This document shows positions 1 to 64,000 of a stretch of 64,000 bases of DNA, piece after piece. The notes below the pieces were generated by a model. The model had not been told where the DNA came from. It worked only from the letters and a program-made list of their open reading frames with translations, and did no database searches. Positions within the stretch are counted from its first letter, which is position 1. The number at the start of each line of letters is the position of its first letter. Origin of the DNA: Cladocopium goreaui (lineage: Eukaryota; Sar; Dinophyceae; Suessiales; Symbiodiniaceae); NCBI GenBank assembly GCA_947184155.2, contig CAMXCT020003217.1, forward strand, positions 1-64,000, given 5' to 3'. Made by a program: the position numbers and the translations under genes.

Positions 1-180
1 TTCCAGGACATCCCAAAATTGTCATCTCACTCCAATCTCAGCTTGACAGCTCTTTCACCACAGCTTTTGCCTTTCGCCTCGCTGCTATCGTCGGCTTCCA
101 AGTCTAGCATTACCACCCGACTTGGTACCATTAAAATTCTGTACAGAGGAAATATATATTGTCCTCTATTTCTTCTGTGC

Positions 181-570
181 TCAAATGATTTGGTGAGCCT
201 CCTTAGAGAATCGGTATAGGAGATTCCCGCACTGATCATACTCTTCGGATCTCATCGCTCCCTGCCAGCGGTACTCATTTGGTTTATATTTCAAGAGAAC
301 TCCCGACTCAGCCTTCTGAAGATAGCCGATAGCGGTCACCTCTACCTCGACCAAGACATAGTCTTTGGCACAAAACTCACCCTTTGGACCTTCCGGTGTC
401 CAATCATTGAAGTACTGAGCACGCTCAACGGCAGCAACCGGGTCTTTTCGTAGTCCAAACCTCTTGGAATATTCGTCAGGCTGAACCTCCTTGCCATTGT
501 TCAAGTCCTCAAACTGCTTAGGAGTCAATGCCAACCAAAGACGAATGGATTCCATTGCCGTTGATGCCAT
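181..570 (-). CDS. Hypothetical 129-residue protein, single exon
   Basis: This is the cleanest single-exon ORF of the left flank. It starts at an ATG at 568-570 with a favourable ACCATGG context and ends at TGA at 181-183. A second Met lies at residue 6. The protein looks globular and mixed alpha/beta, with no signal peptide, membrane segment or low-complexity tract. Recognisable stretches are LWLALTPKQFEDLNNG near the N terminus, YSKRFGLRKDPVAAVERAQYF in the first half, and DYVLVEVEV plus GYLQKAESGVLLKYKPNEY in the second half. The alternation of charged and hydrophobic residues is that of a real protein. I do not recognise the family and assign no function. It lies outside the tandem array and has no visible partner gene. 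It could be the last exon of a longer gene, but the good start context argues for a complete small protein. Confidence 0.6.
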   Translation of the reverse strand: MASTAMESIRLWLALTPKQFEDLNNGKEVQPDEYSKRFGLRKDPVAAVERAQYFNDWTPEGPKGEFCAKDYVLVEVEVTAIGYLQKAESGVLLKYKPNEYRWQGAMRSEEYDQCGNLLYRFSKEAHQII

Positions 571-801
571 GGTATCTCAAAGCTAATGCGAGGGCAGCTG
601 AAATGCAAAAACACTGAGCCAAAGTTGTCTTATAGTAAAACAGCAACGGTGGAATGAAATCTACACAGACATGAGAAGTCCAGACAAAAATGTCACGTCC
701 AGTCCAGCATAATAGACAGCTCCATACTTCGTCTCTCACCTAGACAGTATGTCGAGCTACAAACTGACAGCACATTTACATTCATTTCCGTCAGTCTCAC
801 G

Positions 802-1024
802 TTTCGGAACCTATGCAAGTCGTAATCGCCCCTGCCGTCCAGTTCCCTACGTTTTTCTCTTTTACTTAAATCTGTTCTCTGAGCCTATGCACGTCTGCAA
901 TCTAGCTCATGTGTGAACCTTGCAACGTCTTGCAATCTGGTCCACGTTTTGACTTTCTACAACTTTTCTTTTCTCTTTTCGGAACCTATGCAAGTCGTAA
1001 TCGCCCCTGCCGTCCAGTTCCCTA
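802..1024 (+). repeat. Direct repeat, two copies about 48 bp, 175 bp apart
   Basis: The block starting TTTCGGAACCTATGCAAGTC occurs at 802-849 and again at 977-1024, nearly identical. The sequence between holds related words (GAGCCTATGCACGTC, CTTGCAACGTCTTGCAATCT), so this is a decayed minisatellite rather than a simple pair. Confidence 0.75.
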
Positions 1025-2149
1025 TGGACCTATGCAGCGCCTCTGCCATCCAGCCCATTTCTTTTCTTTTCTGTTGTAGGTCAAAACTCTTCAACTCAAA
1101 AGAAAATTGCAATCTCAAATCCCAGATTCCCTCTCTTGCTTTTCACTCTGAGCAACACGCAAACGCACAAACTACACTACCGCTCTACTTCCTCTCAGGA
1201 TCCTCTGCAAAGCTCAAGTGCTGTAGATCTCGCAAACTCCATGCCAGCCTTCTGGTAGTACAAGATGTCCATTCAACATGACCCAGGTTCGCAAAGGAAA
1301 CCATTCCGGAGTCGACCAACATCACAAGCATCTTGTTCTCAACTACATTTCTACCAAAGGAAATGCCATAGACAACGTAGGCAAACCACACTGGCAATCA
1401 TTGCTATAAAGACCATAGAGCTCATCTCACAGCCAAACTCGGCTTGCAGAAACCTCCGTGCTCGTCCATCCATCTAGAGAGGTACGGTATGATTGCTCTA
1501 AGCCAAAAGGGAATACTTACATTCAAGTTGCCTTCACACAAAGTCCAGTCAGTCTGACAACAACTTCAGAGTACTTACCTGTCTCAGGGTTCACTGTGCC
1601 TTCTCTGCATCTGTCCCAGGTTTCACAACCGACTGCAACACTCCAAGCAACGTAAGTCATACCTGACCTGCCTGCAACACTGCAAAACTGTTCAGATTCC
1701 GGTCAAAAACATGAAAACAAACTCACAACAAAGTTTCCCGTTTCGTTTAAAATACAGTTCAAAACAGTTTCCACTTCCTACACAGTTCAGGTCGTTTCCA
1801 ATGACTCACTACATGTCTCAATCAAACGCACTCACAACTGCAGTTCAAACTACATCCTAGGTTACCTGATGCATCTGACAAATCAAACCAACTTTCCCAA
1901 ACAGGCAAACACAGCTCACACTGTTGTCAACTCACAGTCTCAACACCAAGTTCCACTGTGCCTCCAGTGCCATGACGGTTCCTATCTCTCTCTCTCAGCA
2001 CTCTAGTACCTACACTGCCAGGCAAACAACAATGCTTCAGGCTTCAATTTCAAGGTCACCAGTCAGTGCAAACATCCGTCAAGCTCCACTGCTCCTGCAC
2101 ACTACTGAACCTCAGGTGTTCACTTATTCACGCATTACATTGCAAATGT

Positions 2150-2578
2150 GGCAACTAAACCAAGGTCACTGACAAAGCAAACTCGACCCTCCGTGGTTCT
2201 CATGCCAACGTTTCTCAAATCTATGGCAACTAAACCTGGCCACCAACCATTCCGGGTTCTCATGCCGATCTCTCTCAACTCTGGGCAACTAAACCTGGTC
2301 ACTGACCATTCCGGGTTCTCATGCCAATCTTTCTCAACTCTGTGACAACTAAACCAAGGCTACTGACCATTCCGGGTTCTCATGCCGATCTTTCTCAATT
2401 CTGTGGCAACTAAACCTGGTCACCAACCCTCCGTGGTCCTCATGTCAAGCTTTCTCCAATATGTGGCAACTAAACCTGGCCACTGACCATTCCGGGTTCT
2501 CATGCCAATCTTTCTCAACTCTGGGCAACTAAACCTGGTCACTGACCATTCCGGGTTCTCATGCCAATTTTTTTTTTC
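2150..2578 (+). repeat. Minisatellite, about 7 copies of a ~60-bp unit
   Basis: The word GGCAACTAAACC recurs at about 2150, 2225, 2286, 2345, 2405, 2464 and 2524, so the period is about 59-62 bp (75 bp for the first interval). Each unit continues with a GACCATTCCGGGTTCTCATG-like core and ends in a CTTTCTCAACTCTG-like segment. Copies differ by substitutions such as CCATTCCGGG versus CCCTCCGTGG. The array ends in a T9 run near 2570. Confidence 0.85.
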
Positions 2579-3051
2579 AACTCAAACTGTCATCTCCAGG
2601 ACGCCAGGCTCAGTAGCACCACGCACTGTGCACTCCGTGCGTCCTGAATCATCTACAACCTGACCAACCTGTCGAGATGTTACTCTTTCTTACTTTCAAT
2701 ATGGACCTATGCAGCACCCTGCCGTACAGCCCACTTTCCTTTTAACTCTTTCCAATGCTCTCTAGTGATTCTCCAGGCACTTTCTCTCACTCTCGGCCAA
2801 AATCACCAAGCTTCCTGGTTTCCTAGTGACTCTCCAGGCTCTCTCTCTCTCTCTCTTTCTTGCCAAAGTCACAAAACCTCTTACACAACTAAATCACAAA
2901 TCTCACATGCAACGCAACTGCAACACAACATCACATGCAGCTCAGCCGTTGATACTTATTTTACTCTCGCTTACCACTTTTGCCAGGAACTCCATCGCCT
3001 ATGCCCACGATTGCCAAAATTGCCTCACACAATGTTGAGTACAGAGATATT

Positions 3052-3363
3052 TCATCCATCCAATGCTCTGTGGTACCGTGCAAGTATCTGTCCTCGCACT
3101 TCACAGGATCGATGCTGCAACTCCCTTTCCAAGCCCATGAGATTGTCCTTCAGCATCATGATGATATCCAAGTTGCTTCGGTTAATTCGCAGATCTTCCA
3201 ATAGTGGTATCAGCCACTCCAGGAGTACGATCTGTGTCTGTAGCAACCTTACGACACCTTGCAACTTCTCTATCTCAATAATTCGGCCAAGGAGTTGTTC
3301 ATTCTCTGCCTCATACACAGAATTGTCTCTCCTCCGATCTCTGGATCTATCTCTGGCATCCAT
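3052..3363 (-). CDS. Hypothetical helical, probably coiled-coil protein (103 residues)
   Basis: I choose the ATG at 3361-3363, in AAGATGG context, over an upstream in-frame TTG. The stop is TGA at 3052-3054. The N terminus is strongly basic and acidic (MDARDRSRDRRRDNS). It is followed by a long Leu/Ile-rich helical stretch (EQLLGRIIEIEKLQGVVRLL, then a QIVLLEWLIPLLEDL segment) and a charged C-terminal helix (LMGLERELQHRSCEVRG). There are no cysteine clusters and no membrane segment. The reading frame stays open upstream of the chosen start, so this may be the terminal exon of a longer gene. I do not recognise the family; a coiled-coil or oligomerisation role is inference from composition only. 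Confidence 0.45.
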   Translation of the reverse strand: MDARDRSRDRRRDNSVYEAENEQLLGRIIEIEKLQGVVRLLQTQIVLLEWLIPLLEDLRINRSNLDIIMMLKDNLMGLERELQHRSCEVRGQILARYHRALDG

Positions 3364-5516
3364 CTTAGGCAAAACTATTGCGAAGTTCCTTGATACCCAA
3401 ATTTCTCGAGCCAAATAGGGTACAGTGGTTTCAAACTTTCAAACAGGTCAATTTCTACAAGCATTCTACACACTCAAGAACTCTTCTCTCTACCTAACTC
3501 ATTTCAAGGCAGGTTGTCGGAGTCTTCACTGTCCAAACACCTCACTTGTGTCTCCGGGACTTACTCCCAACCTCAGCCTATCGCAATACTCTCAATGTTC
3601 ATCTCCAGGCAGGTTGTCGGAGCCTTCACTGTCCAAACACCTCACTTGTGTCTCCAGGACTTACTCCCAACCTCAGCCTGTCAAGATATCCTAAGCATTT
3701 CAAAACATGTCATCTCTGGCAATCACTTGACAAGTCACCTTCAACCAATGACCTCACAGTCAACATGCCACACAAGTGAAACAAAACACGTTTCATCTCA
3801 ATTAAGAATACTCAAGCTCTTCGATGCCCTTGACTTTACACCAGCAGCATACCAACCTAGTGTCGACTGCAAATCCTCAGTATAAGCTCAACACAGACCT
3901 AGCGCTAAAATCCAGGAGCTCAATACAAACGATCTCAGCTTCACCTTAGATGGCGTCCTTAGTACACTGCAACAAGGGTCAGCGGAGAATGGTGTGGGTA
4001 GCTCCGTAGAGCTCCGCTACCATGTAAAAAAAGCGCCGTGCACAGATCTGCGGTCAGATCCAACGCTTCTCTAAATTTCTACAGAACTACGCGGGTAAAC
4101 GCGTACGTCAACCACGCACACCAAACACAAGCGCAGCGCGTAAGTCCCTAACTAATTAAACTAAAGCAATACCGTGTCAAAAGGAATGTTTCTTCCACGA
4201 CTCCCACATGCTGACGTCAAGCTCCTTCTTTTCGCTCCAGACGCAGCACGATCAGTCAAAGGAAAACAAACACAACCAACAAACAAGCAAAACCAAAAGG
4301 AGCAAAGAGGAAGATGTTCGTGTTCCATCTGTTGGTCTGTCTCATGTCAAGTTATGTGACACAGCAGCTCTTGTTCATTAAATGAACTTCTGACACCAGT
4401 CCTTCGAGCCGATGTCTCAACTGGTAAACTCGATTCCAGGTTTCCAGTTAACAAACCTCAAGTTCTTCAAATAAAGGTTTGTTGAAACTATTCCAGCTGC
4501 TAGAAGTCTACAAAACTCAATTTCACTAGATGAATTCAAAAATCATCGAAACACTTCCAAAAGTTCTCAAAACAAACTGGTTCTCATCCAAACGTGAATA
4601 ACCAGCTCATTAGTCAAACTTGTGACTAACTTCTCAAGAACGAAGTGATTCACACAAGGTATCTGTACAACCTTCTTCTGAATACAAAACATAGTCAGAA
4701 CACAAAGTTCTTTCTCCAAATCAGTTTTCCACATAGAGATAGCATCTCACAGTTTCCAATCTCAATGGAGAATAGAATGTTCTATTCGACATTGTCAATG
4801 TAGGTCAGCCAAATACAGTTGTATCGCTGAAGTCTTTCGACCACTGTAATAGCCAATCCACAATGTAGATCAAAGTCGTGTCAAAACAAGGTCGTCCTCA
4901 TAGAGATAATCAAAGTCATCTCAGGAATGATAAAAGCACACCATAAGATCAAGTGTATGATCCATAGGCCACGATGACGATGATGTAGGTATTGTCCTCA
5001 CAATACCGAAACATCTCATCACAAAACTCTCAGACAAATAAGATGCCCAAATATGATCATTGTCCTCACAATGCCAATGCATCTCAAAGTCCAAGTTCAA
5101 AGCATAATAGATTCTCTCCATCAGATATTTCCAGCTAGCTTAAACTCTTCTCCAAGAGTTTATAGCTGTGTTCTCATCACTTGGAGAGAATGACCTTCCC
5201 AACGTCGAAGACGTAACAAACAATTCCAATGCCAAACCAATGTAGGTATTTTCAGCTCAAGCAATAAGCTGTACCAGACTCAAATCGAATCCAGAATAAG
5301 ATGTAGAACTGATCCATATACCACAATCACTGGCCAACACTGATCAATGACATCATCCTGATGTCAGAAATGACAAGTCCGAAGACTAATAGAACATTGT
5401 GACACAGGATGGTCACATACAAGATTCCTTCCGCAATAAGTAGAGTGTTCTCTACCAATCTTCCATGACTTCTTGCAGTAACCTTCCACATATCCTCTGT
5501 GCATAATTTGTACACA
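3364..5516. other. Non-coding stretch
   Basis: No convincing gene. A two-copy 98-bp repeat lies at 3508-3690. Around 3990-4022 there is a GTAGC...GCTAC hairpin-like word (GTAGCTCCGTAGAGCTCC then GCTAC). From about 4360 to 5500 the sequence is AT-richer, with recurring TCCAAATCAG and GTCATCTCA-like words and only short open frames on both strands. I see no promoter, tRNA or transposon end here. Confidence 0.45.
3508..3690 (+). repeat. Two-copy direct repeat, 98-bp period
   Basis: AGGCAGGTTGTCGGAG begins one copy near 3509 and another near 3607. Both continue through CTTCACTGTCCAAACACCTC and ACTTACTCCCAACCTCAGCC with few differences. The second copy ends before TCAAGATATCC. Confidence 0.85.
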
Positions 5517-5921
5517 ATGATGAGTGACATGTCGCTTCACCCTTACCCAAAGGGTGCTCACACAGGGTGTCAAATTTCCATATCCTTGGTGTGGCTACAC
5601 GATGGTTTCTTAGTTGCTCCCCCGCCTCCTGAACAAATGGTAAGGCAGATCGAGAAGGAAGTTCTGTCCAAGCATCAGCTTTACTTTGGTCAGACATGGT
5701 TCAAAGTCACCTCCCTTGCAGCGGCGCGCAACGCATACGTAGACACCCTCAAGCATACCGCCAGCAGCCATGCCCTATCCCTCACCCGTCGTGCACCCCA
5801 CAGTTCCCAACGTAAACAGCGCAGTTCCCAACGTAAACAGCGCAGTGCTCAAGGATCGCCACACATCTGCACCACGCTCTTGCCAAACTGCGTGCTCGAC
5901 GTGAACGCTCGACGGGAGTGA
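5517..5921 (+). CDS. Degraded or partial ORF, about 134 codons
   Basis: The open frame runs from a cluster of Mets (MMSDM, first ATG at 5517) to a stop after 5921. The protein-like part is residues 20-75, with LVWLHDGFLVAPPPPEQMV and FGQTWFKVTSLAAARNAYV. The WLHDGF...AP and VTSLAAARNA words give a faint impression of retroelement polyprotein debris, but I cannot name a domain and do not claim one. The C-terminal third is disturbed by a tandem 21-bp duplication that encodes SSQRKQR twice, then turns into unconvincing sequence. I treat it as an exon or gene remnant. Confidence 0.3.
   Translation: MMSDMSLHPYPKGAHTGCQISISLVWLHDGFLVAPPPPEQMVRQIEKEVLSKHQLYFGQTWFKVTSLAAARNAYVDTLKHTASSHALSLTRRAPHSSQRKQRSSQRKQRSAQGSPHICTTLLPNCVLDVNARRE
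5801..5842 (+). repeat. 21-bp tandem duplication
   Basis: CAGTTCCCAACGTAAACAGC plus G occurs twice in direct succession (5801-5821 and 5822-5842). The length is a multiple of three, so the overlapping ORF stays open. Confidence 0.9.
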
Positions 5922-6342
5922 GTTGAAACGTGCGCCCGGACTCTGTTGCTGCCTCGGTGACCACAAAGCAACCGGTTCTCTGTTGCTCACCTATCAGGGA
6001 CTGATGCAAACCCTAATAATGAGCCTCAGAATTTACTCCGCTGTTGTCACCCATGGGCGTCAAGCTGCAACTCAATAAGTGGACGCGATCTTACGGAAGG
6101 TGACCCGACCTCAAGGCAGACGGCCTGCCACTGCCTTGGCAGTTCCAGGCCACTGCAACGTAGTTATTGCTGATTGAGACCTCCTGTGACTGCCAATTAA
6201 CTTTCATCAGCTCACTACCTGATTTGTACCTACCCTCCGCCAATTTAGTTCTTATGCCTCATGAACGCTGGTCAGGTCAAGTAGGGTGGGCTCCCAGGGG
6301 TACCCTGGGTAGCTCTCCTTGCGCAAGACCCATGAGGCCAAT
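5922..6342. other. Non-coding stretch before the inverted-repeat element
   Basis: No gene seen. A perfect 7-bp stem with a short loop (CCCAGGG-GTA-CCCTGGG) lies near 6294-6311. Nothing else stands out. Confidence 0.4.
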
Positions 6343-6600
6343 TTAACACTGAACCACACGTCTCGGATAGTGGAAGGCCTTTTCCATAAGTACTGTCAAG
6401 GTCCCTTTATCGCAGCCATGTTTTGAGCACTTTTTTGGGCCCTGTTTTAGGGGCCATGATGAAGCAGGTTTGTTGGCATTCTCCATGTCACTGTTTTCTG
6501 ATGTTGGCCCTCTTGAGACCATCGCGGAGAACAAGAAAGAACAGAAGTCGGCAGCAAAGCACCGCCAGCGGTTGCTAAAAGCAGCCCAACAGCCGCCAAG
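6343..6600 (-). CDS. Outward-facing coding stretch in the left arm
   Basis: The frame is open for 85 codons, from just after a TAG (reverse complement of CTA at 6601-6603) to the stop at 6343. The arm-encoded part has words GGCWAAFSNRW, FAADFCSFLFSAMVSRG and PTSENSD and matches the frame in the right arm (8477-8692) almost exactly. Outside the arm the sequence continues as a unique tail with KCSKHGCDKGTLTVL. An ATG lies inside (SAMVS). The frame begins right after a pyrimidine-poor ...CCTAG, so this may be an exon with the AG of that TAG as acceptor. The family is unknown. Confidence 0.35.
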   Translation of the reverse strand, partial: LGGCWAAFSNRWRCFAADFCSFLFSAMVSRGPTSENSDMENANKPASSWPLKQGPKKCSKHGCDKGTLTVLMEKAFHYPRRVVQC

Positions 6601-6983
6601 CTAGGATTTGCGTTTTCCCACAGTGCGGAGCGTATAGTTGATGAACTTGGCCTACTATACCCTTAAAACCGTGGAAATTTGCGGAAAAACATGGCCAGCG
6701 TATAGCGTATAGTTGGTTCAATTCGATAAAAAACCCCACTAAAAAAAATCTTTCTTAGAATGTGAGCTGACCGGCCAAAATGGATCTCACGCCACAGCGC
6801 GGAGCGTTTAGTAGGGTACTTAACCGTCTGGCCCGCAACACCAAAATTGTGTTCTCGCCACAGCGCGGTGGGTTTAGTTGGGCTCTTTGTTTGTACGATT
6901 ATTTTAGAGATTCCATTTGTTTGCGTGACGGGCGCAACACTTGAGAAACCCGTACGGCCATCTAAAAGGTTGAAGCGCGGCAG
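6486..6983 (+). repeat. Left arm of the inverted repeat
   Basis: Pairs with 8096-8591. Shared words include the CACAGCGCGG-AGCGTTTAG blocks and the self-repeating GCGTATAGCGTATAG near 6698. The inner end runs into the 53-bp repeat array, of which the right arm holds only one partial copy. Confidence 0.85.
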
Positions 6984-7112
6984 GCGCAGCGCTTGAGAAC
7001 CCTGTACGGCCATCTTAAAAGTTGAAGCGCGGCAGGGGCAGCGCTTGAGAACTCCGTGCGGCCATCGTAAAGGTTGAAGCGCTGCAGGCGCAGCGCTTGA
7101 GAACCCAGTACG
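6955..7112 (+). repeat. Minisatellite, 3 copies of a ~53-bp unit
   Basis: CGGCCATC recurs at about 6956, 7007, 7060 and 7112. Each interval contains GGTTGAAGCGC-GGCAGG and GCAGCGCTTGAGAAC. Three units lie on the left side and only one partial unit in the right arm, so the array expanded after the arms formed or was lost from one side. Confidence 0.85.
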
Positions 7113-7261
7113 GCCATCTTTCCTTGCATGGCCCCCACAAGGGCCAACCGCAAACTGAACCCCTGCGACCCCATTGTCAATGTTGAGGGTGTGTTGATGC
7201 TATTGCAACTAAGAAGTGAATTCCAATTTGAGGATGTGACCTGAGGCAAAATTTCTTTTTG

Positions 7262-7456
7262 ATGGCTATCAGTTCAAAAGGTGAAACTGCAACATTTAAG
7301 CTTCCGTCCAACATTGAAGATGGGGCGTGGGGATTTAAACATGCGTCAAATCCTCATCTTGGATTTGCAACTGCAAGTCTGGAGTCTGGAAGCGCAAACA
7401 TCGACGATTCCCCTTTGCAGGAATGCCGATGTCGGGATTCTCCACAGGAACTGTAA
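7262..7456 (+). CDS. Small candidate ORF inside the inverted-repeat element
   Basis: The ATG at 7262 opens a frame of about 64 codons with protein-like composition (ATFKLPSNIEDGAWGFKHAS, then GFATASLESGSANIDD and CRCRDSPQEL). Another frame on the same strand overlaps it. No family is recognised, and it may be an exon or chance. Confidence 0.2.
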   Translation: MAISSKGETATFKLPSNIEDGAWGFKHASNPHLGFATASLESGSANIDDSPLQECRCRDSPQEL

Positions 7457-7775
7457 ATCTGAACACCACAAGCCGTATTAATGCATACAGGAAAAGAGGA
7501 AGTTCCATAACTATAACAATTGCATGGTGTCGAGTCCGACTCATTTTGCTCCTAATTCAGAGATGATCATGTCAATAAAATGCATCATTTCCCAATTTCG
7601 ATCTTACTTTATTCCATGACATGATGAACCTGAAATTCCCTGAGTGGAGAAACCCAAACACTCGTCTATCTGTAAATCTCCGAGCGTCAGACTGGCTTTC
7701 GGTGTGTGTGTGTGTGTAGATAGTCCAATCTTCCAGTGAAGAAAAAAGGGGAGCTACAGCAATCATAGCTGAGGG

Positions 7776-8069
7776 TCAAAGATCGCGTTTATCTTTCTTG
7801 GTGGAGGCTTCAGGTTGGGCTTGCCTCTGTGATGGGCGCTGTCCTTCTGCTGCAAGAGCGCTGTTGATTTCCAACCACATTGATGAGAAAGAGTTCACTA
7901 CTGCAATTTTTTCAGCTTTGTTCCATGGACGGGGCAAGCAACGAAAGATAGCTTTGTTGGGTTCCTCTGCAGATGAGGGAAATCTTTCATCTGGGCCCCA
8001 ATGAAGGAGATCTACCCACAGGGCAGTGTGTGCTTGGCACCATCGGCTTCCGCCTTTCCACTGCTCCAT
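7776..8069 (-). CDS. Hypothetical 97-residue protein inside the inverted-repeat element
   Basis: It starts at an ATG at 8067-8069 (CACATGG context) and stops at TGA at 7776-7778. The N-terminal half is Trp/Cys-rich (MEQWKGGSRWCQAHTALWVD). The middle has FRCLPRPWNKAEKIAVVNSF, and the C terminus is polar and basic (RPSQRQAQPEASTKKDKRDL). The composition is that of a real protein, and the ORF sits wholly between the arms, so it may be the cargo of the element. I do not recognise the family and see no catalytic signature of a transposase. Confidence 0.35.
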   Translation of the reverse strand: MEQWKGGSRWCQAHTALWVDLLHWGPDERFPSSAEEPNKAIFRCLPRPWNKAEKIAVVNSFSSMWLEINSALAAEGQRPSQRQAQPEASTKKDKRDL

Positions 8070-8095
8070 GTGGAGGCGTCAAATAAAAGTATCCA

Positions 8096-8591
8096 GCCGC
8101 GCTTCAACCTTTAAGATGGCCGTACGGGGTTCTCAAGTGCTGCGCCCGTCACGCAAACAAATAGAATCTCTAAAATAATCGTGCAAACAAAGAGCCCAAC
8201 TAAACCCACCGCGCTGTGGCGAGAACACAATTTTGGTGTTGCAGGCCAGACGGTTTAGTACCCTACTAAACGCTCCGCGCTGTGGCGTGAGATCCATTTT
8301 GGCCGATCAGCTTACATTCTAAGAAAGATTTTTTTAGTAGGATTTTTTTATCGAATTGAACCAACTATACGCTATACGCTGGCCATGTTTTTCCGCAAAT
8401 TTCCACGGTTTTAAGGGTATAGTAGGCCAAGTTCATCAACTATACGCTCCGCACTGTGGGAAAACGCAAATCCTAGCTTGGCGGCTGTTGGGCTGCTTTT
8501 AGCAACCGCTGGCGGCGCTTTGCTGCCGACTTCTGTTCTTTCTTGTTCTCCGCGATGGTCTCAAGAGGGCCAACATCAGAAAACAATGACA
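8096..8591 (-). repeat. Right arm of the inverted repeat
   Basis: Reverse complement of 6486-6983. It starts in CCGCGCTTCAACCTTTAAGA, equivalent to one 53-bp repeat copy of the left arm, and ends in AACAATGACA. Small indels separate it from the left arm, mostly in T/A runs near 8325-8350. Confidence 0.85.
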
Positions 8592-8692
8592 AATTGCATC
8601 TGCAAGCCAAAGCAACACAGCTGAGATGCCTGTCGCAACGCTTTGTGCTGCTGCTTCAAGTGGTTCAGCTCGCGTGCCAGAACCTGCAATAG
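8477..8692 (+). CDS. Outward-facing coding stretch in the right arm
   Basis: Mirror image of 6343-6600: the frame opens after TAG at 8474-8476, encodes GGCWAAFSNRWRRFAADF and then SFLFSAMVSRGPTSENND, and leaves the arm at 8591. It continues with a different tail (KLHLQAKATQLRCL) to TAG at 8690-8692. Conservation of the same frame in two arms that differ in sequence suggests a real coding origin. Another plus frame (ATG at 8626) and a minus frame overlap the tail, so the unique part is uncertain. Confidence 0.35.
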   Translation, partial: LGGCWAAFSNRWRRFAADFCSFLFSAMVSRGPTSENNDKLHLQAKATQLRCLSQRFVLLLQVVQLACQNLQ

Positions 8693-8859
8693 ATTCCTCC
8701 ACACATGTTGTTTCCTTTGTGACCCTAGAAACTAGGACCATAAAGGACTTTGAACCTGCTGCCGCCAAAACCTTCCCCCATGGTACTAAGTACCGCCCTA
8801 CTCCCGACAGAGAAGCTTTCAACCACAAGACTTTGAGACTTCAGATCCAACCCGCAAGG
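8593..8859. other. Spacer between inverted-repeat element and tandem array
   Basis: Short unique segment that is open in frames on both strands. The plus frame starting at ATG 8626 reads VVSFVTLETRTIKDFEPAAA and runs without a stop across the array edge at 8860. I cannot tell which strand, if either, is coding. Confidence 0.3.
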
Positions 8860-8916
8860 TACTATCACAGAACAAACCATGAACCCCTAAATAGGGCCTA
8901 TATTTCGATTCCAAAA

Positions 8917-9108
8917 ATGGCCCCATCACGGCAAAGACAATGTAGCCAATCGGAAATAGTGAAGGATATTCTCGAAGAGCATGCAAAGGTCGGTGGAGCC
9001 TTCACAGGATGGCTGCAGGCGAAATGTTTCATTCCAGCTCCTCATTACAATGATAACATCTGGGCCAGTCCAAGTCCCCTGCAACCCCTGCAGTCAGCGT
9101 TAAAGTGA
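8917..9108 (+). CDS. Low-confidence small ORF at unit start
   Basis: The ATG at 8917 opens 63 codons with SQSEIVKDILEEHAKVGGAF in the middle and a Pro-rich end. The core is recognisable in every unit (for example near 16423 and 61130), with frameshifts. The opposite strand is the extrapolated 5' part of the transposase-like gene, so one of the two readings is a shadow. I cannot decide which. Confidence 0.2.
   Translation: MAPSRQRQCSQSEIVKDILEEHAKVGGAFTGWLQAKCFIPAPHYNDNIWASPSPLQPLQSALK
9075..9104 (+). repeat. CCCCTGC-rich motif, copy a (direct)
   Basis: TCCCCTGCAACCCCTGCAGT then CAGCGTTAAAGTGA. Same orientation as copy b at 9401. It recurs once per unit at the equivalent place. Confidence 0.6.
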
Positions 9109-9400
9109 CAAAAGCAAGGTGGGCCAGAGAACCCAAAAGCATGACGGCACACAGCACGCCTTTTAATCTTGTGGTGTGGGCAGCTGTGCTCTGCACGAAA
9201 TCGACGTAAGATCTGTACTGAAGCATCGTGCGCACTGACGGTATCAGGGGCCACAATTCACCACAGCATGCTGTGTCAGCTACGTCTACATTCTTCTATT
9301 CGCTTTTTCTGCTAATGTAATTAATTCCGTCCCATCTTATCTATTTCTGCGTTCTCATTTCGTTTGCTAGAGACCCCTAGAAAAATGTGACCACACCCAA

Positions 9401-9430
9401 TCCCCTGCGACCCCTGCGGTCAATGTTGAA
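9401..9430 (+). repeat. CCCCTGC-rich motif, copy b (direct)
   Basis: TCCCCTGCGACCCCTGCGGT followed by CAATGTTGAA. It is an imperfect inverted partner of 9544-9573. Together they bound 173 bp like short terminal inverted repeats. Viewed circularly in the tandem array, they also bound the remaining ~7.3 kb. Confidence 0.6.
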
Positions 9431-9543
9431 ATTTGTCAATGTTTGAATACCGATCGAACAGACATCAATAGACATGAAAGGCTTTCATTCTGGGACGTCT
9501 CCTCGATAGACATCAAACATTTATTCTGAAAAGTCCGCGGCAT

Positions 9544-9573
9544 GTCAACATTGACTGCAGGGGTTCAAGGGGA
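9544..9573 (-). repeat. CCCCTGC-rich motif, copy c (inverted)
   Basis: GTCAACATTGACTGCAGGGG followed by TTCAAGGGGA. Its reverse complement matches copy b with about four differences. The next bases, ATCCCCTGCGG, complete an AGGGGATCCCCT palindrome (9568-9579). Confidence 0.6.
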
Positions 9574-9699
9574 TCCCCTGCGGCTTTTCTTTCAACTACG
9601 CAGCTGCACCTGCCAACAAACAGTACTGGGCCTTCCACAAACGCGCGTCGTACTACGCAATCATGAAGAGACATGCAAACTCAGATGTATAAACTGGTT

Positions 9700-10210
9700 C
9701 GCTCAGGCGCACGCCAAAAGCTGCATCGCAACCCTGGCGTCCATTCGGCAGGTGAGTTGTTACACGCTCCTTAGATGTATTGGACTTCCATGACCACCGT
9801 TCTGCTGTCAAAAAGAAGAAAAACCTGTTGTGGCATCTGGAACATTTAAGCACCTTAGCCCAACGTTAAATTCATCCCTCATCGCCAGTTCTGCTTGCCA
9901 AAAACGGCCCACTTCTTCCACAAAAATCTTGAAGCTCCACGCCAAAACTGCATCGCAACCTGCGTCCATATCGGCAGGTAGTTGTTTTACCACTCCTAGA
10001 TGTTTTGGACTTCCATGACCACCGTTCTGCCTGTCCAAAAAAAAAAAACAAATTTTTTGAACCAAAACCTTTTGTGGTATTGAACGTTAAGCACCTTAGC
10101 CCAACGTTAAATTCATCCCTCATCGCCAGTTCTGCTTGCCAAAAACGGCCCACTTCTTCCACAAAAATTTGAGGCTCACGCCAAAATCTGCATCGCAACC
10201 CTTGCGTCCA

Positions 10211-10241
<31 letters not shown>

Positions 10242-10370
10242 ATGTTTTGGACTTCCATGACCACCGTTCTGCTGTCAAAATGAACCAAAACCTTTTGTGG
10301 TATCTTGAACTTTTAAGCACCTTAGCCCAACGTTAAATTCATCCCTCATCGCCAGTTCTGCTTGCCAGAA
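9700..10370 (+). repeat. ~230-bp minisatellite in U1, 3 copies
   Basis: The block with GCTGCATCGCAACCC, CCATTCGGCAGGTGAGTTGT and ACTTCCATGACCACCGTTCT recurs at about 9720, 9949 and 10190. Each copy ends in CCCAACGTTAAATTCATCCC and CGCCAGTTCTGCTTGCC. The embedded CAGGTGAGT is a perfect-looking splice donor on the plus strand, present once per copy. Both strands are open over long distances, which reflects the repeat rather than a gene. Confidence 0.85.
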
Positions 10371-10559
10371 ACAACAAGAACAGATCAGGTTAGACATTAT
10401 CGCAGCTGCAGCAACAGGAACTTGTTTTGGTAGAAGAAACAACTCTATACGCACTACGTTGCTCCGCAAGGGCCTGCCTCATACCACAACCTCATACCAG
10501 GACCCCGAAGCGAATGTTACAACCTGTCGCCGGGAAAAAAAAAAGGTCCAGCTTTCAAC

Positions 10560-12145
10560 TGCTGCACTCACCTGGGGGCCTGCCACCGCAAAAATGCACA
10601 TTTTCACCTGGGAGTCTGCCACCGCAAAAAAAAAGGTTAAGAAGGTGTTCAGGGCTTTCAACTGGACCGCACTCAGCTGGGGAACTTCCCACCGCAAAAA
10701 ACCACAAGAAAGGTGTAGCTTGCAAGTGTCGCATTTTCATCTGGAGCCTGTCCACTTTCAAAAACTTCAAGATATGCCAGCTGCAGCTGTCACATTTGGC
10801 ACCTGGAGCCTGCCACCACGCAAAAAAAAAGTCAAGAAGGTTTTGTTTCAACTGCCAGCACACACGTCATCTAGGGGCCTGCCACCGCAAAACCGTCAAG
10901 AATCGGCAGCTTGCAAGCTGTCACTTGTCACCTGGGAGCTTGCCACCAAAAAAAAAAGTAAAGAAGGTTTAGTTTTCAACTGCCACACTCATCTGGGAGC
11001 CTGCCACCGCAAAAACGTCAAGAATAGGCAGCTTGCAGCTGTCACATTTTCACCTGGGAGCCTGCCACCGCCAAAAAAAAAAACAAAGAAGGTTCAGCTT
11101 TCAACCGCCACACTTATCTGGGAGCCTGCCACCGCAAAAACGTCAAGAATATCCAGCTTGCAGCTGTCACATTTTCACCTGGGAGCTTGCCACCGCAAAA
11201 AAGGCAAAGAAGGTTTAGTTTTTAACTGCCACGCTCATCTGGGAGCCTGCCACCGCAAAAACGTCAAGCATATCCATCTTGCAGCTGTCACATTTTCGCT
11301 TGGGAGCCTGCCACCGCAAAAGAAAGGTCAAGAAGGTTCAGCTGGGAGCCTGCCACCGCAAAAAAATCAAGAATATCCAGCTTGCAGCTGTCCCATTTTC
11401 ACTTGGGAGCCTGCCCCCGCAAAAAAAAAAAGGTCAAGAAATTTCAGTTTGCAACTGTCACGCTCATCTGGGCGCCTGCCACCCGAAAAAGGGAAAAAAT
11501 GTGCAGCTTGCAAGTGTCGCATTTTCATCTGGGAGCCTGCCACCGCCTAAACGTCAAGAATATCCAGTTTGCAGCTGTCACATTTTCGCCTGGGGGCCTG
11601 CCACCGCCAAAAAAAAAGTAAAGAGGTTAGCTTTCAACTTTCAACTACCACAGGTCATCGGGGAGTCTGCCACCACAAAAAATGAACAAATGTGCAGCTT
11701 GCAAGTGTATCATCTGGGGCTGCCATCAAAAAAATGTCAAATTCCAGATTGCAAAACAGAAGGTGGGATAGATTAGAACTTTTTTTCACACAAAGGAAGA
11801 TTGATATGAATTTAAAAAAAAACCTTATTCTATCCCACCTCGACAAAAGTTCATCTACCAATTTCAGGAAACTGGGAATTTTTTGTTGGTTTTACTTCCA
11901 GGTGAGAATGTGACAGCTGCCAATTGAATTTTTCCTGTTTTTTTTTTCCGGGTGGCAGGCTCCCAGGTGAAATGTGACGCTGCAAACTCGATATTATTGA
12001 CGTTTTTGCGGTGGCAGGCTCCCAGGGAGTGCGGCAGTTGAAAACTGAACCTTTTTAGATTTTTTTTTGCGGTGGCAGGTTCCCAGGTGAAAATGTACAG
12101 CTGCAAACTGATTTTTTGACGTTTTTGCGGTAGCAGGCTGCAAAT
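10560..12145 (+). repeat. 60-bp motif array, forward then inverted (U1)
   Basis: The core CTGGGAGCCTGCCACCGCAA occurs about 20 times in forward orientation from 10578 to about 11715, with a period of about 60 bp. Two alternating flanks (ACGTCAAGAATATCCAGCTT and AGGTAAAGAAGGTTTAGTTT) make a dimer of about 120 bp. After a 12-bp stem and loop (11761-11840), the core appears four times as its reverse complement (GCGGTGGCAGGCTCCCAGG) at about 11951, 12009, 12069 and 12128. The whole block is therefore a lopsided inverted repeat able to fold on itself. Confidence 0.9.
11761..11840. repeat. 12-bp perfect stem with 56-nt loop at the orientation switch
   Basis: AGGTGGGATAGA (11761-11772) and TCTATCCCACCT (11829-11840) are exact reverse complements. 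They sit precisely between the forward and inverted motif arrays. The pair is kept in U2 (19193/19261), U3, U5 and U6. U4 and U7 have lost one C in the right arm. Confidence 0.75.
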
Positions 12146-12162
12146 ATGTAGAATCCCAAATA

Positions 12163-12414
12163 AGGATCTTATGCTCGCGTGCGTGCAGTCTACTTACCGC
12201 GAAACACCAGTTACACCTTACTACAACGTCTCCCCGTCAAAAACGTCGTAAAACAACCAGCAAAACCGAAATCACATGGTTGCTTCCCTTGAAGCAAAAC
12301 ACAGATGTCACAGTTGTGACTGCTTCTTACAACAAAACAAACGAACTCACTCAAACTGATTTGTTTGAGTTGGTTGGTTTGAAAAAATTGGTTCTCGTGG
12401 TGAATAAGCCATGA
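12163..12414 (+). CDS. Plus-strand ORF after the inverted motif array, hypothetical C-terminal exon
   Basis: The frame ends at TGA 12412-12414. The last 60 codons look coding: RRKTTSKTEITWLLPLKQN, then VTVVTASYNKTNELTQTDLF and ELVGLKKLVLVVNKP. In U4, U5 and U7 the upstream part reads better (PVTPYYNRPPSKRRKTTSK, for example 34339-34644). There, however, a base loss near the end truncates it at QLIF. The KRRK stretch could be a nuclear-localisation signal. The start is not clear, because the frame runs back into the inverted repeats. It may be the last exon of a gene convergent with the transposase-like gene. The family is not recognised. Equivalent stops in other units: 19844, 27307. Confidence 0.4.
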   Translation, partial: RILCSRACSLLTAKHQLHLTTTSPRQKRRKTTSKTEITWLLPLKQNTDVTVVTASYNKTNELTQTDLFELVGLKKLVLVVNKP

Positions 12415-12604
12415 AAAAAAAACGAATTCCGCTCATCCGGTGGTGACATTTCATGTCATGTTGAAAATGACGTTAAATTACTCATTTTCAGACAAACCAT
12501 ATTATATCTATATATAGTTACCGGCTAAGACGCCAAGTCTAAAGTCATCCTTCCAAGTTACGCGCAGAAAAAAACGCATGTGAAAATAAACCAAAAATAA
12601 ATGT

Positions 12605-12620
12605 GACATGCGGACATGTG
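12605..12620. promoter_or_regulatory. ACATG...ACATGT dyad word
   Basis: GACATGCGGACATGTG. The same kind of word (CACATGGACATGTG/C) occurs at 13186-13199 and 13291-13304, so three per unit, conserved in all units. A protein-binding site is only a possibility. Confidence 0.25.
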
Positions 12621-12865
12621 AAAAACTGCCGTCGACAAGTTGAAGCTGAAACCACTTGCACATTCAGTTTCTTTTTCCTGTCAAAGCATGGGGAAATCTT
12701 AAATTGTTCCAAGCTGGATTCACACTGGCACGGTGACACAAACCCACTTGAATCCAAACCTTTCTTGAGAGTGAGTGAAACCACCCCGTTTGCATTACAC
12801 ATGTTTAAATGACAAGCAACATTCATTGATCTTGCACGTTTGGTTTAAACTGACAGGGGGCATTC

Positions 12866-13108
12866 ATGTTTTGTGAATCACTCACAAGGTTGGAACGCTC
12901 CACTGACATTTTGACATTTAAAATACAAGACGGAAACGCGATAGTTTCAACGCCAGCTTCATGGATTGACGCTGTGCTCAGCCGATCTAAGCCGTCACGT
13001 GCTAGGTCCCAACAAAAGAGCGGGAAATCAGACAGGGTGGCACACTCTGTTTCAGAAAGCCTGCCGGGTCTCCAAACCAAAGTCCAAATGGTCAAGCGCA
13101 ACGCTTAA
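12866..13108 (+). CDS. Hypothetical 80-residue ORF (U1)
   Basis: It starts at ATG 12866. The first part looks coding (MFCESLTRLERSTDILTFKI, then GNAIVSTPASWIDAVLSRSK). The second half differs between units because of one-base indels (KSDRVAHSVSESLPGL in U1; RKPAGSPNQSPNGQG in U2, U3 and U6). Copies: 20298-20561, 27761-28024, 50167-50430 and, more damaged, 35130-35408, 42668-42946, 57536-57814. It may be an internal exon of a plus-strand gene. Family unknown. Confidence 0.3.
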   Translation: MFCESLTRLERSTDILTFKIQDGNAIVSTPASWIDAVLSRSKPSRARSQQKSGKSDRVAHSVSESLPGLQTKVQMVKRNA

Positions 13109-13157
13109 CCTATCTATAACCCGCTATTGACAAGTCAACTGCAAACGTCCCCCAGCG

Positions 13158-13321
13158 TTTTGCGCGAGCCCGCGCAGGCGAAATGCACATGGACATGTGA
13201 TAAGAGGCATTTCGTGTGGAAATTTGCAGGGAAAATGCCGGACCCGTATTCCAAGGCAAGCATTTTGTGCGATCCTGCGCAGTCAAAATGCACATGGACA
13301 TGTCACAAGAAGCATTTTGTG
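13158..13321 (+). repeat. Two ~58-bp direct repeats, 105 bp apart
   Basis: TTTTGCGCGAGCCCGCGCAG...GAGGCATTTCGTG (13158-13216) and TTTTGTGCGATCCTGCGCAG...GAAGCATTTTGTG (13263-13321) are about 80 per cent alike. Both contain the dyad CACATGGACATGT. Confidence 0.75.
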
Positions 13322-13476
13322 TTATGTCACCCACACATTACTACCACAATTTCAGCGTTGATGCAAACGTCGGGCAAATAAGACAACATGTCGGTGAAAA
13401 TGGGCCACTCTTCAATGGTATCTCCCTGCCAAGTGGCTGCAAAGTAGTTGCACTGCTGGCCCGCGCATCTGATTGA
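13216..13476 (+). CDS. Hypothetical 86-codon ORF (U1)
   Basis: The end of this frame looks coding and is kept in most units: FSVDANVGQIRQHVGENGPL, then FNGISLPSGCKVVALLARAS followed by D and a stop. Copies: 20650-20910 (end shifted), 28079-28372, 35493-35747, 43031-43285, 50485-50778, 57899-58153. The N-terminal half lies in the 58-bp direct repeats and is uncertain. Function unknown. It could be spliced to the preceding ORF at 12866. Confidence 0.3.
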   Translation: MEICRENAGPVFQGKHFVRSCAVKMHMDMSQEAFCVMSPTHYYHNFSVDANVGQIRQHVGENGPLFNGISLPSGCKVVALLARASD

Positions 13477-14061
13477 CACCGGCACACAAGGGCATCTTCA
13501 GCCCTCAAAAGATGAAGGTCGAAACTGCCCGAAATAAAAATCATCATTTGCACAATCTCCAATGATGTTTTGTTTTGTTCCACGTGAGAAGAGGAGGAAA
13601 TAAGTAAATAAAGGGAAACGAGGACAAGCAAATGACCATCAGAGTAGTGAGTCCGTGCACAGCAGACAAGCGTTGCCGACCCGCTAAAACTTTACAACAC
13701 TCAAAACTAGAAATGCTTCTGGAGGAAGTAAGCCGCGCCTGGTGAAGTGAATCCTGTCGCTCATGGGCTGGATGTCCTCGCAAAAGCAGCTTCACCTCCG
13801 TGCATTGCAAGAAACGTCGTTTACTCTCTAAACACTATGTCATCCAACATGTGAACATCGAGCCTTCAACCCCAGCTGCTGTCTGTTTCATAGATGCAAC
13901 CTTGAAAGTCATAACCCCTTTTTTCTTGGCGCCACTACCGCGCTAAGTGAAGAAAACCAAGCTTTGCTGTTCCCCAGCGGTGCGCACACTGGCGGGCCCC
14001 ATGAGACTACAATGTAAGCCAAGGTTGAAAAGCTACACACTCGCCTGAGTTTGGCGTGCCA
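13477..14061. other. Silent stretch between the convergent coding zones (U1)
   Basis: About 585 bp where I see no convincing gene on either strand. This is where the 3' ends of the plus-strand ORFs and the minus-strand transposase-like gene would meet. GGTGCGCACACTGGCG-like words recur near 13930 and 13980. Equivalent stretches exist in every unit. Confidence 0.4.
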
Positions 14062-16190
14062 TCAAAAAAAACAGTCCTCTTTGCTCAAATCGCCCATCTT
14101 TGGCTATTAGTCTCTCTCTTTTTGCTTTCGCTTTTCAGCGTTTGCTGACGTCTTTCATCGAAAGCTTTTCACTCCTGCCTTCTCCGCTTAAGGTCGCCCA
14201 GCACGTCAGTCATAGTAGTAGAGATCACAGGCGCAGCCACGGAGGAGGTCACAGCTGCACCGTCAGCCATAGAGCCCATAGAGGTCGCAGCTGCCAAATC
14301 ATGCGCGCCGTCAGCCATGGAGCCTATGGAGGTCACAGTGGGGTCACTACTGGCGCAACATCAGGGTTTTTCGTCTCTACAAATTCAATCAGAGCCGTTG
14401 AACAGGCATGCACAGTTAGCCAGCGCAGCTGTTTCCACACTGAACAAATGCTGGTCAGGCACCATCAAAACGGCTCCATGTTTTGAACTGTCTGACGGTC
14501 CTTTTTTCAGACCTCCGCAACGTTCTGTCATTGTATCTTCACTCCAAATTACGAGTGAACAGCAGGGGATATGTTTTGCTTGTACAGCGTTGTCTCGGCC
14601 AGAGAGAGGCTATCTGGGATTGCGTCGGCAAACTGTCCTGCACTGTCGGGTCTAAGCCCAGTGCTTGAAGGTCCTTGGTCAAAAGATTGATATTTCCATC
14701 AAGGGCACAAATGGCTTGAAAGGCTTTAGCCCAAGAACGTGCCTGCAGCCAAGCAGGCACTTTGAAAACAATCTGGAAAAACAAGGCTTTGGTCACTTCG
14801 TGACCCTCGGCCCGCAGCTTTTGAAGTTCACCAGCAAAAAAAGCCTTGAAGGCTCTGAAACAAAAGACATCTGCCCCCTGAAGTTGAGGAGTGAGACCAG
14901 TTGGCACGCAAGCTATAAAGAGTTGCAGGCTTCGTGCCTTTTGCAGCGGACTGCGTGATGTGGCCCGGAGCCAGGTCATGGTCAGATTGGCTGGCGAACT
15001 GCTGCCAAGCCTCAAAGCAGCTTGCTAGCACCTCCAAATTTTCACATGACAACAGATGTGTTCCACGACTAAGCTAATCTCCATATACACTAAGGACGGT
15101 GGGGCTGCAGCAAGTAAGTCTTTGTTAAAGCTTTTTGGGGCACAAGTGTCTTTTGCAAAGCACAAAGGAAGGCAAGCACTTTGCACGGCTTCATTTTCAC
15201 AAAGCCAGCAACGAATGTTGCGCTGCCGCGTCTCAGAAGCTTTGCCCCTGCATGGGAAGTCCAACCACGCTTTGGACTCTACCAGTCCCACGCGCGGTTT
15301 TCTCTGGAAAGCGCATCAAGTCTCGTCTAAGTTCAACAAAAGGAAGCGGTCGGTCCAGTGTAGTTCTGCGTTGCAAATGTTGCAACCATTGCCAAAAAAT
15401 TGCCACCTGCACAACGAAAACGACCCCATGTTCCGCCCCCAAAAATGACCCCAGTTTTAGTTCCCCTACATCAAAAGATCTAGTTTTGGGCCGTCACGGC
15501 CCCAGATTTGGGGCCCCCACCTTGCCCTTTTCAATTTCAGGTTGGCACGACCATGCTCGACGAATAAACCCAGCGCTTGCGAAGCGCTGCACCCATGCAA
15601 TTCTTCCACGATAGCCAATGCAGCGACTGGACGGCTCAAATGCTTCGTACATGGCGTACACAGCCGCCAAACTTGGAACCACTCCTCGAAGATTAAGCTT
15701 TTCAATCTCTTTGACCAACAAAACTTCAGCCACCTCCTTGCGAACTCGGGCGCGGATACTCGCATCAAGAGGCACAGAGACCGCTATTTCCTCCACTAAG
15801 TCCAGCGTGGGGTAGTCAGCGTCCTCTGGGCGTAAGCCACTGAATTTTTGGGCGGCAAACAAAGTGATTGCAAGGTCGCAGCCAGACATCAAGTAGGCCG
15901 CACGGACCTTCTCCAACCATGGCAATGTCAGCCCAACGGGGAAAAGTCTGCGGCTTTGCCGCTTTCTCTTGCCGCTGCCGAAGCCATTGGAAAAACCAAC
16001 TGTGTGTTGAATGCCATTTGGCATTCGCGGCATGTTCATCCAAGGCCTCCAAGCCCCCAAATGGAAAAGCACAAGTAGGGATGCTGCTCTTGAGGCAAAA
16101 ACTGCACATGGCCTCAAGCTTATAAGTCTCAAGTAATCCGGATGGTTCCAAAAAAGTCCCGTGGCATTTTTGTTGAAACAGTCCTGAAAG
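14062..16190 (-). pseudogene. DDE-superfamily transposase-like gene, U1 copy (frameshifted)
   Basis: Read on the minus strand, the unit encodes, in order, a Cys/His-rich segment (CSFCLKSS...LEALDEHAANAK, about 16120-16010), a charged segment (GLTLPWLEKVRAAYLMSGCD), a helix-turn-helix region, a DDE catalytic domain and a basic tail. In the DDE_1 family (pogo, Tigger, jerky, CENP-B relatives) the first Asp sits in an N-x-DET motif, the second in a D-x-x-x-x-H motif, and the third in a TP-x-LQ-x-x-D motif followed by F-x-x-FK. All three are visible here. In U1 the first motif is read as VELRRDLMRF because of two compensating indels. The second is destroyed by one missing base at about 14976, so this copy cannot be active as assembled. 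The third reads LQGADVF and is kept in frame at 14539-15015. The true start and introns are unknown. Confidence 0.7.
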
Positions 16191-16510
16191 CACCGCGCCG
16201 CTCCGACACCAAAGGCACGGCGCCTGACAAGGCGGGGGCACCAAAGCCTATTTCCTACATCTGCAAAGGCACCCCGCAAAAAATGAACCAAACAAACCGT
16301 GTGGCGCAGCTTTGCGCGCTTGAGAAGATCCTCCAATGCACTGAGTGGCACACCCCCGCTGAAGATACTATCACAGAACAAACCATGAACCCCTAAATAG
16401 GGCCTATATTTCGATTCCAAAAATGGACCCATCACGGCAAAGACAATGTAGCCAATCGGAAATAGTGAGGATATTCTCGAAGAGCATGCAAAGGTCGGTG
16501 GAGCCTTCAC
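15494..16510 (-). CDS. Longest open frame of the transposase-like gene (338 codons, U1/U2 junction)
   Basis: This frame contains the N-terminal and DNA-binding part. Well-formed stretches are GGVPLSALEDLLKRAKLRHT, then VGLTLPWLEKVRAAYLMSGC, then FSGLRPEDADYPTLDLVEEI, RARVRKEVAEVLLVKEIEKL and NLRGVVPSLAAVYAMYEAFE. The middle (residues about 125-190) reads worse than the alternative frame carrying LEALDEHAANAK, so a frameshift pair or an intron lies there. The first codon is GTG, so the start is artificial. U4 and U7 show the end of this domain in another frame as VQRFRKRWGLSRRAW (37559-37882, 59965-60288), typical of the helix-turn-helix that precedes DDE domains in CENP-B/Tigger proteins. Confidence 0.55.
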   Translation of the reverse strand: MKAPPTFACSSRISSLFPIGYIVFAVMGPFLESKYRPYLGVHGLFCDSIFSGGVPLSALEDLLKRAKLRHTVCLVHFLRGAFADVGNRLWCPRLVRRRAFGVGAARCFQDCFNKNATGLFWNHPDYLRLISLRPCAVFASRAASLLVLFHLGAWRPWMNMPRMPNGIQHTVGFSNGFGSGKRKRQSRRLFPVGLTLPWLEKVRAAYLMSGCDLAITLFAAQKFSGLRPEDADYPTLDLVEEIAVSVPLDASIRARVRKEVAEVLLVKEIEKLNLRGVVPSLAAVYAMYEAFEPSSRCIGYRGRIAWVQRFASAGFIRRAWSCQPEIEKGKVGAPNLGP

Positions 16511-17204
16511 ACAGGATGGCTGGGCAGGCGAAATGTTTCATTCCAGCTCCTCAGTACAATTATAACATCTGGGCCCGTCCCAAGTCCCCTGCACCCCTGC
16601 AGTCAGCGTTAAAGTGACAAAAGCAAGGTGGGGCAAGAACCCAAAAGCATGACGGCACACAGCACGCCTTTAATCTTGTGGTGTGTGGCAGCTGTGCTCT
16701 GCACGAAATCGACGTAAGATCTGTACTTGAGCATCGTGCGCACTGACGGTAATCAGGGGCCACAATTCACCACAGCATGCTGTGTCAGCTACGTCTACAT
16801 TCTTCTAGTCGCTTTTTTCTGCTATGTAATTAATTCCGTCCCATCTTATCTATTTCTGCGTTCTCATTTCGTTTGCTAGAGACCCCTAGAAAATGTGGAC
16901 CACACCCACATCCCCTGCGACCCCTGCGGTCAATGTGAAATTTGTCAATGTTTAATACCGATCGAACAGACATCATAGACATGAAATGCTTTCATCTGGA
17001 GGTCTCCTCGATAGACATCAAACATTTATTCTGAAAAGTCCGCGGCATGTCAACATTTGACTGCGGGTTCAAGGGGTCCCCTGCGGCTTTTCTTTCAACT
17101 AAGCAGCTGCACCTGCCAACAAACAGTACTGGGCCTTCCACAAACGCGCGTCGTACTACGCAATCATGAAGAGACATGCAAACTCAGATGTATAAACTGG
17201 TTCG

Positions 17205-17690
17205 CTCAGGCGCACGCCAAAAGCTGCATCGCAACCCTGGCGTCCATTCGGCAGGTGAGTTGTTACACGCTCCTTAGATGTATTGGACTTCCATGAACCA
17301 CCGTTCTGCGTCAAAATGAAGAAAAACCTGTTGTGGCATCTGGACATTTAAGCACCTTAGCCAAAGTTAAATTCATCCCTCTCGCCAGTTCTGCTTGCCA
17401 AAAACGGCCACTTCTTCCACAAAAATTTGAAGCTCACGCCAAAGCTGCATCGCAACCCTGGCGTCCATTCGGCAAGGTGAGTTGTTACACACACCTTAGA
17501 TGTTTTGGACTTCCATGACCACCGTTCTGCTGTCAAAATGAACCAAACCTTTTGTGGTATCTTGAATTTAAACCCTTAGCCCAACGTTAAATTCATCCCT
17601 CATCGCCAGTTCTGCTTGCCAAAAACGGCCCACTTCTTCCACAAAAATTTGAGGCTCACGCCAAAAGCTGCATCGCAACCCTTGCGTCCA

Positions 17691-17721
<31 letters not shown>

Positions 17722-17850
17722 ATGTTTTTGACTTCCATGACCACCGTTCTGCTGTCAAAATGAACCAAAACCTTTTGTGGTATCTTGAACGTTTAAGCAC
17801 CTTAGCCCAACGTTAAATTCATCCCTCATCGCCAGTTCTGCTTCCCAGAA
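17205..17850 (+). repeat. ~230-bp minisatellite in U2, 3 copies
   Basis: GCTGCATCGCAACCC at about 17224, 17445 and 17668. It has small indels compared with U1. Confidence 0.85.
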
Positions 17851-18039
17851 ACAACAAGAACAGATCAGGTTAGACATTATCGCAGCTGCAGCAACAGGAA
17901 CTTGTTTTGGTAGAAGAAACAACTCTATACGCACTACGTTGCTACGCAAGGGCCTGCCTCATACCACAACCTCATACCAGGACCCCGAAGCGAATGTTAC
18001 AACCTGTCGCCGGGAAAAAAAAAGTCCAGCTTTCAACTG

Positions 18040-19577
18040 CTGCACTCATCTGGGGGCCTGCCACCGCAAAAATGCACATTTTCACCTGGGAGTCTGCCAC
18101 CGCAAAAAAAAAGGTTAAGAAGGTTCAGCTTTCAACTGACGCACTCATCTGGGAACCTGCCACCGCAAAAAACCACAGAAGGTGGAGCTTGCAAGTGTCG
18201 CATTTTCATCTGGGAGCCTGCCACTGCAAAAACGTCAAGAATATCCAGCTTGCAGCTGTCACATTTTCACCTGGGAGCCTGCCACCGCAAAAAAAAGGAA
18301 AAGAAGGTTTTGTTTTCAACTGCCACCCTCATCTAGGGGCCTGCCACCGCAAAACCGTCAAGAATAGGCAGCTTGCAGCTGTCACATTTTCACCTGGGAG
18401 CCTGCCACCGAAAAAAAGTAAAGAAGGTTTAGTTTTCAACTGCCACACTCATCTGGGAGCCTGCCACCGCAAAAACGTCAAGAATAGGCAGCTTGCAGCT
18501 GTCACATTTTCACCTGGGAGCCTGCCACCGCAAAAAAAAGGAGAAAAGAAGGTTCAGCTTTCAACCGCCACACTGCCAGCCGCACCGTCAGCGTCAAGCT
18601 TCCAGTTGCACATGTTGTTCACCAGCTTGGAGGTACAAAAAGTAAAAAAATTTAGTTTTTAACTGCCACGCTCTCTGGATCCTGCCTGCCACCGCAAAAA
18701 CGTCAAGCATATCCAGCTTGCAGCTGTCAAATTTCCGCTTGGGAACTGCACCCAAAAGAAAGGTTCAAGAGGTTCAGCTGGGAGCCTGCCACCGCAAAAA
18801 AAAATCAGAATATCAGCTTGCAGCTGTCCTTTTCACTTGGAGCCTGCCCCGCAAAAAAAAAAGGTCAAGAAATTTCAGTTTGCAACTGTCACGCTCATCT
18901 GGGCGCCTGCCACCCGAAAAAGGGAACAATGTGCAGCTTGCAAGTGTCGCATTCTCATCTGGTGAGCCTGCCACCGCCTAAACGTCAAGAATATCCCAGT
19001 TTGCAGCTGTCACATTTTCGCCTGGGGGCCTGCCACCGCCAAAAAAAAAGTAAAGAGGTTAGCTTTCAACTTTCAACTACCACAGGTCATCGGGGAGTCT
19101 GCCACCACAAAAAATGAACAAATGTGCAGCTTGCAAGTGTATCATCTGGGGCTGCCATCAAAAAAATGTCAAATTCCAGATTGCAAAACAGAAGGTGGGA
19201 TAGATTAGAACTTTTTTTCACACAAAGGAAGATTGATATGAATTTAAAAAAAAACCTTATTCTATCCCACCTCGACAAAAGTTCATCTACCAATTTCAGG
19301 AAACTGGGAATTTTTTGTTGGTTTTACTTCCAGGTGAGAATGTGACAGCTGCCAATTGAATTTTTCCTGTTTTTTTTTTCCGGGTGGCAGGCTCCCAGGT
19401 GAAATGTGACGCTGCAAACTCGATATTATTGACGTTTTTGCGGTGGCAGGCTCCCAGGGAGTGCGGCAGTTGAAAACTGAACCTTTTTAGATTTTTTTTT
19501 GCGGTGGCAGGTTCCCAGGTGAAAATGTACAGCTGCAAACTGATTTTTTGACGTTTTTGCGGTAGCAGGCTGCAAAT
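18040..19577 (+). repeat. 60-bp motif array, forward then inverted (U2)
   Basis: Forward part 18040-19155, inverted part 19327-19577. A foreign-looking segment (18568-18640, with AGCTTCCAGTTGCACATGTT) interrupts the forward part here and in U3 only. Confidence 0.9.
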
Positions 19578-21519
19578 ATGTAGAATCCCAAATAAGGATC
19601 TTATGCTCGCGTGCGTGCAGTCTACTTACCGCGAAACACCAGTTACACCTTACTACAACGTCTCCCCGTCAAAAACGTCGTAAAACAACCAGCAAAACCG
19701 AAATCACATGGTTGCTTCCCTTGAAGCAAAACACAGATGTCACAGTTGTGACTGCTTCTTACAACAAAACAAACGAACTCACTCAAACTGATTTGTTTGA
19801 GTTGGTTGGTTTGAAAAAATTGGTTCTCGTGGTGAATAAGCCATGAAAAAAAAACGAATTCCGCTCATCCGGTGGTGACATTTCATGTCATGTTGAAAAT
19901 GACGTTAAATTACTCATTTTCAGACAAACCATATTATATCTATATATAGTTACCGGCTAAGACGCCAAGTCTAAAGTCATCCTTCCAAGTTACGCGCAGA
20001 AAAAAACGCATGTGAAAATAAACCAAAAATAAATGTGACATGCGGACATGTGAAAAACTGCCGTCGACAAGTTGAAGCTGAAACCACTTGCACATTCAGT
20101 TTCTTTTTCCTGTCAAAGCATGGGGAAATCTTAAATTGTTCCAAGCTGGATTCACACTGGCACGGTGACACAAACCCACTTGAATCCAAACCTTTCTTGA
20201 GAGTGAGTGAAACCACCCCGTTTGCATTACACATGTTTAAATGACAAGCAACATTCATTGATCTTGCACGTTTGGTTTAAACTGACAGGGGGCATTCATG
20301 TTTTGTGAATCACTCACAAGGTTGGAACGCTCCACTGACATTTTGACATTTAAAATACAAGACGGAAACGCGATAGTTTCAACGCCAGCTTCATGGATTG
20401 ACGCTGTGCTCAGCCGATCTAAGCCGTCACGTGCTAGGTCCCAACAAAGAGCGGGAAATCAGACAGGGGGCACACTCTGTTTCAGAAAGCCTGCCGGGTC
20501 TCCAAACCAAAGTCCAAATGGTCAAGGCGCAACGCTTAACCTATCTATAAACCGCTATTGACAAGTCAACTGCAAACGTCCCCCAGCGTTTTGCGCGAGG
20601 CCCGCGCAGGCGAAATTGCACAATGGACATGTGATAAGAGGCATTTCGTGTGGAAATTTTGCAGGGAAAATGCCGGACACCGTATTCCAAGGCAAAGCAT
20701 TTTGTGCGAGCCTGCGCAGTCAAAATGCACATGGACATGTTACAAGAAGCATTTTGTGTTATGTCACCCACACATTACTACCACAATTTCAGCGTTGATG
20801 CAAACGTCGGGCAAATAAGACAACATGTCGGTGAAAATGGGCAACTCTTCAATGGTATCTCCCTGCCAAGTGGCCGCAAAAGTAGTTGCACTGCTGGCCC
20901 GCGCATCTGATTGACACCGGCACACAAGGGCATCTTCAGCCCTCAAAAGATGAAGGTCGAAACTGCCCAAAATAAAAAATCATCATTTGCACAATCTCCA
21001 ATGATGTTTTGTTTTGTTCCACGTGAGAAGAGGAGGAAATAAGTAAATAAAGGGAAACGAGGACAAGCAAATGACCACATCAGAGTAGTGAGTCCGTGCA
21101 CAGCAGACAAGCGTTACCGCCCCGCTAAAACTTTACAACACTCAAAACTAGAAATGCTTCTGGAGGAAGTAAGCCAGGCCTCCGTTGTGATAGTGAATCC
21201 TGGTCGCTTCATGGGGCGGGATGTTCCTCGAAAAAAAGCAGCTTAAACATCGTCGCATTGCAGAACGTCAGTTACTCATCTAAACACTATGTCATACAAC
21301 AGGTTGAACATCGAGCCTTCAAACACAGATGTTGCTGTTCATTGATGCAACCTTGAAAGTCATTAACACCTTTTGTCATGCGCACTAACCGGCGCTAAGG
21401 TGAAGAAAACCAAAGCTTTGCTGTTCCCCAGCGGTGCGCACTAACTGGCGCCCCAGTGAAGAAACTTCAATGTAGCCAAGGTTGAAAAGACTACACACTC
21501 GCCTGAGTTTGGCGTGCCA

Positions 21520-21672
21520 TCAAAAAAACAAGTCCTCTTTGCTCAATCGCCCAGCTTTGGCGATGAGTCTCTTCTGCTTTTTGCTTTCGCTTTTCAACGT
21601 TTTGCTGACGTCTTTCAGCGAAGCTTTCAACTCCTGCCTTCTCCGCTTAAGGTCGCCCAGCACGTCAGTCAT
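21520..21672 (-). CDS. Intact C-terminal tail of the transposase-like protein (U2)
   Basis: From an ATG (21670-21672) the frame reads MTDVLGDLKRRRQELKASLK, then a Ser/Lys-rich helix and KKQKRLIAKAGRLSKEDLFF, ending at TGA 21520-21522. It is a strongly basic helix, likely coiled coil. Upstream in the same frame are two TS(I/M)GSMADGA repeats, matching a duplicated ~30-bp segment (GCCATAGAGCCCATAGAGGT and GCCATGGAGCCTATGGAGGT in U1 at 14269 and 14314). This gives the 3' boundary of the gene. Confidence 0.55.
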   Translation of the reverse strand: MTDVLGDLKRRRQELKASLKDVSKTLKSESKKQKRLIAKAGRLSKEDLFF

Positions 21673-23640
21673 AGTAGTAGAGATCACAGGCGCAGCCACG
21701 GAGGAGGTTCACAGCTGCACCGTCCAGCCATAGAGCCCATAGAGGTCGCAGCTGCCAACATCATGCGCGCCGTCAGCCATGAGGCCTATGGAGGTCACAG
21801 TGGGGTCACTACTGGCGCACAGCCAGGGTTTTTTCGTCTCTACAAATTCAATCAGAGCCGTTGAAACAGGTGCACAGTTAGCCAGCGCAGCTGTTTCCAC
21901 ACTGAACGAATGCGGTCAGGCAACAGCAAAACGGCTCATGTTTTGAACTGTCTGACGGTCCTTTTTTCAGACCCTCCGCAACGGTTCTGTCACTGTAATC
22001 TTTCACTCCAAATTATTCGAGTGAACAGCAGGGAATATGTTTTTGCTTGTACAGCGTTGTCTCGTCTCCAGAGAGAAGGCTATCTGGGATTGCGTCGGCA
22101 AAACTGTCCTGCACTGTCGGTCCTAAGCCCAGTGCTTGAAAGGTCCTTGGTCAAAGATTGATTTCCATCAAGTGCACAAATGGCTTGAAAGGCTTTAAAG
22201 CCAGAACGTGCCTCAGCCAAGCAGGCACTTTGAAAACAATCGGAACAAACAAGGCTTTTGGTCACTTCGTGACCCTCGGCCCGCAGCTTTTGAAGTTCAC
22301 CAGCAAAAAAAGCCTTGAAGGCTCTGAACAAAAGACATCTGCCACCTGAAGTTGAGGAGTGAGACCAGTTGCACGCAAGCTATAAGAGTTGCAGGCTTCG
22401 TTGCCTTTTGCAGCACGGATGCGTGATGTGGCACGGAGCCAGGTCCATGGTCAGAGTTGGCTGGCAGAACTGCTGCCAGGCCTCAAAGAGCTGCTAGCAC
22501 CTCCAAAATTTACACAATGACAACAGAGTGTTCCACGACGAAAGCTAATCTCCATATACATAAGGAAGGTGGGGCTGCCGCAAGTAAGTCTTCGTAAAAG
22601 CTTTTTGGGGCACAAGTGCTTTTGCAAAGCACAAAGGAAGGCAGCACTTTTGCACGGCTTCATTTCACAAAGCACAGCAACGAATGTTGCGCTGGCCGCG
22701 TCTCAGAAGCTTTGCCCCTGCAATGGGAAGTCCCCCACGAGCTTTGGACGCTACCAGTCCCACGCGCTTTCTCTGGAAAGCGCATGCAAGTCTCGTCTAA
22801 GTTCAACAAAAGAAGCGGTCGGTCCAGTGTAGTTCTGGTTGCAAATGTTTTGCAACCATTGCCAAAAATTGCCACCTGCACAACGAAAACGACCCCACTT
22901 CCTGGCCCCCAAAAATGGACCCCAGTTTTAGTTCCCCTACATAAAAGATCCTAGTTTTGGGGAGTCAGCGGCCCCAATTTGGGGCCCCACCTTGCCCTTT
23001 TCATTTCAGGTTGGCACGACCATGCTCGACGAGATAAACCCAGCCGCTTGCGAAAGCGCTGCACCCATGCAATTCTTCCCATAGCCAATGCAGCGACTGG
23101 AACGGCTCAATGCTTCTACCTGGCGTACACGCCGCCAAACTTGGAACCACTCCTCGAAGATTAAGCTTTTCAATCTCTTTGACCAACAAAACTTCAGCCC
23201 CTCCTTGCGAACTCGGGCGCGGATACTCGCATCAAGAGGCACAGAGACCGCTATTTCCTCCACTACGTCCCAGCGTGGGGTAGTCAGCGTCCTCTGGGCG
23301 TAAGCCACTGAATTTTTGGGCGGCAAACAAAGTGATTGCAAGGTCGCAGCCAGACATCAAGTAGGCCGCACGGACCTTCTCCAACCATGGCAATGTCAGC
23401 CCAACGGGGAAAAGTCTGCGCTTTGCCGCTTTCTCTTGCCGCTGGCCGAAGCCATTGGAAAAACCAACTGTGTGTTGAATGCCATTGGCATTCGCGGCAT
23501 GTTCAATCCAAGGCCTCCAAGCCACCAATGGAAAAGCACAGTGGGATGCTGCTCTTGAGGCAAAAACTGCACATGGCCAAAAAAGCACAGTAGGGATGCA
23601 GTCTCAAGTAATCCGGATGGTTCCAAAAAAGTTCCGTGCA
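21520..23640 (-). pseudogene. DDE transposase-like gene, U2 copy
   Basis: It has an open first-Asp segment (22660-22881, LLLLNLDETCMRFPEKARG) and an intact MDLAPCH second motif. One missing base near the third motif (22320-22330) breaks LQVADVFCF. The tail (21520-21672) is fully open. It is split by several frameshifts between these pieces. Confidence 0.65.
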
Positions 23641-24682
23641 TTTTTTGTTGAAACCTCCTGAAAGCACCGCGCCGCTCCGACACCAAAGGCACGGGCCTGA
23701 CAAGGCGGGGGCAACCAAAGCCTATTTTCCTACATCTGCAAAGGCACCCCCGCAAAAAATGAACCAAACCAAACCGTGTGGGCGCAGCTTTGCGCGCTTG
23801 AGAAGATCCTCCAATGCCACTGAGTGGCACACCCCCGCTGAAGATTACTATCACAGAACAAACCATGAACCCCTAAAGAGGGCCTATATTTCGATTCCAA
23901 AAAATGGCCCATCACGGCAAAGACATGTAGCCAATCGGAAATAGTGAGGATATTCTCGAAGAGCATGCAAAGGTCGGTGGAGCCTTCACACAGGATGGCT
24001 GGGCAGGCGAAATGTTTCATTCCAGCTCCTCAGTACAATTATAACATCTGGGCCCGTCCCAAGTCCCCTGCACCCCTGCAGTCAGCGTTAAAGTGACAAA
24101 AGCAAGGTGGGGCAAGAACCCAAAAGCATGACGGCACACAGCACGCCTTTAATCTTGTGGTGTGTGGCAGCTGTGCTCTGCACGAAATCGACGTAAGATC
24201 TGTACTTGAGCATCGTGCGCACTGACGGTAATCAGGGGCCACAATTCACCACAGCATGCTGTGTCAGCTACGTCTACATTCTTCTAGTCGCTTTTTTCTG
24301 CTATGTAATTAATTCCGTCCCATCTTATCTATTTCTGCGTTCTCATTTCGTTTGCTAGAGACCCCTAGAAAATGTGGACCACACCCACATCCCCTGCGAC
24401 CCCTGCGGTCAATGTGAAATTTGTCAATGTTTAATACCGATCGAACAGACATCATAGACATGAAATGCTTTCATCTGGAGGTCTCCTCGATAGACATCAA
24501 ACATTTATTCTGAAAAGTCCGCGGCATGTCAACATTTGACTGCGGGTTCAAGGGGTCCCCTGCGGCTTTTCTTTCAACTAAGCAGCTGCACCTGCCAACA
24601 AACAGTACTGGGCCTTCCACAAACGCGCGTCGTACTACGCAATCATGAAGAGACATGCAAACTCAGATGTATAAACTGGTTC

Positions 24683-25323
24683 GCTCAGGCGCACGCCAAA
24701 AGCTGCATCGCAACCCTGGCGTCCATTCGGCAGGTGAGTTGTTACACGCTCCTTAGATGTATTGGACTTCCATGAACCACCGTTCTGCGTCAAAATGAAG
24801 AAAAACCTGTTGTGGCATCTGGACATTTAAGCACCTTAGCCAAAGTTAAATTCATCCCTCTCGCCAGTTCTGCTTGCCAAAAACGGCCACTTCTTCCACA
24901 AAAATTTGAAGCTCACGCCAAAGCTGCATCGCAACCCTGGCGTCCATTCGGCAAGGTGAGTTGTTACACACACCTTAGATGTTTTGGACTTCCATGACCA
25001 CCGTTCTGCTGTCAAAATGAACCAAACCTTTTGTGGTATCTTGAATTTAAACCTTAGCCCAACGTTAAATTCATCCCTCATCGCCAGTTTCTGCTTGCCA
25101 AAACGGCCCACTCTCCACAAAAAATTTGAGGCTCACGCCAAAAGCTGCATCGCAACCTTGCGTCCATTCGGCAGGTGAGTTTTTACACACTCCTTAGATG
25201 TTTGGACTTCCATGACCACCGTTCTGCTGTCAAAATGAACCAAAACCTTTTGTGGTATCTTGAACGTTTAAGCACCTTAGCCCAAACGTTAAATTCATCC
25301 CTCATCGCCAGTTCTGCTTGCCA
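24683..25323 (+). repeat. ~230-bp minisatellite in U3, 3 copies
   Basis: Largely identical to U2 for the first two copies; the third has lost several single bases. Confidence 0.85.
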
Positions 25324-25519
25324 AACACCAAGAACAGATCAGTTAGACATTATCGCAGCTGCAGCAAACATGGAACTTGTTTTGGTAGAAGAAACAACTC
25401 TATACGCACTACGTTGCTACGCAAGGGCCTGCCTCATACCACAACCTCATACCAGGACCCCGAAGAGCGAATGTTACAACCTGTCGCCGGGGGGAAAAAA
25501 AAAAGTCCAGCTTTCAACT

Positions 25520-27040
25520 GCTGCACTCATCTGGGGCCTGCCACCGCAAAAATGCACATTTTCACCTGGGAGTCTGCCACCGCAAAAAAAAAAGGTTAAG
25601 AAGGTTTCAGCTTTCAACTGAACGCACTCATCTGGGAACCTGCCACCGCAAAAAAACCACAGAAGGTGTAGCTTGCAAGTGTCGCATTTTCATCTGGGCC
25701 TGCACTGCAAAACGTCAGAATATCCGCTGCCTGTCACATTTTCACCTGGGAGCCTGCCCGCAAAAAAAAGGTAAAGAAGTTTTTTTTCAACGCCAACTCA
25801 TCTAGGGGCCTGCCACACCGCAAACCGTCAAGAATGCAGCTTGCGCGTCACATTTCACCTGGGAGCTTGCCACCGAAAAAAAGTAAAAGAAGGTTTAGGT
25901 TTCAACTGCCACACTCATCTGGGAGCCTGCACCGCAAAAAACGTCAGATAGGCAGCTTGCAGCTGTCCACATTTCACCTGGGAGCCTGCCACCGCCAAAA
26001 AAAAAGCAAAGAAGGTTCAGCTTTCAACCGCCACACTGCCAGCCGCACCGTCAGCGTCAAGCTTCCAGTTGCACATGTTGTTCACCAGCTTGGAGGTACA
26101 AAAAGTAAAAAAATTTAGTTTTTAACTGCCACGCTCTCTGGATCCTGCCTGCCACCGCAAAAACGTCAAGCATATCCAGCTTGCAGCTGTCAAATTTCCG
26201 CTTGGGAACTGCACCCAAAAGAAAGGTTCAAGAGGTTCAGCTGGGAGCCTGCCACCGCAAAAAAAAATCAGAATATCAGCTTGCAGCTGTCCTTTTCACT
26301 TGGAGCCTGCCCCGCAAAAAAAAAAGGTCAAGAAATTTCAGTTTGCAACTGTCACGCTCATCTGGGCGCCTGCCACCCGAAAAAGGGAACAATGTGCAGC
26401 TTGCAAGTGTCGCATTCTCATCTGGTGAGCCTGCCACCGCCTAAACGTCAAGAATATCCCAGTTTGCAGCTGTCACATTTTCGCCTGGGGGCCTGCCACC
26501 GCCAAAAAAAAAGTAAAGAGGTTAGCTTTCAACTTTCAACTACCACAGGTCATCGGGGAGTCTGCCACCACAAAAAATGAACAAATGTGCAGCTTGCAAG
26601 TGTATCATCTGGGGCTGCCATCAAAAAAATGTCAAATTCCAGATTGCAAAACAGAAGGTGGGATAGATTAGAACTTTTTTTCACACAAAGGAAGATTGAT
26701 ATGAATTTAAAAAAAAACCTTATTCTATCCCACCTCGACAAAAGTTCATCTACCAATTTCAGGAAACTGGGAATTTTTTGTTGGTTTTACTTCCAGGTGA
26801 GAATGTGACAGCTGCCAATTGAATTTTTCCTGTTTTTTTTTTCCGGGTGGCAGGCTCCCAGGTGAAATGTGACGCTGCAAACTCGATATTATTGACGTTT
26901 TTGCGGTGGCAGGCTCCCAGGGAGTGCGGCAGTTGAAAACTGAACCTTTTTAGATTTTTTTTTGCGGTGGCAGGTTCCCAGGTGAAAATGTACAGCTGCA
27001 AACTGATTTTTTGACGTTTTTGCGGTAGCAGGCTGCAAAT
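25520..27040 (+). repeat. 60-bp motif array, forward then inverted (U3)
   Basis: Forward part 25520-26625, inverted part 26790-27040. The first half has many dropped bases (for example CATCTGGGCCTGCACTGC). Confidence 0.9.
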
Positions 27041-28976
27041 ATGTAGAATCCCAAATAAGGATCTTATGCTCGCGTGCGTGCAGTCTACTTACCGCGAAAC
27101 ACCAGTTACACCTTACTACAACGTCTCCCCGTCAAAAACGTCGTAAAACAACCAGCAAAACCGAAATCACATGGTTGCTTCCCTTGAAGCAAAACACAGA
27201 TGTCACAGTTGTGACTGCTTCTTACAACAAAACAAACGAACTCACTCAAACTGATTTGTTTGAGTTGGTTGGTTTGAAAAAATTGGTTCTCGTGGTGAAT
27301 AAGCCATGAAAAAAAAACGAATTCCGCTCATCCGGTGGTGACATTTCATGTCATGTTGAAAATGACGTTAAATTACTCATTTTCAGACAAACCATATTAT
27401 ATCTATATATAGTTACCGGCTAAGACGCCAAGTCTAAAGTCATCCTTCCAAGTTACGCGCAGAAAAAAACGCATGTGAAAATAAACCAAAAATAAATGTG
27501 ACATGCGGACATGTGAAAAACTGCCGTCGACAAGTTGAAGCTGAAACCACTTGCACATTCAGTTTCTTTTTCCTGTCAAAGCATGGGGAAATCTTAAATT
27601 GTTCCAAGCTGGATTCACACTGGCACGGTGACACAAACCCACTTGAATCCAAACCTTTCTTGAGAGTGAGTGAAACCACCCCGTTTGCATTACACATGTT
27701 TAAATGACAAGCAACATTCATTGATCTTGCACGTTTGGTTTAAACTGACAGGGGGCATTCATGTTTTGTGAATCACTCACAAGGTTGGAACGCTCCACTG
27801 ACATTTTGACATTTAAAATACAAGACGGAAACGCGATAGTTTCAACGCCAGCTTCATGGATTGACGCTGTGCTCAGCCGATCTAAGCCGTCACGTGCTAG
27901 GTCCCAACAAAGAGCGGGAAATCAGACAGGGGGCACACTCTGTTTCAGAAAGCCTGCCGGGTCTCCAAACCAAAGTCCAAATGGTCAAGGCGCAACGCTT
28001 AACCTATCTATAAACCGCTATTGACAAGTCAACTGCAAACGTCCCCCAGCGTTTTGCGCGAGGCCCGCGCAGGCGAAATTGCACAATGGACATGTGATAA
28101 GAGGCATTTCGTGTGGAAATTTTGCAGGGAAAATGCCGGACACCGTATTCCAAGGCAAGCATTTTGTGCGAGCCTGCGCAGTCAATCACATGGACATGTC
28201 ACAAGAAGCATTTTGTGTTTATGGCACCCACACATTACTACCACATTTCAGCGTTGATGCAAACGTCGGGCAAATAAGACAAACTGTCGGTGAAAATGGG
28301 CCACTCTTCAATGGTATCTCCCTGCCAAGTGGCTGCAAAGTAGTTGCACTGCTGGCCCGCGCATCTGATTGACACCGGACACAAGGGGATCTCAGCCATC
28401 AAAGATGAAGGTCGAAACTGCCCGAAATAACAAAAATCATCATTTGCAACATCTCCAATGATGTTTTGTTTTTGTTCCACGTGACGAGAGAAGAAAGGAG
28501 GAAATAAGTAAATAAAGGGAAACGAGGACAAGCAAATGACCACACAGAGTAGTGAGCGTGCACAGCAGACAAGCGTTACGACCCGCTAAACTTTACAACA
28601 CTCAAAACTAGAAATGCTTCTGGAGGAAAGTAAGCCAGGCCCTCCGTTGTGATTGAATCCTGGTCGCTTCATGGGGCGGGATGTTCCTCGCAAAAAGCAG
28701 CTAAACATCATAGCGGCATTGCAGAACGTCAGTTACTCATCTAAACACTATGTCAACAAACAGGTTGAACAATCGACCTTCAACAGATGCTGCTGTTCAT
28801 TGATGCAACCTTGAAAGTCATTACACCTTTTGTCATGCGCACTAACCGCGCTAAGGGAAGAAGCGAACCAAAGCTTTGCTGTTCCCCAGCGGTGCGCACT
28901 CACTGGCCCCCAGTGAAGAAACTACAATGTAGCCAAGGTTGAAAAGACTACCCAACTCGCCTGAGTTTGGCGTGCA

Positions 28977-31110
28977 TCAAAAAAAAACAGTCCTCTTTGC
29001 TCAATCGCCCAGCTTTGGCGATGAGTCTCTTCTGCTTTTTGCTTTCGCTTTTCAGCGTTTAGCTGATGACTTTCAGCGAAAGCCTTTCAACTCCTGCCTT
29101 CTCCGCTTAAGGTCGCCCAGCACGTCAGTCATAGTAGAGTCACAGGCGCAGCCACGGAGAGGTCACAGCTGCAAAAAACCGTCAGCCATAGCCCATAGAG
29201 GTCGCAGCTGCCAAATCATGCGCGCCGTCAGCCATGTGCCTGGATGTCACAGTGGGGGTCATACTGGCGCAACAGCAGGGTTTTTCGTCTCTACAATTCA
29301 ATCAGAAGCCGTTGAAACAGGCATTGAACAGGCTTTCTGTGGTCAGCCAGCGGCAGCTGTGTTCCACACTGAACGAAATGCTGGTCAGGGGGGGCACCAG
29401 CAAAACGGCTCCATGTTTTGAACTGTCCTGACGGTCCTTTTTTCAGACCTCCGCACGTTCTGTCATTGTATCTTCACTCCAAATTACGAGTGAACCAGCA
29501 GGGAATATGTTTTGCTTGTACAGCGTTGTCTCGGCCAGAGAGAGGCTATCTGGGATTGCGTCGGCAAACTGTCCTGCACTGTCGGGTCTCCTAAGCCAGT
29601 GCTTGAAGGTCCTTGGTCAAAGATTGTATAGTTTTCCATCAAAGTGCACAAATGGCTTGAAAGGCTTTAGCCAAAAACGTGCCGCAGCCAAGCAGGCACT
29701 TTGAAAAAATCTGGAAAACAAGGCTTTGGTCACTTCGTGACCCTCGGCCCGCAGCTTTTGAAGTTTCCACCAGCAAAAAGCCTTGAAGGCTCTGAAACAA
29801 AAGACATCTGCCACCTGAAGTTGAGGAGTGGAGACCAGTTGGCACGCAAGCTATAAGAGTTGCAGGCTTCGTGCCTTTTGCAGCGGACTGCGTGATGTGG
29901 CCCGGAGCCAGGTCATGGTCAGATTGGCTGGCGAACTGCTGCCAAGCCTCAAAGCAGCTTGCTAGCACCTCCAAATTTTCACATGACAACAGATGTGTTC
30001 CACGACTAAGCTAATCTCCATATACACTAAGGACGGTGGGGCTGCAGCAAGTAAGTCTTTGTTAAAGCTTTTTGGGGCACAAGTGTCTTTTGCAAAGCAC
30101 AAAGGAAGGCAAGCACTTTGCACGGCTTCATTTTCACAAAGCCAGCAACGAATGTTGCGCTGCCGCGTCTCAGAAGCTTTGCCCCTGCATGGGAAGTCCA
30201 ACCACGCTTTGGACTCTACCAGTCCCACGCGCGGTTTTCTCTGGAAAGCGCATCAAGTCTCGTCTAAGTTCAACAAAAGGAAGCGGTCGGTCCAGTGTAG
30301 TTCTGCGTTGCAAATGTTGCAACCATTGCCAAAAAATTGCCACCTGCACAACGAAAACGACCCCATGTTCCGCCCCCAAAAATGACCCCAGTTTTAGTTC
30401 CCCTACATCAAAAGATCTAGTTTTGGGCCGTCACGGCCCCAGATTTGGGGCCCCCACCTTGCCCTTTTCAATTTCAGGTTGGCACGACCATGCTCGACGA
30501 ATAAACCCAGCGCTTGCGAAGCGCTGCACCCATGCAATTCTTCCACGATAGCCAATGCAGCGACTGGACGGCTCAATGCTTCGTACCATGGCGTACACAG
30601 CCGCCAAACTTGGAACCACTCCTCGAAGATTAAGCTTTTCAATCTCTTTGACCAACAAAACTTCAGCCACCTCCTTGCGAACGGGGCGCGGATACTCGCA
30701 TCAAAGGCACATAGACCGCTATTTACTCCACTAAGTCCAGCGTGGGGTAGTCAGCGTCCTCTGGGCGTAAGCCACTGAATTTTTTGGGCGGCAAACAAAG
30801 TGATTGCAAGGGTCGCAGCCAGACATCAAGTGGCCGCACGGACCTTCTCCACCATGGCAATGTCAGCCCAACGGGGAAAAGTCTGCGGCTTTGCCGCTTC
30901 TCTTGCCGCTGCCGAAAGCCATTGGAAAAACCAACTGTGTGTTGATGCCATTTGGCATTCGCGGCATGTTCATCCAAGGCCTCCAAGCCACCAAATGGAA
31001 AAGCAAGTAGGATGCTGCTCTTGAGGCAAAACTGCAACATGGCCAAAAGCACAAGGGATGCAGTCTCAAGTAATCCGGATGGTTCCAAAAAAGTTCCGTG
31101 GCCTTTTTGT
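28977..31110 (-). pseudogene. DDE transposase-like gene, U3 copy
   Basis: It shares 29862-30572 with U1 exactly and therefore has the same broken first and second catalytic motifs. There are additional indels in the DNA-binding region (30431-31130). Not functional as assembled. Confidence 0.65.
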
Positions 31111-32137
31111 TGAAAAAGTCCTGAAAGCACCGCGCCGCTCCGACACCAAAGGCACCGGCGCCTGACAAGGCGGGGGCAAAAAGCCTATTTTCCTACATCT
31201 GCAAAGCACCCCGCAAAAATGAACCAAACAAACCGTGTGGCGCAGCTTTGCGCGCTTGAGAAGATCCTCCAATGCACTGAGTGGCACACCCCCGCTGAAA
31301 TACTATCACAGACACAAACCATGAACCCCTAACATAGGGCCTATATTTCGATTCCAAAAAAGGGGCCCCATCACGGCAAAACATGTAGCCAATCGGAAAT
31401 AGTTGAAGGATATTCTCGAGAGCATGCAAAGGTCGGTGAGCCTTCACAGGATGGCTGAAGGCGAAATGTTTCATTCCAGCTCCTCAGTACAATGATAACA
31501 TCTGGGCCAGTCCAAGTCCCCTGCAACCCCTGCAGTCAGCGTTAAAGTGACAAAAGCAAGGTGGGGCCAGAGACCCAAAAGCATGCGGCACACAAGCACG
31601 CCTTTTAATCTTGTGGTGTGGGCAGCTGTGCTCTGCACGAAATCGACGTAAGAATCTGTACTGAAGCATCGTGCGCACTGACGGTATCAGGGGCCACAAT
31701 TCACCACAGCATGCTGTGTCCAGCTACGTCTACATTCTTCTAGTCGCTTTTTCTGCTAATGTAATTAATTCCGTCCCCTCTTATCTATTTCTGCGTTCTC
31801 ATTTCGTTTGCTAAGACCCCTAGAAAAATGTGACCACACCCAATCCCCTGGACCCCTGCGGTCAATGTGAAATTTGTCAATGTTTGGGAATACCGATCGA
31901 ACAGACATCAATAGACATGAAAGGCTTTCATTCTGGGAGGTCTCCTCGATAGACATCAACATTTATTCTGAAAAGTCCGCGGCATGTCAACATTGACTGC
32001 AGGGGTTCAAGGGTCCCCTGCGGCTTTTCTTTCAACTAAGCAGCTGCACTGCCAACAAACAGTACTGGGCGGCCTTCCACAAACGCGCTTCGTACTACGC
32101 AATCATGAGAGACATGCAAACTCAGATGTATAACTGG

Positions 32138-32410
32138 TCGCTCAGGCGCCGCCAAAAGCTGCATCGCAAACCCTGGCGTCCATTCGGCAGGTGAGTTGTT
32201 ACACGCTCCTTAGATGTATTGGACTTCCATGACCACCCGTTCTGCTGTCAAAATGAAGAAAACCTGTTGTGGCATCTGGACACATTTAAGCACCTTAGCC
32301 CAACGTTAAATTCATCCTCATCGCCAGTTCTGCTTGCCAAAAACGGCCCACTTCTTTCCACAAAATTTGAAGCTCACGCCAAAAGCTGGCATCGCAACCC
32401 TGGCGTCCAA

Positions 32411-32441
<31 letters not shown>

Positions 32442-32795
32442 ATGTTTGGGGACTTCCATGACCACCGTTCTGCTGTCACAAATGAACCAAAACCTTTTGT
32501 GGTATCTTGAACGTTTAAGCACCTTAGCCCAACGTTAAATTCATCCCTCATCGCCAGTTTCTGCTTGCCAACGGCCCAAGGCGGTCCACAAAAATGTTGA
32601 GGCTCACGCCAAAAGCTGCATCGCAACCTTGCGTCCATGGTCGCAGGTGAGTTGTTACACACTCCTTAGATGTTTTGGAACTTTCCATGACCACCGTTCG
32701 CTGTCAAATGAAAACCAAAAACCTTTTGTTGTACTTGAACGTTTAACACCTTAGCCCAACGTTAAAGTAATCCTCATCGCCAGTTCTGCTTGCCA
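32138..32795 (+). repeat. ~230-bp minisatellite in U4, 3 copies
   Basis: The third copy is altered (CCATGGTCGCAGGTGAGT instead of CCATTCGGCAGGTGAGT). Confidence 0.85.
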
Positions 32796-32984
32796 GAAAC
32801 AACAAGAACAGATCAGGTTAGACATTATCGCAGCTGCAGCAACAGGAACTTGTTTTGGTAGAAGAACAACTCTATACGCACTACGTTGCTACGCAAGGGC
32901 CTGCCTCATACACAACCTCATACCAGGACCCCGAAGCGAATGTTACCACCTGTCGCCGGGGGGAAAAAAAAAAAAAAGGGTCCA

Positions 32985-34425
32985 GCTCAGCTGCACTTCA
33001 ACGGGCACTCAGCTGGCCTGCAAAAACGCACATTTTCAAGCCATTTTCATCTGGACCTGCCACGCAAAAAAAGTTAAGAAGGGTTCATCTTCACTGACGC
33101 ACTCATCTGGGAACCGCCACCGCAAAAAACAAAGAGGTGTAGCTTGCAAGTGTCCGCATTCATCTGGGCCTGCCACCGCAAAACGTCAAGAATATCAGCT
33201 GCAGCTGTCACAATTTTCCACCTGGGAGCCTGCCACCGCAAAAAAAAAAGGTAAAGAAGGTTTAGTTTTCAACTGCCACACTCATCTAGGGCCTGCCACC
33301 CGCAAAAACGTCAACGGATAGGCAGCTGCACTGTCACAGCTTTTCACCTGGGAAGCCTGCCACCGCCAAAAAAAAGCAAAGAAGGTTCAGCTTTCAGCCA
33401 CCCTTATCTGGAAGCTGCCACCGCAAAAACGCAAGTGCAGCTGCAGCGTCACATTTTCACCTGGGAGCTTGCCACCGCAAAAAAGGTAAAAAGGTTTAAG
33501 TTTTTAATGCCACACTCATCTGGGCCTGCCACCGCAAAAACGTCAAGCATATCCACTTGCAGCTGTCACATTTTCGCTTGGGAACCTGCCACCGCAAAGA
33601 AAGGTCAAGAAGGTTCAGCTGGGAGCCTGCCACCGCAAAAAAAATCAAGAATATCCAGCTTGCAGCTGTCACATTTTTCACTTGGGAGCCTGCCACCCGC
33701 AAAAAAAAAAGGTCAAGAACTTTCAGTTTGCAACTGTCACGCTCACTGGGCGCCTGCCACCCGAAAAGGGAACAAATGTGCAGCTTGCAAGTGTCGCATT
33801 CTCATCTGGGAGCTGCCACCGCCTAAACGTCAAGAATATCCAGTTTGCAGCTGTCACATTTTCGCCTGGGGGCCTGCCACCGCCAAAAAAAAAAGTAAAG
33901 AAGGTTAGCTTCATTCAAAACTACCACACAGCATCTGGGAGTTGCCACCACAAAAATGAACAAATTGTGCAGCTTGCAAGTGTATCATCTGGGGCCTGCC
34001 ATCAAAAAAATGTCAAATCAGATTGCAAAACAGAAGGTGGGATAGATTAGAACTTTTTTTTCACACAAAGGAAGATTGATATGATTTAAAAAAAAACCTT
34101 ATTCTATCCACCTCGACAAAAGTTCACTACCAGCATTTCAGGAAACTGGGAATTTTTTGTTGGTTTACTTCCAGGTGAGAATGTGACAGCTGCAAGTTGA
34201 TTTTTCCTGTTTTTTTTTCCGGTGGCAGGCTCCCAGGTGAAAATGTGACAGCTGCAAACTCGATATTATTGACGTTTTTCGGTGGCAGGTCCCAGGTGAG
34301 TGCGGCAGTTAAAACTGAACCTTTTTTAGATTTTTTTTTTGCGGTGGCAGGTTCCCAGTGAAAATGTGACAGCTGCCAAACTGGATATTTTTGACGTTTT
34401 TTGCGGTAGCAGGCTGCAAATATGT
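32985..34425 (+). repeat. 60-bp motif array, forward then inverted (U4)
   Basis: Forward part 32985-34005, inverted part 34170-34425. Shortest forward part, with several cores truncated. Confidence 0.9.
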
Positions 34426-34644
34426 AGAATCCCAAATAAGGATCTTTATGCTCGCGTGCGTGCAGTCTACTTACCCGCGAAACAACCAGTTACACCTTAC
34501 TACAACCGTCCTCCGTCAAAACGTCGTAAAACAACCAGCAAAACCGAAATCACATGGTTGCTTCCCTTGAAGCAAAACAAAGATGTCACATTTGTGACTG
34601 CTTCTTACAAACAAACAAACGAACTCACTCAACTGATTTTTTGA
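34339..34644 (+). CDS. Same hypothetical ORF in U4
   Basis: 101 codons. It keeps the frame through RIPNKDLYARVRAVYLPAKQ, PPSKRRKTTSKTEI and WLLPLKQNKDVTFVTASY, then shifts and stops. Identical frames at 41877-42182 (U5) and 56745-57050 (U7). The first ~25 residues come from the inverted motif repeat and are probably not part of the protein. Confidence 0.35.
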   Translation: MRWQVPSENVTAAKLDIFDVFCGSRLQICRIPNKDLYARVRAVYLPAKQPVTPYYNRPPSKRRKTTSKTEITWLLPLKQNKDVTFVTASYKQTNELTQLIF

Positions 34645-36350
34645 GTTGGTTGGGTTTGAAAAAATGTTCTCAGTGGTGAATAAGCCATGAAACAAAAAAC
34701 GAATTCGCTCATCGGTGGTGACATTTCATGTCATGTTGAAAATGACGTAATTACTCATTTCAGACAACCTATATTATATATATATATAAGTTTACCGGCT
34801 AAGACGCCAAGTCTAGAAGTCATCCTTCCAGTTACGCGCAGAAAAAACGCATGTGAAAATAAAACCAAAATAACATGTGACTGCGGACATGTGAAAAACT
34901 GCCGTCGACAAGTTGAAGCTGAAACACACTTGCACATTCAGTTTTCTTTTTCCTGTCAAAGCATGGGGAAATCTTAAATTGTTCCAAGCTGGACACACTG
35001 GCACGGTGCCACAAAACCCACTTGAACCAAACTTCTTGAGAAAAAGAAAATGAGTGACCCCGTTTGCATTACACATGTTTAAATGACAAGCAACATTCAT
35101 TGAGCTTGCACGTTTGGTTAAACTGACAGTTGGTTGCATTCATGTTTTGTGAATCAGCTCACAAGGTTGGAACATCTCCAACTGAACATTTGACATTAAA
35201 AAATACAAGACGGAAACGCGATAGTTTCACGCCAGCTTCATGGATTGAATCGCTGTGCTCAAGCCGATCTAAGCGTCACGTGCTAGGTCCCACACAAAGA
35301 GCGGGAAAATCAGACAGGGTGCACACTCGTTTCAGAAAGCCTGCCGGGTCTCCAAACCAAAGTCCAATGGTCAAGCCAACGCTTAACCTATCTATAAACC
35401 GCTATTGACAAGTCAACTGCAAACGTCCCCCAGCGTTTTGCGCGAGCCGCGCAGGCGAAATGCACATGGACATGTGATAAGAGGCATTTCGTGTGGAAAT
35501 TTGCAGGAAAAATGCCGGACCGTATTCCAAGGCAAGCATTTTGTGCGAGCCTGCGCAGTCAAAATGCACATGGACATGTCACAAGAAGCATTTTGTTTAT
35601 GTCACCCACACATTACTACCACATTTCAGCGTTGATGCAAACGTCGGGCAAATAAGACAACATGTCGGTGAAAATGGGCCACTCTTCAATGGTATCTCCC
35701 TGCCAAGTGGCTGCAAAAGTAGTTGCACTGCTGGCCCGCGCATCTGATTGACACCGGACACAAGGGGCAATCTTCAGCCCTCAAAAGGAAGGTCGAAACT
35801 GCCCGAAATAAAAAATCTTTTCATTTGCACAATCTCCAATGATGTTTTGTTTTGTTCCACGTGAGAAGAGGAGGAAAAATAAGTAATAAAGGGGAAACGA
35901 GGACAAGCAAATGACCACATCAGAGTAGTGAGTCCGTGCACAGCAGACAACGTTTACGACCCGCTAAACTTTACAACACTCAAAACTAGAATGCTTCTGG
36001 AGGAGTAACCATGCCTCCGTTGTGAAGTAATCCTGGTCGCTTCATGGGGCGGGATGTTCCTCGCAAAAAAGCAGCTTAAACATCGTCGCATTGCAGAACG
36101 TCAGTTAACCTCATCTAACACTTATGTCAACAACAGTTGACACATCGACCTTCAACACGATGCTGCTGTCATTGATGCAACCTTTGAAAAAGTCAAAACA
36201 CCTTTTGTCATCGCACAACCGGCGCTAAGGTTGAAGAAGAAACCAAAGCTTTGCTGTTCCCCCAGCGGTGCGCTAACTGGCCCCCAGTGAAGAAACTACA
36301 ATGTAGCCAAGGTTGAAAAGACTACACAATCGCCTGAGTTTGGCGTGCCA

Positions 36351-38470
36351 TCAAAAAAAACAAGTCCTCTTTGGCTCAATCGCCCAGCTTTGGCGATGAG
36401 TCTCTTCTGCTTTTGCTTCGCTTTTCAGCGTTTTGCTGACGTCTTCAGCGAAATTTCAACTCCTGCCTTCTCCGCTTAAGGTCGCCCAGCACGTCAGTCA
36501 TAGTAGTAGAGATCACAGGCGCAGCCGGAGGAGGTCACAGCTGCACCGTCAGCCATAGAGCCCATAGAGGTCGCAGCTGCCAAATCATGCGCGGCCGTCA
36601 GCCATGGAGCCTATGGAGGTCCACAGTGGGGTCACTACTGGCGCAACAGCAGGGTTTTTCGTCTCTACAAATTCAATCAGAGCCGTTGAAACAGGCATGC
36701 ACAGTTAGCCAGCGCAGCTGTTTCCACACTGAACGAAATGCTGGTCAGGCACCAGCAAACGGCTCCATGTTTTGAACTGTCTGACGGTCCTTTTTCACCT
36801 CCGCAACGTTCTGTCACTGTATCTTCACTCCAAATTACGATGAAAGCAGGGAAATATGTTTTGCTTGTACAGCGTTGTCTCGGCCAAGAGAGGCTATCTG
36901 GGGATTTGCGTCGGCAAACTGTCCTGCACTGTCGGGTCTAAGCCCAGTGCTTGAAGGTCCTTGGTCAAAGATTGATATTTCCATCAAGTGCACAAATGGC
37001 TTTGAAAGGCTTTAGCCCAAGAACGTGCCTGCAGCCAAGCAGGCACTTTGAAAAAATCTGGAAAAAAAACAAGGCTTTGGTCACTTCGTGGACCCTCGGC
37101 CGCACTTTTGAAGTTCACCAGCAAAAAGCCTGAAGGCTCTGAAACAAAAACATCTGCCACCTGAAGTTGAGGAGTGAGACCAGTTGGCACGCAAGCTATA
37201 AAAGAGTTGCAGGCTTCGTGCCTTTGCAGCACGGACTGCGTGATGTGGCACGGAGCCAGGTCATGGTCAGTGGCTGGCAGAACTGCTGCCAAGGCCTCAA
37301 AGCAGCTGCTAGCACCTCCAAAATTTCACACATGACAACAGATGTGTTCCACGACGAGCTAATCTCCATATACATAAGAAGGTGGGGCTGCAGCAAGTAA
37401 GTCTTCGTAAAGCTTTTGGGGCACAAGTGCTTTGCAAGCACAAAGAAGGCAAGCACTTTTGCACGGCTCATTTTCACAAAGCACAGCAACGAATGTTTGC
37501 GCTGCCGCGTCTCAGAAGCTTTGCCCCTGCATGGGAAGTCAACCACGAGCTTTGGACGCTACCAGTCCCACGCGCGTTTCTCTGGAAGCGCATGCAAGTC
37601 TCGTCTAAGTTCACAACAAAAGAAGCGGTCGGTCCAGTGTTTTCTGCGTTGCAAATGTTGCAACCATTGCCAAAAAAATTGCCACCTGCACAACGAAAAC
37701 GACCCCACTTCCTGCCCCAAAATGACCCCAGTTTTAGGTCCCCTACATAAAAAAGATCTAGTTTTGGGGCCGCTCACGGCCCCAGATTTGGGGCCCCCCT
37801 TGCCCTTTTCAATTTCAGGTTGGCACGACCATGCGCGACGAGATAAACCCCAGCGCTTGCGAAAGCGCTGCACCCCATGCAATTCTTCCCACGATAGCCA
37901 ATGCAGCGACTGGACGGCTCAAATGCTTCGTACATGGCGTACACAGCCGCCAAACTTGGAACCACTCCTCGAAGATTAAGCTTTTCAATCTCTTTGACCA
38001 ACAAAACTTCAGCCACCTCCTTGCGAACTCGGGCGCGGATACTCGCATCAAGAGGCACAGAGACCGCTATTTCCTCCACTAAGTCCAGCGTGGGGTAGTC
38101 AGCGTCCTCTGGGCGTAAGCCACTGAATTTTTGGGCGGCAAAAAGTGATTGCAAGGTCGCAGCCAGTCAAGTAGGCCCGCACTGACCTTCTCCAACCATG
38201 GCAATGTCAGCCAACGGGGAAAAGTCTGCGGCTTTGCCGCTTCTCTTGCCGCTGCCGAAGCCATTGGAAAAACCAACTGTGTGTTGAATGCCATTTTGGC
38301 ATTCGCGGCATGTTCATCCAAGGCCTCCAAGCCACCAAATGGAAAAGCACAAGTAGGGATGCTGCTCTTGAGGCAAAAACTGCACATGGCCAAAAAAGCA
38401 CAGTAGGGATGCAAGTCTCAAGTAATCCGGATGGTTCCAAAAAAGTTCCGTGGCCTTTTTTGTTGAAACA
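36351..38470 (-). pseudogene. DDE transposase-like gene, U4 copy
   Basis: NLDET is present locally, but an extra AC just upstream shifts the frame. The second motif lacks one base (GGTCATGGTC). The helix-turn-helix end is well seen at 37559-37882 (VQRFRKRWGLSRRAW), and the DNA-binding core at 37774-38154. Confidence 0.65.
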
Positions 38471-39489
38471 GTCCTGAAAGCACCGCGCCGCTCCGACACC
38501 AAACCAAACGGCACCGCTCTGACAAGGCGGGGGCAAAAAGCCTATTTTCCTACATCTGCAAAGGCCACCCCCGCAAAAAATGAACCAACAAACCGTGTGG
38601 CGCAGCTTTGCGCGCTTGAGAAGATCCTCCAATGCACTGAGTGGGCACACCCCCGCTGAAGATACTATCACAGAACAAAATGAACCCCTAAAGGGCCTAT
38701 ATTTCGATTCCAAAAATGGCCCCATCACGGCAAAGACATGTAGCCAATCGGAAATAGTGAAGGATATTCTCGAAGAGCATGCAAAGGTCGGTGGAGCCTT
38801 CACAGGATGGCTGAGGCGAAATGTTTCATTCCAGCTCCTCAGTACAATGATAACATCTGGGCCAGTCCAAGTCCCCTGCAACCCCTGCAGTCAGCGTTAA
38901 AGTGACAAAAGCAAGGTGGGCCAGAGAACCCAAAAGCATGCGGCACACAGCACGCCTTTTAATCTTGTGGTGTGTGGGCAGCTGTGCTCTGCACGAAATC
39001 GACGTAATCGTATGAAGCATCGTGCGCACTGGACGGTATCAGGGGCCACAATTCACCACGCATGCTGTGTCAGCTCGTCTACATTCTTCTAGTCGCTTTT
39101 TCTGCTAATGTAATTAATTCCGTCCCATCTATCTTTTCTGCGTTCTCATTTCGTTTGCTAGAGACCCCTAGAAAATGTGACCACACCCCATCCCCTGCGA
39201 CCCCTGCGGTCAATGTTGAAATTTGTCAATGTTTGAATACCGATCGAACAGACATCATAGCACATGAAAGGCTTTCATTCTGGGAGTCTCCTCGATAGAC
39301 ATCAACATTTATTCTGAAAAGTCCGCGGCATGTCAACATTGACTGCAGGGTTCAAGGGAATCCCCTGCGGCTTTTCTTTCAACTAAGCAGCTGCACCTGC
39401 CAACAAAACAGTACTGGGCCTTCCACAAACGCGCGTCGTACTACGCAATCATGAAGAGACATGCAAACTCAGATTTATAAACTGGTTCG

Positions 39490-39984
39490 CTCAGGCGCAC
39501 GCCAAAAGCTGCATCGCAACCCTGGCGTCCATTCGGCAGGTGAGTTTGTTACACGCTCCTTAGATGTATTGGACTTCCATGACCACACCGTTTCTGCTGT
39601 CAAAATAAAAAACCTGTTGTGGCATCTGGAAACATTTAAGCACCTTTAGCCCACTTAAATTTCATCCCTCATCGCCAGTTCTGCTTGCCAAAAACGGCCC
39701 ACTTCTTCCACAAAAATTGAAGCTCACGCCAAAAGCTGCATCGCAACCCTGGCGTCCATTCGGCAGGTGAGTTGTTTACACACTCCTTAGATGTTTGGAC
39801 TTCCATGACCACCGTTCTGCTGTCAAAATGAACCAAACCTTTTGTGGTATCTTGAACGTTTAAGCACCTTAGCCCAACTTTAAATTCATCCCTCATCGCC
39901 AGTTTCTGCTTGCCAAAAACGGCCCACTTCTTCCACAAAAATTTGAGGCTCACGCCAAAAGCTGCATCGCAACCCTTGCGTCCA

Positions 39985-40015
<31 letters not shown>

Positions 40016-40140
40016 ATGTTTTGGAATTCATGACCACCGTTCTGCTGTCAAAATGAACCAAAACCTTTTTGTGTATCTTGAACGTTTAAGCACCTTAGCC
40101 CAACGTTAAAGTAATCCCTCATCGCCAGTTCTGCTTGCCA
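39490..40140 (+). repeat. ~230-bp minisatellite in U5, 3 copies
   Basis: Copies at about 39508, 39737 and 39962. The first copy has GGTGAGTTTGTTAC. Confidence 0.85.
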
Positions 40141-40329
40141 GAAACAACAAGAACAGATCAGGTTAGACATTATCGCAGCTGCAGCAAACAGGGAACTTGT
40201 TTTGGTAGAAGAAACAACTCTATACGCACTACGTTGCTACGCAAGGGCCTGCCTCATACCACAACCTCATACCAGGACCCCGAAGCGAATGTTACAACCT
40301 GTCGCCGGGGGGAAAAAAAAAGTCCAGCT

Positions 40330-41960
40330 TTCAACTGCTGCACTCATCTGGGCGCCTGCCACCGCAAAAATGCACATTTTCACCTGGGAGTCTGCCACCG
40401 CAAAAAAAAAGGTTAAGAAGGTTCAGCTTTCAACTGACGCACTCATCTGGGAACCTGACACCGCAAAAAACCACAGAAGGTGTAGCTTGCAAGTGTCGCA
40501 TTTTCATCTGGGAGCCTGCCACCGCAAAAACGTCAAGAATATCCAGCTTGCAGCTGTCACATTTTCACCTGGGAGCCTGCCACCGCAAAAAAAAGGTAAA
40601 GAATGTTTTGTTTTCAACTGCCACACTCATCTAGGGGCCTGCCACCGCAAAACCGTCAAGAATAGGCAGCTTGCAGCTGTCACATTTTCACCTGGGAGCC
40701 TGCCACCGAAAAAAAAAAAGGAAAGAAGGTTTAGTTTTCAACTGCCACACTCATCTGGGAGCCTGCCACCGCAAAAACGTCAAGAATAGGCAGCTTGCAG
40801 CTGTCACATTTTCACCTGGGAGCCTGCCACCGCCAAAAAAAAAAGCAAAGAAGGATCAGCTTTCAACCGCCCCCAACCCCATCCGCCAAACACACTTATC
40901 TGGAGCCTGCCCAACCAAGCAAAACGTCAATGAAATATCCAGCTTGCCAGCTGTCCACAATTTCACCTTTGAGCGTGCACCGCAAAAAATGTAAAAAAAG
41001 GTTTGTTTTTAACTGCCACGCTCTCTGGGATCCTGCCACCCCTGCCACCGCAAAAACGTCATCATATCCAGCTTGCAGATGCGGCTGTCACATTTCTCCT
41101 TTGGAACCTCCACCGCAAAAGACAGTTCAAGACGTTCAGCTGGGAGCCTGCCACCGCAAAAAAAAAATCAGAATCTCCCGCCTTGCAGCTGTCACTTTCA
41201 CTTGGAGCCTGCCACCGCAAAAAAAAAAAAAAGGGGGGGGAAAGAAATTTCAGGTTTGCAACTGTCCACGCTTCATCTGTCGCCTGCCACCCGAAAAAGG
41301 GAACAAATGTGCAGCTTGCAAGTCTCCCATTCTCATCTGGGAGCCTGCCACCGCCAAAACGTCAAGAATATCCAGTTTGCAGCTGTCACATTTTCGCCTG
41401 GGGGCCTGCCACCGCCAAAAAAAAAAGTAAAGAAGGTTAGCTTTCAACTTTCAACTACCACAGTCATCTGGGAGTCTGCCACCACAAAAATGAACAAATG
41501 TGCAGCTTGCAAGTGTATCATCTGGGGGCCTGCCATCAAAAAAATGTCAAATCCAGATTGCAAAACAGAAGGTGGGATAGATTAGAACTTTTTTTTTCAC
41601 ACAAAGGAAGATTGATATGATTTAAAAAAAACCTTATTCTATCCCACCTCGACAAAAGTTCATCTACCAGATTTCAGGAAACTGGGAATTTTTTTTTGGT
41701 TTACTTCCAGGTGAGAATGCGACAGCTGCAAGTTGATTTTTCCTGTTATTTTTTTTCCGGTGGCAGGCTCCCAGGTGAAAATGTGACAGCTGCAAACTCG
41801 ATATTATTGACGTTTTTCGGTGGCAGGTCCCAGGTGAGTGCGGCAGTTAAAACTGAACCTTTTTTAGATTTTTTTTTTGCGGTGGCAGGTTCCCAGTGAA
41901 AATGTGACAGCTGCCAAACTGGATATTTTTGACGTTTTTTGCGGTAGCAGGCTGCAAATA
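40330..41960 (+). repeat. 60-bp motif array, forward then inverted (U5)
   Basis: Forward part 40330-41540, inverted part 41705-41960. It contains an unusual A12G8 run at about 41220-41239. Confidence 0.9.
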
Positions 41961-44362
41961 TGTAGAATCCCAAATAAGGATCTTTATGCTCGCGTGCGTG
42001 CAGTCTACTTACCCGCGAAACAACCAGTTACACCTTACTACAACCGTCCTCCGTCAAAACGTCGTAAAACAACCAGCAAAACCGAAATCACATGGTTGCT
42101 TCCCTTGAAGCAAAACAAAGATGTCACATTTGTGACTGCTTCTTACAAACAAACAAACGAACTCACTCAACTGATTTTTTGAGTTGGTTGGGTTTGAAAA
42201 AATGTTCTCAGTGGTGAATAAGCCATGAAACAAAAAACGAATTCGCTCATCGGTGGTGACATTTCATGTCATGTTGAAAATGACGTAATTACTCATTTCA
42301 GACAACCTATATTATATATATATATAAGTTTACCGGCTAAGACGCCAAGTCTAGAAGTCATCCTTCCAGTTACGCGCAGAAAAAACGCATGTGAAAATAA
42401 AACCAAAATAACATGTGACTGCGGACATGTGAAAAACTGCCGTCGACAAGTTGAAGCTGAAACACACTTGCACATTCAGTTTTCTTTTTCCTGTCAAAGC
42501 ATGGGGAAATCTTAAATTGTTCCAAGCTGGACACACTGGCACGGTGCCACAAAACCCACTTGAACCAAACTTCTTGAGAAAAAGAAAATGAGTGACCCCG
42601 TTTGCATTACACATGTTTAAATGACAAGCAACATTCATTGAGCTTGCACGTTTGGTTAAACTGACAGTTGGTTGCATTCATGTTTTGTGAATCAGCTCAC
42701 AAGGTTGGAACATCTCCAACTGAACATTTGACATTAAAAAATACAAGACGGAAACGCGATAGTTTCACGCCAGCTTCATGGATTGAATCGCTGTGCTCAA
42801 GCCGATCTAAGCGTCACGTGCTAGGTCCCACACAAAGAGCGGGAAAATCAGACAGGGTGCACACTCGTTTCAGAAAGCCTGCCGGGTCTCCAAACCAAAG
42901 TCCAATGGTCAAGCCAACGCTTAACCTATCTATAAACCGCTATTGACAAGTCAACTGCAAACGTCCCCCAGCGTTTTGCGCGAGCCGCGCAGGCGAAATG
43001 CACATGGACATGTGATAAGAGGCATTTCGTGTGGAAATTTGCAGGAAAAATGCCGGACCGTATTCCAAGGCAAGCATTTTGTGCGAGCCTGCGCAGTCAA
43101 AATGCACATGGACATGTCACAAGAAGCATTTTGTTTATGTCACCCACACATTACTACCACATTTCAGCGTTGATGCAAACGTCGGGCAAATAAGACAACA
43201 TGTCGGTGAAAATGGGCCACTCTTCAATGGTATCTCCCTGCCAAGTGGCTGCAAAAGTAGTTGCACTGCTGGCCCGCGCATCTGATTGACACCGGACACA
43301 AGGGGCAATCTTCAGCCCTCAAAAGGAAGGTCGAAACTGCCCGAAATAAAAAATCTTTTCATTTGCACAATCTCCAATGATGTTTTGTTTTGTTCCACGT
43401 GAGAAGAGGAGGAAAAATAAGTAATAAAGGGGAAACGAGGACAAGCAAATGACCACATCAGAGTAGTGAGTCCGTGCACAGCAGACAACGTTTACGACCC
43501 GCTAAACTTTACAACACTCAAAACTAGAATGCTTCTGGAGGAGTAACCATGCCTCCGTTGTGAAGTAATCCTGGTCGCTTCATGGGGCGGGATGTTCCTC
43601 GCAAAAAAGCAGCTTAAACATCGTCGCATTGCAGAACGTCAGTTAACCTCATCTAACACTTATGTCAACAACAGTTGACACATCGACCTTCAACACGATG
43701 CTGCTGTCATTGATGCAACCTTTGAAAAAGTCAAAACACCTTTTGTCATCGCACAACCGGCGCTAAGGTTGAAGAAGAAACCAAAGCTTTGCTGTTCCCC
43801 CAGCGGTGCGCTAACTGGCCCCCAGTGAAGAAACTACAATGTAGCCAAGGTTGAAAAGACTACACAATCGCCTGAGTTTGGCGTGCCATCAAAAAAAACA
43901 AGTCCTCTTTGGCTCAATCGCCCAGCTTTGGCGATGAGTCTCTTCTGCTTTTGCTTCGCTTTTCAGCGTTTTGCTGACGTCTTCAGCGAAATTTCAACTC
44001 CTGCCTTCTCCGCTTAAGGTCGCCCAGCACGTCAGTCATAGTAGTAGAGATCACAGGCGCAGCCGGAGGAGGGTCACAGCTGCACCGTCAGCCATAGAGC
44101 CCATAGAGGTCGCAGCTGCCAAATCATGCGCGCCGTCAGCCATGGAGCCTATGGAGGTCACAGTGGGGTCCCTACTGGCGCAACAGCAGGGTTTTTCGTC
44201 TCTACAAATTCAATCAGAGCCGTTGAACAGGCATGCACAGTAGCCAGCGCAGCTGTTTCCACACTGAACAAATGCTGGGCAGGCACCAGCAAAACGGCTC
44301 CATGTTTTGAACTGTCTGACGGTCCTTTTTTCAGACCTCCGCAACGTTCTGTCATTGTATCT

Positions 44363-44806
44363 TCACTCCAAATTACGAGTGAACAGCAGGGAATATGTTT
44401 TGCTTGTACAGCGTTGTCTCGGCCAGAGAGAGGCTATCTGGGATTGCGTCGGCAAACTGTCCTGCACTGTCGGGTCTAAGCCCAGTGCTTGAAGGTCCTT
44501 GGTCAAAAGATTGATATTTCCATCAAGTGCACAAATGGCTTGAAAGGCTTTAGCCCAAGAACGTGCCTGCAGCCAAGCAGGCACTTTGAAAAAAATCTGG
44601 AAAAACAAGGCTTTGGTCCCTTCGTGACCCTCGGCCCGCAGCTTTTGAAGTTCACCAGCAAAAAAAGCCTTGAAGGCTCTGAAACAAAAGACATCTGCCA
44701 CCTGAAGTTGAGGAGTGAGGCCAGTTGGCACGCAAGCTATAAAGAGTTGCAGGCTTCGTGCCTTTTGCAGCACGGACTGCGTGATGTGGCACGGAGCCAG
44801 GTCCAT
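44363..44806 (-). CDS. Catalytic D2-D3 segment of the transposase-like protein (U5)
   Basis: 147 codons open. It begins MDLAPCHITQSVLQKARSLQ, with the second Asp at residue 2 and a His at residue 7. It continues IACVPTGLTPQLQVADVFCF with the third Asp at residue 38, then RAFKAFFAGELQKLRAEGHE and a helical region QARSWAKAFQAICALDG. The VPTGLTPQLQxxDVFxFRxFK block is the diagnostic signature of DDE_1-type endonucleases (in the family usually P-x-x-T-x-x-LQP-x-D...FK). The frame ends in weaker sequence after PTQSQIASLWPRQRC, where an intron or frameshift is likely. Confidence 0.7.
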   Translation of the reverse strand: MDLAPCHITQSVLQKARSLQLFIACVPTGLTPQLQVADVFCFRAFKAFFAGELQKLRAEGHEGTKALFFQIFFKVPAWLQARSWAKAFQAICALDGNINLLTKDLQALGLDPTVQDSLPTQSQIASLWPRQRCTSKTYSLLFTRNLE

Positions 44807-45017
44807 GGTCAGAGTTGGCTGGCAGAACTGCTGCCAGGCCTCAAAGAGCTGCTAGCACCTCCAAAATTTACACAATGACAACAGAGTGTTCCACGACGAA
44901 AGCTAATCTCCATATACATAAGGAAGGTGGGGCTGCCGCAAGTAAGTCTTCGTAAAAGCTTTTTGGGGCACAAGTGCTTTTGCAAAGCACAAAGGAAGGC
45001 AGCACTTTTGCACGGCT

Positions 45018-45239
45018 TCATTTCACAAAGCACAGCAACGAATGTTGCGCTGGCCGCGTCTCAGAAGCTTTGCCCCTGCAATGGGAAGTCCCCCACGAGC
45101 TTTGGACGCTACCAGTCCCACGCGCTTTCTCTGGAAAGCGCATGCAAGTCTCGTCTAAGTTCAACAAAAGAAGCGGTCGGTCCAGTGTAGTTCTGGTTGC
45201 AAATGTTTTGCAACCATTGCCAAAAATTGCCACCTGCAC
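45018..45239 (-). CDS. Catalytic D1 segment of the transposase-like protein (U5)
   Basis: The open frame carries TTLDRPLLLLNLDETCMRF, the first-Asp motif, followed by PEKARGTGSVQSSW and a Cys-containing stretch (CRGKASETR, then LLCFVK). It is identical to 22660-22881 in U2. In U1/U3/U6 the next segment continues as LCENEAVQSACLPLCFAKDT, which resembles the (I/L)C...LQ..LPQ segment between D1 and D2 in related proteins. Confidence 0.6.
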   Translation of the reverse strand: MQVAIFGNGCKTFATRTTLDRPLLLLNLDETCMRFPEKARGTGSVQSSWGTSHCRGKASETRPAQHSLLCFVK

Positions 45240-47040
45240 AACGAAAACGACCCCACTTCCTGGCCCCCAAAAATGGACCCCAGTTTTAGTTCCCCTACAT
45301 AAAAGATCCTAGTTTTGGGGAGTCAGCGGCCCCAATTTGGGGCCCCACCTTGCCCTTTTCATTTCAGGTTGGCACGACCATGCTCGACGAGATAAACCCA
45401 GCCGCTTGCGAAAGCGCTGCACCCATGCAATTCTTCCCATAGCCAATGCAGCGACTGGAACGGCTCAATGCTTCTACCTGGCGTACACGCCGCCAAACTT
45501 GGAACCACTCCTCGAAGATTAAGCTTTTCAATCTCTTTGACCAACAAAACTTCAGCCCCTCCTTGCGAACTCGGGCGCGGATACTCGCATCAAGAGGCAC
45601 AGAGACCGCTATTTCCTCCACTACGTCCCAGCGTGGGGTAGTCAGCGTCCTCTGGGCGTAAGCCACTGAATTTTTGGGCGGCAAACAAAGTGATTGCAAG
45701 GTCGCAGCCAGACATCAAGTAGGCCGCACGGACCTTCTCCAACCATGGCAATGTCAGCCCAACGGGGAAAAGTCTGCGCTTTGCCGCTTTCTCTTGCCGC
45801 TGGCCGAAGCCATTGGAAAAACCAACTGTGTGTTGAATGCCATTGGCATTCGCGGCATGTTCAATCCAAGGCCTCCAAGCCACCAATGGAAAAGCACAGT
45901 GGGATGCTGCTCTTGAGGCAAAAACTGCACATGGCCAAAAAAGCACAGTAGGGATGCAGTCTCAAGTAATCCGGATGGTTCCAAAAAAGTTCCGTGCATT
46001 TTTTGTTGAAACCTCCTGAAAGCACCGCGCCGCTCCGACACCAAAGGCACGGGCCTGACAAGGCGGGGGCAACCAAAGCCTATTTTCCTACATCTGCAAA
46101 GGCACCCCCGCAAAAAATGAACCAAACCAAACCGTGTGGGCGCAGCTTTGCGCGCTTGAGAAGATCCTCCAATGCCACTGAGTGGCACACCCCCGCTGAA
46201 GATTACTATCACAGAACAAACCATGAACCCCTAAAGAGGGCCTATATTTCGATTCCAAAAAATGGCCCATCACGGCAAAGACATGTAGCCAATCGGAAAT
46301 AGTGAGGATATTCTCGAAGAGCATGCAAAGGTCGGTGGAGCCTTCACACAGGATGGCTGGGCAGGCGAAATGTTTCATTCCAGCTCCTCAGTACAATTAT
46401 AACATCTGGGCCCGTCCCAAGTCCCCTGCACCCCTGCAGTCAGCGTTAAAGTGACAAAAGCAAGGTGGGGCAAGAACCCAAAAGCATGACGGCACACAGC
46501 ACGCCTTTAATCTTGTGGTGTGTGGCAGCTGTGCTCTGCACGAAATCGACGTAAGATCTGTACTTGAGCATCGTGCGCACTGACGGTAATCAGGGGCCAC
46601 AATTCACCACAGCATGCTGTGTCAGCTACGTCTACATTCTTCTAGTCGCTTTTTTCTGCTATGTAATTAATTCCGTCCCATCTTATCTATTTCTGCGTTC
46701 TCATTTCGTTTGCTAGAGACCCCTAGAAAATGTGGACCACACCCACATCCCCTGCGACCCCTGCGGTCAATGTGAAATTTGTCAATGTTTAATACCGATC
46801 GAACAGACATCATAGACATGAAATGCTTTCATCTGGAGGTCTCCTCGATAGACATCAAACATTTATTCTGAAAAGTCCGCGGCATGTCAACATTTGACTG
46901 CGGGTTCAAGGGGTCCCCTGCGGCTTTTCTTTCAACTAAGCAGCTGCACCTGCCAACAAACAGTACTGGGCCTTCCACAAACGCGCGTCGTACTACGCAA
47001 TCATGAAGAGACATGCAAACTCAGATGTATAAACTGGTTC

Positions 47041-47690
47041 GCTCAGGCGCACGCCAAAAGCTGCATCGCAACCCTGGCGTCCATTCGGCAGGTGAGTTGT
47101 TACACGCTCCTTAGATGTATTGGACTTCCATGAACCACCGTTCTGCGTCAAAATGAAGAAAAACCTGTTGTGGCATCTGGACATTTAAGCACCTTAGCCA
47201 AAGTTAAATTCATCCCTCTCGCCAGTTCTGCTTGCCAAAAACGGCCACTTCTTCCACAAAAATTTGAAGCTCACGCCAAAGCTGCATCGCAACCCTGGCG
47301 TCCATTCGGCAAGGTGAGTTGTTACACACACCTTAGATGTTTTGGACTTCCATGACCACCGTTCTGCTGTCAAAATGAACCAAACCTTTTGTGGTATCTT
47401 GAATTTAAACCTTAGCCCAACGTTAAATTCATCCCTCATCGCCAGTTTCTGCTTGCCAAAACGGCCCACTCTCCACAAAAAATTTGAGGCTCACGCCAAA
47501 AGCTGCATCGCAACCTTGCGTCCATTCGGCAGGTGAGTTTTTACACACTCCTTAGATGTTTGGACTTCCATGACCACCGTTCTGCTGTCAAAATGAACCA
47601 AAACCTTTTGTGGTATCTTGAACGTTTAAGCACCTTAGCCCAAACGTTAAATTCATCCCTCATCGCCAGTTCTGCTTGCCAAACACCAAG
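47041..47690 (+). repeat. ~230-bp minisatellite in U6, 3 copies
   Basis: Identical to U3 at a 22358-bp shift. Confidence 0.85.
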
Positions 47691-47874
47691 AACAGATCAG
47701 TTAGACATTATCGCAGCTGCAGCAAACATGGAACTTGTTTTGGTAGAAGAAACAACTCTATAACGCACTACGTTGCTACGCAAGGGCCTGCCTCATACCA
47801 CAACCTCATACCAGGACCCCGAAGCGAATGTTACAACCTGTCGCCGGGAAAAAAAAAAAGTCCAGCTTTCAACT

Positions 47875-49440
47875 GCTGCACTCATCTGGGGGCCTGCCAC
47901 CGCAAAAATGCACATTTTCACCTGGGAGTCTGCCACCGCAAAAAAAAAGGTTAAGAAGTTTCAGCTTTCAACTGACGCACTCATCTGGGAACCTGCCACC
48001 GCAAAAAACCACAGAAGGTGTAGCTTGCAAGTGTCGCATTTTCATCTGGGAGCCTGCCCCCGCAAAAACGTCAAGAATATCCAGCTTGCAGCTGTCACAT
48101 TTTCACCTGGGAGCCTGCCACCGCAAAAAAAAGGTAAAGAAGGTTTAGTTTTCAACTGCCACACTCATCTAGGGCCCTGCCACCGCAAAACCGTCAAGAA
48201 TAGGCAGCTTGCAGCTGTCACATTTTCACCTGGGAGCCTGCCACCGAAAAAAAAGTAAAGAAGGTTTAGTTTTCAACTGCCACACTCATCTGGGAGCCTG
48301 CCACCGCAAAAACGTCAAGAATATGCAGCTTGCAGCTGTCACATTTTCACCTGGGAGCCTGCCACCGCCAAAAAAAAAAGCAAAGAAGGTTCAGCTTTCA
48401 ACCGCCACACTTATCTGGGAGCCTGCCACCGCAAAAACGTCAAGAATATCCAGCTTGCAGCTGTCACATTTTCACCTGGGAGCTTGCCACCGCAAAAAAA
48501 GGTAAAAAAGGTTTAGTTTTTAACTGCCACGCTCATCTGGGAGCCTGCCACCGCAAAAACGTCAAGCATATCCAGCTTGCAGCTGTCAAATTTCCGCTTG
48601 GGAACTGCACCCAAAAGAAAGGTTCAAGAGGTTCAGCTGGGAGCCTGCCACCGCAAAAAAAAATCAGAATATCAGCTTGCAGCTGTCCTTTTCACTTGGA
48701 GCCTGCCCCGCAAAAAAAAAAGGTCAAGAAATTTCAGTTTGCAACTGTCACGCTCATCTGGGCGCCTGCCACCCGAAAAAGGGAACAATGTGCAGCTTGC
48801 AAGTGTCGCATTCTCATCTGGTGAGCCTGCCACCGCCTAAACGTCAAGAATATCCCAGTTTGCAGCTGTCACATTTTCGCCTGGGGGCCTGCCACCGCCA
48901 AAAAAAAAGTAAAGAGGTTAGCTTTCAACTTTCAACTACCACAGGTCATCGGGGAGTCTGCCACCACAAAAAATGAACAAATGTGCAGCTTGCAAGTGTA
49001 TCATCTGGGGCTGCCATCAAAAAAATGTCAAATTCCAGATTGCAAAACAGAAGGTGGGATAGATTAGAACTTTTTTTCACACAAAGGAAGATTGATATGA
49101 ATTTAAAAAAAAACCTTATTCTATCCCACCTCGACAAAAGTTCATCTACCAATTTCAGGAAACTGGGAATTTTTTGTTGGTTTTACTTCCAGGTGAGAAT
49201 GTGACAGCTGCCAATTGAATTTTTCCTGTTTTTTTTTTTGCGGTGGCAGGCTCCCAGGTGAAAATGTGACAGCTGCAAACTCGATATTATTGACGTTTTT
49301 GCGGTGGCAGGCTCCCAGGTGAGTGCGGCAGTTGAAAACTGAACTTTTTTAGATTTTTTTTTGCGGTGGCAGGTTCCCAGGTGAAAATGTGACAGCTGCA
49401 AACTGGATATTTTTGACGTTTTTGCGGTAGCAGGCTGCAA
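47875..49440 (+). repeat. 60-bp motif array, forward then inverted (U6)
   Basis: Forward part 47875-49015, inverted part 49190-49440. The most regular copy of the array, useful as reference for the dimer structure. Confidence 0.9.
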
Positions 49441-51382
49441 ATATGTAGAATCCCAAATAAGGATCTTTATGCTTGCGTGCGTGCAGTCTACTTACCGCGA
49501 AACAACGAGTTACACCTTACTACAACGTCTCCCCGTCAAAAACGTCGTAAACAACCAGCAAAACCGAAATCACTTGGTTGCTTCCCTTGAAGCAAAACAA
49601 AGATGTCACATGTTGTGACTGCTTCTTACAAACAAAACAAACGAACTCACTCAAACTGATTTGTTTTGAGTTGGTTGGTTTGAAAAATTGTTCTCGTGGT
49701 GAATAAGCCATGAAACAAAAAAACGAATTCCGCTCATCCGGTGGTGACATTTCATGTCATGTTGAAAATGACGTAAATTACTCATTTTCAGACAAACCTA
49801 TATTATATATATATATAGTTACCGGCTAAGACGCCAAGTCTAAAGTCATCCTTCCAAGTTACGCGCAGAAAAAAACGCATGTGAAAATAAACCAAAAATA
49901 AATGTGACATGCGGACATGTGAAAAACTGCCGTCGACAAGTTGAAGCTGAAACCACTTGCACATTCAGTTTCTTTTTCCTGTCAAAGCATGGGGAAATCT
50001 TAAATTGTTCCAAGCTGGATTCACACTGGCACGGTGACACAAACCCACTTGAATCCAAACCTTTCTTGAGAGTGAGTGAAACCACCCCGTTTGCATTACA
50101 CATGTTTAAATGACAAGCAACATTCATTGATCTTGCACGTTTGGTTTAAACTGACAGGGGGCATTCATGTTTTGTGAATCACTCACAAGGTTGGAACGCT
50201 CCACTGACATTTTGACATTTAAAATACAAGACGGAAACGCGATAGTTTCAACGCCAGCTTCATGGATTGACGCTGTGCTCAGCCGATCTAAGCCGTCACG
50301 TGCTAGGTCCCAACAAAGAGCGGGAAATCAGACAGGGGGCACACTCTGTTTCAGAAAGCCTGCCGGGTCTCCAAACCAAAGTCCAAATGGTCAAGGCGCA
50401 ACGCTTAACCTATCTATAAACCGCTATTGACAAGTCAACTGCAAACGTCCCCCAGCGTTTTGCGCGAGGCCCGCGCAGGCGAAATTGCACAATGGACATG
50501 TGATAAGAGGCATTTCGTGTGGAAATTTTGCAGGGAAAATGCCGGACACCGTATTCCAAGGCAAGCATTTTGTGCGAGCCTGCGCAGTCAATCACATGGA
50601 CATGTCACAAGAAGCATTTTGTGTTTATGGCACCCACACATTACTACCACATTTCAGCGTTGATGCAAACGTCGGGCAAATAAGACAAACTGTCGGTGAA
50701 AATGGGCCACTCTTCAATGGTATCTCCCTGCCAAGTGGCTGCAAAGTAGTTGCACTGCTGGCCCGCGCATCTGATTGACACCGGACACAAGGGGATCTCA
50801 GCCATCAAAGATGAAGGTCGAAACTGCCCGAAATAACAAAAATCATCATTTGCAACATCTCCAATGATGTTTTGTTTTTGTTCCACGTGACGAGAGAAGA
50901 AAGGAGGAAATAAGTAAATAAAGGGAAACGAGGACAAGCAAATGACCACACAGAGTAGTGAGCGTGCACAGCAGACAAGCGTTACGACCCGCTAAACTTT
51001 ACAACACTCAAAACTAGAAATGCTTCTGGAGGAAAGTAAGCCAGGCCCTCCGTTGTGATTGAATCCTGGTCGCTTCATGGGGCGGGATGTTCCTCGCAAA
51101 AAGCAGCTAAACATCATAGCGGCATTGCAGAACGTCAGTTACTCATCTAAACACTATGTCAACAAACAGGTTGAACAATCGACCTTCAACAGATGCTGCT
51201 GTTCATTGATGCAACCTTGAAAGTCATTACACCTTTTGTCATGCGCACTAACCGCGCTAAGGGAAGAAGCGAACCAAAGCTTTGCTGTTCCCCAGCGGTG
51301 CGCACTCACTGGCCCCCAGTGAAGAAACTACAATGTAGCCAAGGTTGAAAAGACTACCCAACTCGCCTGAGTTTGGCGTGCA

Positions 51383-53516
51383 TCAAAAAAAAACAGTCCT
51401 CTTTGCTCAATCGCCCAGCTTTGGCGATGAGTCTCTTCTGCTTTTTGCTTTCGCTTTTCAGCGTTTAGCTGATGACTTTCAGCGAAAGCCTTTCAACTCC
51501 TGCCTTCTCCGCTTAAGGTCGCCCAGCACGTCAGTCATAGTAGAGTCACAGGCGCAGCCACGGAGAGGTCACAGCTGCAAAAAACCGTCAGCCATAGCCC
51601 ATAGAGGTCGCAGCTGCCAAATCATGCGCGCCGTCAGCCATGTGCCTGGATGTCACAGTGGGGGTCATACTGGCGCAACAGCAGGGTTTTTCGTCTCTAC
51701 AATTCAATCAGAAGCCGTTGAAACAGGCATTGAACAGGCTTTCTGTGGTCAGCCAGCGGCAGCTGTGTTCCACACTGAACGAAATGCTGGTCAGGGGGGG
51801 CACCAGCAAAACGGCTCCATGTTTTGAACTGTCCTGACGGTCCTTTTTTCAGACCTCCGCACGTTCTGTCATTGTATCTTCACTCCAAATTACGAGTGAA
51901 CCAGCAGGGAATATGTTTTGCTTGTACAGCGTTGTCTCGGCCAGAGAGAGGCTATCTGGGATTGCGTCGGCAAACTGTCCTGCACTGTCGGGTCTCCTAA
52001 GCCAGTGCTTGAAGGTCCTTGGTCAAAGATTGTATAGTTTTCCATCAAAGTGCACAAATGGCTTGAAAGGCTTTAGCCAAAAACGTGCCGCAGCCAAGCA
52101 GGCACTTTGAAAAAATCTGGAAAACAAGGCTTTGGTCACTTCGTGACCCTCGGCCCGCAGCTTTTGAAGTTTCCACCAGCAAAAAGCCTTGAAGGCTCTG
52201 AAACAAAAGACATCTGCCACCTGAAGTTGAGGAGTGGAGACCAGTTGGCACGCAAGCTATAAGAGTTGCAGGCTTCGTGCCTTTTGCAGCGGACTGCGTG
52301 ATGTGGCCCGGAGCCAGGTCATGGTCAGATTGGCTGGCGAACTGCTGCCAAGCCTCAAAGCAGCTTGCTAGCACCTCCAAATTTTCACATGACAACAGAT
52401 GTGTTCCACGACTAAGCTAATCTCCATATACACTAAGGACGGTGGGGCTGCAGCAAGTAAGTCTTTGTTAAAGCTTTTTGGGGCACAAGTGTCTTTTGCA
52501 AAGCACAAAGGAAGGCAAGCACTTTGCACGGCTTCATTTTCACAAAGCCAGCAACGAATGTTGCGCTGCCGCGTCTCAGAAGCTTTGCCCCTGCATGGGA
52601 AGTCCAACCACGCTTTGGACTCTACCAGTCCCACGCGCGGTTTTCTCTGGAAAGCGCATCAAGTCTCGTCTAAGTTCAACAAAAGGAAGCGGTCGGTCCA
52701 GTGTAGTTCTGCGTTGCAAATGTTGCAACCATTGCCAAAAAATTGCCACCTGCACAACGAAAACGACCCCATGTTCCGCCCCCAAAAATGACCCCAGTTT
52801 TAGTTCCCCTACATCAAAAGATCTAGTTTTGGGCCGTCACGGCCCCAGATTTGGGGCCCCCACCTTGCCCTTTTCAATTTCAGGTTGGCACGACCATGCT
52901 CGACGAATAAACCCAGCGCTTGCGAAGCGCTGCACCCATGCAATTCTTCCACGATAGCCAATGCAGCGACTGGACGGCTCAATGCTTCGTACCATGGCGT
53001 ACACAGCCGCCAAACTTGGAACCACTCCTCGAAGATTAAGCTTTTCAATCTCTTTGACCAACAAAACTTCAGCCACCTCCTTGCGAACGGGGCGCGGATA
53101 CTCGCATCAAAGGCACATAGACCGCTATTTACTCCACTAAGTCCAGCGTGGGGTAGTCAGCGTCCTCTGGGCGTAAGCCACTGAATTTTTTGGGCGGCAA
53201 ACAAAGTGATTGCAAGGGTCGCAGCCAGACATCAAGTGGCCGCACGGACCTTCTCCACCATGGCAATGTCAGCCCAACGGGGAAAAGTCTGCGGCTTTGC
53301 CGCTTCTCTTGCCGCTGCCGAAAGCCATTGGAAAAACCAACTGTGTGTTGATGCCATTTGGCATTCGCGGCATGTTCATCCAAGGCCTCCAAGCCACCAA
53401 ATGGAAAAGCAAGTAGGATGCTGCTCTTGAGGCAAAACTGCAACATGGCCAAAAGCACAAGGGATGCAGTCTCAAGTAATCCGGATGGTTCCAAAAAAGT
53501 TCCGTGGCCTTTTTGT
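51383..53516 (-). pseudogene. DDE transposase-like gene, U6 copy
   Basis: Identical to the U3 copy at a 22406-bp shift, including all frameshifts. Confidence 0.65.
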
Positions 53517-54543
53517 TGAAAAAGTCCTGAAAGCACCGCGCCGCTCCGACACCAAAGGCACCGGCGCCTGACAAGGCGGGGGCAAAAAGCCTATTTTCCT
53601 ACATCTGCAAAGCACCCCGCAAAAATGAACCAAACAAACCGTGTGGCGCAGCTTTGCGCGCTTGAGAAGATCCTCCAATGCACTGAGTGGCACACCCCCG
53701 CTGAAATACTATCACAGACACAAACCATGAACCCCTAACATAGGGCCTATATTTCGATTCCAAAAAAGGGGCCCCATCACGGCAAAACATGTAGCCAATC
53801 GGAAATAGTTGAAGGATATTCTCGAGAGCATGCAAAGGTCGGTGAGCCTTCACAGGATGGCTGAAGGCGAAATGTTTCATTCCAGCTCCTCAGTACAATG
53901 ATAACATCTGGGCCAGTCCAAGTCCCCTGCAACCCCTGCAGTCAGCGTTAAAGTGACAAAAGCAAGGTGGGGCCAGAGACCCAAAAGCATGCGGCACACA
54001 AGCACGCCTTTTAATCTTGTGGTGTGGGCAGCTGTGCTCTGCACGAAATCGACGTAAGAATCTGTACTGAAGCATCGTGCGCACTGACGGTATCAGGGGC
54101 CACAATTCACCACAGCATGCTGTGTCCAGCTACGTCTACATTCTTCTAGTCGCTTTTTCTGCTAATGTAATTAATTCCGTCCCCTCTTATCTATTTCTGC
54201 GTTCTCATTTCGTTTGCTAAGACCCCTAGAAAAATGTGACCACACCCAATCCCCTGGACCCCTGCGGTCAATGTGAAATTTGTCAATGTTTGGGAATACC
54301 GATCGAACAGACATCAATAGACATGAAAGGCTTTCATTCTGGGAGGTCTCCTCGATAGACATCAACATTTATTCTGAAAAGTCCGCGGCATGTCAACATT
54401 GACTGCAGGGGTTCAAGGGTCCCCTGCGGCTTTTCTTTCAACTAAGCAGCTGCACTGCCAACAAACAGTACTGGGCGGCCTTCCACAAACGCGCTTCGTA
54501 CTACGCAATCATGAGAGACATGCAAACTCAGATGTATAACTGG

Positions 54544-54816
54544 TCGCTCAGGCGCCGCCAAAAGCTGCATCGCAAACCCTGGCGTCCATTCGGCAGGTGA
54601 GTTGTTACACGCTCCTTAGATGTATTGGACTTCCATGACCACCCGTTCTGCTGTCAAAATGAAGAAAACCTGTTGTGGCATCTGGACACATTTAAGCACC
54701 TTAGCCCAACGTTAAATTCATCCTCATCGCCAGTTCTGCTTGCCAAAAACGGCCCACTTCTTTCCACAAAATTTGAAGCTCACGCCAAAAGCTGGCATCG
54801 CAACCCTGGCGTCCAA

Positions 54817-54847
<31 letters not shown>

Positions 54848-55205
54848 ATGTTTGGGGACTTCCATGACCACCGTTCTGCTGTCACAAATGAACCAAAACC
54901 TTTTGTGGTATCTTGAACGTTTAAGCACCTTAGCCCAACGTTAAATTCATCCCTCATCGCCAGTTTCTGCTTGCCAACGGCCCAAGGCGGTCCACAAAAA
55001 TGTTGAGGCTCACGCCAAAAGCTGCATCGCAACCTTGCGTCCATGGTCGCAGGTGAGTTGTTACACACTCCTTAGATGTTTTGGAACTTTCCATGACCAC
55101 CGTTCGCTGTCAAATGAAAACCAAAAACCTTTTGTTGTACTTGAACGTTTAACACCTTAGCCCAACGTTAAAGTAATCCTCATCGCCAGTTCTGCTTGCC
55201 AGAAA
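54544..55205 (+). repeat. ~230-bp minisatellite in U7, 3 copies
   Basis: Identical to U4 at a 22406-bp shift, including the altered third copy. Confidence 0.85.
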
Positions 55206-55390
55206 CAACAAGAACAGATCAGGTTAGACATTATCGCAGCTGCAGCAACAGGAACTTGTTTTGGTAGAAGAACAACTCTATACGCACTACGTTGCTACGC
55301 AAGGGCCTGCCTCATACACAACCTCATACCAGGACCCCGAAGCGAATGTTACCACCTGTCGCCGGGGGGAAAAAAAAAAAAAAGGGTCCA

Positions 55391-56830
55391 GCTCAGCTGC
55401 ACTTCAACGGGCACTCAGCTGGCCTGCAAAAACGCACATTTTCAAGCCATTTTCATCTGGACCTGCCACGCAAAAAAAGTTAAGAAGGGTTCATCTTCAC
55501 TGACGCACTCATCTGGGAACCGCCACCGCAAAAAACAAAGAGGTGTAGCTTGCAAGTGTCCGCATTCATCTGGGCCTGCCACCGCAAAACGTCAAGAATA
55601 TCAGCTGCAGCTGTCACAATTTTCCACCTGGGAGCCTGCCACCGCAAAAAAAAAAGGTAAAGAAGGTTTAGTTTTCAACTGCCACACTCATCTAGGGCCT
55701 GCCACCCGCAAAAACGTCAACGGATAGGCAGCTGCACTGTCACAGCTTTTCACCTGGGAAGCCTGCCACCGCCAAAAAAAAGCAAAGAAGGTTCAGCTTT
55801 CAGCCACCCTTATCTGGAAGCTGCCACCGCAAAAACGCAAGTGCAGCTGCAGCGTCACATTTTCACCTGGGAGCTTGCCACCGCAAAAAAGGTAAAAAGG
55901 TTTAAGTTTTTAATGCCACACTCATCTGGGCCTGCCACCGCAAAAACGTCAAGCATATCCACTTGCAGCTGTCACATTTTCGCTTGGGAACCTGCCACCG
56001 CAAAGAAAGGTCAAGAAGGTTCAGCTGGGAGCCTGCCACCGCAAAAAAAATCAAGAATATCCAGCTTGCAGCTGTCACATTTTTCACTTGGGAGCCTGCC
56101 ACCCGCAAAAAAAAAAGGTCAAGAACTTTCAGTTTGCAACTGTCACGCTCACTGGGCGCCTGCCACCCGAAAAGGGAACAAATGTGCAGCTTGCAAGTGT
56201 CGCATTCTCATCTGGGAGCTGCCACCGCCTAAACGTCAAGAATATCCAGTTTGCAGCTGTCACATTTTCGCCTGGGGGCCTGCCACCGCCAAAAAAAAAA
56301 GTAAAGAAGGTTAGCTTCATTCAAAACTACCACACAGCATCTGGGAGTTGCCACCACAAAAATGAACAAATTGTGCAGCTTGCAAGTGTATCATCTGGGG
56401 CCTGCCATCAAAAAAATGTCAAATCAGATTGCAAAACAGAAGGTGGGATAGATTAGAACTTTTTTTTCACACAAAGGAAGATTGATATGATTTAAAAAAA
56501 AACCTTATTCTATCCACCTCGACAAAAGTTCACTACCAGCATTTCAGGAAACTGGGAATTTTTTGTTGGTTTACTTCCAGGTGAGAATGTGACAGCTGCA
56601 AGTTGATTTTTCCTGTTTTTTTTTCCGGTGGCAGGCTCCCAGGTGAAAATGTGACAGCTGCAAACTCGATATTATTGACGTTTTTCGGTGGCAGGTCCCA
56701 GGTGAGTGCGGCAGTTAAAACTGAACCTTTTTTAGATTTTTTTTTTGCGGTGGCAGGTTCCCAGTGAAAATGTGACAGCTGCCAAACTGGATATTTTTGA
56801 CGTTTTTTGCGGTAGCAGGCTGCAAATATG
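55391..56830 (+). repeat. 60-bp motif array, forward then inverted (U7)
   Basis: Identical to U4 at a 22406-bp shift. Confidence 0.9.
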
Positions 56831-58756
56831 TAGAATCCCAAATAAGGATCTTTATGCTCGCGTGCGTGCAGTCTACTTACCCGCGAAACAACCAGTTACA
56901 CCTTACTACAACCGTCCTCCGTCAAAACGTCGTAAAACAACCAGCAAAACCGAAATCACATGGTTGCTTCCCTTGAAGCAAAACAAAGATGTCACATTTG
57001 TGACTGCTTCTTACAAACAAACAAACGAACTCACTCAACTGATTTTTTGAGTTGGTTGGGTTTGAAAAAATGTTCTCAGTGGTGAATAAGCCATGAAACA
57101 AAAAACGAATTCGCTCATCGGTGGTGACATTTCATGTCATGTTGAAAATGACGTAATTACTCATTTCAGACAACCTATATTATATATATATATAAGTTTA
57201 CCGGCTAAGACGCCAAGTCTAGAAGTCATCCTTCCAGTTACGCGCAGAAAAAACGCATGTGAAAATAAAACCAAAATAACATGTGACTGCGGACATGTGA
57301 AAAACTGCCGTCGACAAGTTGAAGCTGAAACACACTTGCACATTCAGTTTTCTTTTTCCTGTCAAAGCATGGGGAAATCTTAAATTGTTCCAAGCTGGAC
57401 ACACTGGCACGGTGCCACAAAACCCACTTGAACCAAACTTCTTGAGAAAAAGAAAATGAGTGACCCCGTTTGCATTACACATGTTTAAATGACAAGCAAC
57501 ATTCATTGAGCTTGCACGTTTGGTTAAACTGACAGTTGGTTGCATTCATGTTTTGTGAATCAGCTCACAAGGTTGGAACATCTCCAACTGAACATTTGAC
57601 ATTAAAAAATACAAGACGGAAACGCGATAGTTTCACGCCAGCTTCATGGATTGAATCGCTGTGCTCAAGCCGATCTAAGCGTCACGTGCTAGGTCCCACA
57701 CAAAGAGCGGGAAAATCAGACAGGGTGCACACTCGTTTCAGAAAGCCTGCCGGGTCTCCAAACCAAAGTCCAATGGTCAAGCCAACGCTTAACCTATCTA
57801 TAAACCGCTATTGACAAGTCAACTGCAAACGTCCCCCAGCGTTTTGCGCGAGCCGCGCAGGCGAAATGCACATGGACATGTGATAAGAGGCATTTCGTGT
57901 GGAAATTTGCAGGAAAAATGCCGGACCGTATTCCAAGGCAAGCATTTTGTGCGAGCCTGCGCAGTCAAAATGCACATGGACATGTCACAAGAAGCATTTT
58001 GTTTATGTCACCCACACATTACTACCACATTTCAGCGTTGATGCAAACGTCGGGCAAATAAGACAACATGTCGGTGAAAATGGGCCACTCTTCAATGGTA
58101 TCTCCCTGCCAAGTGGCTGCAAAAGTAGTTGCACTGCTGGCCCGCGCATCTGATTGACACCGGACACAAGGGGCAATCTTCAGCCCTCAAAAGGAAGGTC
58201 GAAACTGCCCGAAATAAAAAATCTTTTCATTTGCACAATCTCCAATGATGTTTTGTTTTGTTCCACGTGAGAAGAGGAGGAAAAATAAGTAATAAAGGGG
58301 AAACGAGGACAAGCAAATGACCACATCAGAGTAGTGAGTCCGTGCACAGCAGACAACGTTTACGACCCGCTAAACTTTACAACACTCAAAACTAGAATGC
58401 TTCTGGAGGAGTAACCATGCCTCCGTTGTGAAGTAATCCTGGTCGCTTCATGGGGCGGGATGTTCCTCGCAAAAAAGCAGCTTAAACATCGTCGCATTGC
58501 AGAACGTCAGTTAACCTCATCTAACACTTATGTCAACAACAGTTGACACATCGACCTTCAACACGATGCTGCTGTCATTGATGCAACCTTTGAAAAAGTC
58601 AAAACACCTTTTGTCATCGCACAACCGGCGCTAAGGTTGAAGAAGAAACCAAAGCTTTGCTGTTCCCCCAGCGGTGCGCTAACTGGCCCCCAGTGAAGAA
58701 ACTACAATGTAGCCAAGGTTGAAAAGACTACACAATCGCCTGAGTTTGGCGTGCCA

Positions 58757-60876
58757 TCAAAAAAAACAAGTCCTCTTTGGCTCAATCGCCCAGCTTTGGC
58801 GATGAGTCTCTTCTGCTTTTGCTTCGCTTTTCAGCGTTTTGCTGACGTCTTCAGCGAAATTTCAACTCCTGCCTTCTCCGCTTAAGGTCGCCCAGCACGT
58901 CAGTCATAGTAGTAGAGATCACAGGCGCAGCCGGAGGAGGTCACAGCTGCACCGTCAGCCATAGAGCCCATAGAGGTCGCAGCTGCCAAATCATGCGCGG
59001 CCGTCAGCCATGGAGCCTATGGAGGTCCACAGTGGGGTCACTACTGGCGCAACAGCAGGGTTTTTCGTCTCTACAAATTCAATCAGAGCCGTTGAAACAG
59101 GCATGCACAGTTAGCCAGCGCAGCTGTTTCCACACTGAACGAAATGCTGGTCAGGCACCAGCAAACGGCTCCATGTTTTGAACTGTCTGACGGTCCTTTT
59201 TCACCTCCGCAACGTTCTGTCACTGTATCTTCACTCCAAATTACGATGAAAGCAGGGAAATATGTTTTGCTTGTACAGCGTTGTCTCGGCCAAGAGAGGC
59301 TATCTGGGGATTTGCGTCGGCAAACTGTCCTGCACTGTCGGGTCTAAGCCCAGTGCTTGAAGGTCCTTGGTCAAAGATTGATATTTCCATCAAGTGCACA
59401 AATGGCTTTGAAAGGCTTTAGCCCAAGAACGTGCCTGCAGCCAAGCAGGCACTTTGAAAAAATCTGGAAAAAAAACAAGGCTTTGGTCACTTCGTGGACC
59501 CTCGGCCGCACTTTTGAAGTTCACCAGCAAAAAGCCTGAAGGCTCTGAAACAAAAACATCTGCCACCTGAAGTTGAGGAGTGAGACCAGTTGGCACGCAA
59601 GCTATAAAAGAGTTGCAGGCTTCGTGCCTTTGCAGCACGGACTGCGTGATGTGGCACGGAGCCAGGTCATGGTCAGTGGCTGGCAGAACTGCTGCCAAGG
59701 CCTCAAAGCAGCTGCTAGCACCTCCAAAATTTCACACATGACAACAGATGTGTTCCACGACGAGCTAATCTCCATATACATAAGAAGGTGGGGCTGCAGC
59801 AAGTAAGTCTTCGTAAAGCTTTTGGGGCACAAGTGCTTTGCAAGCACAAAGAAGGCAAGCACTTTTGCACGGCTCATTTTCACAAAGCACAGCAACGAAT
59901 GTTTGCGCTGCCGCGTCTCAGAAGCTTTGCCCCTGCATGGGAAGTCAACCACGAGCTTTGGACGCTACCAGTCCCACGCGCGTTTCTCTGGAAGCGCATG
60001 CAAGTCTCGTCTAAGTTCACAACAAAAGAAGCGGTCGGTCCAGTGTTTTCTGCGTTGCAAATGTTGCAACCATTGCCAAAAAAATTGCCACCTGCACAAC
60101 GAAAACGACCCCACTTCCTGCCCCAAAATGACCCCAGTTTTAGGTCCCCTACATAAAAAAGATCTAGTTTTGGGGCCGCTCACGGCCCCAGATTTGGGGC
60201 CCCCCTTGCCCTTTTCAATTTCAGGTTGGCACGACCATGCGCGACGAGATAAACCCCAGCGCTTGCGAAAGCGCTGCACCCCATGCAATTCTTCCCACGA
60301 TAGCCAATGCAGCGACTGGACGGCTCAAATGCTTCGTACATGGCGTACACAGCCGCCAAACTTGGAACCACTCCTCGAAGATTAAGCTTTTCAATCTCTT
60401 TGACCAACAAAACTTCAGCCACCTCCTTGCGAACTCGGGCGCGGATACTCGCATCAAGAGGCACAGAGACCGCTATTTCCTCCACTAAGTCCAGCGTGGG
60501 GTAGTCAGCGTCCTCTGGGCGTAAGCCACTGAATTTTTGGGCGGCAAAAAGTGATTGCAAGGTCGCAGCCAGTCAAGTAGGCCCGCACTGACCTTCTCCA
60601 ACCATGGCAATGTCAGCCAACGGGGAAAAGTCTGCGGCTTTGCCGCTTCTCTTGCCGCTGCCGAAGCCATTGGAAAAACCAACTGTGTGTTGAATGCCAT
60701 TTTGGCATTCGCGGCATGTTCATCCAAGGCCTCCAAGCCACCAAATGGAAAAGCACAAGTAGGGATGCTGCTCTTGAGGCAAAAACTGCACATGGCCAAA
60801 AAAGCACAGTAGGGATGCAAGTCTCAAGTAATCCGGATGGTTCCAAAAAAGTTCCGTGGCCTTTTTTGTTGAAACA
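58757..60876 (-). pseudogene. DDE transposase-like gene, U7 copy
   Basis: Identical to the U4 copy at a 22406-bp shift, including the extra AC near NLDET and the missing base in the second motif. Confidence 0.65.
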
Positions 60877-61895
60877 GTCCTGAAAGCACCGCGCCGCTCC
60901 GACACCAAACCAAACGGCACCGCTCTGACAAGGCGGGGGCAAAAAGCCTATTTTCCTACATCTGCAAAGGCCACCCCCGCAAAAAATGAACCAACAAACC
61001 GTGTGGCGCAGCTTTGCGCGCTTGAGAAGATCCTCCAATGCACTGAGTGGGCACACCCCCGCTGAAGATACTATCACAGAACAAAATGAACCCCTAAAGG
61101 GCCTATATTTCGATTCCAAAAATGGCCCCATCACGGCAAAGACATGTAGCCAATCGGAAATAGTGAAGGATATTCTCGAAGAGCATGCAAAGGTCGGTGG
61201 AGCCTTCACAGGATGGCTGAGGCGAAATGTTTCATTCCAGCTCCTCAGTACAATGATAACATCTGGGCCAGTCCAAGTCCCCTGCAACCCCTGCAGTCAG
61301 CGTTAAAGTGACAAAAGCAAGGTGGGCCAGAGAACCCAAAAGCATGCGGCACACAGCACGCCTTTTAATCTTGTGGTGTGTGGGCAGCTGTGCTCTGCAC
61401 GAAATCGACGTAATCGTATGAAGCATCGTGCGCACTGGACGGTATCAGGGGCCACAATTCACCACGCATGCTGTGTCAGCTCGTCTACATTCTTCTAGTC
61501 GCTTTTTCTGCTAATGTAATTAATTCCGTCCCATCTATCTTTTCTGCGTTCTCATTTCGTTTGCTAGAGACCCCTAGAAAATGTGACCACACCCCATCCC
61601 CTGCGACCCCTGCGGTCAATGTTGAAATTTGTCAATGTTTGAATACCGATCGAACAGACATCATAGCACATGAAAGGCTTTCATTCTGGGAGTCTCCTCG
61701 ATAGACATCAACATTTATTCTGAAAAGTCCGCGGCATGTCAACATTGACTGCAGGGTTCAAGGGAATCCCCTGCGGCTTTTCTTTCAACTAAGCAGCTGC
61801 ACCTGCCAACAAAACAGTACTGGGCCTTCCACAAACGCGCGTCGTACTACGCAATCATGAAGAGACATGCAAACTCAGATTTATAAACTGGTTCG

Positions 61896-62391
61896 CTCAG
61901 GCGCACGCCAAAAGCTGCATCGCAACCCTGGCGTCCATTCGGCAGGTGAGTTTGTTACACGCTCCTTAGATGTATTGGACTTCCATGACCACACCGTTTC
62001 TGCTGTCAAAATAAAAAACCTGTTGTGGCATCTGGAAACATTTAAGCACCTTTAGCCCACTTAAATTTCATCCCTCATCGCCAGTTCTGCTTGCCAAAAA
62101 CGGCCCACTTCTTCCACAAAAATTGAAGGCTCACGCCAGAAGCTGCATCGCAACCCTGGCGTCCATTCGGCAGGTGAGTTGTTACACGCTCCTTAGATGT
62201 ATTGGACTTCCATGACCACCGTTCTGCTGTCAAAATGAAGAAAAACCTGTTGTGGCATCTGGAACAATTAAGCACCTTAGCCCAACGTTAAATTCATCCC
62301 TCATCGCCAGTTCTGCTTGCCAAAAACGTCCCACTTCTTCCACAAAAATTTGAGGCTCACGCCAAAAGCTGCATCGCAACCCTTGCGTCCA

Positions 62392-62422
<31 letters not shown>

Positions 62423-62790
62423 ATGTTTTGGACTTCCATGACCACCGTTCTGCTGTCAAAATGAACCAAACCCTTTTGTGGTATCTTGAACGTTTAAGCA
62501 CCTTAGCCCAACGTTAAATTCATCCCTCATCGCCAGTTCTGCTTGCCAAAAACGGCCCACTCCTTCCACAAAAATTTGAGGCTCACGCCAAAAGCTGCAT
62601 CGCAACCCTGGCGTCCATTCGGCAGGTGAGTTGTTACACGCTCCTTAGATGTATTGGACTTCCATGACCACCGTTCTGCTGCTGTCAAAATGAAAAACCT
62701 AAACCTTTTTGTGTTTCTGGAAACGTTTAAGCCCTTAGCGCAACGTTAAGGCCTCCCTCATAAGCGCCAGTTTCTGCTTCCAGCAAGCAA
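61896..62790 (+). repeat. ~230-bp minisatellite in U8, 4 copies
   Basis: Copies at about 61914, 62143, 62368 and 62599. One copy more than in all other units, so copy number varies between units. Confidence 0.85.
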
Positions 62791-62959
62791 CAAGAACAGA
62801 TCAGGTTTAGACACTATCGCAGCTGCAGCACGGACTTGTTTTGGTAGAAAGAACAACTCTATCCCTCACTCCGTTGCTACGCAAGCCTGCCTCTACCACA
62901 CCGCAGACCAGGAAACCCCGAGCGAATGTTACAACCTTTCGCCGGGGGGAAAAAAAAAG

Positions 62960-64000
62960 TCCAGCGTTTCAACTGCGCACTCAATCGGGGCGCCTGCCCC
63001 AGGCAAAAATCACATGTTCACCGTTCACAAACTGGGGAGTCTGCAACCCGCAAAAAAAAAAGGGTTTACGAATGTCAGCTTTCACAACTTACGCACTCAT
63101 CTGGTAACCGGCCAACCCGCAAAAAACCACCTAAAGTTTATCTTGCAAGTGTCCTTTCATCTGGGAGCCTGCCACCGCAAAAACGTCAAGAATATCCAGC
63201 TTGCAGCTGTCACATTTTCACCTGGGAGCCTGCCACCGCAAAAAAAAAGGTAAAGAAGGTTTAGTTTTCAACTGCCACACTCATCTAGGGGCCTGCCACC
63301 GCAAAACCGTCAAGAATATGCAGCTTGCAGCTGTCACATTTTCACCTGGGAGCCTGCCACCGAAAAAAAAAGTAAAGAAGGTTTAGTTTTCAACTGACAC
63401 ACTCATCTGGGAGCCTGCCCCCGCAAAAACGTCAAGAATAGGCAGCTTGCAGCTGTCACATTTTCACCTGGGGCCTGCCACCGCCAAAAAAAAGCAAAGA
63501 AGTTTCAGCTTTCAACCGCCACACTTATCTGGGAGCCTGCCACCGCAAAAACGTCAAGAATATCCAGCTTGCAGCTGTCACATTTTCACCTGGGAGCTTG
63601 CCACCGCAAAAAAAGGTAAAAAAGGTTTAGTTTTTAACTCCCACGCTCATCTGGGAGCCTGCCACCGCAAAAACGTCAAGCATCCACTTGCAGCTGGGGT
63701 TCACATTTCCGGCTGGAAGACCTGCCAGCCCTGTCACCCAGAAGTCAAGAAGGTTCAGCTGGGAGCCTGCCACCGCAAAAAAATCAAGAATAACCAGCTT
63801 GCAGCTGTCACATTTTCACTTGGGAGCCTGCCACCGCAAAAAAAAAAGGTCAAGAAATTTCAGTTTGCAACTGTCACGCTCATCTGGGCGCCTGCCACCC
63901 GAAAAAGGGAACAAATGTGCAGCTTTCAAGTGTCGCATTCTCATCTGGGAGCCTGCCACCGCCTAAACGTCAAGAATATCCAGTTTGCAGCTGTCACATT
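62960..64000 (+). repeat. 60-bp motif array (U8), cut by window end
   Basis: Forward cores from about 62990 to 63955. The inverted part is beyond the window. Confidence 0.85.

Follow-up and report, generated by a model that had tools for sequence, protein, structure and literature searches.

A bacterial composite transposon consists of passenger DNA bracketed by an element present twice in direct orientation. The locus analysed here, positions 1-64,000 of contig C3217 of Cladocopium goreaui (referred to below as the window; the contig ends at 72,692), resembles them in that direct copies of one module, A, lie around a passenger, B, but differs in that the outer elements are without an enzyme and the passenger has the enzyme gene. 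Features in common with the Tc1/mariner-pogo (ITm) group are a TA duplication, inverted ends, a putative DDE_1-related DDxD transposase and a probable short excision scar; unlike in that group, the mobile module A is gene-free, and the gene sits between direct A copies.

In maize, the Ac/Ds elements are described as undergoing alternative transposition linked to replication, and as forming composite insertions and macrotransposons (PMC4270019). The likeness to these lies in pairs of neighbouring elements separated by other DNA, in direct tandem duplications and in transposition-competent borders; Ac/Ds, by contrast, has 8-bp duplications and reversed ends, and here direct TA-inserting copies flank a transposase gene. 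The Tetris satellite of Drosophila virilis (PMC4079207) is likewise a case of transposon sequence that became tandem repeats, but each repeat here comprises two entire modules, ~7.5 kb in sum, and many copies have an open exon 2 in their transposase gene. Unclassified repeats have been noted in Cladocopium (PMC9412976), and no published description of the A/B family was recognised in a literature search that covered mostly titles and abstracts.

Organisation of the array

The array starts exactly at position 8860, precisely at a left end of A, spans the end of the window and reaches the contig end. It consists of the two modules, A (~5.7 kb) and B (~1.85 kb), arranged head to tail; in the window they alternate in a single orientation, with seven complete A-B units and a partial eighth A, and with successive A starts spaced 7,362-7,541 bp apart. 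The modules are as follows.

8860..14535, plus strand, module A copy 1, left edge of the array (left end TACTATCACAGAAC, right end GTTCTGTCATTGTA)
14536..16369, minus strand, module B copy 1, with the transposase gene on the minus strand; its right end has TACT in common with the next A
16366..21999, plus strand, module A copy 2
22000..23849, minus strand, module B copy 2
23846..29470, plus strand, module A copy 3
29471..31304, minus strand, module B copy 3
31301..36821, plus strand, module A copy 4
36822..38666, minus strand, module B copy 4
38663..44359, plus strand, module A copy 5
44360..46207, minus strand, module B copy 5
46204..51876, plus strand, module A copy 6
51877..53710, minus strand, module B copy 6
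53707..59227, plus strand, module A copy 7
59228..61072, minus strand, module B copy 7
61069..64000, plus strand, module A copy 8, which runs on to contig position 66,967

Beyond A copy 8, three B copies follow one another (B-B-B), and then the start of another A extends up to the contig end. In the copy at C1446, A is 5,683 bp long and B, as cut there, 1,866 bp.

The sequence-only reading had described a head-to-tail array and the head-to-tail amplification of its units, and both are supported. The view that each unit is one transposon of ~7.4 kb was dropped, because A and B have separate borders, evident from ten further genomic loci, and the A with supported ends lacks the gene. Dispersed and tandem arrangements had also been treated as alternatives: the tandem arrangement stands, but it is not exclusive, as A occurs both ways. 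In a search of the genome (1.17 Gb, 6,202 contigs), 4 of the 40 matches listed to array DNA, from 924 candidates, lie in this contig, and the array DNA is thus also dispersed. The 21-mer of the dinoflagellate spliced leader has 172 exact copies in the same genome and its reversed control none, in line with a dinoflagellate host.

Ends, insertion sites and content of module A

The termini of A, TACTATCACAGAAC at the left and GTTCTGTCATTGTA at the right, are inverted ends with 12 of 14 bp matching, TA included (TACTATCACAGAAC / TACAATGACAGAAC). At the C89 locus, A is flanked by TA on both sides, and empty sites with a single TA read CGG(A/G)AATAAATATTC. In this test the two flanks were joined at the TA, and five spanning matches were listed, two of which were read; the empty sites are paralogous, being 77% identical over the stretch and having an extra segment some way to the left of the TA. 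The TA duplication was seen at this one of the three loci tested; for C3535 and C1446, none of the 40 listed matches spanned the site. At both of the latter, the left and right flanks come from different repeat families, each cut at TA, and these mixed flanks may be due either to recombination between copies at different loci or to misjoined (chimeric) contigs.

Exact left ends of A gave 79 matches genome-wide against 4 in the control. The flank is other than B in 78 of the 79 (the window's own included), and 75 of the 78 flanks are different, in a count whose letter filter omits about a quarter of the ends and nearly all B-to-A joints. Exact right ends gave 160 matches against 7 in the control; among the 100 listed, 43 join B and 57 have other flanks, and in none of these 57 was an inverted A or B end found. 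Six of the ten further loci (C1112, C1191, C1683, C1946, C3535 and C89) exit A at or near its right end into six different flanks, with C1683 stopping a few bases short, and solitary A copies with both ends present were found at C89, C3535 and C1112. Given the inverted ends, the TA duplication and the many different flanks, A is predicted to be a cut-and-paste transposon without its own enzyme, moving in the Tc1/mariner-pogo manner.

No convincing gene was found in A. The longest open frames, of 224, 210 and 193 aa as compared with a median of 127 aa and a maximum of 176 aa in 50 shuffles, all lie within repeats, and we judge them to be by-products of these repeats, which in the first copy are as follows.

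9678..10415, minus strand, 28S-rRNA-derived tandem repeats in A copy 1, with two Rfam matches (9678-9930 and 10152-10415)
10737..11613, plus strand, ~61/121-bp tandem repeats in A copy 1

The 28S-derived repeats, of 221-228 bp, recur in the other A copies, with Rfam matches in copies 1, 5, 6 and 8 only. The 61/121-bp repeats occur in both orientations, one dispersed A showing inverted copies further to the right.

The predicted transposase gene of module B

The two borders of B make up a short inverted repeat, TATCTTCA/TGAAGATA, such as a transposon might have. This differs in sequence from the ends of A, and no link by which the enzyme would bind A is visible. The gene model was built on the copy at L050, in which an ATG is followed by a 118-nt GT-AG intron and a stop, giving a protein of 465 aa with predicted start and intron. 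Its parts in the first B copy of the window are the following.

15521..16039, minus strand, transposase exon 1 in B copy 1 (MNMPRM to EIEKGK), placed by eye after the L050 prediction
15407..15520, minus strand, putative GT-AG phase-0 intron in B copy 1, placed by eye; its length in L050 is 118 nt
14539..15406, minus strand, transposase exon 2 (DDE_1 region) in B copy 1, broken

The exon 2 protein match in this copy (14542-15453) contains one TGA and one TAG, and the longest open minus-strand frames of the seven complete B copies in the window are 150-291 aa. The motifs NLDET, MDLAPCHI and LQVADVFCFRAFK are indeed encoded on the minus strand, all three lying in a single open frame of another copy; the frames of the seven complete B copies in the window reach at most 291 aa. 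A protein search of the genome with an exon-2 query, in which 128 of 1,080 candidates were scored, gave a list of 129 matches. Its first 34 rows are free of stops within the matched part, and 27 of them span at least residues 5-308 of the query. The complete gene is open in L050, the one copy checked whole. In C4445, from which the open exon 2 was taken, exon 1 is shifted, and in C1446 and C1247 exon 1 is open and exon 2 is broken or shifted.

The sole Pfam match of the open exon 2 was to DDE_1, at 21.0 bits (E 2.7e-4), slightly short of the curated cut-off of 22; the spliced 465-aa protein scored 19.6 bits against the same family, also under this cut-off. By motif, the catalytic triad is D201, D320 and D356, with the spacing D-118-D-35-D (DD35D). 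This score and spacing lend support to the sequence-only reading in its assignment of the gene to the pogo/DDE_1 type, B being the carrier of a putative transposase of that type. The HTH_Tnp_Tc5 domain, named in the same reading alongside DDE_1, was absent from the Pfam results, in which no N-terminal helix-turn-helix of the CENP-B/Tc5 type gave a match up to E 10. By eye only, RFRKRWGLSRRAW resembles a helix-turn-helix. Ten early ORFs compared with Pfam gave four weak matches, all under the cut-off (best E 0.018). No match was found in PDB, nor in NCBIfam for the four proteins compared, and no relative emerged from viral contigs (19 candidate stretches) or from prokaryote genomes (119).

Joints between modules and candidate excision scars

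Right ends of B were collected with the pattern CGCTGAAGATACT(A/G)T(A/C)(A/T), which 89 sites fit against 0 in the control. At 77 of them B is followed by A, at nine by another B and at three by other DNA (free ends). Of the 77 calls, 75 were made by TACTATCA alone, and two were read further, each with a 2-bp insertion. Joints of this B-to-A kind are spread over many contigs, among differing flanking sequences. As judged by end and joint positions, C1309 holds A-B-A with both outer edges, and by end positions the arrays on several contigs open with a left end of A and close with a right end of A, the arrangement that a macrotransposon, moved as one piece by its outer ends, would have. At C1446, however, the two flanks of the array come from different repeat families.

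At all 12 B-B joints examined, CTG lies between the two TAs. Nine are exactly TA-CTG-TA, and the other three (C3217:68852, C4052 and C5092), found independently of the CTG pattern, have CTG in a joint altered by the loss or gain of one or two bases. The four free edges of B (right of C1446, C458 and C284; left of C1046) all read TACTGTA; those of C1446, C458 and C1046 had been seen before the pattern was used, and that of C284 was first seen via the pattern. Nine of the 12 joints and one free edge were collected by a pattern in which TACT(A/G)T is obligatory and which is blind to TTG or plain-TA joints, and the sites are partly dependent, with two in the array of C2068 and two in C3217. No exact A-A joint was found, whether direct or with three arbitrary bases separating a pair of TAs, in a search that noise-damaged joints would escape. 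Candidate CTA scars at C4493 were withdrawn, as they proved to be ordinary B-to-A joints carrying a 2-bp insertion.

We infer that the CTG sites are scars left by excision of a neighbouring A with a 3-nt stagger. Elements of the Tc1/mariner group cleave 2-3 nt inside their 5' ends (PMC2170065). Since the ends of A read CTA... and ...TTG, the 3-nt 3' overhangs would be CTA and CAA, and their annealing, with trimming of the mismatched terminal bases, would give CTG, a derivation made post hoc.

Sequence quality of the window

A block of 12,319 bp is repeated letter for letter at an offset of 22,406, whereas other units differ by about 5-8%. Compared with C1446, each of the contig's 18 copies of A or B has more transversions than transitions (the 18 include several letter-identical duplicates), and 1-bp indels are many. 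Eight stretches from other contigs were compared with C1446 as well; seven have 0-8 substitutions, and the B of C881 has 101. Of the eight, seven carry substitutions at all, and in six of these transversions are again the more frequent, so that the ratio alone is no proof of noise. In bins of 120-200 bp, identity to a dispersed copy is 99-100% in the head of the first A, 97-100% in the last B ahead of the contig end and 75-100% in the interior, and identical differences recur letter for letter across units. The 22.4-kb identity and the 5-8% divergence look like the product of unpolished assembly, although real old divergence followed by recent duplication is a possible alternative. With the fine structure of the window suspect, the 22.4-kb period was not relied on as a true higher-order repeat.

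Origin of the arrays

Directly observed are the borders, order and orientation of the joints, the TA duplication at one locus, the open exon 2 elsewhere and the CTG sites. The explanation that we favour, at a probability of about 0.62, is that A is mobile, that an A-B-A segment was amplified as A(BA)n with later excision of A, and that the enzyme of B probably serves A. Module A would insert at TA, duplicate it, and on excision with a 3-nt stagger leave TA-CTG-TA. Two direct A copies would have come to flank the 1.85-kb B with its pogo-like transposase gene, and A-B-A would then have expanded to A(BA)n, either through unequal exchange among copies of A or through re-replication linked to transposition. 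These two routes, unequal exchange and replication-linked alternative transposition of the kind described for Ac/Ds, are indistinguishable here. Later excision of A inside the arrays would have produced the B-CTG-B joints and the CTG-marked array edges, so that the arrays now seen would formerly have been A(BA)n. The action of the B enzyme on A is probable, as judged by their linkage and common TA habit, and it would make the array a cassette of enzyme source plus substrate. Serial independent insertion as the builder of the arrays is disfavoured by the uniform orientation of the joints, the lack of an inverted joint among the listed ends and the lack of an exact A-A joint.

The head-to-tail order of the joints would also be expected of rolling-circle (Helitron-like) transposition, but Helitrons have neither target duplications nor inverted ends, both of which are present in A, the gene is of the DDE_1 type, and the module borders are unlike Helitron ends; this origin is highly improbable. 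We give as little credence to a domesticated satellite of centromere-like character to which a CENP-B-like protein would bind; a domesticated or centromere-like array had been raised in the sequence-only reading, and no evidence for it was obtained. The window holds 0 exact matches to a CENP-B-box consensus against 0.29 expected, the joints are spread over many contigs and differ in their flanks, other copies have an open exon 2, and A is also found as single insertions, even though a Tigger-like pogo element is the presumed ancestor of CENP-B itself (PMC7325037).

A different division of the unit would make B a pogo-like transposon in its own right, with ends CTGTATCTTCA.../...TGAAGATACTG and a TA duplication, A having inserted into its inner TA and B-B joints having arisen by exchange at TACTGTA. 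Many Tc1/pogo elements begin with C(A/T)G, as the ends of B then would; the free B end at C1446 abuts another repeat exactly at TA, and the borders of B carry their short inverted repeat. We nevertheless regard this division as doubtful. Free edges of B number just 4 against 77 B-to-A joints, no exact A-A joint with three bases, as the departure of B might have produced, was found, and adjacent B transposons should read GATACTG-TA-CTGTATC, whereas the 12 B-B joints examined have one common CTG. Somewhat less improbable, though still on the unlikely side, is that the long array of the window is mainly a product of assembly, the assembler having strung together and duplicated a small number of genuine A-B units. 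The 12,319 identical bases amid units otherwise 5-8% apart and the head of the first A and last B being cleaner than the interior point that way, as may the making of four dinoflagellate assemblies, three as MaSuRCA hybrids and one with Supernova according to their descriptions (PMC9412976, PMC11114475). B-to-A joints on many other contigs, the many flanks of A ends, and A-B-A with both outer edges at C1309 argue against it. An assembly artefact in the window and the amplification of A-B-A are not exclusive, since the latter explanation rests on many contigs.

Significance

Dinoflagellate genomes contain many poorly classified repeats, and in the A/B family activity becomes testable, since its ends and target site are precisely defined and it has candidate excision scars and an enzyme gene linked to them. 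Amplification of A-B-A would be a naturally occurring example of tandem amplification driven by a transposon, with a transposase gene as the amplified segment, and one array may record both this amplification and the mobility of A. More tentatively, and with the odds against it, the gene-free transposon and the transposase segment may be mutually dependent and form a self-adjusting device for transposase dosage that has spread through the dinoflagellate genome. If so, any outer pair of A ends could take B to other loci, the enzyme source would be amplified through exchange among copies of A, and excision of A would trim it back.

Features flanking the array

The left flank of the array contains an open frame, a tandem repeat and, adjoining the A/B array, an inverted-repeat element:

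Window 181-576, minus strand: 131-codon open frame with an ATG close to its start
Window 2190-2572: tandem repeat with a period of 60 bp, 6.4 copies
Window 6486-8591: inverted-repeat element with arms at 6486-6984 and 8093-8591

The arms of the element (499 nt, 96% complementarity) are separated by 1,108 nt, and the 131-codon frame had no match in Pfam or NCBIfam.

Right end of module A

Within each of the contig pairs C662/C1972, C74/C670 and C225/C1913 of the same genome (stretches L051-L054, L056 and L057), the two contigs have the 425-bp stretch at a right end of module A in common, with 99.8-100% identity. These pairs would represent either duplicate contigs or duplicated loci. The right end of the copy of module A on contig C1446 includes a further frame:

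C1446 A positions 5182-5532, minus strand: 117-codon open frame

This frame contains a lysine/arginine-rich stretch (MADGAHDLAAATSMGSMADGA...LKRRRQELKASLKD) and may be a remnant of an A gene.
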